64,000 nucleotides of DNA from Xestospongia bergquistia (lineage: Eukaryota; Porifera; Demospongiae; Haplosclerida; Petrosiidae), in NCBI GenBank assembly GCA_963965975.1, contig OZ014412.1, positions 374,501-438,500 on the forward strand. Reading direction: 5' to 3'. The notes beneath the pieces are model-generated. The model ran no database searches. It was not told where the DNA came from and worked only from the letters and a program-made list of their open reading frames with translations. Shown here one piece after another: positions 1 through 64,000 of the stretch. The number at the start of each line of letters is the position of its first letter. Position 1 is the first letter of the stretch. The translations under genes and the position numbers were made by a program.

Positions 1-131
1 ATAGTCCTTAAAAAAGCTGATTAGATACCCATACATACTTAACTAGCTATTTACTGTTTAATATGTTTACTAGATCTAAAAATAAATACTAGTAATTTGT
101 TATTATAGATAAAAATACAGTTCATTATTAC

Positions 132-225
132 CTCCTTTATCTGGACAATTTGGAGGATCCAAAGCCACTGATATAGATACAAGAAGGAGTATACTAAAAT
201 AATAGAGAATTAGCCGTTGAGTCAT
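132..225 (-). CDS. Signal-peptide exon of a secreted or membrane gene, partial
   Basis: The minus strand has an ATG at 225 followed by a short N-terminus and a hydrophobic run (ILYYFSILLLVSISVA), then a mature start rich in Pro and Cys. The exon ends at a GT donor at 131-130. It is 94 nt and leaves phase 1, the phase used by every receptor gene in the window. The rest of the gene lies beyond the left edge, so domains are unknown. By analogy with its neighbours it is probably another Ig/FN3 receptor, which is inference. Confidence 0.5.
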
Positions 226-311
226 GATGATTTACCGAAACAATAGACGAGTAACAAGCAACGTCATTCGTTTAAATATTTCATGCAATAACTTCGTTAT
301 ACCATAGATGG

Positions 312-404
312 TCATATTGATGATGCTATTTTTCCGTAACTAATGAACGAGCACAATATTATATCTCGAAATCCCAAGTTGAACACTCTTGTTTGTTTCT
401 GGTG

Positions 405-463
<59 letters not shown>

Positions 464-640
464 GCACTTGTGAAAGATCAAATTCATTGTTAAAATTTAA
501 TATAGTAAAGTTAGTTTTATATGTTAATTTAAAACCTGATATGACATCACTAATAGTTGTGATTTTACTCACTACTAGATCAGCTGGAGATACTAACTCA
601 CAAGAAATATTATAATCAGTTGCACGATTGCATACGCTTA
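312..640 (-). pseudogene. Degraded first Ig exon of an ITAM-type receptor
   Basis: On the minus strand the segment 468-640 aligns by eye to the first Ig exon of the receptors at 4117-4399 and 12133-12559 (KTNFTILNFNNEFDLSQV, preceded by a DVISG-type strand). The exon's end (VFNLGF) reappears at about 345-390. A dinucleotide tract lies between them and replaces the second-Cys region, yet the frame stays open. No signal peptide or following module is found. It is best read as an orphan exon relic. Confidence 0.55.
407..463. repeat. (CA)n(TA)n compound microsatellite
   Basis: An uninterrupted CA run passes directly into a TA run. It lies inside a receptor Ig exon relic, not in an intron. Confidence 0.95.
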
Positions 641-1605
641 TGAATCTTATTAACGATACTTGCGCAATATAATTAGGAATATCAGTGAACTGTAGAGAGG
701 TTGTTTAAATATCAGAAAGCAACACTACTAGTTATATTAATTTTATCATTATTTAATTTTATAGACACCACAAAGAAACAAAAAATCTCATATGCAGTAA
801 GTTAAATTCTTTTAACCCACACAGTTAATTAATTGTTTACACTGATAAGCTATGACTTTCAAAATAGTTAAATGAAAAAACTCTAAAAATGTAATGTAAC
901 TAACTTTAATGGAGCTTTGATACCCATACTTGTCCCACATGATCCTGTACATATACTCATTATTAACCAATTATGTAAATGGGAAAATATTTGATGATAC
1001 ATTATCAACAGCACATATTCTAGAAAGGAACATATCATATTAATTAATCCATTGGAAATAGACTTGGTGAGAAACTTGATGATTAATAATGTATTGAGTG
1101 AACAAAGATTGGAACAAGTGGTTTATGCAAAACCTTGGTCTTAGAGAAGAGGATATTGTCATTATCATGTATTTTGTATTAACTTTACCTTGTGTTGGTT
1201 TAGTCAAAGTTTGCTCATACCTACTGGAATGTCACCCTCATTTAAAGTACAGGACTTATGAATTCTATAAGTATTGCCTCATCCTTTTATCATTTGGTTG
1301 GAACTAAAAAATGGCCCAAGATGACATGTAATGAATTGACTTAAAAATATTTTATGAAGTTAGCTATATTGGTCCATAACAATAGTCTTTTTTGGCAAAT
1401 TTGCTAAAGTCTGAAAAACAAAAGAAATTCATTAATTTACATGTACATGTACTAGTAAAACAAACTGGACTACTGTTAATATATAGCAGCAAGTGTGTAT
1501 ATAACATGATGTTATAAATATATATAACAAAACTGAACTATGCATAACTGAGATGTACTAAATATATATAGCTTTAAAATGAAAAATTTTACAATTCATA
1601 TAACA
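641..1605. other. AT-rich intergenic stretch, no gene recognised
   Basis: No exon homologous to the surrounding receptors is visible. A 69-codon plus-strand reading frame at 1098-1307 has no recognisable motif and no supporting splice context. Confidence 0.5.
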
Positions 1606-1845
1606 TCATTTAATATTATCATATACATCAGTACTATCTTGATTTATTGTCTCATAAACTGGAGGAGTAATCAGTAATGATTGTTGTTCCATTCTACTAT
1701 ATGATACATTCTCTGTTACTTCAATTGATGACTGATCATATGATCCTTTAGTTAGACCATATGCTTCATTTTTTACTGAAAAGAACTCTTTTATAACTGG
1801 ACTACTCTCACCTCTACTCTCTTTAGTGCTGGACACTAATAGAAC

Positions 1846-1887
1846 ACACACGCACACATACATACATACATACATACATACATACAG
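1846..1887. repeat. CA/CATA microsatellite next to the tail-exon acceptor
   Basis: Read on the minus strand it is a (TATG)n(TG)n tract ending a few bases before the AG acceptor of the ITAM tail exon. Confidence 0.9.
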
Positions 1888-3721
1888 TGGTAATAGTTAC
1901 TATTATATAGTACTGACCTTTATATATCAAGATTATTATAACAATTAAGATAACAACTATAAGTATTAGGAAGATAATAATACTAATAATAATACCAGCA
2001 ATAACTACATCACTTAGTACTAGATATAAAAGAGACAGATATAATCAACAACACTAATAATATATATAACTTACTACTAGGTCTACTATCTGTAGACTGG
2101 GGACTTTTTATAGTGGGTGTAGCTGATATTGGAGGTACTCCTGCAGTGGTAGGAGTTGGTTCTACTGTTGACATAATATGTTAATTAATTGTACACAGAA
2201 ATGGTACTCACTTGGTTGAATAATGATCTCTCCAGTAGAAATAACCTCTGATGTACCATATTTGTTTGAAGTGGTAATATTAAATGAGAATGATCCTCCA
2301 TTAGTTAATACAATAGTAAGATGAAGTATTACTGATATACTTCATAAAAGAAAAGCTCTCACTTCGTACAATAGAGTTATCAGTTATATTAATAATAGTT
2401 ACATTGAACTGGAAGGTACTATTGTCACCAGGTGAACGAGTACAAACCTCAAGAGTCACTTGATTAGGAGATGATGTAATTGATATTAGTTCAGGTATTG
2501 ATGGTATACCTATTGTATAATATAATATTAATAATATTATGATTATGTAAATATTGAATATATTGTTTTAACTAAAAAATTTATAACTTACTTGTTTATA
2601 TGTTAGTAATTATAATACTATAAATTAAGTTAGTTACATAAACTATCAATTACTACTATATACCATATATAGTAATATTACCTTCAGTAGATATAATATT
2701 AGAGATGTTCCTCATATCAGTACCATTAGTATTGATAGCAGTAATACTACAGTAGTATCTCTCTCCAGCAAACACTGGACCTACACTAGTACTACCCATC
2801 AAATTATCATCAACACATCCAGTAAGATTAGAACATGATAACATATCATAAAGTTGATTTGAACTATCCTCTCCATCAATAACACAATACACCTCTACAT
2901 CAGCAATATCTTGACCTCCAGTATGACGAAATATCCATGATATATTAATATTACCATTAGATGGAATAACATTGACTGTCTGGAACATTGGAGCTAACAG
3001 ATAACAGAGATATATCATATATACACATTGATATAACACAATTACCTCTTCTCATTGTCATTAATGTAATTAGATCACTGGGTTCACTCTTTAATAGACC
3101 AATGGTGTCTCCCATAGTAACAGCTATCACAGTAACATTATATGTAGTACTGGGGATAATGCCCCAGATAATTAATGTGGTATTAGTAGTATTTAAGATG
3201 ACATCAGAGGGAGGAGGTGGTACCATGACAACATGATAATAACTAACAGTTGGAGTACCCAGTTCACTAGGAGGTGACCATGTTAGTTTGACACTTGTAT
3301 CAGTGACATCCATCTCTCTCACATTAAGAGGAGGACCAGGTATTACTGATAAGAGAGAATATTATAATTTATGACAACAGTAATGATATTATCTATATAC
3401 CTGCTATAATGAGTTGTACTGTTTGATAGAGACCTGATCCTATACCATTACTAACAATACAGGTATATGTACCATTATCTTCATTGGTAACATTAGTTAT
3501 TGTAATCTGTCCATCTACTGATGTATTAAAATGATCACCAGGAGTTATGAGTGTATTATCTGGACCAGTCCAAGTCACATTAGGTATAGGAATACCCTCT
3601 ATATCAGTAAATGCTATCAAAGTCACTGTATTACCAGATAGTACTAGTTGAGATCTTCCATCTCTTGTAGCAGTAGGAACATCTGTTAATATATACACAA
3701 TACTTAAAAGTTTATTATATT

Positions 3722-3800
3722 ATTAAATATTTACTTACATTGTATATATACACAATACTTAAAAGTTTATTATATTATTAAATATTTACTTACATTGTAT
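3722..3800. repeat. Short tandem duplication of intron sequence
   Basis: A segment of about 55 bp containing ACAATACTTAAAAGTTTAT and the ACTTACATTGTAT donor region occurs twice in a row. This gives two candidate donor sites for the Ig B exon of receptor 1. Confidence 0.7.
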
Positions 3801-4478
3801 ATCTAGTATAAAACTAATGGTAGTTGATCCAACATCATTACTAACAGTAAGTGTATAGTTACCAGACTGGTTACGTTGAACATTAGTAAGTGTTATAATG
3901 TAGTCAGTTAGTATGATATCATTACTGCCATTAGATAGTAGGGGTTGACCCTCATGTGTCCACTGTGATGTTAGTAGAGGAGGAAATGGAGTAGGAGCTC
4001 CTAGATTTACTGTAATGTTATTACCCTCTATTATTGACTGAGTAATAACAGGAGTTAATAGAGATAGTAGAACTAGATAAATATAATTACATGATTATAT
4101 TAATAATAGCATGTACCTGGAAAACCTAAATTAAACTCTCTTCTTACAAGACTACTTCCAGTTTGTGCACACTGTATTAGTGCCTGATCAAACTCACTGG
4201 TAAAGTTTAGTATAGTAAAGTTAGTCTCAAATGTTAGTGATATTCCTGGTATGACATCTCCAATAGCTGTGATTTTACCCACTAGATCTGCTGGAGATAT
4301 TAACTCACCAGCAGAATTATAATCAGTTAGTAGTGGTGTACTATCTGTTGATCTCTTGACTAACCATCTTGTTTGTACTTGTCCAATATTGTAGATCACA
4401 CAATAAAGACATACATTGAGTGACGATCATCTTATAAGAACCTCCTCAGTTATTATATGTAAAAGAGTTCATATAACA

Positions 4479-7267
4479 TCATTTGATATTATCATATACA
4501 TCAGTATTATCTTGATTTATTGTCTCATAAACTGGAGGAGTAATCAGCGATGATTGTTGTTCCATTCTACTATATGATACATTCTCTGTTACTTCAATTG
4601 ATGACTGATCATATGATCCTTTAGTTAGACCATATGCTTCATTTTTTACTGAAAAGAACTCTTTTATAACTGGACTACTCTCACCTCTACTCTCTTTAGT
4701 ACTGGACACTAATAGAACACACACATACATACATACATACATACACACATACACACATATAGTGGTAATAGTTACTATTATATAGTACTGACCTTTATAT
4801 ATCAAGATTATTATAACAATTAAGATAACAACTATTAGTATTAGGAAGATAATAATACTAATAATAATACCAGCAATAACTACATCACTTAGTACTTGAT
4901 ATAAAAGAGACAGATATAATCAACAACACTAATAATATATATAACTTACTACTAGGTCTACTATCTGTAGACTGAGGACTTCTTATAGTGGGTGTGGTTG
5001 ATATTGGAGGTAGTCCTGTAGTAATAGGAGTTGGTCCTATATTATTAATACATAAATTACATGTATTTATTGAAATTACAGTCACTTACTTGGTACAATC
5101 ATAATAACTGAAGAGTTTCTTGATTGTTCTGATTTCCCATATATATTACTAGATATAACAATGAATTGATATCTTCCTGGACTTAGTTCTACTTCAATAG
5201 TAGCATTTATACTAACTCCATTAAACTCTGATAATTGTGGTGTCACAGTCATCATAGTCTGGTTAATACCCAGTACAATAATAATGTAATGGAAAGTAGA
5301 GACATCAGTTATACCAGAATACATTGTATAGATAGAAAGGATAGCTTGACCTGGATGATCTCCTGATACTGAACTAATAATAGGTTTAGATGGAATATCT
5401 ACATTATATTATAATAACAATACTATAGTTGATATATACTACTTACCAGTTATAACATTAATAGTGTTACTTCTCATCATATCATTACCAATACTATTAC
5501 TAACAGTTACTATACAACTGTAATTTGTACCAGCAGTTACTGGGCCTACTGATATACTCTCTACAATACACTCATTCATTGAAGTACATAATAAAGTGCT
5601 AGTAAGTTCACTAGAATTATCACTCTCTTCTAGTTCTTCACAAGATATACTGATGTTATTTAATGGAATACCTCCAGTATGTAGAAATGTCCACTTTACA
5701 GTCAGATTACCATTAACATTAGTTAATAGAACACTTTGTAGTTCAGGAACTAGACACACAATATAATAACTACATTATAACTGATCATTACTTACCTGTT
5801 GATGTAGTGTTAAAGATGATAACAGTACTAGAGTTACTAGCTAATGTTCCAAGTACATTGTGAGTAGAATAAGCTCTCACTCTTATAGAATACTGTGTAT
5901 TAGGATATAGACCAGTTATCATTACACTGTTAATAAAGGTAGGATCTGTACTATTAGTAGCAGTATAGTTTATCATTATAGTTGATAAACCATTAGTTAA
6001 TGAATCTAACATCACTGTAAATAGAGAGAGAGGTGATGTACCCAGTACAGCAGGATTACACCATGTTAGATTAACTGTAGTAGATCCTGGATCACCTATA
6101 ATACTAACTTCTTGTGGTTGTGAGGGAGGATCTTTAACAGAGAGAATATAATATGAGCAAAAGAATACTTTACTTACCAACAACTACTAGTTCAATGATA
6201 TTATTAATAGACAAAGTAGTATTAACTACTGTGTTCTCTAATGTATTATTATAATGACCACCATCACTTAATAATACTGATGTAATCATAAGTTGACCCA
6301 ATATATCACTATTAAATCTTCCACCTGATGATATAGATAATCCTCCATCTTTATTCCAAATAGATGATGGGATAGGATTACCACTAATATTAGTATATGA
6401 TGTAATAATGACATCATTATTAGTGATAACATATACTGGTCCACTCTGTATTATACCTTCAGGACCATCTATAATAAACAGACAGTTCTATTATATTATA
6501 ATACGAGACATGTCTTACTTACATTGTACATCTAGTATGAAGTATCCTGTTGAGTTACCCCCTTCATTAGATGCTATCATACTATAATTACCAGACTGAT
6601 AACGAGACACAGATGAGAAGGTAATATATGGGTATACTGATATATTAGGATTAGTACTATCAGAACTAATGACCACTTCATTATAGAACCAAGTAAAGTG
6701 AGGTAATAGAGGATAACCTGTTGTGTTCTCAATATTAAATGAAAAGGTAGTGTTCTCAGCCACAGACTGTGGAATAGACACTTGATGAAGTATAGGAAGG
6801 TCTGAGTATAGATATTTATGGAAACATATAAATTACTTACAAAGCAACTTACTAACAATTCTTAATGTAAAATTAGCTAGCACTGTGTTACCAAGTCCAC
6901 ACTCTAGTAATGCCATATCTAGTGAACTATCAAATGTTAATATAGTGAGATTAGAACGAGATATTTCATTTCCAATAGGTACACCAGTAGCCATAAAGTT
7001 GTCACTATTAGGAGATGTCCCTGTACCATTTATATCAAATACTAAAGGGAATCTAAGCTCTCCAACTTTAGTAAGTTGCCATGTAGTAAAAACAGTGTTA
7101 TTTTCAAAGGTCACTTCACAGAACACCATAATATTCATAGCACCCTTCACTGCAGCTAGTACAGGAGTCTGACCATCTTGTGAAACAGGATATGTTGACA
7201 ATCCATTAGAATTATCTAATAGACTTATAAGACCCAACACAACAGCTACTACATGAAGATATTCCAT
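4479..7267 (-). CDS. ITAM-tailed Ig/FN3 receptor 2, apparently intact
   Basis: Type I membrane receptor, predicted to be activating. Exons: signal peptide plus Ig A 6853-7267 (start MEYLHVVAVVLGLISLL), Ig B 6523-6801, Ig C 6178-6468, FN3 A 5796-6131, FN3 B 5447-5749, FN3 C 5090-5398, stalk 4950-5036, transmembrane 4793-4894, tail 4479-4708. All introns are phase 1 with GT..AG ends, and the phases close without a break. The transmembrane exon encodes an Ile/Val-rich helix with no buried charge, so no partner adaptor is required. The tail carries ITAM YETINQDNTDVYDNI and a YSRM site. In other animals ITAM tyrosines are phosphorylated by Src-family kinases and bind tandem SH2 domains of Syk-type kinases; Tyr-x-x-Met recruits PI3K p85. 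The ectodomain differs clearly from the 9222-12559 gene, so its ligand is probably different. Confidence 0.8.
4719..4760. repeat. CA/CATA microsatellite next to the tail-exon acceptor
   Basis: Imperfect ACAC/ATAC repeats in the intron between the transmembrane and tail exons of receptor 2, ending close to the acceptor. Confidence 0.85.
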
Positions 7268-7429
7268 TGTATATGTTATGTAAACATCCTCTAGTTATTA
7301 TGTGTAAAAGAATTCATACAACATAGGAAAAGTTGTATTGACCACTTGACCAAATATTAGAGATAATGCTAACAGAACTAAGAACCAGTATATAATGAAG
7401 TTAATATAATTTTAATAATTCATATAACA

Positions 7430-7671
7430 TCATTTGATATTATCATATACATCAGTACTATCTTGATTTATTGTCTCATAAACTGGAGGAGTAATCAGTA
7501 ATGATTGTTGTTCCATTCTACTATATGATACATTCTCTGTTACTTCAATTGATGACTGATCATATGATCCTTTAGTTAGACCATGCCATATGCTTCATTT
7601 TTTACTGAGAAGAACTCTTTTATCACTGGACTACTCTCACCTCTACTCTCTTTAGTACTGGACACTAATAG

Positions 7672-7741
<70 letters not shown>

Positions 7742-8847
7742 TACATACATACAGTGGTAATAGTTACTATTATATAGTACTGACCTTTATATATCAAGAT
7801 TATTATAACAATTAAGATAACAACTATTAGTACTAGGAAGATAATAATACTAATAATAATACCAGCAATAACTACATCACTTAGTACTTGATATAAAAGA
7901 GACAGATATAATCAACAACACTAATGATATATATAACTTACTACTAGGTCTACTATCTGTAGACTGGAGGCTTGTTATAGGGGGTGTGGCTTGAGGTATT
8001 CCTGTAGTAGTAGGAGTTGGTCCTATATTATTAATACATAAATTACATGTAATTATTCAAATTACAGTCACTTACTTGGTACAATCATAATAACTGAAGA
8101 GTTTCCTGATTGTTCTGATTTCCCATATATATTACTAGATATAACAATGCATTGATATCTTCCTGGACTTAGTACTACTTAATAGTATCATTTATACTGA
8201 CTCCATTAAACTCTGATAATTGTGGTGGCACAGTCATTATAGTCTGGTTAATACCCAGTACAATAATAATGACCACTTCATTATAGAACCAAGTAAAGTG
8301 AGGTAATAGAGGATAACCTGTTGTGTTCTCAATATTAAATGAAAAGGTAGTGTTCTCTATCACATACTGTGGAATAGAGAATTGATGAAGTATAGGAAGG
8401 TCTTAAGATATTAATATTGAATATTTTATAATGATGTAATGATGACATACTGATTAATTTCAAGTCAAATCTTGCTGCACCTGAACCACATCCAATTTGA
8501 GTATTATCAAATGTACTATAAAATTCTATGATAGTGAAATTAGTTCTAGAACTAGTAACAATGTTATCTTCAACAAAGAAGTTCTTAAATCCGACATTTC
8601 CTGCTCCATTAAGTTGAAATGTAATGATAGTATTAGACATTCCAGGTCTAATGAGTGTCCATTGTGTTTGTCTTAAATCTCCATTTCTGGTCACTCTACA
8701 ATAAAACTCAACATTAGAATCATTTACTACAGCAGCTATCACAGGATTAGTACCATCACTACCTTTAGGAATAATTGTAGCATTTAAATCTTGTCCTAGA
8801 ACATAAGATAGTATTGTTAACAATATAAAGACTAGAACAGACATCAT
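7430..8847 (-). pseudogene. Deletion-chimera receptor with lost ITAM
   Basis: Signal peptide plus Ig A exon 8451-8847 (start MMSVLVFILLTILSYVLG) is intact. The next exon, 8076-8401, begins as Ig B but switches at about 8268-8280 into the middle of an FN3 C module. This removes the Ig C, FN3 A and FN3 B exons found in receptor 2. A 1-nt loss near 8182 then creates a stop. Stalk 7942-8022 and transmembrane 7785-7886 exons follow. The tail exon has a 5-nt insertion (CCATG duplicated near 7590), so it stops soon after NEAYG and the ITAM codons at 7430-7500 are out of frame. At most a short secreted Ig A/partial Ig product could be made. Confidence 0.75.
7674..7752. repeat. Long (CA)n microsatellite
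   Basis: About 60 bases of pure CA followed by CATA units. It sits in the intron just before the acceptor of the broken tail exon and is the longest member of this recurrent tract. Confidence 0.95.
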
Positions 8848-9221
8848 ATCAACAGATATAGAGTTAATACTGGTCAATAATGGAGTCTCTAATGACTGAC
8901 ATTCCTAAATGAGCAAATATATCGTCACAGTGTGTAAACTTTAACTAAATCCACTAGTTATAATATAAACAGTAGCTATCATAGTTTATAAACTCTTCAT
9001 AATTAAGAATTAACTTGTACCACATCTGTGAGATATGATTGTAATGAAATTTAAAGAATGTACTATTACAAATTTATAACAATAATTTGAAATACTTTGT
9101 ATTTAGTTTTCAATTTATTGTCTATAAATAATATTATGCTGTTTAAACACTGTATTTTACAAAAATTATATACACAACTAATGGTTGAATATTTATAGCT
9201 TTAAAATCAATACTACATACA
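8848..9221. other. Short intergenic spacer
   Basis: AT-rich. Nothing coding is seen between the start of the chimeric pseudogene and the stop codon of the next receptor. Confidence 0.5.
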
Positions 9222-12200
9222 TCATATATAGTCATTAATATTATCATATACATCAGTACTATTTTGATTTATTGTCTCATAAACTGGAGGAGTAATCAGT
9301 GATGATTGTTGTTCCATTCTACCATATGATACATTCTCTGTTACTTCAATTGATGACTGATGAATACCATATGCATCATTTCTGAACTGTATCATCACTG
9401 GATCTTTACTCTCTTTAGTACTGGACACTAATATAAAACACACACAAACACATACAGTGGTAATAGTTACTATATAGTACTGACTTTTATATATCAAGAT
9501 TATTATAACAATTTAAGATAACAACTATTAGTATTAGGAAGATAATAATACTACTAATAATAATACTAGCAATAACTACATTATATTTTGAGAAAAACAT
9601 GTCATTATTAATTTGTCTATTACATTAATGACATATTATCTACTGGACCATAACATGTACATATCATGACATACACATATTATGACATACCTTTATTTTT
9701 ATAGAAGATATAGAAGATAATAAGTCCAACAAGAACAACAATAGCTATTATAATAATAATAGTAATAACAATACCAACAATAGCTCCACCACTTAGTCCT
9801 AAATATAAGATAGAGATATATAGTATACAATAATAGTAATAACTTACCACTAGGACTGCTCTCTGTAGGTGGACTTGTAGTAGGTGTGATTGATATTGGA
9901 ATTGATATTGAAAATATTATTTTGGTAGTAGGTGTGGTTGATAGTCCTACAGTTGATGTGATGATGGATGTAGTAGTAGTTTGAGTAGCTTATGTATTGA
10001 AATGTAATGTATATTATGTATTATGTAGTACAGTGAACAAAATAGAGAAAATAAAGTAATATAAATTATATTATGTAGTCATTAAGGAACTCTATATTAT
10101 ATACACATAAAAACTGATAACCTCTCTATAATCAGGGTTACTATGATAACATCTCTAGTGGTTGTACATATTGTTTAATAAAGTAATAATATGAGTAGAC
10201 TCACTTGGTTGGATAGTGATCTCTCCAGTAGAAATAGCATCAGATGTACCATATTGGTTTGTAGTTGTAATATTAAATAAGAATGATCCTCCATTAGTTA
10301 ATACAATAGTAAGAGGTACTATAGTATTACTGATATACTTCATAAAAGAAAAGCCCTCACTTTCTACAATAGAGTTATCAGTTATATTAATAATAGTTAC
10401 ATTGAACTGGAAGGTACAATTGTCACCAGGTGAACGAGTACGAACCTCAAGAGTCACTTGACCAGGAGATGAAGTGTTTGATATGAACACAGGTAATGAT
10501 GGTATACCTAGAGATGTTATCAGTAATTGAGGAAATGATTAACAAATTAACTAACTCTACAGACACATATAGTCTGTGGTCAATCAGATGATATATTGAA
10601 ATCAAACACTACATTATGACATAGTCATAATGTAGTTATGTAGTTATTTATTTTACAAAGTAAGTTCTAATGTCTATCATACCATTGTTTGTTATAGCTA
10701 CATAAACTATCAATTACTACTATATACCATATATGGTAATATTACCTTCAGTGGATATAATATTGGAGATGTTCCTCATATTAGTACCATTAGTATTGAT
10801 AGCAGTAATACTACAGTAGTATCTCTCTCCAGCAAACACTGGACCTACACTAGTACTACCCATCAAATTATCATCAACACATCCAGTTAGATTAGAACAT
10901 GATAACATATTATAAAGTTGATTTGAACTACCCTCTCCATCAATAACACAATACACCTCTATATCATCAATATCTTGACCTCCAGTATGACGAAATATCC
11001 ATGATATATTAATATTACCATTAGATGGAATAACATTGACTGTCTGGAACATTGGAGCTAACAGATAACAGAGATATATCATATATATACATTGATATAA
11101 CACAATTACCTCCTCTCATTGTCATAAAGGTAATTGGATCACCAGGTTCACTCTTTAATAGACCAATGGTGTCTCCCATGGCAACAGCTATCACAGTAAC
11201 ATCATATGTAGTACCAGGGATAATGCCCCTGATAATTAGTATAGTATTAGTAGTATTTAAGATGACATCAGAGGGAGGAGGTGGTACCATGACAACATGA
11301 TAATAACTAACAGTTGGAGTACCCAGTTCACTAGGAGGTGACCATGTTAGTTTGACACTTGTATCAGTGACATCCATCTCTCTCACATTAAGAGGAGGAC
11401 CAGGTATCACTGATAAGAGCGAGTATCATAATTTATGACAACAGTAATGATATTATCTATATACCTGCTATAATGAGTTGTACTGTTTGATATAGACCTG
11501 ATCCTATACCATTACTAACAATACAGGTATATGTACCATTATCTTTATTGGTAACATTAGTTATTGTAATCTGTCCATCTACTGATGTATTAAAATGATC
11601 ACCAGGAGTTATGAGTGTATTATCTGGACCAGTCCAAGTCACATTAGGTACAGGATTACCCTCTATATCAGTAAATGCTATCAAAGTCACTGTATTACCA
11701 GACAGTACTGGTTGAGATCTTCCATCTCTTGTACATGTAGCAGTAAGATCTGTTGATACATAACCAATATACTAGTTACAAAATAATGTTTACTTACATT
11801 GTACATCTAGTATAAAACTAGTGGTAGTTGATCCAGCATCATTACTAACAGTAAGTGTATAGTTACCAGACTGGTTACGTTGAACATTAGTAAGTGTTAT
11901 AATGTAGTCAGTTAGTATAATATCATTATTGCTATTAGATAGTAGGGGTTGACCCTCATGTGTCCACTGTGATGTTAGTAGAGGAGGGAATGGAGTAGGA
12001 GCTCCTCCTATAGTTAGATCCACTGTAATATTATTACCTTCTGTTACTAACTGAGTACTAACAGGAGTTAATAGAGATGGGAGAACTAAGAATATAATAA
12101 TATGAAATTCTCTGACTTAATAGAATATGTACCTGGAAATCCAAAATTGAACTGTCTCAGAGTTGCTGTTTGTGGTCCACACTTAACTAGTGATAGATCA

Positions 12201-12559
12201 AACTCATTAGTGAAATTTAGTATAGTGAAGTTTGTCTGAAAGGTTAATGATCCTTGGATAAAAACATCTCCAATAGCTTCAATTTTACCAACTAAATCAG
12301 TAGGATTTGTGACTTTACCATTAAAATCAAAATCTAGCACTATCAATTGAGAATTATTACTTCTTCTAATCAGCCATCTTGTTACAGCTTGTGTATTACT
12401 ATTGAACACCTCACAGTAAATAGATACATTGAGTGTCCCTTCATCAGCAAACACATAAGCTGGACCACTATCAGTATTAGGAACAGTTGTGTAGGTCACT
12501 TGACTAGCGACCTTGTTAAAAACAAGAAGAGCTGCTAGATACCACAGAATCGCTTTCAT
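9222..12559 (-). CDS. ITAM-tailed Ig/FN3 receptor 3, activating twin of the 27410-33323 receptor
   Basis: Exons: signal peptide plus Ig A 12133-12559 (start MKAILWYLAALLVFNKVASQ), Ig B 11798-12085, Ig C 11465-11749, FN3 A 11110-11409, FN3 B 10746-11057, FN3 C 10205-10507, Thr-rich stalk 9848-9988, transmembrane 9691-9798, tail 9222-9427. Eight of the nine exons correspond one to one with the plus-strand ITIM gene, seven of them with identical lengths (Ig C is 6 nt longer). The tail does not correspond: it is of the receptor 1/2 kind, with ITAM YETINQNSTDVYDNI, a YGRM site and a short extra C-terminus. A second, ITAM-type transmembrane exon relic at about 9485-9582 lies between the used transmembrane exon and the tail. 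It has lost its acceptor and carries an inserted T, so it is presumably skipped. Phase 1 is kept when 9691-9798 is spliced to 9427. Confidence 0.8.
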
Positions 12560-13242
12560 TCTCAATGACTTAAACTAAAGATAAAGTAAAGGAGGGATTG
12601 GAAAAGGAAGTAGCTCAAATGACGTTTTCCAATGTACAGGCTGTCGGCAAATCTTATCCGTGTTTCGCCTACAAAATGACTGTTTTGTAGTAGTACTGTT
12701 AGCATTAGAGTTCGTGCACTCACTAAAAAAGCAACGTGGTCACATTCATCTCAATGTTTGCGTGTCTGTGTGGGTTTATGTCTACTTATTTATGCTTTTA
12801 GACTGTCAAGAAGTCCGACACTGCCCCCATTGAATCGTTTGTGTTCCTCTAGGTAAGGAAGTATTTGAGTTATGTTATTAACCATACACTGTACACGAAT
12901 GGGTAATTGGACAGTACTGTGTTTTCAGACTTCCAAACGACTGACTATTGGGCCAAAGATACCCCTACTTTGTGTTCCTACTTTGAGTTAGTGATAAAAA
13001 GCTCAGGTCCAGGGTTTACATGGCCTATAAGGCAATGGTATCTGAATGGATTGGCTATATTAACTTAGTTAGAAGTGAATCATCTGAACTTTTCTATAGA
13101 CCTGACAACTGAAGAGCAGGGAACATGCCTCGTAAAACAAGATTCTCCTATAAGAAGAATTGCGAGTGCAAGAGTAGAATATGTACATGTTACACATAAC
13201 AAACATATTTGTACATGTATATAGAAGGACTGAATTGTCGCT

Positions 13243-14375
13243 GAGACTGATGTTACACCTACTCCATCAGACACGCCTACTCCATCGGACACACCTACTC
13301 CATCAGACACATCTACTCTATCAGATATACCTACTCTATTAGATACACCTACTTTATCAGATACACCTACTCTATCAGATACACCTACTCTATCAGATGC
13401 TGACACATTTCAAGATGTCCCTCATGCATATTCTTTAGAAGATCTTCATAACTCCATTCCTGTTGCATTTCAAAGGCAGCTGTGGACTGACCAGACAGAG
13501 AACTCTCAACCACTTTCACATATCCGATTATGTAAATTCAACTCCTCTCCTTCATCTTCCATGCCTCTATTAGTTGTTACACAGTGCTTGACAGTGAACA
13601 ATGCCCTAGAATGGTTTCTCTCAGTGCACAACTACGAAGTGATACCAATGTCATGTCATATACAGTATACTTTCCTCCATTCCAAATAAACTGACACCTG
13701 CAACTCTCATCACTCTGCTTCACCTGTTAGATTCTCTTAACGTTTGTGCTGGTCAGCCAGATGATAATTTTGTTGCTATGATAACAGCTAAGAAGGGAGT
13801 TTTAAAGGCTCGTGTGATGGAAGCACTGTGGCTATTTTAGATAAATATGCTCCTATTAGTCAAAATGGTCAAGTAGTCACTCAAACTGTTAGAACTGTGA
13901 AATGTGATCTCCTTACCTCTAAAGGAAAGTGCTATCCCTGTCAAGTTTACTGAGCAACTTTGCGAACAGCATACAGGCATTGGGTTAAATGATGTTTGAG
14001 TGCAATTAGTGATACAACAAGTCACACAAACATCAGGTACTTAAACACTCCTGAAAAGAAAGCAAAGTGTGTGAAACTGAAGAGCTCAAGCAGCAGAAAA
14101 GTAGGTGCTAATCCTTCTGAAGATCATGTCAATGACAAAGAAACAGGGAGAATGTGTGGACAGCAGTTTGCATGGTGAGCTCCTCCACATAATGACAGAG
14201 AAAACACCTGAGATAAATCAAGTATATCCAGAGGGAAGTTTCAGCAGAATTTTTTGGGAGCAACAATTACAGGCAGCTTCTGTTAAAGACCCTCGTCAAG
14301 TTCGTTGACACCCAGTGATATGGAAACCTTTAGTAAACCTCTACCCAAGTGCAAAAGAAAGAAGAAGAGAGTCTT
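13243..14375 (+). pseudogene. Transposase-like gene remnant with Thr-Pro-Ser-Asp repeats
   Basis: The plus strand encodes a (TPTPSD)n repeat and then a continuous frame to about 13688. After frame changes there are segments with KCDLLTSKGKCYPC, a downstream SHTNIRYLNTPEKKA stretch, and SRIFWEQQLQAASVKDPRQVR near 14240-14308. I recall the order Cys-rich motif, SHTNxRYL, then FWEQQLxAxxxKDPRQMRWHP from multicopy transposase-like proteins of marine invertebrates, but I cannot name the superfamily. Several frameshifts and stops make it non-functional. It is cut off by the nested element at 14454. Confidence 0.5.
13250..13400. repeat. 18-bp coding minisatellite
   Basis: About eight units close to CCTACTCCATCAGACACA, each encoding TPTPSD or TPTLSD on the plus strand. 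Units differ by a few substitutions and keep frame. Confidence 0.85.
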
Positions 14376-14476
14376 AACTTTGAATTTATTACTACAGTAC
14401 ATTGATTATTACAGTACATTAAATACAGTACATTGAATACTATACAATGTCATTGTCACGCAGTATTTTATCCTAC

Positions 14477-14506
14477 GCAATTTTTGGTCCTAGGACCAAA
14501 AATTGC
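14477..14506. repeat. Perfect 30-bp palindrome near the left end of the nested element
   Basis: The sequence is symmetric about CCTAGG, with arms GCAATTTTTGGTCC and its complement. The same CCTAGG core recurs in the subterminal repeats at 17757-17935. Confidence 0.9.
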
Positions 14507-14676
14507 TAGGTTTTTTTTTTTTATCCCACCTTGCATTTTTGTATCCGCATGTGTCGCTATCTCTCCAAACTGAACAAAGAGTCCTTGCCGCGCAAAATAA
14601 CTGATCAAAGTCTTTTTGGCAAATGATATACTGTTCAGAGATTCATATTTTTCGAGATTTAGCTGGAAAAGAAAGT

Positions 14677-16250
14677 ATGGCCGAGGGAGAGGATCTAATT
14701 GATGAAGCTTTTTTTATGTGTCAGAGAAGAAATATCCAGATGGAGCCAGTGCAACTAGGAAGAGAATAATTAGAAAGAAGGCAGAAAAATTTGTTATAGT
14801 TGATGGAGAGCTGTACTACAAACCTGGAAGAGAGAAGCAGGTAAAATGACAAATGTTTGTAAAATAAAGTTTCAATTCAATGGTTGTTGGAACTATTGTA
14901 GATAGTTAAATACATACAGTCTCGAAGTGAGCAATTAAAGATTGTGAAATCATGTCACATTGATCCAACATCGGGACATATGGGATTTAAGAAAACAGTA
15001 GGACGAATCAGGGAACGATTTATGTGGAAAGGTATATGGAATGATGTCAAAGAAGTGGTGAGTTCGTTTAAATTTGGTATTGTCTTATATCAACACATGT
15101 AGGTTGCTACTTGTGATGAATGTCAGAGGATGAAACAAAAACCCAATTGTTACTAACAATGAGCTTCATCCTATACCAGTACATTCTCCATGGTACCATG
15201 TGGCAATTGACTTTGTCGGCCCAATATCTCCAAGATCTAGTAATAGGAATCGTTTTATTCTCACTGTGTCATTCCCTTGCCTAGCAAATGTGCCCATGGT
15301 GTTGCTGAAACTTTATTCAAGGTAATGATCATTATTGAGTAAAATTATAGAACAATATTCACATTTGCCACAGCTTTTTATGAGAATGGGTCTTCCTAAA
15401 TTGTTGACAAGTGACCAAGGCGGAGAGTTTAGATGCCAACTTGACAAAGACCTTATGAAACTTCTAAGCATAAAGCGACATTTTACGACACCCTATCATC
15501 CACAGGTATTGTAGTCAGTCTCTTATGATATACTATTATGTGTAAAAATTTCATAGGCATGCAAATGGATTAGATGAAAGGTGGAATCAAACCCAATGTT
15601 GGTGAAGTTTACTCATGACAGGAAAGATGAATGGGATTTTATTTTTAGAGATATGCGTGTTTGCATATAAAACATCCAAGCATGAATCCTCTCTGCATAC
15701 GCCATTTGAACTTATGTTTGGTAGAAGAGCTGTCATACCAATTGATGTTGAAACAGAAAAAAAAGAAGGGAATGAACTTCTACATGAATATCTAACAAAT
15801 ACATCTGTAAGTTAGTGTTTTCCTCACTGATTTTTACTAAAAAGGAAGAAAGACAATAAAAGTGTATAATGTGTATAATTAATTACTGTTATATCAGTCT
15901 TTCATTAATTATCATTATTTTATACAGGAGGATGTTATAGTCACTGTTGATACTCTAACTACTCAAAGAAAAGCCTTGCTTGAGAATGCAAGAAAAAATA
16001 TAGAGGTAGCACAGCGGAGACAAAAAGAGCAATATGATCAAAACATTCAATACCACCAAAGTTTGGAGTTGGAGTCAAAGATCTGAAAAAAGATTTCTTA
16101 CGCAAAAAGAGGAAGGGAGGTTGTATGGATCACAAGTGGCTAGGACCATATGAAGTTATAAAAGATGTCAGCAAAGGTTTTTTTTACTCAAACGTGCAGA
16201 GAGTGGTAAAACTATTAAACGAATCCATGATGCCCACTTGAAAGTCTATC
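14677..16250 (+). pseudogene. Integrase-like transposase, interrupted
   Basis: Starts at ATGGCCGAGG (about 14677). Recognisable parts in order: an N-terminal region with LYYKPGREKQ; the zinc-binding HHCC-type module spanning SCHIDPTSGHMGF and TCDECQRM (14950-15130); the rve core with a first Asp in VAIDFVGPI (about 15205) and a second in LLTSDQGGEF (about 15395); a YKTSKHESSLHTPFELMFGRR segment; and a basic C-terminal part ending HDAHLKVYHTPP near 16250. Small introns appear to split it. Stops and frame changes around 15150 and 16080-16170 indicate decay. This arrangement occurs in gypsy-derived integrases such as GIN1 and KRBA2 relatives and in Ginger elements. Confidence 0.6.
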
Positions 16251-17653
16251 ATACACCTCCAAATTCACCAAATTCTAGCAATCTCCTATCACCTTTCAAT
16301 CCTAATGATCACTCAGATATACCTCCATCACCATTTCACTTAGACAATAATTCACATATTTCATCATTAAATCATTCAAGTCTTCCAACGTCATTTGACC
16401 ATGACAATTCTTCTAAATCTCTGTCATCATTAGGGCTAAATAATCATTTGGATGTTCAAGACTCTCTTATATCTTCAGAGTTTCGCCAAAATAATACTTT
16501 CACAGTAAATTGCAACTTTCAATCATCCACACCTATTTACTTTCCTATCACTATATCACCAACACCTGTCTTTTCTCCTATATTACCACCCTCTTTACGG
16601 TCTCCACCTCGAAATTCTTCACCCATCACTTTGTCATTGCATCCTTCAATAACCCCTCAACCTCTTATTTCTGTGCTTGTAGCTTCTTCATTCCAACCTT
16701 CTTCATTATCACAACCTTTGACTTTTCTACCTGTCACGGTGCAACCATCTCTTAGTTCTGTAAATATTACTTCATTATCTCAGCCTTCACAGAACATTCA
16801 TGCCAAACATCTTGCTATAAAAATGCGACTGAAGGCTAAGCTAGCAGATCTGAAAGAGGTGGCAAATAACAGTGAACAGATTGATAGGGTTAATGTTGAT
16901 GATCTACAAGACACAATGGAAGTAAAGTGTATGTGGGTGCAGAAGCTATCAAAGGCTGATGAACATATTCTATTATCTGGGGAGTGGTTGAATGATACCA
17001 TTGTAAATGCATCACAAAGACTGATCGCAACATCTTTTCCTCTCTGCAATGGGTTACAAGATACCAATCTTGGACAAACTGTAGCATTTGATATTCAAAG
17101 GTCTCCATTTGTTCAAGTGTTGCATATAGGATATGGTCATTGGGTGACTATCTCCACATATGGATGTGACCTTGGATTTGTTGATATTTATGAGAAATCA
17201 ACATCAGGTATGTTATAGTCTTATCTGTTTTTACTCACTAAGTTTCATTTTATCTTTAAAGGTATAGGTATTGCCAGTCACAAGTTGGCTCATCAGATTG
17301 TGGTCTCTTTGCTCTGACTTTGCCTCAGTGATTGCTATGGGAGATGATCCAGGTAGATATACATTTGAGCAACGAAAGATGAGAGACCACTTACACAGCT
17401 GCTTAAATAAAGGAACTTTTTCTACATTTCCTACAAGACGTGTTGGTTGAAAAGTCCATAAAATCACCAATATTGTAAAGATACCAGCATATTGCAAATG
17501 TTGGATGCCAGAGATCAAAGATTTAAAGATGATTCAATGCAGCACTTGTTCTGAATGGTACCATATTGATGTTTGTGTGCAAGTCTCAGAAGAGGTCATT
17601 AAAAAGAGATCTTCCATTTGGTTATGCAACAACTGTGATAAAATTTCTGTATA
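16238..17653 (+). pseudogene. Ulp1-like protease plus PHD finger, C-terminal half of the nested transposon
   Basis: The long frame 16238-17218 begins with about 190 Ser/Pro/Thr-rich residues that look like a linker. It then enters a C48-type peptidase: LSGEWLNDTIVNASQRL, catalytic His in GHWVTIS, Asp in GFVDIYEK. After a short intron the Gln and Cys follow in QVGSSDCGLFAL (about 17280-17325). A frame change follows, then a PHD-type finger at about 17490-17645 (CKC, then CSTCSEWYHIDVC and WLCNNC). Ulp1 relatives cleave SUMO-like proteins. The role in transposons is unknown. Whether the frame joins by splicing or is broken after the Cys is not resolved. Confidence 0.6.
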
Positions 17654-17756
17654 ATTCAAAAGTTTATTACAGTAAAATGAAAATTAATGTTAACCTTAAA
17701 TACCTTAAATATTATTAGTATAGAATGAAATATAACAAGTTATATTTTTATAGATC

Positions 17757-17935
17757 TTAGGATAAAATATTGCAAGCAATTTATTATCCTAGGATAAAAT
17801 ATTGCAAGCAATTTATTATCCTAGGATAAAATATTGCAAGTCAAAATTTTTTGTCCTAGGAAAAATTTTGTGCGGGTAGGACAAAATTGTGTGGCAATAT
17901 TTTATCCTAGGATAAAATAATTTGGCAGTATTATA
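17757..17935. repeat. Subterminal repeat array with CCTAGG palindromes
   Basis: Two near-identical direct copies and one partial copy of a unit of about 43 bp (ATCCTAGGATAAAATATTGC), followed by inverted variants. All lie just inside the right end of the nested element. Confidence 0.85.
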
Positions 17936-17980
17936 TCCAGTCGGACAAATTATAGGTAGGATAATAATTGTCATGACAGT

Positions 17981-18558
17981 CTAATACCACTGAACATCTT
18001 CATTTTTCATGACATTGTCTATCACCTGCTGTTTAAAATCATCACATGATTTAGATGACTGCTTGACCACGTAAGTAGGAAGAAGGACCTTCACCTCCTT
18101 TTCAACTGCAATGAAGAAAATGTAGGCAAGGTTGTTCAAAGGAAATAAACCTCCATGATTAACTTTGCCAATCCATTCTTTAGTATAAGTTACCAAGTCC
18201 TCATGATCATCATCACTATTGGTTGCCATATTCCCCAAACATTTAATAAATGTGTCAAATTTCTGTCAAGACCTCTCTGATACTTCTTCAGTAGTACATG
18301 TGGTATGTAACCACCAATATACTGTAGAGCATTTAGTTCATCCTTACTCATTGATTCCTCAGCAGAACTAGATGTATGAGGTTGGCTACTCCTGGGAGAT
18401 GAAAAGTGGTCCGACAATAGCATCTTGAAGGTTTTGAAGGTCACAGATTTTTGCAGTAGTTTGTTCTCATGGTCATGTAGGTCTACTGACTTGAAAAATT
18501 CATCCCATATCTTACTGTATTCTTTTGATATTCTAAATTGGTGAAAAGATGACCACAT
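17981..18558 (-). pseudogene. Transposase-like C-terminal fragment
   Basis: Two overlapping minus-strand frames. 18190-18558 contains ELNALQYIGGYIPHVLLKKY, a motif style seen near the C-terminus of several DNA-transposon proteins (a helix with GY). 17981-18238 continues in another frame. The pair is probably one gene broken by a frameshift and belongs to the outer element. I cannot identify the family. Confidence 0.4.
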
Positions 18559-18902
18559 CTTTTCTTGTTTTGCTGACAGGGAACGATATTGTGAGCTAGA
18601 TTTAAGAAGTTTGTTCAGTGATGAGACGAGTTTCTCACTGAAAACATCAAAACAAATCTATACTGTCATTACTTTCAGTGATTATTTTTAAGAGAAAATT
18701 TCCCAGGACTCTTGTTCCATCCATTCTAGGATACCCAGAGTGTAGCTCTTCAAATACACTTGAGATAGCACATCTAACATGGCCATACTGTTGCACGTGC
18801 TATATACGGTATTTATTTAACAAAACATTCCTAGTGACGTAGGGAGCACGGATGATTCGCAAATTTACTTCCGTTTCCAATCCCTCCTTTACTTTATCTC
18901 TG

Positions 18903-19018
18903 CTCAAACTAAAAGAATAGGAGGTGTACATATAGTAACCCTGGGGGTCTCATTAAAATTGTTAGACCACGTAAAATCAATTTTTGTTTAACGTTTTTAC
19001 TAACCAGCACAACAATAA
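18903..19018 (-). promoter_or_regulatory. Duplicated receptor 5' flank, detached from its gene by a transposon
   Basis: Read on the minus strand, this block matches 27270-27402, the region directly upstream of the ITIM receptor start, including a GAGACCCCCAGGGTTACTAT core. It originally lay next to the start at 12559 and is now about 6.3 kb away because of the inserted transposon. Its regulatory role is inferred only from conservation and position. Confidence 0.5.
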
Positions 19019-19036
19019 CCATACTATATCTTGTTA

Positions 19037-19200
19037 CAGCTGGTGTATTATTATTGATCACCTTAAAGTAAATAGATACATTGAGTGTCCCTTCATAAGC
19101 TAACACTTAAGCTGGACCACTATCAGTAATTGGAATAGTTGTGTAGTTCACTTGACTAGATGTAATAGATACTGCTAGCAGAGCTAGTATGGAGAACCTG
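19037..19200 (-). pseudogene. Fragment of a receptor signal peptide/Ig A exon
   Basis: The minus strand matches the start of the Ig A exon (GTLNVSIYFKV-type strand, and the TTVP region) with an internal stop where paralogues have AYVFADEG. The signal-peptide part is only loosely similar. Confidence 0.55.
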
Positions 19201-19479
19201 ATGAACTATGCACAGTGTAGGCATGGTTGGAAGTTAATATAATCTTTAGCAGAATGCTACTCCTTAATTGAATCAGATTGTTCCTTTTTATGTAGTGTAA
19301 GGCATAGCATTAAATAAAGGTAATGAAACATCCCATATCCAATCAAACAACAGGAAGGATCATGTGCACACAAATCGCACCCCATACCATGCATAACAAC
19401 ATAAAAATGTTAAAAATTTTGACCCTGCAACTACGGGGCACCATTTGTGTCAAAACTAAAAAGTTTATACATATTTAAT
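19201..19479. other. No gene seen
   Basis: AT-rich spacer between a receptor fragment and a repeat field. Nothing is recognised. Confidence 0.4.
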
Positions 19480-19765
19480 TTGTGCTTATGATTTATAAAT
19501 CCTACAATAAATATAATAAATAACAAGAGAAATTTATAAATCCATATGGGAATTTATAAATATTAGACATTTGTAAAGGTTGTCATGAATTTATAAATAT
19601 TCAAGAATTTATTAATACTGACAAAATAGCAACAAATAACGCTAGTAATTTATTAATTCTGTAATTATTTATAAATGCACATAAAAATTTATAAATACTG
19701 CTGAGAACTTATAAATATTGGTAGGAATTTATAAATACAGTAGAGATTATAAATGACGCCATGAT
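19480..19765. repeat. Degenerate array of ATTTATAAAT palindromes
   Basis: About ten copies of AATTTATAAAT(A/C) spaced roughly 20-35 bases apart. The spacing is irregular, so it resembles an old tandem satellite or clustered binding sites. Confidence 0.7.
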
Positions 19766-19825
19766 TAAGTACTATTTTGTAACTTTTGACAGAGGGTTAA
19801 AATTATCCAACGGTAACGCACACAC

Positions 19826-19835
19826 GCACACTCTC

Positions 19836-19873
<38 letters not shown>
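19826..19873. repeat. (CT)n microsatellite
   Basis: CACT/CTCT run passing into pure CT. The flanking region 19874-20530 has no recognisable gene. Confidence 0.9.
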
Positions 19874-19876
<3 letters not shown>

Positions 19877-20534
19877 ATGTAACCATTCTGTCCTTCTTTT
19901 ATCCATCCAACTGTCGATGTGTTCATTAATATAATTATTTATACAAACATCTATCCATCTAGCCCTCTATGATTCAGCCTCATCTTGTACACTGCTATGT
20001 GTTTATTCTATATATATTGGTTAATTTATTATCATCCACTTATTCATTAATTCATCTATCTATACATGTTTCATACTATAATCTATTAGTTGTACTAATC
20101 TTTAGTTGATCTCTGCCTTCTTTTGTACATTCATGCATCAATCTATCTATCTCTTCACTCCTTAATTTTATTCACCTATGTATTAATGTTTCATCTTCAT
20201 CAGAATACTCACAGCAACTGCATCTTTTATGTGTTGATGTTTATAAGAAATCTGAAAACATACCTGACATTGAAAGACTACGACATATGCAAACCAACTT
20301 CAAATAACAGTGATTTACACAAACACATAGAGGTGGTTACTCTTTGGTATTTACTGAAATACAGGAAAACAATTTTATCAATTGTTGAAAGAAATAGTGA
20401 TATAGATAGATAGTTAATCCTCAATTTCTGGAGTCAGTAGAGGATAGGAATGTTTGAGCTTGGAGGAATTATCAAGATCTTTGTGTTGATGCTTAGAAAA
20501 CAACAGATTGATGTTAATGAGATAGTTGGAAGCT

Positions 20535-20925
20535 AATGTTCAACGTAACCAGTCTGGTAACTATACACTTACTGTTAGTAATGATGTTGGATCAACTACC
20601 ACTAGTTTTATACTAGATATACAATGTAAGTAAATATTTAATAATATAATAAACTTTTAAGTATTGTGTATATATTAACAGATGTTCCTACTGCTACAAG
20701 AGATGGAAGATCTCAACTAGTATTATCTGGTAATACAGTGACTTTAATAGCATTTACTGATATAGAGGGTAATCCTGTACCTAATGTGACTTGGACTGGT
20801 CCAGATCATAATACACTCATAACTCCTGGTGATCATTTTAATTCATCAGTAAATGGACAGATTACAATAACTAATGTTACCAATGAAGATAATGGTACAT
20901 ATACCTGTATTGTTAGTAACAATTC
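20535..20925 (+). pseudogene. Receptor fragment: end of Ig B and most of Ig C
   Basis: The plus strand carries the last third of an Ig B exon (NQSGNYTLTVSNDVG type) with a correct GTAAG donor at about 20628. An intron follows, then an Ig C exon from about 20684 that stays open through GTYTCIVSN and then diverges. No other modules follow. It is adjacent to an oppositely oriented fragment. Confidence 0.7.
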
Positions 20926-20994
20926 TTGTAGCAAAAGAATATCTGTTAATACATACATAATACATGCATAAAGGCTTAATGCATAGGCTGAATA

Positions 20995-21602
20995 TGTTGA
21001 ACATTAGTAAGTGTTATAATGAAGTCAGTTAGTATAATATCCTTATTATCAATATAGTAGGAGTTGACCCTCATGTGTCCACTGTGATGTTAGTAGAGGA
21101 GGGAAAGAAGTAGAAACTCCTCCTATAGTTAGGTTTACTGTAATATTATTACCCTCTATTACTGACTGAGTACTAACAGGAGTTAATAGAAATGGAAGAC
21201 CTAAAAATATAATAATATGAAATTCTCTGACTTAATAGAATATGTACCTGGAAATCCAAAATTGAACTGTCTCAGAGTTGCTGTTTGTGGTCCACACTTA
21301 ACTTGTGATAGATCAAACTCATTAGTGAAATTTAGTATAGTGAAGTTTGTCTGAAAGGTTAATGTTCCTTGGATAAAAACATCTCCAATAGCTTCAATTT
21401 TACCAACTAAATCAGTAGGATTTGTGACTTTGCCATTAAAATCAAAAGTTGGCACTATCAATTGAGAATCGTTACTTCTTCTAATTAGCCATCTTGTAAC
21501 AGCTGGTGTATTACTATTGATCACCTTACAGTAAATAGATACATTGAGTCTCCCTTCATCAGCAAACACATAAGCTGGAACAGTTGTGTAGGTCACTTGA
21601 CT
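20995..21602 (-). pseudogene. Receptor fragment: Ig A and part of Ig B
   Basis: The minus strand has an Ig A exon (about 21247-21602, TYTTVPAYVFADEGRLNV onward) whose coding part is open but whose signal peptide is missing. It is followed by a damaged Ig B exon at 20998-21200. With the plus-strand fragment next to it this makes an inverted pair of partial gene copies. Confidence 0.7.
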
Positions 21603-22030
21603 AGAGAGAGATATTGCTAACTACATGCAGCTGAATTTATAAGTTCTTTCCTTTTTAAAAGTTTATTAAATTTTTGTAAGTGATCCATAATTATATTTTT
21701 TAATAGATGAGCAATTATTGAAATAATTTTGTTACGGAACAACACCAGTGGTTACAAGTTTCTGTCTGTTTTATTTGCATTATTAGATATTCAGAGGTCA
21801 GTAAGACTATCATGAGGCCTGAGTTGATGTTAAGTTTCTTTGAATTCTTTAGCAACTACCCTTCTGTATGTTTATTCAACCCTATAATAATTAAGAAAAC
21901 AGACATTGTGAATGTATTTTAGATAATTTATAATTCAAACAAAAGACATAAATAAGTAAATATTAATGTAGGGATGGCCATGAGAGTAAAAGCAATTTAA
22001 AGCATCTCATTAAACAAGCCCAAAGTAGCT
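21603..22030. other. No gene seen
   Basis: AT-rich spacer ending at the 5' LTR of the retrotransposon. Confidence 0.4.
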
Positions 22031-22190
22031 TGTAGTGCACGGAGTAATTTACTGAGATATACGATAGCAGAATCGACACTTGTACCTTGTGTTGTGTTTT
22101 GATCATCTCGTCTCAAACTGAACTGTTTATATAATTTTGTGTATCAGTCATCAGTGTATGGTATTAGTGTTGTATCATTTAAATACTATA
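22031..22190 (+). repeat. 5' LTR
   Basis: Matches 25399-25553 with small indels. Begins TGTAGTGCA and ends just before the primer-binding-like site. Confidence 0.8.
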
Positions 22191-22205
22191 TTGGTGACCC
22201 AGACA

Positions 22206-22850
22206 TGAGAACGTCTATCGAAGAAACTGCTGCTCGTGATCCCTCAACCTCAGTTAGTCTCAAACCGCCTTTATTTTGGCCATCAGATCCCGAGATATGG
22301 TTTGCCCAGGTTGAGGCACAATTCTCCACAAGAGGCATTTCAGCTCAGAAGACCAAGTACAACTATATTGTCGCTTCCTTATCGCCCAAATTTGCTGCGG
22401 AAGTCAGAGATAAAAGTACCCGACACAGATCCTTACGTAAAGCTGAAGGAACAACTCATTAAACGAACAGCTGCTCTTGAGCAACACAGGCTACAGCAGT
22501 TATTCAACGCAGAAGAGCTGGGAGATCGAAAACCTACCCAGTTATTATAACATATGTAGTAGTTATTCGGGGGAAAAGCCAACACCACAGATGAATCCTT
22601 TCTTCGTCAACTGTTTATCCAATGGTTGCCGTCAAATGTTTGTATGGTCCTAGAAACTATTGCTGACATCACTTCCATTGACGAGTTAGCCAACCTAGCT
22701 GATAAAATTATGGAGGTTGCCACACCCACTTCATCAATATCTGCTGTTAGCCAATCGCAGGTCTCCTCAGAAATGGAACAACTTTGTAGTCATATCTCCA
22801 ACCTTCAAAAGCTTGTCCAACGACTTTACATATCTCAAAGATGAGATCCC
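22206..22850 (+). pseudogene. gag-like region, frameshifted
   Basis: The frame from 22206 encodes [20 protein letters not shown] followed by a helical capsid-like stretch. It shifts at about 22420-22450 and again near 22550. The part from 22626 (LPSNVCMVLETI, then a LADKIMEV segment) is the capsid C-terminal portion. No intact zinc knuckle was identified. Confidence 0.65.
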
Positions 22851-22951
22851 CCTCATACTCATTTACCCAGCCCAACCCTACAACGATCTCAATCAAACTT
22901 ATGTTGGTACCATCAAGAATTCGGTGATTCTGCCAAGAAATGCCGTGAGCC

Positions 22952-25345
22952 TTGTTCAAAGTTGGGAAAAGCCTCAGCCAGCAGCCACTAGTGGCGTCTG
23001 GTGCTGCTGGCCACAAACAACCTAGTCGTCTATTTTATGTTACAGACCATTCTATTGGATTACAGTTCCTTGTTGATACCGGTGCGGAGGTCAGTATAGT
23101 ACCTCCTACTCCTACTGACCATTTACATCAACAGACTGGACCGTCCCTTCAAGCGGTTAACAATACTACAATAGCGACTTACAGTAGTCATTCCCTCACC
23201 CTTAATTTAAGACTACAACAAACACTTTGTTGGATATTTGTTATAGCTAATGTCAGAAAACCAATCCTTGGAGTCGATTTTCTATGACATTATGAACTTA
23301 TAGTGGATATAGCTCGCAGAAACTCTCAGATGCAGTGACTCACCTGACTGTCCAAGGTGTTGTATCTACAGAACCTTCTGTGAGCCCTTCACTCTTACCA
23401 AAGCAGGTACATAATCCATATCTCATCATGTTACATGACTTTCCTTCCCTCCTAAAGCCATACAATCAACAAGTGATTACACACAAGGTTACTCACCATA
23501 TCACTACTACTGGATCACCAGTTCATTTACCCACTTGCAGATTGTCGCCAGAACAGTTTGATGTTGCTTGAAAGGAATTTGAACACATGCTACAATTGGG
23601 TATCATTCATCCATCATGTAGTAGTTGGGCCTCTCCTTTGCATATGGTCCCCAAGAAGACTCCTGGAGACTGGCGCCCTTGTGGTGATTACCGAGCATTA
23701 AACAATATCACCATCCCCGACCGCTATCCCATCCCACATATACAGGACTTCACTGTATCCCTCCATGGTGCTACCATCTTTTCTATACTCGATCTCGTTA
23801 GAGCATACCACCAAATCCCAGTTGAACCAGCTGATATGCCTAAGACTGCTGTCACAACTCCATTTGGGTTATTCGAATTTTTTTGCATGCCATTTGGACT
23901 TTTGTAATGCTGCCCAGACATTTCAAAGATTCATTGATCGGGTCCTTTGTGGCCTCCACTTTTGTTATGCTTACATTGATGATGTGTTAGTCGCAAGTTC
24001 TCAGTCCATTTCTGACATCAGATATGTTAAAGGATCCAACAACACACCAGCTGACACACTTTCATGAATGGGAGTTGACACTGTACTTCAAGAAAACCCA
24101 CCTATCTTTGATTTTTAACAGATGGCTGCAGCTCAACAGCAAGACCCTGATATTCTCAAACTGCAAATTTCTTCATCATCACTACTTTTCAAGGCTTGTC
24201 CTATCCCTATGTCCGACGGTAAAATAATTTATGATATGCCTACCAGGGTACCTTGTCCAAATACCAACGACAGTTTTTCACTCCTTACACTCGCTCTCAC
24301 ATCCTGGAGTTAGAGCCACTCAGTGACTCATCACTTCTTGTTTTGCCTGGCCAAACATCAACTCTGATGTACGGAAGTGGGCCAGATCCTGTATTCAGTG
24401 TCAAAGATCTAAAATACATTGTCACACCATCACCCCGCTCGCAACTTTTGCTACCCCCGATAATCGGTTTGAGCAAGTGCACCTTGATCTTGTAGGACCT
24501 CTACCACCATCCCAAGGCTATACTTACCTCGTTACGGTCATTGATCGATTTACTCGTTGGCCGGAAGCTTTTCCTAGCCCTGATAGTACTACACCTACAG
24601 TTGCCCGAGCCTTTGTCAGCGGATGGATCTCACATTTTTGGAGTGCCCTCAACAGTCACCACTGATCGTGGATGTCAGTTCGAATCTACTTTATGGAAGG
24701 AACTCATTGAACTTTTAGCTACTATACGGCTCAGAACAACTGCTTACACCTTAATACAAATGGCATTGTTGAACAATTTCATCGCCAATTAAAAGTTGAT
24801 TTGAAAGCATACCCTAATTCCACTCACTGGGTGGATTCGCTCCCCATGGTGTTACTCGGTATTCGAACAGTCCTCAAGACTGACCTTGGTTGTTCAGTAG
24901 CAAGCTAGTTTATGGTAAATTTTTCGTTTCAGAGCAAACAACACAGACTAATCCAGCAGAGTTTGTCTCTCAACTAAAAACTGCAATGTCCATTCTTAAA
25001 GCAGTCCCAACACATGGGTACTCTTCCTATTGTAAAGTTCATGTTAGTCATCACCTTAGTACTTGTACTCATGTATTTGTAAGACACAATGCTATACGAA
25101 AACCACTTCAGGTTCCGTATGATGGACCTTATAAAGTGTTAAAACATTCTGACAAACATTTCAGCCTAGAGATCAATGGACAACAAAAAGTTATTTCTCT
25201 TGACCATTTAAAGCCAGTGCATTTAGACTCATGTGATTATTTAACCACTCCACCCTATACTAAACCACTTCTCCCTGCACCGACCCCTCAACCTTCATTC
25301 ACCACTTCAATCACTCACTCTGGTTGTCATTATACACTGGCCTGA
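22952..25345 (+). pseudogene. pol-like region with protease, reverse transcriptase and integrase remnants
   Basis: In order: aspartic protease with the LVDTGAEVSIVPP motif (about 23068) and ILGVDFL; reverse transcriptase from about 23335, including [11 protein letters not shown] and the YIDDVLVASS catalytic motif at about 23970. About 30 bases later the sequence jumps to YVKGSNNTPADTLS, normally found at the end of RNase H, so the RT thumb and most of RNase H are deleted. Integrase core pieces follow (HLDLVGPLPPSQGYTYLVTV, TTDRGCQFES) and a C-terminal module to 25345. Multiple frame breaks exist. The element is not autonomous. Confidence 0.75.
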
Positions 25346-25398
25346 TTGGCTAGACTTATAATTTGTATTGTTCATTTTACTCTCTTGTGGGGGAGTGA

Positions 25399-25553
25399 TG
25401 TAGTGCATGGAGTAATTTACTGATATTTACGATAGATTATTGCAGAATCGAGTCTGGTACTGTGTTGTGTTTTGATCATCTCATCTCAAACTGAACTGTT
25501 AATGTTATTTTATCAGTGTGTGGTATTAGTGTTGTATCATTTAAAATACTAAA
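25399..25553 (+). repeat. 3' LTR
   Basis: Direct copy of the 5' LTR with some indels, preceded by a purine tract. Confidence 0.8.
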
Positions 25554-25905
25554 AGCTACACAGAAGTACCTAAACACAATATTTAATTTTGAGCTGAATT
25601 TGTTAATCTGTGAGCACATTCTTTTTAACAAGGACATTTGTTTTAAAGTTCTGCTACAACTATTATGTCAAATAAGTATTGTTCCATCGCAGGATCGACA
25701 TTTTAGCTACTATTTCTACTTCGCAGCTTGGGCTTGTTTGAACACCGGATATCTTAGGCTAGCATTTGGAGGTGTGATTATAGTAGATTTGTAGTTAAAT
25801 TTTAATAACTATTTCACGAAGACGGCAAGTTTACTGCTACTAGATACCGTTTTCAACTTTTCGTGTGTAAGGTTGTTTGTGGTTGAATGAGCTATCTTCT
25901 ACGGA

Positions 25906-27244
25906 ATGGCGAATATATTGGCTATTTTTGGACTTTCTTGTCTGGTAGTTTTAAGTACAGGTTAGTTAGTGTACAGTGTCAAAAACAGTTTCTTCACTAG
26001 ACTTTCCCCAGGCCAACAATTTAATATTTCCACTACGCCATCTAATGCTACAATCAGCGTGGGACAAAACTTAACCATTGAATGTGACAGTGGCACTAAT
26101 TCCATTTTTCCTAGTTTAGAGATCAATGGGAATCCTACAGATGCTAATGATCGAGTTGATAATATCACTCCTGATAATTCATCAGCAAGAATACAATTGT
26201 TCGTGTTTATCTCAGCTAATCGTAATGATAATGGACTTAATTTTACCTGCGTTGGTCCTGGCAATCTTGTATCAAATATAGTAACGTTAAAGGTTCTTTG
26301 TAAGTTGTCTTAGTGTATTTATATCATTATGTATGATATGTTTTCCATTTAGTCATACCTATTATCTCACTCATCACTAATGGTGCTGGACTAGAAGGAC
26401 AGTCTGCTACTGTCACTTTTGTAGTTGATGCTAATCCACAAATTATTGCTAGTGATGTCAGTGTTAGTTTAAATAACACTCCTGAAGTACAGATCAATGG
26501 AGGTAGTGTGTCTCTAAACTTCTCTAACCTGATGCGTAGTAATGATGGACAACATACCGTTACAGTAACTAACTCTGAAGGATCAGATACTGAAAATTTC
26601 AATCTACTAGTATATTGTAAGTGAAACTATTTACAACTACTACCAATGGTTATTATTTTGTAGATGGGCCTACATTTACTCGGTCTGATGATACAAAGAC
26701 TGTAGCTGTAGGTGGTTCTATTACACTGGACTGTTCTATACAGGAATCTAATCCACAAGCTAATGTGTCATTTACTACTGATGCTAATGATCGTACTAAT
26801 GTATTATTTAATTCTGGTACTAATATGATTATGATATCAAATGCTGTACTTGGTAACAGTGGAGTATATACATGTACTGCTGACAGTGGTCAGGCTACAA
26901 CTACTCTCACATATACACTGAATGTGGAAAGTTAGTTTTATGATCATAACTATAGCATCATGTCTTTATCATGTTAGGTATGTCAGTGTCAGGGACTGTT
27001 ACTATTACTGCTTCAGCTACTGTGTCTACATCTACTACTAGTCCTTCACCAACACTAAGTATGTAATGTTAAATTTAGATGTTATTAATTGCTTGAATAA
27101 TAGGTCCAAGTCCTACTAGTGGAGCCATTGGAAGTGGTAAGATCATTTGGTATTTTCTTTTACATATTCCTCCTCTCTATAGTTGGTCTCATTTCAACAA
27201 CCTTCTCTGTAGTGCTGTTGGCAGTTACTGTTTTTTTCAATTAA
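25906..27244 (+). CDS. Three-Ig protein with a GPI-anchor-like C-terminus
   Basis: Exons: signal peptide 25906-25960 (MANILAIFGLSCLVVLSTG), Ig 26012-26299, Ig 26353-26616, Ig 26664-26930, Ser/Thr stalk 26978-27058, linker 27104-27136, C-terminal hydrophobic exon 27183-27244. All are phase 1. The last exon ends VGLISTTFSVVLLAVTVFFN and stop, so nothing follows the hydrophobic segment. Small residues precede it, as in GPI-attachment signals. The first and third Ig modules have both cysteines; the middle one has none. It lies about 170 bp upstream of the ITIM receptor, same strand. A surface-bound ligand, decoy or co-receptor role is possible but not shown. Confidence 0.75.
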
Positions 27245-27269
27245 CTTTCGTTTTTGAAATATTATATAT

Positions 27270-27409
27270 AGTATGGTTATTGTTGTTGTGGTTAGTAAAA
27301 ACGTACAGAATTTTTAAACAAAAATTGATTTTACGTGGTCTAACAATTTTAATGAGACCCCCAGGGTTACTATATGCACCTCCTGTTCTTTTAGTTTGAG
27401 TCATTGAGA
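27270..27409 (+). promoter_or_regulatory. Conserved 5' flank of the ITIM receptor
   Basis: The region upstream of ATG 27410 is repeated in inverse orientation at 18903-19018. Its last 20 bases also match the 5' flank of the 12559 start. It therefore probably holds the shared promoter of the twin receptors. No TATA position was assigned. Confidence 0.45.
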
Positions 27410-30400
27410 ATGAAAGCGATTCTGTGTTATCTAGCAGCTCTTCTTGTTTTTAACAAGGTCGCTAGTCAAGTGACCTACACAACTGTTCCTAATACTGATA
27501 GTGGTGCAGCTTATGTGTTTGCTGATGAAGGGACACTCAATGTATCTATTTACTGTAAGGTGATCAATAGTAATACACCAGCTGTAACAAGATGGCTAAT
27601 TAGAAGAAGTAATGATTCTCAATTGATAGTGCCAACTTTTGATTTTAATGGTAAAGTCACAAATCCTACTGATTTAGTTGGTAAAATTGAAGCTATTGGA
27701 GATATTTTTATTCAAGGATCATTAACCTTTCAGACAAACTTCACTATACTAAATTTCACTAATGAGTTTGATCTATCACTAGTTAAGTGTGGACCACAAA
27801 CAGCAACTCTGAGACAGTTCAATTTTGGATTTCCAGGTACATATTCTATTAAGTCAGAGAATTTCATATTATTATATTCTTAGTTCTCCCATCTCTATTA
27901 ACTCCTGTTAGTACTCAGTTAGTAACAGAAGGTAATAATATTACAGTGGATCTAACTATAGGAGGAGCTCCTACTCCATTCCCTCCTCTACTAACATCAC
28001 AGTGGACACATGAGGGTCAACCCCTACTATCTAATAGCAATAATGATATTATACTAACTAACTTCATTATAACACTTACTAATGTTCAACGTAACCAGTC
28101 TGGTAACTATACACTTACTGTTAGTAATGATGCTGGATCAACTACAACTAGTTTTATACTAGATGTACAATGTAAGTAAACATTATTTTGTAACTAGTAT
28201 ATTGGTTATGTATCAACAGATCTTACTGCTACAAGAGATGGAAGATCTCAACTAGTACTGTCTGGTAATACAGTGACTTTAATAGCATTTACTAATATAG
28301 AGGGTAATCCTGTACCTAATGTGACTTGGACTGGTCCAGATAATACACTCATAACTCCTGGTGATCATTTTAATACATCAGTAGATGGACAGATTACAAT
28401 AACTAATGTTACCAATGAAGATAATGGTATATATACCTGTATTATTAGTAATGGTATGGGACCAGATCTCTATCAAACAGTACAACTCATTATAGCAGGT
28501 ATATAGATAATATCATTACTGTTGTCATAAATTATGATACTCTCTCTTATCAGTAATACCTGGTCCTCCTCTTAATGTGACAGCGATGGACGTCACTGAT
28601 ACAACTGTCAAACTTACATGGTCACCTCCTAGTGAACTGGGTATTCCAACTGTTAGTTATTATCATGTTGTCATGGTACCACCTCCTCCCTCTGATGTCA
28701 TCTTAAATACTACTAATACTACACTAATTATCTGGGGCATTATCCCTGGTACTACATATGATGTTACTGTGATAGCTGTTGCCATTGGAGACACCATTGG
28801 TGTATTAGAGAGTAAACCCAGTGATCCAATTACCTTTATGACAATGAGAGGAGGTAATTGTGTTATATCAATGTGTATATATGATATATCTCTGTTATCT
28901 GTTAGCTCCAATGTTCCAAACAGTCAATGTTATTCCATCTAATGGTAATATTAATATATCATGGATATTTCGTCATACTGGAGGTCAAGATATTGATGAT
29001 GTAGAGGTGTATTGTGTTATTGATGGAGAGGGTAGTTCAAATCAACTTTATAATATGTTATCATGTTCTAATCTAACTGGATGTGTTGATGATAATTTGA
29101 TGGGTAGTACTAGTGTAGGTCCAGTGTTTGCTGGAGAGAGATACTACTGTAGTATTACTGCTATCAATACTAATGGTACTGATATGAGGAACTTTTCAAA
29201 TATTATATCTACTGAAGGTATGATAATATTATAATGTAGTGTTTAATTTCAATATATCAACTGATTGACTACAAAATATCTGTAAAGTTAATATGTTAAT
29301 CATTTCCTCAATTACTAGTAACACCTTTCTCTAGGTATACCATCATTACCTATTCTCATATCCAACACTTCATTTCCTGGTCAGGTGACTCTTGAGGTTC
29401 GTACTCGTTCACCTGGTGACAATAGTACCTTCCAGTTCAATGTAACTATTATTAATATAATTGATAACTCTATTGTACGAACTGAGAGCTTTTCTTTTAT
29501 GAAGTATATCAGTAATACTATAGTACCTCTTACTATTCAATTAACTAATGGAGGATCATTCTCATTTAATATTGTAACTACTAACCGATTTGGTACATCA
29601 GAGGTTATTTCTACTGGAGAGATTATTATCCAACCAAGTGAGTCTACTCTTATTATTACTTTACTATATAATATGTACAATCACTGGAGATGTTATCATA
29701 ATAACCCTGATTATAGAGAGGTTATCAGTTTTTATGTGTATATAATATAGAGTTCCTTAATGACTACATAATATAATTTATATTACTTTATTTTCTCTAT
29801 TTTGTTCACTGTACTACATAATACATAATATACATTACATTTCAATACATAAGCTACTCAAACTACTACTACATCCATCATCACATCAACTGTAGGACTA
29901 TCAACCACACCTACTACCACAATAGTACCTTCAATATCAATTACAGTATCAGCCACACCTACTACAAGTCCTCCTACAGAGAGCAGTCCTAGTGGTAAGT
30001 TATTACTATTAATGTATACTATATCTCTATCTTATATTTAGGACTAAGTGGTGGAGCTATTGCTGGTATTGTTATTACTATTATTATTATAATAGCTATT
30101 GTTGTTCTTATTGGACTTATTGTATTCTATATCTTCTATAAAAATAAAGGTATGTTATAATATGTGTAATGTCATGATATGTACATGTTATGGTTCAGTA
30201 GATAATATGTCATTAATGTAATAGACAATTTAGTAATGACATATTTATCTCAAAATACGATACAGCTATTATCAGTTTAAGGTGACCTAATATTACTATA
30301 TTTAGCATGTTATGAATTTATTATAACTAATTTCTATCTATGAATGTAATAGGGCATGTACTATCTACTAGGTATGTTGGATACAGCCTACTAGGTAGGT

Positions 30401-32086
30401 ATGTTGGTACAATAACAGATTATTGTTGATTTGAAATTAGCTAATGTTGACAAACTACATAAGTATGTGACTTTGTGGGTAAAATGAGACCCCTAGTGTG
30501 GTCAAATTTGGCTGGAGGGTCTCAAGATGAGGGGTCCAATAATGCCTGGGGGCTATTGTCAGGGCTGTGTTTACATATTAGTAAAGTGTTAGTACATTCC
30601 TCACATATTGTGGCTAGCTTATAATGGCTTCTACTAATTAGCAGTAACTACTTGATCTGTTGTATGGTATTGTCCATGAAAGGATATTACCACATTCCTG
30701 TGTTACTAAGGTGTTAGAAATTCCCAAACTAAATAAATTTAACTTTTATATAACTGCCTCTTAATGTTTATGACACCTTCTGTAATAATGCTATTGTACA
30801 TACTTTGGGGTGTGTTTTAGTATTACTGACTCATGTAGTTATGTGAAGGACCACCTGATAGTGGTATCATGTTATAGTCTATTATGTACTATTGGGAATA
30901 CACTGATATACAATATAGAGTGAATAGTAGGTCAAATAGTTTATTGTATTGACAGTAACATTCATTATTGAGAAAAGTTGTATTGGGGGAGTATTAACAG
31001 ATATGATACACCATCACACACACACACATATAGTGTCTTCTATATCACATACATACCACACAGTAAAGGGAGTAAGTAGTGGATCATATCAACCATATCA
31101 TAGTTTGTGTATCTGATTACATCTCCTACACAAATAGACATGATATCAGCATTCTCTTTTAATGCTTATTCTAATACCATATAAGGTGTTAACTTTCATC
31201 CTTATTTTAGTAGCATGTATTGTAATAAGGTGTTTATTAGTAGCATGTAATCTGTTAAGGTGTTCAGGTGTGACAAGTGAGTGACAGTGAAGTGATAGAG
31301 ATCATACACAACATGTAACAACATGTAATGATAACACAAACAATACTTGGAATTCATTATGTCAATAGCTGACTGGATAATCAGATAAAGATTATCATGT
31401 TGTCAATAATTTATAATGAACATATTTTGAACAATAATTGTCTTGAGATGTGAGGTTTCTAATTTTATCAAGCTAGTCTTGGCAAGGCCTCTAATTTCTT
31501 AAATTTCTTTTGACTATAACAGTCCCTATCTCTAAACTTAATACCATATAAGGTCATTGTGGTTTGATACTTGAATTATATGTAATCAGAACTGTGTGAA
31601 TGGTCAGGTTTCCTTTAAACTGGTAGGTTTAGTCAGGAACTTATAAGGGGATATTAATACAAGCACTAGATATTGATTTGATTTATCACTATTTACAGTG
31701 TAAGTTTAATTTATAGTACACATTACTTGTAAGGAGATGTTACTCTAGTCACATTGTTGCTATAACGAATTAAGTCAACTGTTCCATCTGTCCGGAATGT
31801 TACTAGTCCACTCAATGTGTGGTACTAATGTTAGTATTAGGTTTAGTGTTATCTTTTCTGTGTTGGTTTTTTGACAAACTAGTCAGTATAGTTTTAGTTT
31901 CATTATGTACAATGTATATATTGTTGATATAACTCTGCTATGTAAATTACACAAGTGTCTTGTTAATTTCTATGTGTATATGAAATAGTCACATATGTTG
32001 TTGTATTATATCATAGTTATGATAATAGTTGTAGGCATAAAGGAATTAGATAATAAACATTTACAACAATATAGTTTCAGAATGAC

Positions 32087-32132
<46 letters not shown>

Positions 32133-33323
32133 AGGTGACTCATATCAAGTTGAAAGAGGAGGAGGAAAGTAAGTCATGATAACATGTAAACATGCACTTG
32201 TTAACACGTCAATATGTACTTGTTGTTTACATGATAATAACACAGTGATACAATTCTCAGCTGCCTATATATCAAAATTTCAATTAAATAGAGAGAGACT
32301 AGATGATATCATATTGTCTCCATAATGTCAGCTCTAAAACTAGGAATGTGTTTAACATGTGTTATTAGATCAGCTGAGATATATAGGTCATTGCTATGTT
32401 TATACTTGTTATTGTCTTTGAGTTTACATTAGAGCTAAGACTATTGCACAATCTATGAATATTATTTTCTTAATAATTGTTATTTTATGTGGTTATCACG
32501 TGACTATCATGTGATATAGGGGTGTGACAGTTGAAGAACTTGATATTGACATTGGAACTGAACTGAAGGGGACATCGTCAGGAGGTGGTGAAAGTCAAAC
32601 AGAGCCCCCAACAGAGAAGGTATCTTATTCGTTGATTCTAATATTGATATTATATTTTGTAATAGCCTGAACTACATTATGCTGACTTAGAACATTTTCA
32701 AAAGAAGCCTCAACAAAGTGGACAACAAGTTCCTGCCCCTAAACCTCAACCAATTCAAGAGGTAACACCTGTTATTCTGTGGTATATTAAATATCTTTTC
32801 ATTTGAGCATGAAAGGATTGAATCTTGTCTATTCCCAACCAGTAATAACAATAATTTATCATGTAACAATCACATGATGCCCCACATCATAGACCATTTA
32901 ATGTTCAGAGAATACAGACTTTATCTAATGTCTAATGGTTTACTACTAATGTATTAATTGTGACATTGACTAAGCTTAGTATTGACTTTATACTCAATGG
33001 TATGATGTTATTGTACTAATACATCACAGCCCTAGTATCATACAAGAGTTTACTATATATCATACAAGGTTACTATAGTCTGGTGATGTATCTAGTTACA
33101 CTAAAAAGTCTAATGTCTAGCTCTGTGGGAAATATTCTCTTAAACATTTTAATAGCATAGTAATCTCTTGTAATTCTATTAGTAATCTCTTGTAACTCTA
33201 TTAGTAATCCTTTGTAATTCTATTCTATTCTATCTTGTATCATATGATATTGCTGTATTATTCCTGTAGGTACATTATGCTGAAATAAAGCCCCAGGATG
33301 CTACAAAGACATCGTCAACATAG
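27410..33323 (+). CDS. ITIM-tailed Ig/FN3 receptor, inhibitory twin of the 9222-12559 receptor
   Basis: Type I membrane receptor. Exons: signal peptide plus Ig A 27410-27836 (MKAILCYLAALLVFNKVASQ), Ig B 27884-28171, Ig C 28220-28498, FN3 A 28554-28853, FN3 B 28906-29217, FN3 C 29335-29637, Thr/Pro/Ser stalk 29854-29994, transmembrane 30042-30149 (GAIAGIVITIIIIIAIVVLI), then after a 2-kb intron tail exons 32135-32168, 32520-32619, 32666-32761 and 33270-33323. Phases close throughout to TAG. The tail has LHYADL in the third tail exon and VHYAEI in the last. Both fit (I/V/L/S)xYxx(I/V/L). In vertebrates such motifs recruit SHP-1/SHP-2 phosphatases and oppose ITAM signalling; this role is inferred here. 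An AATAAA lies at about 33522. The ectodomain is almost the same as that of receptor 3. Confidence 0.85.
30150..32134 (+). other. Long intron before the ITIM tail exons
   Basis: About 2 kb between the transmembrane exon and the first tail exon. No coding signal was seen. Its first roughly 110 bases are shared with receptor 3. The rest, up to the acceptor, is specific to this gene. Confidence 0.6.
32085..32134. repeat. (TC)n(AC)n tract abutting the first tail-exon acceptor
   Basis: The microsatellite forms the entire pyrimidine-rich tract and the AG acceptor (ACACACAG) of the exon at 32135. Confidence 0.9.
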
Positions 33324-34987
33324 TTTTAGTCTAATTGTGGGTGGGGTTATAGCAGCTGTTTTAATTTGCCTCATTTTAATATAACTAACTATTTAGTGTA
33401 GTAGTCTATTCCCTGTTATTCAGTAGTAGTGATATAGGATTAATGATAATATCTTTTTTTAACTAAATTGTATAATGTTAGATTTTTACCGACAGTCCAC
33501 TATTTAATAACGACACATTTTAATAAACTCCATTTTAAGTTGTTTCATTTGTTTATTTAGTGCTAAAATAATTTTGAATTTCATTTTGCAATTATAAAAC
33601 AAATTTAAAAAAACTTTAATTCAATGGAGGTGGAGCTTAGTAGATGTGGGTGTGGTTTGATACTCACGTGATATGAATGACATCATTATATAATAGTTTT
33701 ATGAATCTAGTTAATGTAATATATTCCCTTGTGAGTCAATCATAATTTTTATTAATCTCTTGATCTGATATAATCTAGTCATGTTGTAAAATACATTGTA
33801 CATTATCAGCAATGAATGTCTACTATAACAATTCATCTAAATAGTATCTATTCATCTCAAAAGATTTTTATTGATACTTAATAATAAGGTTAGTTCTATT
33901 ATGTAACATTATTGTCATCCTATTCTATCAACTTTCCTTCTAAAAATAACACATCTACTACTAATAATACTAGTTGTATAGTGCATTACTATATAACATA
34001 TTACAAATGATGACGCATTTATTTATTTAATGATGAATATTAATAGATATTAATATGTCATGAGTCTAGATCAATATATTTCAAGAGATATTAATGTTAA
34101 TAGACAATGTCTAATTATTATATTGATTACCATTATTATCTACAAGTATCTATTATTATTTATTGAGTATCTATGTTAATTGTAGTTATTAATCAGAGTA
34201 TATACAATAATAAATGGTAGTTCTTGTGTGTTCTATAGCCAAGAATAACATTACAAAACTCCAATTTTTAGTCAGTTTAAATAATCGAGATTATTATTGT
34301 ATTTAATTACCTCATTTAACAAAGAATTAAATTATTATTATCTATCTTCAAAATTTGTAATTAATTTTGTTTTAATTATCATTATAACAGCACCAATATC
34401 AATGAGATAGATACTCAATAGATAATGACTAATAGATACTATTATATATGTATTAATATATTAATAGAATACTTAATAGTAAGTTTGTATTATAAGTATC
34501 TATTGAGTATCTATACATAAAAGATATTAATAGATACTCATGAACTCTAAAATTGAAACTAAATTAAAATAAATTTTTGAAGGGTCAAGATCTAATTTTA
34601 AGTACAAAGTAAACAATAACTATATTATTTGAAATAATGCCAAATCATTAGTTCATAAAATAAATTATAATAATTATAATTGATTTTTTAAAGATTATAT
34701 TTTCCTCAGAGATATATCTCACATAATATGATCATTTATTTGGTACTAAAGTTATGTCTCTAGAATAATACTTTGTGTCAGATATTGTTAACTGGATAAC
34801 GTCAGTAATGGACTATTAAGTACATTATTGACAATCCTATATAGTCCATGTAGCTATTACATTAAGTCAGTACTAATAGTTTGTAGATATGTATTTTAAT
34901 GATTTTTTGAAATTGCTAACTCAACTTAATATGTGTGAATCTAATGTCACATTAGATTCTATCAATAGTTTAATATTGGCCTATGTA

Positions 34988-35560
34988 TTAAATTAAAGGG
35001 TGTGGCTTCAATTAAAAGGACGTAATATCATATTAAAGAGCGACAGTTCATAATAGTATATTACATTCAATGTGGGACTAGTGCAGTATTGTCTATGAGG
35101 TCATGGATAATTAATTATAGATTAAGGGTCAAAGAACATAGTGTGTAATAATTAATTGATCCTATGATGATTGACGTTAATCATCTGATCAAAAGAATTT
35201 TATCAGATCTGATACCATATATGGGGTGCTGTTTGTTTCAAAATTGGAAAATTATTATGGTATATTAAATAAGTCATGATTTATTAAATAACTTTTGATT
35301 TTGACACAAAATTAAATTATTAAATTAAAGGGTGTGGCTTCAATTAAAAGAGACGTAATATCATATTAAAGAGCGACAGTTCATAATAGTATATTACATT
35401 CAATATGGGACTAGTACAGTATTGTCTATGAGGTCATGGATAATTAATTATAGATTAAGGGTTAATGGGTATAGTGTGTAGTGATTAATTAATTAATCCT
35501 ATAACGATTGACGTTGATTATCTGATCAAAAGAATTTTATCAGATCTAACACTATATAAT
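34988..35560. repeat. Direct duplication, two units of about 230-240 bp
   Basis: 34988-35225 and 35325-35560 are nearly the same, both starting ATTAAATTAAAGGGTGTGGC and sharing GAGCGACAGTTCATAATAG and TTTTATCAGATCT. They are separated by about 100 bases. Confidence 0.85.
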
Positions 35561-36224
35561 GACTTACAAACACTCAATATAATGTCGTGATCATTTGTTT
35601 TATCTAATACCACAATAATAATTAGTGAGGAACCCCTGTAATAATGACACCCTCTGTGATCACCTCCCATTAAAACTGATCCTAGTAAAATAGAACATAT
35701 ACAAAACCTTCAAAAACTTAACTTAAGCAAAATTTCTTAAAAGAGCACCTTCAAGTGTTAATATGTAAATATCTTTGTAGCCACACATGATGTATGATAA
35801 TGTACTGCAGTTTATTATATAACAATAATAATTCTGATAGGATTATGTCAATGATGAATCTCTATTCCTTAGGGCTCTAAATCTTACTAAATTCTAAATA
35901 TAGTAACACATAATATATGTTACTATATTTAGTATACATGTGGTACCTTGAACGATTTAATATGCATGGATTTACTGGAGATGTAGTCATTACAATATAT
36001 GTACTATTGTATAATATGATATAATACTGACATAATTGACTCACAGGTGTCAGTGGTGGCTAGGTAGTTGATCTTCTATTACCATTAGTGAACAGTCCTT
36101 GTTGGGTCATATAGAGGATTATTGTTTCAGAGCTTGTCATATTATTAGAGATGATTTAATTTCTAAAATAGAAATAATAGAATCACATGTCTATCAGAGA
36201 GATAGATAGAAAGATGATGGATGG

Positions 36225-36226
36225 AT

Positions 36227-36259
<33 letters not shown>

Positions 36260-36291
36260 AATGAGTGGGAGAGGGAGAGAGAGAAGAGAAA

Positions 36292-36364
<73 letters not shown>

Positions 36365-36385
36365 TGGGAGAGGGAGAGAGAGCTT
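36225..36385. repeat. (GA)n microsatellite field
   Basis: Long GA run interrupted by two copies of AATGAGTGGGAGAGGGAGAG. The open frame through it (Arg/Glu repeat) is a by-product of the repeat. Confidence 0.9.
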
Positions 36386-36629
36386 ACTTTACATGAATCA
36401 AACTACGCGGGAAAGATTTGGTGGGTGTTTCTACTGCGCATGTGCAAATGATCAATTATAAATATTAACAATTATTGCTAATAAACTACATTATTAACAT
36501 GATATTAATGATGAAATACAGAAATAACAGATTAAAAATGATAGAAACACAAGAGATAGTTTGCAATACAAAAAATCTAAGTAGTGATATGAGATATAGT
36601 ACAGTTGAAGAGAGTGAGAGAGACACACA

Positions 36630-37545
36630 TTAGACATCAGTAGCATAGTCAATTTTAGGTGGTAATCTGTCAATATCATATATTATCCTATTGATCTATA
36701 GAAAGATAATAATCATATAAATCAATAAATATTGAATTATATATGAAGTATATAAATGTGAGTATTACGAGTCAAGTCTTTTAGATGTGTTTGTCATAAA
36801 ATAAATATAACTTACTGATATCACATTATAATATGAACTAGTTATGATATTACTTTACTTACTGATGGAGCTGAATTACTGAAGAAAGCTGGGTTTTTAT
36901 TTCCAATCTCAGCATATAGATGAGACACTTTCTCTGCTGATCCACCATACGCACTATCAGTTGGATCATGATAGGGTGATGTTCTCCTGACTGGTAATGG
37001 TAAAATAGGTACCATATCGCGACAAGAACTTGCAAAGACATGACTAGAGTTTGTTGAAGAGACACTTTGTGTTCGTTGACGATGAAAAGGTGATAGGGAA
37101 TCTTCATTTAATCCAATTACTGAGGTTGGGGGTGTGTCTTCCTCGGAGCCAATCTGTTGAGTGTTGTTATCTGAGATTGATGAACTTGGAAATCTATTTT
37201 AAAACAATTAATTAATTTATGATTAATAAAAATAATAATGTTTATTACTTACATGGAATCATTTGTAATATGCACACCACGTCTTGTAATAGCTAATAAT
37301 ATAGGATAATAATAATAGAATGTTAATATATTAAGTGTTCACTAACTGTGTTTAGTGTGTCTCTTCTTTCTTAAAATACATACAATACAGACTATGATAA
37401 TAGCTAGGATACATATGAATGTACCACCTACTACTGACCCAATGATAGAAATTATTAAATAACCTAAAATGAATTAATAAAATATATCATTGTTTGAACT
37501 TTATATTGTTAATAAGACTTACCATCATCTGAGAATAGGTAGACC

Positions 37546-37618
<73 letters not shown>

Positions 37619-40600
37619 TGTTATATCACACACTGTCTATCAATATCATTATCATAATATCACTATCACTATAATTTATGAAATCCACAAATTCATAAAA
37701 TCTCCCTACCAGTAACATGAGCATTATTGTATTATGTTAGGGGAAAACATTACACTCAAAAATCACATTTTTACATGAAATACAAGTAAGTGAAATGGCA
37801 ACAGCCCAACAGATAATTATGACTCACCAGTTCTAACAACATTACTATAATCACTGAATACTCCTGTTCCAATCTGACTCTCTCCAGCAACACTGAAAGA
37901 ATAGATACTACCGCTATTAAGAGATTGGACAGTTACTGAGATGTTCTCTCCAGAACTAGGTTGGTTGGTAACTGGTACTTTCATTTGAGATATAGTCCCC
38001 TGTTCGTTAGACACATTAATGATGTAATTAGTCAGGGGTTCTGAACCGAGTGAATATAAAGTAAAACTCAATTGTACTGAATTGACTTTAATGTTATCAA
38101 CTAATGGTTTTGTAGGTTTCCCCGGTGGACCGCGACTGGTTGTTATGGCAACACTATTTAATCTTGTGCCAATAGCATTACTAATATGTACATTAATAGT
38201 ATAGCTAGTACTGGGTTCCAATCCAGTAATAGTGACACTCCCACTTCTTAAATCAATGGAAGAAATAGTTATAGGTAGTGAGTTAGATGAAGTTAGAGTG
38301 ATATTAAATGATATCACTGGAGAACCTCCTGTATATAATAACTTCCATTTTAACAAAAGAGAGCGACCTCCATTTAATGCTGTGACATTGAAGTAAGAAA
38401 GTTTAGGAGCTGAAAAGAAACAACCATTATTTATTAGTAATAATAACTTGAGACACATACCACTTTTCAATGTTGTAAAGCGCATTTCATTAGAAGGAGA
38501 ACTTGAGCCAACTTTGTTAACTGCAATGACACGAACTACATATGAAGTATTTGGAATAAGATCTGAAATTGTTGTCATGGTAACATTGCTGGGTATTTGA
38601 CCGGGATACTGTATTAAAGAGATCAATTATTATAACTATTAGCAAAAGAGCAATAAATTACTTGAGAGAATGTTAGTCCATTGTCTTCACTAATCTCCAG
38701 TCTATAATAGTCTGGTGATGTAAAATGTACTGATGAGTGTTGCCATGACAACGTATATGACTCAGCTTCAATATTGATACTATCAAGATTTTCAGGAGGA
38801 GAGGGAATACCTAATAAAATAACTAATAATTATACTTTATGAATAATTAATAAGTTACCATATACGGTCAAAGAGTGCTGGATAGTAACAAAGCCATATT
38901 CATTACTAGCATTACATTTAAATAGTCCATTATCATTAATATTAAGTGATGTAATAACGAGACTATTATTGTCACCAAATGAGAACCGTCCACTAGTATT
39001 ATCAACAATGATAAATGAGTTATCATTATAAGGTAGATGTGTCCATTCAATATTTGGAGATGGATATGATAATACAGGACACGACAGAATAAGAGGATGA
39101 CCCTCAATTAACATGTAAGAATGTTTATCTATCGAAGAAGTGATTTCTGGAGCACCTAAAGAATTATAAAAAGTAATACGAGTACAGTCTAGTCTACTGT
39201 AAAATGAGCTAGTGACAAGTTTACAACACAGCCAATATGGCTACTAGTAACAATTATAAAAGAATGCTTTAATAAATTGGATATCAGTAAATCATTTATT
39301 TGTAAGACACACACACACACACACTATATGTATCAAATACAATACTAGATATTGTATTACTGCAGAATATTCTATATATAATATTGTTACTGGTTAATAT
39401 CCTGATTGAAATCATTATTATATTCAATTATGTGACCAATTTATTAAATCATGTCCACCACGTCATGGAGGCCATATTGGTAATCACATGATGTAGGAGA
39501 TCAATTAGTACACATTGTAAATATGTGACTATAGAGTGTAAACAAATGAGTTTTGTTATTATCAAACAATTAAAGATCACAGGAAGTGATATTCTTCAAA
39601 AGTACTAAGTGATTTTAAAATGATAAGTAGTTGATTTTAGTCACTATTGCTGTGAATATGAACTTGATGACTGAAGTGAGATTAAGGGAATTATACACTA
39701 GTGCAAATATTCTGTGTGTATCCTCAAAAGGGTAGACATGAGTAAAGGAACAACTATTGAATTTCCGAAAGTTGTAACATCTATTACAATTGTTACTAGT
39801 GGTGTAGTAAGTTTCATTCCATTTACAACAGAAAAATCCACTCAACTTACATGTACAAAATGTAATTATAATTTAACACTATTATCACTGACCACAACAT
39901 AACCAATGCCCTCTCAACCGCTAACACAGACACATAACTTACTATAAATGCTAAATAGATTGTATTATATAGTTCTATGTTTCAATAGTATTTTTATAAT
40001 CAGGAAATATCATATTATAGATAGGCAATCACATCACATATACCGAACATAATATCAATGGTCATTTATCTTGACCTCTTATACTGTGCATTCTAACTGT
40101 TAACTCCTTTACCACAAAGTCTAATCATCCATTACATTACCCGTGGAAACAAGAAGTATCTCTACTATAAGAACTGACACTACGTTCATTCATTATGAGT
40201 GTGGTATCGTGTTGTGACATGAGTAATTTGTCATGCATCAGTTCGCAATATATATTAAATCATTGACTTGACAAGTCAATAATCTTGTTTTGAGAATACA
40301 ACAAACCAAAGGAGTGTCATAATTAATTCATTTATAAAAGATCCTGGGAATTACATAGGAATGGTCTCACAGTACAACACAGCTGTAACCAATGACTCAA
40401 TTTCCTAATCAAAAAATTAATAGGATAGCTTGCAGCTGGCCATAGACACTCCCATGTAATCTCTTATTATAAAGGAAGACCAACAAATAGTGAAATGTAA
40501 TCATGTTTCACACTCTTAATTATTAAGGATATAGAGAAGTGTGTACATGAACAAGATTATACTAACTTACCAAAAATGGTCACTATATGATTTTGAATTG

Positions 40601-42540
40601 AATTTCCAGCCAAGTTCTCTCCACTACAAGTATAGTTACCAGTGTTAGTGAACTTTGTGTTAAATAAAGTCAGTGTATTAGTTTCTATAAAGTATTGAGT
40701 GTTGTCACTGATCAGTAGTGAGCCTTGGAACATCCATTTATAACTGACACCAATATCAGTGATATTGCAGACTAATGTAATATTGCTTTCTTTCTGTATC
40801 TTATATGTAATAGTAGATGGTCCAATAACAGTAGGAACAGCTGTATATGTGAGAAAGAGTAAGAGTTATTTGCTAAGTCAACAAAGGGAGTATTTTAATG
40901 ATATTGAGGGTATTCTCCCATAACATAGGTCACCTTTACTCTATGAGGAACAACATTACAGTATTTAATATCATGAGTCATGTTTGAAATAACATTTATT
41001 AAAAATTCCTGTCTCATTTTTGTTGCATGACTGGACATTCTACAAAGTACCCTAACAGCCAATGATATCACATAAGATGTCAACCATGAACAATGGACTG
41101 TATCATAATAATGACAAATGTCACTATTACAACTGATACTAAAATCATTATTTTCAAAGACTGACTTAGTTGACATTGGTAATGATAGCACCACCTTTAG
41201 AAACCCTCACAATACAACCACAAATCATTCAAATAACATTATATAATACTCACAAAATATAGAAACAGATGTTGAGACAGATAACACAAGATCAGTGGGT
41301 TCAACTATGACTTCACATGTATATAGAGTGTGCTGTTTGGAAGGAGACGTAATGTGTAAGGTACTGGAGTTTTGACCTGACAGAGTTCTAGGAAGAAAAA
41401 TGATATCAATATAACATTTCCTTGTAATAAGTAATATCTATTCTCACATTTCTTGACTGGTGGTAGTATCAGCAACTTTCCATTTGTATTGTTTGACTGA
41501 TCTGTCTTCACTCATGAATACACATTGTAGTTGGAGAGGGTTTCCTTCAATAATTTGAGTATCACCAGTAATATCTAATGTATAGTCTAGAGAAAGAGAT
41601 GCAAATAATGTCAGATATAGCTTGCTCACTTTGTGATGTAACATATAAGTCAATTTCGTCTTGACTTCCATTTAAAATAGCACGACATTTATATTCACCA
41701 ATAAACTGCTTGGTAAAAGAATTAATTGTAAGAAGACTCCCTCCAAATGGAGTGGTAATTGATACACCAGATGGTTCATTCCCATCAATAAACCACTTGT
41801 AATGTATAGCATCTGAATTGAAACATCCTAGTTGAAATTTTTCTCCAAGTATTGGAGGAAAAAGTGACACATAGTCCCATGTAGTTTGGCCTAAAGTGAG
41901 TACAACATTCTTCAAGTAAATATTAGCATTTTTGATTGTCACTATGGCAACACAAAGAGTAGTATAATAAATGTTAAAGTGCTATGAACTCCCACTCCTC
42001 CCTAGAGTAAAATCACGTCTCCTCCTTTCTCTCTCACATCTCCTCTCACTGATCATATTGATATTTACTTTAACACTTTATCAGTTTAAACTAAAATATA
42101 TTAACAATAGTTTTAAAGTTTCCAATTTATAAGTAATTATTTCAAAATGTGTGACTTTCATTGTTTTTATACTATAGTGTAGTAAAATACTCAAAATGAG
42201 TATCACTCTAAACTATTGAAATACTATTAACTAAACACTGTATGAGTGTGTCAGTAAACTTACAAACTAAATGCTGTACATATTGTATCAGTAAACTTTA
42301 AAAGTAACTGCTGTATATTAGATTAGATAATTTTCTTACCATAAGATCTTTGCAGTACAAGACAGACAGTAAGAACTATTAATACTAATCTCCACAATAT
42401 GACCACTGCAGTCCAGAAAACAGAGGAAAGAGATATAGATAAAAAGAGTCGTAATCAAAACAATAAGTGAACTAAATGACTATTACTATGTATACTAAAT
42501 ACTTCTATAAAATAATATAATATTTAAAAAAAAACTTACT
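36630..42540 (-). CDS. Large Ig/FN3 receptor (4 Ig, 3 FN3) with a long tyrosine-bearing tail
   Basis: Exons on the minus strand: start A at 42540 completed by TG at 42405; signal peptide 42340-42405 (MVILWRLVLIVLTVCLVL); Ig1 41630-41941; Ig2 split 41448-41586 and 41254-41387; Ig3 40571-40840; Ig4 38859-39155; FN3-1 split 38662-38810 and 38461-38608; FN3-2 and FN3-3 together 37828-38409; possible 6-nt exon 37523-37528; transmembrane 37347-37463 (IISIIGSVVGGTFICILAII then RKKR); tail 37253-37292, 36863-37193 and 36630-36695. Phases close throughout. The Ig modules have canonical Cys and Trp. Tail tyrosines include HLYAEI, IIYDID and DYATDV; none is a strict ITIM or ITAM. The intron 39156-40570 holds nothing recognisable. 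The family resembles adhesion or axon-guidance-like receptors; the ligand is unknown. Confidence 0.75.
37544..37616. repeat. (GA)n microsatellite upstream of a splice acceptor
   Basis: On the minus strand it is a long (TC)n tract. About 13 bases later comes TCTCAG, followed by ATGATG and a strong GTAAGT donor. Confidence 0.95.
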
Positions 42541-42605
42541 TTTTGTTGAAATAGTAGTTAATTCACGATACAAGAAGTCTATAACAATAGAATATCAACA
42601 AGAAC

Positions 42606-43412
42606 ATTGAGACTGAAGACGTCGTACTGGACATATTATATATTGTATTACTCATGTGGGTGTGGCTAAATTAATTAATTATATTCATAAGAAATTGAAA
42701 TAATAAATTGATATTAATTACTGCAATATATAAAAATATAATGATATATAAAATATGATGAATAGCAACTAAGTGCAGTTAAGACAATACCAATGACATC
42801 ATAATTACATCATATATAATGGTTCATATAAAGTATTATATTGTAGTGATGTGGGGTTGACTTGAACTATAACAGTTTAAGATTTGCTAGAGAAAGAGAG
42901 AAATATTATTAATAGTAAATATTGTTATCATAATTTAACAATGACTCATTCTTATTAAACACACATTACTCAATCTACTTTAACTCATAAGACAACTATT
43001 GACACAATTACACAATCTATTTTAATGTTAACCTCAATATACAACTGTCCAGTAAAGGCAGTAATAGATTGAATGGCTTATAAATTCCCTTAACTTCTCT
43101 AAACTTTTGTGGTATTTCTAAATGTTAAAAAGGAAATTGTAGTCAACCCTAACTCCTCCTAGTTCTCAATTTAACCTACTCATTCTAGACCACTAGACCA
43201 CTGGGGAACTTCCTTTAAGGTTTAGTGTTTGTTTTGACAATGAGTCATTATTTTTCATAAAGGACTATTTAATAATGTCAGTTTTAGTCAGCAAATAACA
43301 AATTCAACACTAAGTAATCTCAATGGATTAATCCCTATTCCATTGAGAACTGAGAGTTAAACATACCAGTGTAATGAGTAATGGTTTGAGATGATATAAT
43401 GAGATCAGTGAG
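42606..43412. other. Intergenic spacer, no gene seen
   Basis: Lies between the 5' end of one receptor and the stop codon of the next, both on the minus strand. It presumably holds the promoter of the 36630-42540 gene. Confidence 0.5.
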
Positions 43413-46400
43413 TTAAACATAGATGTAGGATCCACTACCAGGAGTCGATCCTAAGTATCCTCTAATTCCCACTTCCTTTGGAGTAGGAGATATCACATAT
43501 TTATATCTCGGATTTGAACTTTGAGTAGTTTCAGAATCAGAATCTTCTTGATTACTTTGATACACGGTTAAATCAATGGGTTCAGCCGTAGGAGGACGTG
43601 GGGTTAAAGGAGAATCATACGAGAAGTATTTACGTATATGTCGTGATCTGATAACACACACACACATCATAATATACAGTAGATTATTACAATAACTTAC
43701 TCTTCAGGTGAGTAGTTTAATTTGTTTTTATTAACAGATGATGCTATTGTTAGATACATGTCGTTAACAAATGAGTTACATGTACAATTAATTACCTGGA
43801 GTAATGGGGTATCCCTTTTTAGTAACTTTGAACTTTTTGTACAGACAGATAAACAAAACTGTAGCTATGATAATCATGACACATGTTACTCCTGGTATGA
43901 TACCAGAGACGCTTATAATCCACAATGGTAGTTGATCTTCTGATGGTACTAATAACAATAATAGAATATGATAACATGTTAGTAATGTTAATTATATGAC
44001 ATACATGATGAGGGCAATGGGTCTCCAGTTACTAAAGGAAAAATAAAGAATTTGTCACATTTATATAGTAACTTGTCAACAACAAATTATTGATACATTA
44101 ATTTAGTACAATGACAAATTTGCAGAGCTAATGATAGTAACTGTTACTATAAATAGTATATTACATCTTACATGTGATAAATGATGTTATTGAACTGGTA
44201 TTACTCCACCCATGTAAATTCTCAGCAGTTACTGATACATTATATTGTATACCACTTTGTAGTTGGACATTAGCTCCTCCTATTGTAACTTGAATAATTT
44301 CTCCTAATTTGTATAAACCATTAACTGGTATTGTGAGAGTGTGATAAGTGCTGGTGAGTGTGAACGAGACAGTGAAAATGGGAGGAGTTCCAGTAAATGG
44401 TAGTTGAACTATAACTGTAGTAGAATTAGTTGTTATAGATACAAATGATGGTTGACTTGGAGGACCCAGGGGCTCTATATAATAGATGATAACACAATAT
44501 ATAATGATATATCTTACCTAATAATTCCTTTACAGAATCAGAAGTTGAACTTTCGTCTGCGCTGTTAGTAACCTTAACCATAAACTCTGTTTCTGTACTT
44601 ACAATAGATGTGTCATTGAGTTGTAATAATGTAGTTATTTCTAATGGAGAATTCTTAATAGACCAGCTGGTAACTTTAATATAATGATATGATTTTGGTG
44701 GTTTAGTTATAGGACGATATCCAATACTAATAGAGGATATATCATTAGCTCCCAAATAATTGAAGTTAATTGTAATATTAAACTCATTAGTATCTATTCT
44801 TGTTGAAGATAATGACTGAATAGATGGATCTAAAATATAGTGTAATAATGAGGTCATAATAATATTGTTATTATAGGGACTTACTTGTTGTCATTGTATT
44901 AAATCCAGTTATTTCACTATTATTAATAAATCCATCTTCATTACTCACTGAGATATAAACACTATATGATGTAGCTGGTATTAAGTTATTAAATGTACAG
45001 TTAATACTGCTACCATTGACATGGACTACAGTCAGTTGTTGACCAGATTTATCTAATAATGTAACACTAACAATGTCAGGAGCATCATCAGTATTAGCAT
45101 TAGTATGTGACCATGTTATAATACTTTTATATGGTGTGGTATCTATAGACTGTATCTGAGGAAGAGCTGGAAGAACTAAGAAAAGAGAAACTCCTTAATA
45201 ACTGATCACAATATTACATTCATTAATATATATATAGTACAATGTATTATACTTACCAATAACATCAACATCAAATGTATATTGTACAGTTGATTGTTGT
45301 AATATATTGGATGGAGTCAAGTGTGATATGTTACCAAAAGAACTTGCTATGACAACACGATACTTTCCCTTGTCCCCTCGTCTTGAGATATGGAGTGTAG
45401 AGGAACCATTTGTCTCAGATAAAGATGAAGACCACCCCTCATTAATTAGTTCATTATCTTTATACCAAGTAATGAAGTGACCTCCAGGTGAGTAGTTATT
45501 GAATATTATTGTAAAGTCTGTACTGTTAGGACCATAAGCTAATACTTTAGGTTGTGGATGGGACAATATCTCAGGTCTCACTATAACAATATAGTAATAT
45601 ATTATAAGTGTTTGATATATCCACTTACCTAGTACATGTAGTGTGGTACTATAAGTCTTGGTCGCTCCCAGTATTGTTACTGCACAATTATGTAGTCCCT
45701 CATCATTGAGTTCAGTAGAATTGAATGTACCAGTGTGGCTAACACCATCTTTTGTCCAACTTTTACTAATATTATAAGCATCACTAGTGCAATGAAGTGT
45801 GTAAGGACTATGTAAGTAAGTGAACTGATGTTCTGGTATTTGTACACGACTACTATCTGTAATAAGATGATATGGACAGTTTAAAGATAATATGTGCATA
45901 TAATTGTTAGTGAGCTACTTACCAATAACAGTCACAGTACGAGAGATATTTCCACAATATTGTCCATTGCTATATCCACGACATGTATATATACCACTAT
46001 CATTAAGATGATTTGGAGTCCAGGTTAAAACAGTATGTTTTGCAGGAAGAGAATTGTTAGTAATAATAGAACCATTATGTAACCACTCCACAACAACAGG
46101 ACCAGGAATAGTTAAGTAACAGTACCACATTTGTTGAGAAGCATCTTCATCAAATACAACTAATGAATTGTCACCAATAATAATAAATTGATCTAGAGAA
46201 ATGAATAAACACTTAGTTTATAATCCACCTTTGTATGGATCCACCTTCTTTACACATAATACCATATCGTATATATATCACAGATCAGATCCACCCTCAA
46301 TTGTCTATAACACCTCAAATTCTCATATTACAATGTCATAATGATTATTATATACAAAACACAAACACTTAAACATTTATTTTTCAATGATTGGACACAT

Positions 46401-47569
46401 GTAGGGACTTATATATGTTATACAAAAATTAGGGAAGTCCATTACACATTATAACAGTGAGTCAGTGACCACTTCAATAGAGACTGTTTAATAAACTGAA
46501 CATTGAAACAATTAAATAAAAGTTACTGCAGTATGTCCACAATGAAAACTATGATAAACTGTTTGTGTAAATAGTAACAAAACTCTACATACTGAACTCA
46601 GTTTTATGCATACCAAAAGATTTCATTATAATAATTAGTTTAGAGGTGTGGTAATGTTGTAAAATACAAGTAAACAAACTCTTTAACAGTAAATATAAAC
46701 AATAAACAAATAATAATATATAAACTACTGTGGGTATCTTGTTTAGGTCTTGTCTGGTCTCAATAGACCTAGTGACCTCCAGTAACTGATATGGGGGGTC
46801 TAATTCTCAATTGTAAACATGGTATTATAACAAATATCTTAAAGTGGTGATGAAGCTCATGAATATTGTTAAAACTATAAATTTAAGTGTGTAAAAAAAG
46901 AATAATAAAAGTGGGTGTGACCTACTATGTGAATTTTGGCTTCGAAGAATAGCGATGATGTTAAAAATAGGTGTTAACAAAGAACATTAATATATCATAC
47001 TTGACTATAGACCATATAATATATTATTATAATTAATACATTATATAATATATTATTATAATTAATACATTATATAGTAAGACATTTTTGATTATGAATA
47101 ATAAGTATTTATTAAAAGATTGAGAGATGAGTCTTACACTTTTATAATAAATTATTTCAAATCTATAACTCAATAATCCTATATATTCAGTTCAAATATA
47201 AATATAGTAAGTATGTTATTACTAATAGAATACTAATAGAACACTGAGTCATTGTTATTATATTATAAACTGTAATTATATCAATACTGAACTGATACTG
47301 TGATTACTGAACTAGATCTATGCAGATATAATACAGATATAAATAACTCTATATTATCTTTACACAGCTATACACTCTAATTCATTTATTACACATATTA
47401 CATAGCATTATGTTATTCTGCATTATATATACTACTTAGTCCAAATATTTGCAAGACGTATATTTTGTGTTTATTGTATGCAGTACTTACCAGAACATGT
47501 AGCATTGACACTATAAATACTTCCAGAGATCAGTAATAAAGAGAACACTGTTACTATGAAGAGAACCAT
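43413..47569 (-). CDS. Ig/FN3 receptor (3 Ig, 3 FN3)
   Basis: Exons: signal peptide 47491-47569 (MVLFIVTVFSLLLISGSIYS), Ig1 45923-46192, Ig2 45629-45856, Ig3 45257-45580, FN3-1 44885-45175, FN3-2 about 44519-44829, FN3-3 44172-44475, 27-nt linker 44005-44031, transmembrane 43796-43948 (WIISVSGIIPGVTCVMIIIA then LYKKFK), tail 43701-43743 and 43413-43647. Ig1 and Ig2 have canonical cysteines and the YTCR and LHNCAV closing strands. Ig3 lacks the usual second Cys (YRVVIA). The tail is rich in Ser/Pro/Asp/Glu with tyrosines in NYSPEE, SYDSP, TVYQSN and RYKYVI; no strict ITAM or ITIM. Intron 1 is about 1.3 kb and is copied at 55420-55890. Ligand unknown. Confidence 0.75.
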
Positions 47570-47818
47570 CTTTTCTTGGAACTGAGAAACTGATTATGTC
47601 CAATGAGTAATACTATTTATGAATTTTCATTATGACGTCATATGTAATTATTCCCTTCAAAAGGAAGTAAAAACGTATTATTGGACAAAATGTGACAATA
47701 AAATGTGTCAAATTTATTTGAGTCTAATTAGATTATTAATTAGCTAGAGGTAGTAATAGTATCATGTTCTCTTGGTAGCTGGGAATCTCAATATATAATA
47801 CTAAAGTCACTACCATGT

Positions 47819-48000
47819 ATTAACTATAAGTATGTAATAGTATTATTATCTCTTGGTAACTGATGATCTCTCATAACAAGACCTACAATAAAGTCATATT
47901 ATGTAATATATTATAAGAGTACTTACTGTCATGATAGTTCTCAGGAGAGTCTTTTTCAATATGACCAGGTAATTGTTTTTCGGTGTCTACTAAGGTGGTA
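47819..48000 (-). pseudogene. Orphan terminal exons of an ITIM-family receptor
   Basis: The minus strand has a last exon encoding VMRDHQLPRDN and part of the preceding exon (DSPENYHDS). The same pair recurs at 50560-50690 and 54233-54365. No upstream modules are joined to it. Confidence 0.55.
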
Positions 48001-48004
48001 AAGT

Positions 48005-48375
48005 ATCAGTTTGCCTTAAGACTAACATCAATTATCAATTATCCAATACAGAGTTACATACAAGATAACTAAGTCCTGATAAATAGCCCTCTAGGTTGAT
48101 TGTTCTATCTTCAAATCTATGTATCATTCTCTCAATTCTTCTGTCTAGCTCCACACACCTCTTTTTGTGAGATCGGCTCCTTCCACTTGTGGCAAGCTTT
48201 TTTTTGTTGACAAAATGAATGCCCAATAGCTACTGCTAGTTTAAAGGGTATAAACAAAGTAGAACAATAATAGACAATATAGTATAAAAGTACTGGATAT
48301 AGTATGATTAATAAGACGGAGAGAAAAATAAATGATCGATAGTATCTGATAAGTTTTTGTGTGTGTGATAGCAAG
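48005..48375. repeat. Dispersed repeat, copy 1
   Basis: Contains CCTCTAGGTTGATTGTTC and CTCCACACACCTCTTTTTGT. A second copy in the same orientation lies at about 54425-54715. It adjoins LINE-derived sequence, so it may be part of that element's 3' region. Confidence 0.7.
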
Positions 48376-48399
48376 TAGATGATTACTATATAAACATAT

Positions 48400-49200
48400 T
48401 TACTTTAGTTTTAAAATTAGAGATGAGCTAGATTTCACATGATAAGGAAGTGAATTCCACGGAGAGAGAACATAAGGGATCTTTGTGAAGCAGACAGTGA
48501 GAAAAAGTGATGGTAAAGATGAAAGGATTAAAGTGAGAAGAAGCATAACTTGGAGGAGATTTGTGGATGAAAATATTAGAAGGAAAATAAAGGAGGTTGT
48601 TAGTAATTTTATAGAAAAGACACAATTTAGAAATAGAGTGAAGGTTTGAGAGGGCCAGAAGGTTAAAAGCCGAGAGAAGAGATGAGTAATCATTGTCCCA
48701 TTTATTAGAGCACATTTTTAAAGCTAATTGTTGAGTTTTTTTGAGTAATTCAGAATTGGTGAGAGATATTGGTGGGTCCCAGATAGAGGAGCAATAGATA
48801 AAATAAGGAATGACAAAAGAGCAATACAATGTGAGAAGAGTTTAAGAAGAAGCATGCTGATAGAAGTTATGGTAGATAACCCCAATGGTTTGATGAGTTT
48901 TAGAGTGGACAGACTGGATGTGAGAAGCCAAGATAAATTGGAGGAGATAATAACACCAAGATATTTAAATGAATTGACATGTTCAAGTTGAGCTAGAGCC
49001 TTTTAAGAAATAAAGGAGAAAGGTTGGCTGAAAAAGAGGAAGACTTGTGTGAGATGATGATGTATTTTGTTTTCTGGAGTTGACGGTGATATGATGAGAG
49101 CTAATCCACAATGTAATGAAATTGATGTTGGATTGAACAGTGGGCATTGAAGTTGGAGAAAAAGTTTCTTGAGATAGATGAATGTCATTTGCGTAAAGGG
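48400..49200 (-). pseudogene. LINE-type reverse transcriptase C-terminal fragment
   Basis: Minus-strand frames contain HVNSFKYLGVIISSNLSW and then FVIPYFIYCSSIWDP, QQLALKMCSNKWD, and near the end FTSLSCEI and LKLK. These match the order seen after the catalytic domain in non-LTR retrotransposons (FKYLGV..is..lsW, then Y...P.l.Y...vWdp). Frameshifts separate the pieces. The catalytic FxDD part is absent. Confidence 0.7.
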
Positions 49201-49233
49201 TGAGGGTGGCTGAAGAGAGTAGGGCAGTTTAGC

Positions 49234-49435
49234 TGGTATAGGAGGTGGTATATTATCATCTTGTACATTAGCTGGTATAGGAGGTGGTATATCATCATCT
49301 TGTACATTAGCTGGTATAGGAGGTGGTATATTATCATCTTGTACATTAGCTGGTATAGGAGGTGGTATATCATCATCTTGTACATTAGCTGGTATAGGAG
49401 GTGGTATATCATCATCTTGTATATTAGCTGGTATT
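49234..49435. repeat. 39-bp coding minisatellite, five units
   Basis: Unit starts TTAGCTGGTATAGGAGGTGG. Each encodes a 13-residue Asp-Asp-Ile-Pro-Pro-Pro-Ile-Pro module on the minus strand. Confidence 0.95.
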
Positions 49436-50110
49436 ATAGTAACACTAGGTATTGATGGCTTTATATCATCATAAGATGGAGAGTGTTGTTCTGTTTTTGG
49501 TGGAAAATGAAGTATATCAGCATATACTACTTTGTCACTAGATGAGGGAGGAGTTTGAGGTCGCTTTTTAGAAAATCTTTGAAGGTCTAGATAAACAATT
49601 GTTTCTTTTTTCTACCCAATAAAAAACATTATTTACAATCTCTTAACATTATTATTACTTCAATAGAAACTACATCCTCTTCTACTTCCATACTCTCAGA
49701 ACTCATAGTATATGTAATTGACTGAGTACTAACAATCTATAATATTAATAATAATATTAGTAATAATAGTAATATTAATAGTGTATCATATACTGATGGT
49801 CTACTATCGGCATAGGCTAATAAACTATTGTTTCCTATAAACAGTTTTAATAAATTTTGGGAAATACAATGACACATTAGATATGATACCATTACCAGCT
49901 GTATTAATAGCAAATATATCTACTATTATTTCAGTACAAGGATTAGTTTCATTAGATCCACTTTGATGTGATAATTGTAGGGACTCTGTGAAATATGTCT
50001 CTAATTTATTTGTTAGTGTGTTAATAATAGTAATATTGTAGCCATTAATATATGTATTATCAAGAGTATATGGAGTAGACCAAATCCTAACAGTTATAGA
50101 CTCAAATCAT
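49234..50110 (-). pseudogene. Orphan ITIM-type tail with proline-rich repeats, plus a truncated FN3 exon
   Basis: The minus strand carries an exon (about 49440-49613) encoding IVYLDL, then VVYADI and PSYDDI, followed by five copies of a 13-residue unit (NVQDDDIPPPIPA). Upstream is an exon copy at about 49660-49738 (STQS then an acidic stretch). A truncated FN3 exon at about 49860-50095 is homologous to 63582-63875. The transmembrane segment is missing. After the repeats the frame runs into unrelated sequence, so this is a tail relic unless joined to unseen exons. Confidence 0.6.
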
Positions 50111-50139
50111 TTATTACAGAAACTGTAAACATATTGTAT

Positions 50140-50275
50140 CTGCAGTACTATAGTAAATATTTTCAAGATGTATATTTTGTGTTTATAATCTGCAGTACTT
50201 ACCAGAACATGTAGCATTGACATTATAAATACTTCCAGAGATCAATAGTAAAGAGAATACTGTAGCTATGAAGAA
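50140..50275 (-). pseudogene. Copy of the signal-peptide exon of the 43413-47569 receptor
   Basis: Closely matches 47450-47569, including the donor and the SGSIYNVNATCS region. The start-codon end is damaged near 50275 and no following exon of that gene is present. Confidence 0.6.
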
Positions 50276-50500
50276 ACAGGGTACTATTTATGAATTATAT
50301 TCATTACTAGACGTCACATATTTATAAAAAGAAAAATAATTCTACATAGTCTATTTTTAATAAAACACAAAAAACTTTTGCTTGTTCAGGATGTGTTTAA
50401 ATTTATTCATTATTGATACAGAATAAAGAGATCACATTATTGGAGAAATTAATAATAATACTAATAGTGCTGTTAACACTTTTTTTGATAATTGACGATC
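50276..50500. other. No gene seen
   Basis: AT-rich spacer between copied receptor exons. Confidence 0.4.
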
Positions 50501-51120
50501 TCTCATAACAAGACCTATTATATAATAATAAAGTTATATAAAAGAGTACTTGCTAATTAACTATAAGTATGTAGTGGTATTATTATCTCTTGGTAACTGA
50601 TGATCTCTCATAACAAGACCTACAATAAAGTCATATTATGTAATATATTATAAGAGTACTTACTGTCATAATAGTTCTCAGGAGAGTCTTCTTCAATATG
50701 ACCAGGTAATGGTCCTTCATTATGATATCCTATCTGGTGTTGAGGTGATACCAATATTGGCTCTATTTCACTGGTACTAGTAAGAGAAGGAGATGTTAGT
50801 CCTCCAGTGATCTCTTCATCATTGGACATTTGTTTGGTAGCACCTGATATCTTGTTAGTTTTAGCTGGTATAGGAGGTAGTATATCATCATCATCTTGTA
50901 CATTAGCTGGTATAGGAGGTGGTATATCATCATCTTGTACATTAGCTGGTATAGGAGGTGGTATATTATCATCTTGTACATTAGCTGGTATTATAGTAAC
51001 ACTAGGTATTGATGGCTCTATATTATCATAAGATGGAGGATGTTGTTCTGTTTTTGGTGGAAAATGAAGTATATCAGCATATACTACTTTATCACTAGAT
51101 GGAGGAGGAGTTTGAGGTGG
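50500..51120 (-). pseudogene. Second orphan ITIM-type tail
   Basis: The minus-strand exon 50668 to about 51120 encodes VVYADI, PSYDNI, three copies of the Asp/Pro-rich 13-residue unit, a Ser/Thr/Glu-rich stretch and DSPENYYDS, with a GTAAG donor. The terminal exon (VMRDHQLPRDNN, TAG) follows at about 50568-50625. The 5' end of the big exon is cut at about 51120 by an inversion joint where a plus-strand Ig exon begins. It is therefore a 3' gene fragment. Confidence 0.6.
50862..50993. repeat. 39-bp coding minisatellite, about three units
   Basis: Same unit as at 49234-49435. One unit carries an extra codon. Confidence 0.9.
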
Positions 51121-51140
51121 TCAATATCATCTTATTACAG

Positions 51141-51368
51141 ATAGTGGTCGTATACAAGTACCAGAACATCAGTTCACTTACTTACATAATCCTTACACAC
51201 TACAATGTACTAGTGATGTTTATAATATTAATAAGAGTTGGACAAAAGATAATATTAATTACACTAGTACATTCAATTCTACTGAATTCAATGACGAGGG
51301 ACTATATAATTGTGCAGTAACAATACTGGGAGCTACTAAGACCTATAATACTACACTACATGTACTAG
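51141..51368 (+). pseudogene. Isolated, intact Ig exon in inverted orientation
   Basis: 228 nt, the same length as Ig2 of the 43413-47569 receptor, and clearly homologous (PEHQFTYLHNPYTLQC, LYNCAVTILGATKTY). It has a proper TTACAG acceptor and GTAAGT donor and no stop in phase 1. No neighbouring exon on the plus strand continues it: a pogo-like element begins 116 bases downstream. Probably a copied exon. Use in trans or as an alternative exon is not supported by position. Confidence 0.65.
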
Positions 51369-51484
51369 GTAAGTGGATATACATTAGGTGTTAATAAAGA
51401 ACATTAATATATCATACTTGACTATAGATCATATAATATATTATTATAATTATAATTATAATATATTATTATAATTATAATTTA

Positions 51485-54020
51485 AGGTAGGGCGGGGCAA
51501 TTTCGAGTACAGGCATTTCCGTAATTTTGCCGTCTGATCCATCAAACATGCTTACTCACGGTCACAGAAGGTTAGAAATTTGGTTGTAGCTGCTACAGTC
51601 CTTTCTCTTTAATCAATACCACCAATCAATATTCATTGTACACTGAATTTCACTTTTCTGCGCTAAATCCTTCCGAGTTAAGATAAAACTAGGTAAATAA
51701 TTTTTTACTGTGTTTATTCTAATTAGATAACATCATGATAAATGTTTATGTCTCGTATTTATAGTTATGGTGAGGAATTACGTCAAGAAAAAGCTCACAA
51801 GATATTCAAAAATGGATTTGCTGGAAGCTATATAGGCAGTGAAAGGGGAAAAGATGAAAGTGTCGGTTGCTGCCACCAAATTCAACATTCCTCAGTCCAC
51901 CCTTTGTGATCATGTGAAAGAGGATAAACAAGTTGGTGCTGGAACTCCTACCATTCTTAGCTACACTGAAGAAAAAGAAATAGTGGTAACCCTCCAACTT
52001 TTGTAAGAGATGGGGTTTGGACTGACAAAAGAATTGTCAGGTATTGTCATCAAGGATTACTTGCATGATCAACCCTATAGACCTAATCCATTTAAAGATG
52101 GAGTGCCTGGAAAGGATTGGTGGCAGTTGCTTTTAAAGTGTTGGAACAAAGAGATTAGTGCACGTAAACCTCAACACTTGCCAACCAATAGAGCAGCTTG
52201 TGCAACCACAGAAATTTTTGATGAATGGTTTAGGAAGACTAATAAACTATTTGATGATATTGGCTTTAAGGATATGGATGAAGATGATGTTTGACATAGA
52301 GTGTGGAACTGTGACAAGAGTGGGTTTTGTATAGCAGTAGCATCCAAGAAGATATTGGCTAAACAAGGTAAAAAGGAGGTCCATGAAACCATGGGTGGTA
52401 GTGGAAGAGAATATATTACGATAATAGCATGTGGGTGTGCTGATGGTACTCGTCTTCCTCCCTACGTTGTCTACAAAGGGAAAAACCATTGGGCAAGATG
52501 GATGAAGAATGGACCAGCAGGTTGCCTTTATTCTGTTTCTGATAGTGGCTGGATGGAAGGCTCAAACTTATTTCGGTGGTTCATTAAGATGTTTGTTCCA
52601 GCTGTGAATTCCATGGCAGCTACAGCATTGGTAGTTCTTTTTTATCAGTTTGTCCCTTTTGGAAGAAGCAAGATCTAATAATATCCACATTGTATGGTTC
52701 CCTCCTCACGTTACACATCTTATTCAACCTTGAAGTTAGTGTGTTTGGTCCTGTTAAAAACAAGTGGCATAAGATTTTAAAAATTTATCAGATTCAAACA
52801 CGTGCTTCAGTTCTTACTAAGGAGGATTTTCCGAGTATGTCAGCCGAACTTTATGAAAAACCCTTTTTACCAAACCACTTTAAGAGTGGGTTTCGTAAAT
52901 CTGGCCTTCATCCTTTAAATAGAGAAGCTATTCCTTCCAGTAAATTAGCTAAGTCTATTCCTTTTACAGGTAAATCTGCTAGTGTTAGTGGTAAAACTTT
53001 GAGTGGTGGACAAGAGAAACATAGTGAGCAAGATAAGATGGTGATTGCCACAGTGAATTGCAATCTGGAAGCAACTTTGGAGAGGGTGATCAAAAACCTG
53101 AGGTGGTTGTCAATCTGAGGGGAATTGTTACAATTGAAAAGGAATCAACTCCTGTTCATTTAGAGTTGCGAGGATATTTTGCCAGACTACTTAAAACCAA
53201 AAACAAAAAATCTGGAAACTCTACAGACAAGTGAAAGGTCAAGCCATCCTTTTATGGTGAAGCTCTTACCACTGATAAAACGTTTCAATGACTGGAGCAA
53301 CAAGAAAAGGAGAAAAAGAAAAATAAAGTATTAGCTCTTAACCAAAAAAAAGAAAAAAATGGCAAAACGATCAAGCTGGTGTCTTCAGACAGCAAAAAAG
53401 CAAGAAAGGAAGTTCGGAATACCACAGTCAGGAAGTCAAAAAAACAAGCCTAAAAGACCTCTCATGTAGTTGATGAGATCATGCACCCGTAGTGTGGCTG
53501 CTAGCAGTGAAGCATCAGAGGAGGACGGCACAGGTATCTGTGAAGAGTGTGGTGCCATCTTCACTGATGATAGTGAGGAATTAAAAAAGAAATGATTGGG
53601 TTGTGATAATTATCCTCGTTGTTATCATTATGATTGTATTGGTCTCACATCAATTCCAACTGGATTTTGGTCATGTGATTTATGTTCATGAGAAAATGAC
53701 TTTATTTTGGCTTAAAATTTACTTGTACTAACATTGTTAATTGTTTGAATAATAATAATTATAATTGTGACATACAGTATCTGGAATCATTGGAATGGAT
53801 GTTCAGAAATTTCAAAAATTGCCCAATCTACTGAATTGAGACTGGACACTGCATCTTTGTTCACTAGTTAGGTCAATGCAAGATTAAACTGGAGAAAGAT
53901 ACTTCTTAATCATCTCAGGTAATGTAGCTTTTAAATAGATAGGTGAGTCAGAATAATAATAACCACTGAAATAAAATTGATGAATTATGAAATTTCTACC
54001 GGAAATGCCCCGCCTTACCT
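51485..54020 (+). mobile_element. pogo-like (Tc1/mariner superfamily) DNA transposon
   Basis: Inverted ends begin AGGTAGGGCGGGGCA on the left and its complement with one change on the right. A TA dinucleotide flanks each side, as expected for this superfamily. The inside holds a decayed transposase gene with a C-terminal PHD finger. Confidence 0.75.
51767..53692 (+). pseudogene. pogo-like transposase with PHD finger, inactivated
   Basis: Start MVRNYVKKKLTRYSKMDLLE leads into a pipsqueak-type helix-turn-helix (AATKFNIPQSTLCDHVK) after an in-frame stop. The DDE_1 core follows: first Asp in WNCDKSGF (about 52310), GREYITIIACGCADG, YVVYKGKN. The second-Asp motif (DGH-like) expected after MAATALVV is missing, and the frame changes near 52650 before the VWFPPHVTHLIQPLEVSVFG region. 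Then SGFRKSGLHPLN and a Ser/Lys-rich linker. At about 53540-53690 a PHD-type finger closes the protein (CEECGAIF, HYDC, WSCDLC). Several stops and frame breaks make it non-functional. Confidence 0.7.
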
Positions 54021-54232
54021 TAATTCGTTCGAAAGGAAACAAAATATAATTATTATTCTTTTAATATGCTGACAATAAAATGTGTTTATTGTATCAAATT
54101 CATTATTGATTCTGAGCAGTCTATCACAATAGATTATTAATTAGTTAGAGGTAACTAATAGTATTATGATCTCTTGGTAGCTGGGAATCTCTACAACCTA
54201 ATATATAATACTAAAGTCACTACCATGTATTA

Positions 54233-54400
54233 ACTATAAGTAAGTAGTATTATTATTATCTCTTGGTAACTGATGATCTCTCATAACAAGACCTACAATA
54301 AAGTCATATTATGTAATATATTATAAAAGTACTTACTGTCATGATAGTTCTCAGGAGAGTCTTCTTCAATATGACCAGTCCTTCAGTGTCTTCTCATTTT
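54233..54400 (-). pseudogene. Third copy of ITIM-family terminal exons
   Basis: Matches 47819-47960 and 50560-50690, with the terminal exon and part of the DSPENYHDS exon. No tail motifs remain upstream. Confidence 0.55.
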
Positions 54401-54424
54401 GCCTATTCTCATTTTGTCTACTAA

Positions 54425-54715
54425 TATGGTAAAGCATCAGTTTGCCTACAAAACTAAAATCAAGTGTCAATTATCCAATACAGAGTTATGTATAAGATAA
54501 CTAAGTCCTAATAAATAGTCCTCTAGGTTGATTGTTCCATTTTCAAATCTCTGCATCATTCTTTCAATTCTGTCTAACTCCACACACCTCTTTTTGTGAG
54601 GTTGACTCCTTCCACCTGTGGCAAGTTTTTTTATTGACAAAATGAATGCCCAATAACTACTGTTAGTTTAAAGGGCACAAACAAAGTAGAACAATAATAG
54701 ACAATATGGTACTTG
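54425..54715. repeat. Dispersed repeat, copy 2
   Basis: Same orientation and order as 48005-48290, with small differences. Confidence 0.7.
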
Positions 54716-54955
54716 TGATGCTGCTGCTAATGATTATTAGTTTTAGAGTTAATGACATGTCAGCAGCTAATGAAGTTTATAACAGAGGATTTAAACAACA
54801 ACCACAAAATACTCTCAGTAATGATAGAAAGAGAAAAGTGTTATTAGCTAAAGCATTAAAAGATAACAATAATATTAATATATCATGTACAGCTATTAAT
54901 TCAGAAAATGTATACAGTAACAATGCTGTATTAAGAATACAAGGTGAACTAATGT
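54706..54955 (+). pseudogene. Possible signal peptide plus Ig C-terminal strand
   Basis: An 84-codon frame starts with a hydrophobic N-terminus (MVLVMLLLMIISFRV) and ends with ISCTAINSENVYSNNAVLRIQ, a typical closing Ig strand followed by a GT. The middle is too short for a full Ig domain. Either an exon remnant or a chance fusion. Confidence 0.35.
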
Positions 54956-55009
54956 TATAGTTTTCATATTATTATAATATATTGATGTAGGTTTACTAGC
55001 TCCTATTAA

Positions 55010-55315
55010 AAATGTGCCAAATAGTATGCTTAGATCAACTCCCACTATTAACTTTTTATAGTATGTATATCTGCCTCATTTGTCCCTTCTGTTCTCTCTC
55101 TGTGGAATTCACTTCCTTATCATGTGAAATCTAGCTCATGTCTAATCACTTTTAAATCTAAAGTAAATACGCTTCTTTACTAACCATCCACTTGCTATCA
55201 CTTATCACACTAAAACTTATCAGATACTATCAATCATTTATTTTTCTCTCTGACTTATTAATCATACTATATCCAGTACTTTTATACCTAAAATAAACTG
55301 TTGAGTTGATAGTAG
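55010..55315 (+). mobile_element. LINE 3'-end fragment
   Basis: The plus strand matches the reverse complement of about 48285-48500 (SLWNSLPYHVKSS, KSKVNTLL-like ending, then a 3' untranslated stretch with AATAAAC). It is the 3' tip of the same LINE family, in the opposite orientation. Confidence 0.65.
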
Positions 55316-55419
55316 TATTAACTGACTGAGGATGAACTGTAATCTCTATAGAATATGGAATGTACTATGATATCTTTTTCAGATAGCTAGTCCTTTAGTA
55401 TTATACATCCATTATAACA

Positions 55420-55890
55420 AACATTGAAAAACGATAGTGAAGCTCATGAACATTATCAAAACTATCAATTTAACTGAGTGAAAATGAATAATAAAGTTGG
55501 TGTGACCTATTGTGTTAATTATGGCTTTGTAGTGATGTAAAACATAGGTGCTATAATAAAGAACATTAATAAATTACAATCCATCATACATCATATTATG
55601 ATATCATAATTAATTGTATATGGTATGACGTTACTGATTGTAAAGAATAAATATTTATTAAAACATAAAGGTGAATGTTAACTTTTAAATTATTTTAAAT
55701 CTATAACTCAATAATGCTATATATATATATATTCAGTTCAAATATACATCATTACTAACAGTAGAAAACAAGTCATGGTTATTATATAAAACTGTGATTA
55801 TATTGGTACAACTATAATCACAGTTTTAGTACTGAGCTAATTAATGTTGTGGTTACTGAACTAGATCTATTGCAGTTTATCAATAATTCT
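55420..55890. repeat. Copy of intron 1 of the 43413-47569 receptor
   Basis: Aligns by eye with 46850-47340 in the same orientation (GAAGCTCATGAA, GGTGTGACCTA, AAGAACATTAATA), with many differences. Confidence 0.65.
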
Positions 55891-55901
55891 ATAGTTTCTA
55901 T

Positions 55902-55955
55902 AGTCTATAGCTATCTGGAGACAGTATATATACTGTCTCCAGATAGCTATAGACT
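55902..55955. repeat. Perfect 54-bp palindrome without spacer
   Basis: Arms of 27 bases start AGTCTATAGCTATCTGGAGA and meet at a TATA/TATA centre. Both arms agree at every position. Confidence 0.95.
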
Positions 55956-57030
55956 CTAAGTCATTTATTACAGATGCTACAAAGATATATTATCTTTAGT
56001 ACTATGGCTACTCCTCAGATGCATATCCATAGGTATACAGGATTTTATGGGTACCTGGGCTGAGTTATTAAGTGTTCATTATTAATTAAATTAATATTCA
56101 TACAATATTTGTGATCTGATTGCAACAAGGGATCACTTCTGTCAAAACTTTTAACATGATTTATGAAAAAGATTCACTATTAACACACCTCAACAACAGT
56201 TTTGTATACATATTTACAGTCACCATGAATAGTTGTGTTTTAACAGTCGTTCTTTTCACAAATGTTTTGCCAGAAGTGCATGGTCCCATATTGCAAACAG
56301 GTCACATTTTAATTAATTATTATTATAATTAATCAACTAGTTTATTAACTTCTTTAACTATTATATTATAACTGTATTAACTGGTGTGGTGAGTCTAAAA
56401 TTTTGAGTTTCCATGACTTTGACAAATTCTATGACTTAGTTATTAAAGTTGTCCATAACGAGAGGAAGATATCTATGTAAAAGTGCTAAATTCTCTAGTC
56501 TCAGTTGTAGTATATTATAGCTATTACATCTTTTCTGTTTTCTGAGCGCCCAAAACGTCTAATTGTACACCAACTGTAGAGCCTGTCTTCAGATATTCGC
56601 TCCAACTTAACATAGCCTCACAGTGAACTTTCAATGTAGAATATACATTCAAAATCTAAATCCTACATTTGTGAACATATTCTCTGGACTATTATGAAAG
56701 AATCCACATGGAAAGCAAATGCAGTATCAAGCTGCTTCGAATATTCCAAACAAGGAATCTGTTGGTATTACTTTGCTTAAACAATCACCCTACTCTACCA
56801 AACATTGTTGTTGGGAGCACTAGAACTGGCTTTTTGGATTTGTCACTGACTAAATCTGGAATAATGATACCAGTCTCTAAAAAAATGGTTTGTCACCACA
56901 AACTGAAGGTGATACTAGTGCTGTGGTTTGAGTAGTCTAGGCGTTCGCGGAAAAAAAAGAACGCCTGATAACTATTGTTTGCGAATACACGTAATTATTT
57001 AAATAATATCGAAACAACATTTTAAATTAA
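55956..57030. other. Intergenic stretch, weak coding hints only
   Basis: A plus-strand ATG at 56225 opens a signal-like peptide (MNSCVLTVVLFTNVLPEVHG) ending near a GT at about 56300, but no following exon is seen. Frames at 56120-56332 and 56708-56935 are otherwise unsupported. Confidence 0.35.
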
Positions 57031-60000
57031 GGAAGTGTCTAACCGGCAGTCACTGGTTAACCTTTATCTTGCCGGCAGAAGGAATGAAAGGGTTAAATAA
57101 ACCGTTACTTAGCAACATAACAAATAGTGTTAAACTTAATTGTTGTAAACATCAAATAATGTTAAATTTAACATAACAAAATAGTGTTTCACACTAGCAT
57201 AACATTTTCTACAGAACCAGTTCTTAGACTTGGATTTGGATACTACACCAACACAACCATAATGAAACCACTCTAAACAAGATTCACATATAATATCATC
57301 TCCATCAAGTTCATGCTGACACACATTACAAATCCATAAATCAAAATCCTTCTTTCTTTGAACAACATCTTCCACAACAAGCCAAGCATCATGTGAAAAG
57401 AAGCGCCTTGCTAAGATAATGTCAACATTATCATCTAGTACAGCTGAAGATACTCTTTCTGGTTGGCACTCAACAGATTCCTCTTCAATTAACTCCCCAT
57501 CCATAGCCTTGTCTATGATATCTGACTCCACAAACCAAGAAAGAACAACTAAATAATTGGAATGATCACAATAAATTATTATCCATAACATCATACTTTT
57601 TTCTTTTTCGGTATAATGCTTTGAAATAAAAGAAGTGCACTTGGCTTTTTTCTTGTTCTTCTTAGAAGGAAGCCCACAAACTGTTAATGTGTGCCCCTTT
57701 GGTCATCCTCTCCTTTTCACAACTGGTGGCATGGTGAGGCCTAAATGAATAACAATAATAATTGTTAGTGATGATGAGACTTACCCAATGAAATAGCTGT
57801 TTCATCTGATTTATCTGCCAGACGAGGACGCTTTGCATCATTTGATGGCATAGTAGTAGTAGCAGTGCATGTAGGAGTAGAGTTAAAAGAAATACTGGCA
57901 GTAGGAATGATATGGGTGTCTTTTGTAGTAGCACTATGTGTAGTAGAAGCAGGAACAATAGTGACATCAGTTTTGGAAACAGAAGTAGTGTGAGTACATG
58001 AATCAATATTTGCAGTAACAGAAGCACTGTCACCAGTAACAGGATTAGGAATAACAGGTACATGTATAGGAGTTTCTACAAACAGAATATACAGTGACCG
58101 CAGTACTACCAAAAGTTTTTGTGAATAAGAATCCATAGACAATACTATACATGTAGTTTTAATATACCTAGTGGATTTTTGGTTGGAATATTATCTTATT
58201 CAAAAGAATACTCATCATCATTACTCTCGTCAGACACTAAAATATCAATAATAATTGAATGTAATTGTTAATAACATACTCTCATCCACATCCACTAGAG
58301 CTACTTCTTGGCCACACTTCCATGAGTCAATAAGCAGCTTCATTTTACAATCAAAGTGATAACCAGAATATTCACTAACAACTAATGCCAATTCTGATGT
58401 CAAGTAAGTAGCTTTCTTGTACTTTTAATGCTGGCTAATGGCACGACTAGGAGCTGCTTTGACTTGTGTCACTTGCAAAGAAGTTGAGGATGTAGGAGCT
58501 ATATCAAACAAGGCTGTCTGGCTTTCATAATAGTAGGCAGATGTCCAGCGAATATTACATAATTCAGGAAAAAACAATGGCTCATTTAATGAACTACGAA
58601 CAGCAAAAATATGTTGACAAGGCAACATCATAGACCTTCGAAAAGTACAGTCACAATCACTGACAGTAACTGTTTTAATGCCCTCTGTGGTTTGAACTGT
58701 GCAAGCATCAGCCATAATACTTAACACTTTAACATTCTGTGTCAAGCCCAATTGTTTAGTGACATATCCAGAGGCATAAGATGTAAGTAACTCTGAGTAT
58801 AAGCTCTCAAGAGTTCCACTACCAAAAGGAACAACTTTAACCTTTTGAAACAAAATAGCTGCTTTATGGTCACATTGAGATCGCAATGCAGACAATATGA
58901 CAAAGAAGCGAGAGACAAAATCTTCTAAGGAACTATGCCTATTTATGACTTGATTAAGTTTGGCATTTATTGATTCCAACCTATTATTAGTGGCGTTCAG
59001 GAAGCTCCCACATTTAGCTTTTGAGTGCAATACCCATTCATTCCTGATTTGGTGCCAGTTATCGTGAAAATATTTGAAAACTACTTTTGGTGCGAACCTC
59101 TCCAGTTCATTGAAAACTTTTTCGTATTCCTCTTCTGATGACGAATAAGCTAATTTCTGCAACAAATCTAAAGAGGACTGTCTTTGGCCAGAAGTGATAC
59201 CCATTTTTTCACATGATACCTCTCTTCTAAATGAGCGTAGCACATGGAACAAACAAATAAGAAGAGATGCTCCTGGTAAAGCAGCCTTTATAAGGTAACG
59301 CTCATTCACATCCTTGTCTGCCATCACAACACATATATCGACCCAGCAGGGGTTTCTTTTTTTGAAGGTTGTAATCATCCATGAAATATTCTCTTGGTCC
59401 TCAGAAACTAGCAAACACGTACAAACAATGCTACTGTTACCATTAGAATCCTCAGCTAGCATAAGATAGAGTGGTATACCCAGTTGAAGCAGCTTATACG
59501 TTGCATCAATGAATATGATTTCAGGATAAGAACTGAAGAATCCTGAAATCATATTGGTCATATATTCATCTTGAAATAGAATTCCTTTAAATTTCTGTCA
59601 TCGTCTGACAATGTCAACAGTAGCATCTATAAAAGAAACAATTATTAATTCCACATTAATAGACTATAAACTGCAAGTATGAAACCAACACAAGCTAGCA
59701 AATTAATGGCAAATATAATGTATGTCCTTACTATATTTTCAGATAAAGTTTGAACAATGGATTCCAAATTATTTTTAGTCTTTTCCTTTGATGACTCAGC
59801 ACTGATGTTAGAAAGATCTTTTAATAATACAACATTTCCTGACTCTTCCATAAGTTTACTCTGGACCAGTTTTCTGTTTGAATTCATTGCTAGTATTGCT
59901 GATGCTTGTGTTTTTAATGCTTCTGGCAACCTTCTTTGTCTTGGTAAGTGTTTATACAGATCCTTTAGAAAATAATGATTAGTTAATATCACATATTATG

Positions 60001-60600
60001 TACACGTATAGTCCACTCTTATATGTGTACACTTAGCAAATGTACACTTACTTGAGACACCGGATGATTGTGCTCTGAGTAAGTACTTGTAACTACTAGA
60101 TGGCATCCACTTTCATCAATACAAAGGCTAATATGCATTTTACAATCTTGCTTGAATGTCCTGCACTTGAGTAAAGGTAATGATTAATCTAGAATCATAA
60201 CTCACATTGTATTCAGTCTTAGTCCCTTTCCATCAGTTTTAAAAGCCTTTCCTCCATGAATACAGCAATATTTCAGCTGATAGTATTTGAGATCTGGTTT
60301 CAGGTACCTGTCAACTCTCTTGTTGGCAGAAGTAACTGTTCTAGCTTCTCTCTTCCAAAGTTGCACTTGATTGCTCATAAGTCTTGATCTTTTCTTCAAG
60401 TTCTTTGTACGATTTGAAGGATTCTCCGACTCGAAAGTTAACTCGTGAAGTTGCAGGTGGTTCCTCGTTCTCTTTACCACGAGTTACCATGTTGTATAGT
60501 AATAATAACTATTTATAATTGTTGTTATAGTAACGGTTTATTTAACCGGCAAGATAAAGGTTAACCAGTGACTGCCGTTGCTGGTAGGTTAGACACTTCC
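57031..60600 (-). mobile_element. MULE-type DNA transposon (ZSWIM3-like) with PHD finger
   Basis: Terminal inverted repeats of about 80 bp: left from 57031 (GGAAGTGTCTAACC...GGTTAACCTTTATCTTGCCGG) and right 60523-60600 as its reverse complement, with two length differences. Direct flank duplications are not obvious. All coding sequence is on the minus strand and split by short introns. Confidence 0.75.
57150..60490 (-). pseudogene. MULE transposase gene, multi-exon
   Basis: Order on the minus strand: N-terminal exon (about 60202-60490) with a zinc-binding FAR1/WRKY-like start (YCCIHGGKAFKTDGKG) continued by CKMHISLCIDE at about 60130; a helical segment 59645-59992; core 58425-59561 with the first catalytic Asp in IIFIDATYKLL, a second in VVMADKDVNER, then LLICLFHVLRSFRRE; a SWIM-type finger (CDCTFRR then CQHIF); a low-complexity Thr/Ser exon 57750-58142; and a PHD finger 57190-57330 (CNVCQHEL, CESCLEWFHYGC, WFCRKC). 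The core frame is intact for 378 codons. In the first exon the frame from ATG 60490 stops and continues in another frame near 60350, so this copy is probably inactive. The order matches ZSWIM3-like elements. Confidence 0.7.
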
Positions 60601-60765
60601 TTATTATGTTATCTTTAATTTTCAATCACCACATGTACAAACAAATCTAAAACATAATTATTATCTTGAACTCAATTACTTTATATTAAGTATTAAAAAG
60701 TCTTACGTACAAACTAACACTATTATAAGATATATAATAATATTGTTCAGAGAGTACTTAATTAG

Positions 60766-63700
60766 CTATATGTAAGTAATAGTATTATTATCTCTTGTGA
60801 TCTCTTCTTTATTGGACATTTGTTTGGTAGTATCTGATGTCTTGTTATTTTTAGTTGGTATAGGAGGTGGTATATCATCATCTTGTACATTAGCTGGTAT
60901 TATAGTAACACCAGGTATTGATGGCTCTATATTATCATAAGATGGAGGATGTTGTTTTGTTTTTGGTAGAGAATGATCTATTTCAGAATATACAACTTTA
61001 TCAATAGATGAGGGAGGAGCTTGAGGACGATTTTTAGAAAACTTCTGAAGATCTTGATAAACAACTTTTTCTTTTTCCTACACAATAAAATAATATTAAA
61101 AACAATCTCTTAATATTATTATTACTTCAATAGAAACTACGCACTCTTCTATTTCAACATTCTCAGAACTCTCAATACATGATATTGACTGAGTACTAAC
61201 AATCTATAATATTAACAAAAATAATAGTAATATTAATAATGTATCATATAATAACTTACTGATGGTCTATTATCAGCATGTACTAATAAACTTTTATTTT
61301 CTATAAACAATTTAAAATATAATGTTATATAACTAAATTAACTCACTCCTCTTCCTATACCATAGTATACAACAACATAATAATAGACATAATCCAATGG
61401 TTATATCTTCATCTTCTGTGAACAGTTTAAATCCAGAGTTACACAATATAATATAATTAACTCACCATTCATACAACATAGTATACAACAAAAACACAGT
61501 AATAGACATAATATAATGAAAAATATAGCTCCACTTAAAACACCAGCAAGAACATAAATCACTATTATATTATAAATAAAATAGTACTTATTATTAAACT
61601 ATATACTTACATATATTTGGTGATGAAGGTGGTGATGTTGCACCCACAGTATTAATTGGTGTAGCAGCTGTTGTCATGGTAACTGTATAGGTTTATGTCA
61701 AAAAATCACTAACATAATATTTCTATGAGTATATCACTATATATAAAATATTTGTTGATCAATATTGAACAATTCAAGTTTTTATTCAAGTGTTAAAATA
61801 AAGACTATATTAGTAGTTATAATGTTGTTATTAAGACTTCAAACATGTAATGATTATCATTTAATTTATTATAATACAATACATATATCTATCTTACCAT
61901 CAACAGTACTAGTAGATAATAATATTACTGATGTAGTAGAAGTAATAACTTGTGTAGATGATGGTTCTAATATTAAAATATTCTGTCTTTTATATGCAAT
62001 GACAAGGTCTGAGGAATTATCACTCTCAATATCATAGACATAAAGATCATATAATCCAATGACGTTCACACATCCACTAGATGTACTAGATGTGATAGGA
62101 CTTCTTAAAAATCGCTTTTCAAATCTAACAATATCATTTTGTAATAAGTTGATCAGACACCCTAACTCTGTAGCTCCATTAATAAACTGACATGTAATAC
62201 ATATAGAACCAGGATTAATATTAACTATCACATTCTGTATACCATGAGTAGCTATAATAGATAATAATAATAATAATATAATATATCATTGTACTTACTA
62301 AAGTTAACATCAGTGATTGTATTAAAGGTTCCATCAAGATTACTAAGAGTAACCTCACCAATATATGTCATATCAGGACTTAATATAATAGAGTTAGTTA
62401 TATTAATAGATGGTCCACTAGTTAATACATTACTCATTATAGTATATATCACTTCACCAGTAGTAGAATTCTTTATATCTACTATAGCACTAGTAGGGTA
62501 TTCTCCAGGACAAAGGTGAGTTACCTAAGGACATAATGTAAAATAGTAGTAGTATAATTAGAAGCTATAAAAATACTTGTCTAGCAATGTTATCATAACA
62601 CATCAACTATGTAGACTATTGTACCAGTATAAGTAAGACAATGTCAATAGATTGTGTGTACTTTAACTCATACTGTAGATCGGGAAAGTTTCGTTGTTAA
62701 AAAAAATTTGAACATTTGACGATGTCCCAAAAATTAATTACACAAACATTACATATTGAAATATTTACAGTAAGAATATTCACGAAATAATAATAATATG
62801 AATATAATGCACGTGTTACGTCACAGTGTTAAAAGTAAAACAGAATGTGGCTCTTTTGAGATATCTGAAACCAACAGATGAACTGCCAGTCCCAAAAGGC
62901 TCTCTATCATCTTCCATGGAGCCACAGGCAATTGCCTGGGCAAATGAAGAAGTTAGAGAGGCCATGAAAAGTGTGTCAAGAAAACATGGACCATATTGGG
63001 TGTACAGTGCAGACATACAAGCAAAAATTGACAAATACGCTAGCCATTATGGTATTGCAGTATTGCTGCAGCCTTGCATCTTTTCTAGAAAGCTGGAAAA
63101 GCCTCTTAGTAAGACTCCAGTACATTCAATTCAAAATATTTGGGGTTAATAAATTTTTGTACAAGCCTCGTGTTTGAAAGTTTTTTAACATGTAAATTTT
63201 TTACATGAAACTTTTGTAACGCAAAAGTTTCCCAATCTATGGTATATAAATATATAGAGTTAATATATCTATTTTAGAGTATCTTACATTAACTGTTATA
63301 GTGATACGGACCATGTTTCCTGATACTACTGGAGTAACAGTCACAGGTATCAGTGAACTGTCATTAGGTACTATAATAGAAAGTAAAAATGATACAATAC
63401 AAGTATAATATTGTCAACATAATAGTTTATCACATTAGTATAATGGAAGTTAATGATTAGTAAGAGAGTTATATACAAGGAAGATATATCACGTACTATA
63501 TAAATATGTCTATAACTACCTACACATGACATATATACCATTACCATATTGGGATCAATAACTTACTGTTGATAAACATACCTTTTGGGAAATAAAATGA
63601 TTTAGATGATATGATACCATTACCAGCTGTATTAATAGCAAATATATCTACTATTATTTCAGTACAAGGATTAGTTTCATTAGATCCACTTTGATATGAT

Positions 63701-64000
63701 AATTGTAGGGACTCTGTGAAATATGTCTCTATTTTATTTGTTAGTGTGTTAGTAATAGTAATATTGTAGCCATTAATATATGTATTATCAAGAGTATATG
63801 GAGTAGACCAAGATAATATTACTGTATTAGTACTAGTAATATTAACAGTTAGATCTCTAACACCATCTAATAAACCTATAATGAGATAATAAAATAAATG
63901 TAGTTATAAATATAGTACATGATATACACCTTGAATTAATAATAACACAGTGTTGCTTGTATCTTCAGATAATGGTGATCTAGAAAAACCAACACAAGAT
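60766..64000 (-). CDS. ITIM-type receptor with FN3 and an unusual cysteine-bearing ectodomain, partial
   Basis: Exons seen (5' end off the right edge): 63929 to the edge (Ig-like end), FN3 63582-63875, split module about 63288-63370 and 62299-62524, a 118-codon module 61898-62251 of unknown fold (CITCQFINGATELGC near its start), stalk about 61610-61681, transmembrane 61466-61561 (VLSGAIFFIILCLLLCFCCI), a second hydrophobic exon 61347-61415, tail exons 61260-61300, 61126-61203 and 60766-61077, TAG. Tail motifs: VVYQDL and VVYSEI (both fit the ITIM consensus), then PSYDNI, then a single IPPPIP unit that could bind SH3 domains. An inhibitory role is inferred. A small transposon sits in the intron at 62678-63237. 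The last exon is in phase 0 and frames close. Confidence 0.7.
62678..63237 (+). mobile_element. Short pogo/Tc1-like element with a transposase N-terminal remnant
   Basis: Ends are inverted (GATCGGGAAAGTTT and AAAGTTTCCCAATC) and flanked by TA on both sides. The plus-strand frame 62826-63149 contains KHGPYWVYSADIQAKIDKYAS and FSRKLEKPLSKTPVHSIQN. These resemble the DNA-binding N-terminus of pogo-like transposases. The catalytic domain is absent. Confidence 0.65.

Follow-up and report, generated by a model that had tools for sequence, protein, structure and literature searches.

Vertebrate leukocytes are the most familiar setting of ITAM/ITIM paired receptors, and motif-bearing recognition receptors occur in a tunicate and a cnidarian. 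The KIR, LILR, SIRP and Siglec families form clustered activating/inhibitory pairs with shared ectodomains, whose activating members usually borrow the ITAM of an adaptor via a charged transmembrane (TM) residue; the ITAM consensus is Yxx[IL]-x6-12-Yxx[IL] and that of the ITIM is [SIVL]xYxx[ILV]. In mammalian CEACAM pairs the exons and introns of the two genes are homologous, in many cases up to and including the TM exon, and are followed by replaced cytoplasmic exons (ITIM versus ITAM); similarity peaks at the N-terminal ligand-binding exon, which is ascribed to recombination, and the activating member bears its own ITAM (PMC2832619). The Alr genes of Hydractinia are clustered single-pass IgSF genes, some with ITIM or ITAM motifs and many presumed to be pseudogenes, for which allelic control of allorecognition is established (PMC12065747, PMC11999971, PMC11067881). 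The fester co-receptors (FcoR) of Botryllus are IgSF receptors of a recognition locus with ITIM or hemITAM tails, some of which swap the motif by splicing (PMC12065747).

The window analyzed here (the whole stretch of 64,000 nucleotides of sponge DNA) contains two genes with near-identical predicted ectodomains and different tails. Gene A lies on the minus strand (9222–12559; 9 exons; frame open, 789 aa) and gene B on the plus strand (27410–33323; 12 exons; frame open, 813 aa); all introns in both gene models are GT-AG, and every intron upstream of the first tail exon is in phase 1. Exon 1 of A (12133–12559), which encodes the signal peptide and a variable N-terminal domain, is 97.2% identical to exon 1 of B (27410–27836). 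By gene model and Pfam, exon 2 is Ig-like (A 11798–12085, B 27884–28171), exon 3 is Ig, of the I-set in A (A 11465–11749, B 28220–28498), and exon 4 is FN3 (A 11110–11409, B 28554–28853). A Pfam scan gave no match for exon 5 of A, for which FN3-like is a guess (A 10746–11057, B 28906–29217), nor for exon 6 of A (A 10205–10507, B 29335–29637). Exon 7 encodes a stalk, Thr/Ser-rich in A (A 9848–9988, B 29854–29994), and exon 8 the TM segment, of TM1 type in both genes (A 9691–9798, B 30042–30149) and, in A, with no charged residue. The exon lengths of A and B from exon 1 to exon 8 are 427/427, 288/288, 285/279, 300/300, 312/312, 303/303, 141/141 and 108/108 nt, and the DNA, introns included, is 97.0% identical over 1837 bp and then 92.4% identical over the next 1051 bp; the homology runs from 20 nt before the ATG to just past the TM exon. 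The exon-by-exon match from signal peptide to TM segment proposed in the initial annotation, with seven of eight exons equal in length, is thus borne out at the DNA level. Among the best 7995 candidates scored, the whole B protein has six database relatives, the best being titin-like proteins at 33% identity. For exon 1, a PDB search with its profile gave one match (E=0.25), taken as nothing, and an AlphaFold model from six window sequences was unusable (pLDDT 39.6).

The tails carry different motifs. Exon 9 of A (9222–9427), 98.5% identical to the tail exon of another ITAM gene, A2, encodes a cytoplasmic tail containing YETINQNSTDVYDNI, in which both YxxI/L halves of an ITAM stand at legal spacing (YETI-x7-YDNI); a strict ITAM arises in this 68-aa tail in 0.84% of 100000 composition-preserving shuffles. 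In B, two motifs that match the ITIM consensus, LHYADL and VHYAEI, are encoded by exon 11 (32666–32761) and exon 12 (33270–33323, ending in the stop). The opposite tails on near-identical ectodomains that had been proposed earlier are present by sequence, and the A tail probably switches cells on and the B tail off. That A and B constitute a sponge paired receptor, i.e. single-pass Ig/FN3 receptors whose ligand-binding heads are nearly alike and whose cytoplasmic tails are opposite in kind, is the likely interpretation.

Compared with the known systems, A and B are like CEACAM1/CEACAM3-type pairs in gene layout, replaced tails, head exchange and possession of an own ITAM (PMC2832619); they differ in their combination of Ig and FN3 exons, sponge host, inverted orientation and large surrounding ITAM array. 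Like Hydractinia Alr genes as these are described, they are clustered single-pass IgSF genes with ITIM and ITAM motifs, but the excerpts do not report the Alr motifs on near-identical ectodomains (PMC12065747, PMC11999971, PMC11067881). They resemble FcoR as IgSF receptors with ITIM or activating-motif tails; in FcoR, however, V-type and C2-type Ig domains flank a sushi domain, and the motif is in some cases swapped through splice forms (PMC12065747). Pfam scans of A and B gave no sushi match at E<=1, and the A and B tails sit on two genes. In contrast to the KIR, LILR, SIRP and Siglec families, gene A has the ITAM in the receptor itself and a TM segment without a charged residue. The proposed paired-receptor system of the sponge is best read as convergent.

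Gene A has a mosaic structure: exons 1–2, its head, match B, whereas from exon 6 to the ITAM tail it matches A2, with which it also has in common a decayed TM2 exon in its last intron (9514–9582, minus strand). In introns 1–2 and exon 2, A agrees with B at 58 sites and with A2 at 1; from intron 5 to intron 8 the counts are 18 and 64, and the contrast between head and 3' end is strong (Fisher 3e-22; single-breakpoint permutation 0/1000). Between these regions, from exon 3 to exon 5, neither partner is favored (21 sites with B, 20 with A2), and intron 6 runs counter to the simple mosaic picture, by 13 to 7. Trees group A with B at exon 1 (support 1.00), exon 2 (0.997) and exon 4 (0.87), and A with A2 at exon 6 (0.92), although at exon 6, of 19 polarised sites setting B apart, 14 changed on the branch leading to B. 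At >90% identity the head type of A and B is otherwise present only in one fragment between the two genes. A simple inverted duplication of one gene is ruled out by the change of partner along A, from B at the head to A2 from exon 6 onward. The genes are linked and have exchanged a ligand-binding domain, in one direction or the other, and this evidence of sequence exchange strengthens the paired-receptor layout.

A and B are not an isolated pair but part of a much larger array. One strand holds 22 complete ITAM tails without a stop across 106 kb, the A tail being the last; they are among 25 ITAM-tail matches in the array (matches were counted from 60% coverage upward for the ITAM tail and from 35% upward for the second ITIM tail). 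Genome-wide there are 100 such matches at E<=1, in which a single exon sometimes appears as two pieces; these counts rule out that A is the only ITAM gene. Next to A, on the same strand, are an ITAM-tailed gene of the A/B ectodomain family with a TM of TM2 type and an incomplete exon 1 (1609–4426) and one of a second ectodomain family (4482–7294). On the far side, beyond B, is a block of genes whose tail also has two ITIMs but is of another kind; the first such tail (IVYLDL, VVYADI) lies at 49372–49611 on the minus strand. A head-to-head tail swap is seen at A/B and again inside this ITIM block. The head-to-head orientation was described correctly, with the 5' ends 14.85 kb apart, and receptor-gene fragments between them; those at 20533–21620 lie in opposite orientations and include an exon-1 piece with 97% protein identity to exon 1 of B. 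A Gypsy-like element, judged by eye, is also present between A and B. There is no match between the 2-kb upstream regions of the two genes, so their co-expression is not implied. Of the "twin" pair of the initial annotation, then, the near-identical ectodomains stand, whereas A is mosaic, not a simple twin, and the two genes form one border of a large ITAM array.

The predicted splicing of the B tail is the point at which the principal rival has to be weighed. After the TM exon come exon 9 (32135–32168; 34 nt, frame-compatible), exon 10 (32520–32619) and the two ITIM exons; all four are bordered by GT-AG and continue the frame, and two canonical ITIMs arise in the 94-aa tail in just 0.18% of 100000 composition-preserving shuffles. 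Both facts tell against the alternative that array rearrangement yielded B as a by-product: an inverted receptor copy, having lost its ITAM exons, would merely happen to lie before frame-compatible exons carrying ITIM-like motifs, the gene being silent or its protein tail-less, with a stop soon past the TM segment. This alternative accounts for the break in the homology of B to A ~100–120 nt downstream of B exon 8, at a decayed TM2 exon, for an intron 8 far longer than the others (the ITIM exons begin 1,985 nt past the TM exon), and for the fragments nearby, yet between 29750 and 36163 no other ORF >=70 aa is present on either strand as an alternative partner. A genome search found no second copy of the B tail, as expected of a by-product, but its layout is similar to that of the neighboring second ITIM family, albeit with a weak score (p=0.01 and 0.03). 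With no match elsewhere in the genome and only this weak similarity, the B tail was rejected as a family member. The by-product reading is also compatible with a dN/dS of ~1.0 between A and B over ectodomain and TM segment; intron divergence is similar, so constraint since their split is not shown. In the array tails dN/dS is 0.35, with an interval (0.12–1.25) that includes 1 (n=20, A and A2 left out; the dN/dS sets contain stop-free copies with coverage of at least 80–95%, depending on the exon, and identity above a cut-off). On balance this alternative is unlikely.

Conservation of the ITAM tails bears on what the motifs do. Across 66 database tails the ITAM tyrosines are retained in 65/65 (Y71) and 44/49 (Y82), compared with 7/59 for a neighboring tyrosine. 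The complete form YxxI/V-x7/9/10-YxxI/V is present in 41/66, T occupies a +3 place in 1/66, and the ITAM is otherwise incomplete in 10/66. That the tyrosine motifs are docking sites for adhesion or endocytosis, and that the genes encode homophilic adhesion molecules that neither activate nor inhibit, is improbable. In favor of it, the PDB search with the ectodomain ranks titin, contactin-2 and Robo2 first, followed by other adhesion proteins, two further tail tyrosines (Y36 and Y56) are conserved as well as those of the ITAM, and 14/66 tails stop directly past the first ITAM half. Against it, one ectodomain is paired both with an ITAM and with two ITIMs, the ITAM geometry is retained in those 41 tails, and the genome contains SH2-SH2-PTP loci.

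If A and B are instead a paired receptor, ligand contact would lead a Src-family kinase to phosphorylate the tails. The doubly phosphorylated ITAM of A would recruit a Syk-type tandem-SH2 kinase and activate the cell, and the two phosphorylated ITIMs of B would recruit an SHP-2-like tandem-SH2 phosphatase and oppose activation, such that, given a shared ligand and cell type, the balance of A and B would decide the response to the same ligand. More tentatively, the region could be an analogue of the leukocyte receptor complex: adjoining ITAM and ITIM blocks, with heads exchanged and tails swapped in head-to-head copies, coupled to expanded SHP-type phosphatases and SH2 kinases and serving recognition of self/non-self or of friend and foe among microbes. 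If this were true, ITAM/ITIM pairs would have evolved at least twice independently, in the sponge lineage and in that of vertebrates; from a sponge pair with a recombination signature and matching phosphatases it would follow that evolution has produced counterbalanced tyrosine-motif recognition repeatedly, and it may be as old as the need of animals to judge cell contacts. No sponge ITAM/ITIM receptor genes were recognised in the titles and abstract openings of the papers listed by a literature search, which is not proof of absence because most subscription papers were outside its coverage, and a paper on Amphimedon grafting has a term count of zero for immunoglobulin, ITAM, Syk, tyrosine and receptor. 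A and B offer research on sponge self/non-self concrete receptor candidates alongside aggregation factors.

Candidate effectors of both kinds are encoded in the genome. The domain order SH2-SH2-kinase is found at C5:8491785-8494427; this locus is a Syk-type candidate and could be of the ankyrin-bearing Shark type. At least nine loci have the order SH2-SH2-PTP, eight of them assigned by domain order only. The full sequence of the remaining one is similar to PTPN11 (E=7e-197) and marks it as a clear SHP-2 orthologue, which supports the sponge origin suggested in the initial annotation: among the 120 matches listed, the nearest named species is Amphimedon queenslandica at 77%, followed by Ephydatia and Dysidea at 61%.

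The initial annotation described a head-to-head gene pair whose exons match and whose signalling tails are opposite, and this arrangement is real at the sequence level: gene A (minus strand, window positions 9222-12559, nine exons) and gene B (plus strand, 27410-33323, twelve exons) are predicted to splice at GT-AG sites, with the exon lengths first reported, into open frames of 789 and 813 amino acids respectively. Homology between the genes begins 20 nt 5' of the start codon (comparison of the 2 kb 5' of each gene gave no match between the two) and stops inside the intron 3' of the transmembrane (TM) exon, where A has a decayed second TM exon; introns 1-4 are identical at 200 of 202 bases. 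Past this point A carries a tail of 68 aa with an ITAM (YETI-x7-YDNI), and B a tail of 94 aa, encoded by four exons, with two ITIMs (LHYADL and VHYAEI). In both genes, all introns as far as the first tail exon are in phase 1, and tails are thus exchangeable there with the frame unchanged. The A/B dN/dS of 1.0 (64.5 nonsynonymous and 20.5 synonymous changes) would fit a young pair with weak or mixed selection, and would also fit the drift of one of the two copies. A Gypsy-like retrotransposon (22103-25345) between the two genes and a transposase-like reading frame at 58425-59597 were identified by eye.

The window corresponds to C2:374501-438500, close to an end of the 16-Mb contig OZ014412.1 (here C2), in a 146-Mb genome of 21 contigs, and the surrounding gene array was surveyed over 308 kb (C2:230001-538000). 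ITAM tails, all on the minus strand, are found from 278 kb onward, the last being that of A at 384 kb, and short pieces of tails begin at 271 kb; B comes after this array, on the opposite strand. Of the 25 tail matches, 22 are complete and stop-free, two have stops and one is broken. Tail dN/dS within the array is 0.35, with an interval (0.12-1.25) that includes 1. Both the ectodomain (two families) and the TM segment (two types) vary among the intermixed genes of the array. Within the surveyed region TM type 1 is combined with an ITAM tail only in A and in a second gene, A2 (C2:283376-286695), and both retain the same decayed type 2 TM exon. Part of another multi-Ig receptor lies immediately 5' of B (window 25966-27117, plus strand); the piece before A2 is related to the piece before B (85% identity), so that B and A2 have an upstream neighbour in common.

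Comparison of the three genes shows that A resembles B at its 5' end and A2 at its 3' end. Identity of A to B is 97-100% from exon 1 to intron 2 and 92-94% in exon 6, exon 7 and the beginning of intron 8, with 96.8% for intron 6 and 96.3% for the TM exon; identity of A to A2 is 77.5% in exon 1, 97.2% in the TM exon and 98.5-99.3% in exon 6, exon 7, the last intron and the tail. At positions where two of the three genes agree, A matches B at 58 sites and A2 at one in introns 1-2 and exon 2 (14 and one in the ungapped alignment of exon 2 alone), versus 18 and 64, respectively, from intron 5 through intron 8, exons 6, 7 and TM included (Fisher 3e-22). Placed ~870 bp from the start codon, the best single breakpoint has a score that none of 1000 permutations equalled. 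Since sites in the middle stretch, exons 3-5, are almost evenly split (21 A=B, 20 A=A2) and intron 6 runs contrary (13 versus 7), several tracts are possible. In trees of exons 1, 2, 4, 5 and 6, A groups with B for exons 1, 2 and 4 (1.00, 0.997 and 0.87) and with A2 for exon 6 (0.92), with no resolution for exon 5. A point against the mosaic reading is that, of the 19 polarised exon 6 sites that set B apart, 14 changed on the branch of B itself; the 3' evidence therefore rests more on the shared tail, the decayed TM exon and the last intron. This mosaic of an ITIM gene's head and the ITAM array's tail places A/B above chance juxtaposition. The pattern is that reported for CEACAM pairs of mammals (PMC2832619), in which the ligand-binding exon is shared and cytoplasmic exons are replaced.

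Divergence among array copies (13-16 per exon) is 23% at nonsynonymous and 40% at synonymous sites of exon 1, versus 2-6% and 2-10% in exons 2-6; by this measure the membrane-distal domain is diverse and old, the remaining ectodomain homogenised. At >90% identity, the exon 1 type of A and B recurs solely in one fragment lying between the two genes. The same interval holds a 44-residue piece with 75% identity to this type, and the best match elsewhere, on contig C10, is 72%. A Pfam scan of exon 1 gave no match above chance level. From sequence, the strongest reason to suppose that A and B might bind the same or a related ligand is the rarity of this exon type.

Judged as a functional kind, A and B have the predicted anatomy of paired receptors. 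The genes are not classed as members of Alr, FcoR, KIR or CEACAM; of FcoR, one feature was checked, the sushi domain, and it had no Pfam match in A or B at E<=1. An allorecognition role is hypothesized.

When the residues of each tail were shuffled 100000 times, 0.18% of the B shuffles gave two ITIMs and 0.84% of the A shuffles gave a strict ITAM. Conservation is a stronger test than shuffling. A search of 5.8 billion proteins with one ITAM tail found 66 relatives, which surely contain copies from the same species and hence are not 66 independent cases; one (P0168) has an A2-type tail. The ITAM tyrosines are kept in 65/65 and 44/49 of the aligned tails that reach them and two further tyrosines in 66/66 and 64/65, with that at position 43 kept in just 7/59. 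Of the 66 tails, 41 have a complete ITAM in which both +3 places are I or V (spacing 7 in 19, 10 in 21 and 9 in one), and in a further tail the first half has T. Fourteen end within three residues past the first half and form a consistent class of half-ITAM tails (P0143, P0147, P0151, P0153 and others); in the remaining ten the ITAM is incomplete or altered.

A second family of two-ITIM tails, differing from that of B, is found beyond B in the surveyed region, without exception on the minus strand. Among its stop-free tails (one further tail with stops is omitted), the second ITIM is kept in 10 of the 11 that cover it, being lost at C2:529938, and the first in six of eight. A hydrophobic segment followed by basic residues lies 441-600 bp 5' of four of nine tails examined, and at C2:461 kb weak FN3 matches (E=3e-5, slightly short of Pfam's cut-off) were obtained from frames farther upstream. 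As counted from the match table, the ITIM part occurs genome-wide at 26 places, three with a stop, all on C2. These tails, in which a DDDIPPPIPANVQ segment is repeated in variable numbers, occupy C2:423872-538000 and continue to about 934 kb, with others at 1.86 and 1.98 Mb. Inside this block a two-ITIM gene (C2:461002-464895, minus strand) stands head-to-head with a plus-strand gene (C2:464981-467048); the pair shares stretches of 91% (298 bp) and 89% (469 bp) identity, and the last frame of the plus-strand gene carries a different tail with an ITIM match, ISYEDV. Inverted copies with shared heads and different predicted tails are thus found in at least two cases within C2:230001-538000. On the minus strand at window 36842-41981, Ig/FN3 exons precede a long open frame with other tyrosines and HLYAEI, which is not a canonical ITIM.

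Candidate effectors are also encoded. Among the best-scoring candidates from SH2 and PTP matches, at least nine loci have the SH2-SH2-PTP order of SHP-type phosphatases: seven on contig C3 (C3:1265457-1283528 and C3:916188-917681), one on C7 (C7:8318067-8319560) and one on C6 (C6:199640-201523). Six of the seven on C3 form a cluster, one of them broken by a stop; seven of the at least nine loci are single open frames of 521-629 aa, and that on C7 reads as SHP-2-like along its whole length. A row of ten SH2-kinase loci with single open frames (C6:1621395-1697212), which we guess to be Src-type, provides candidate kinases that could phosphorylate the tails. One locus on contig C5 has the order SH2-SH2-kinase and is a candidate for either Syk or the ankyrin-bearing Shark type; in PMC9601881 a Syk-family kinase of Amphimedon queenslandica serves as an outgroup in a Syk tree.
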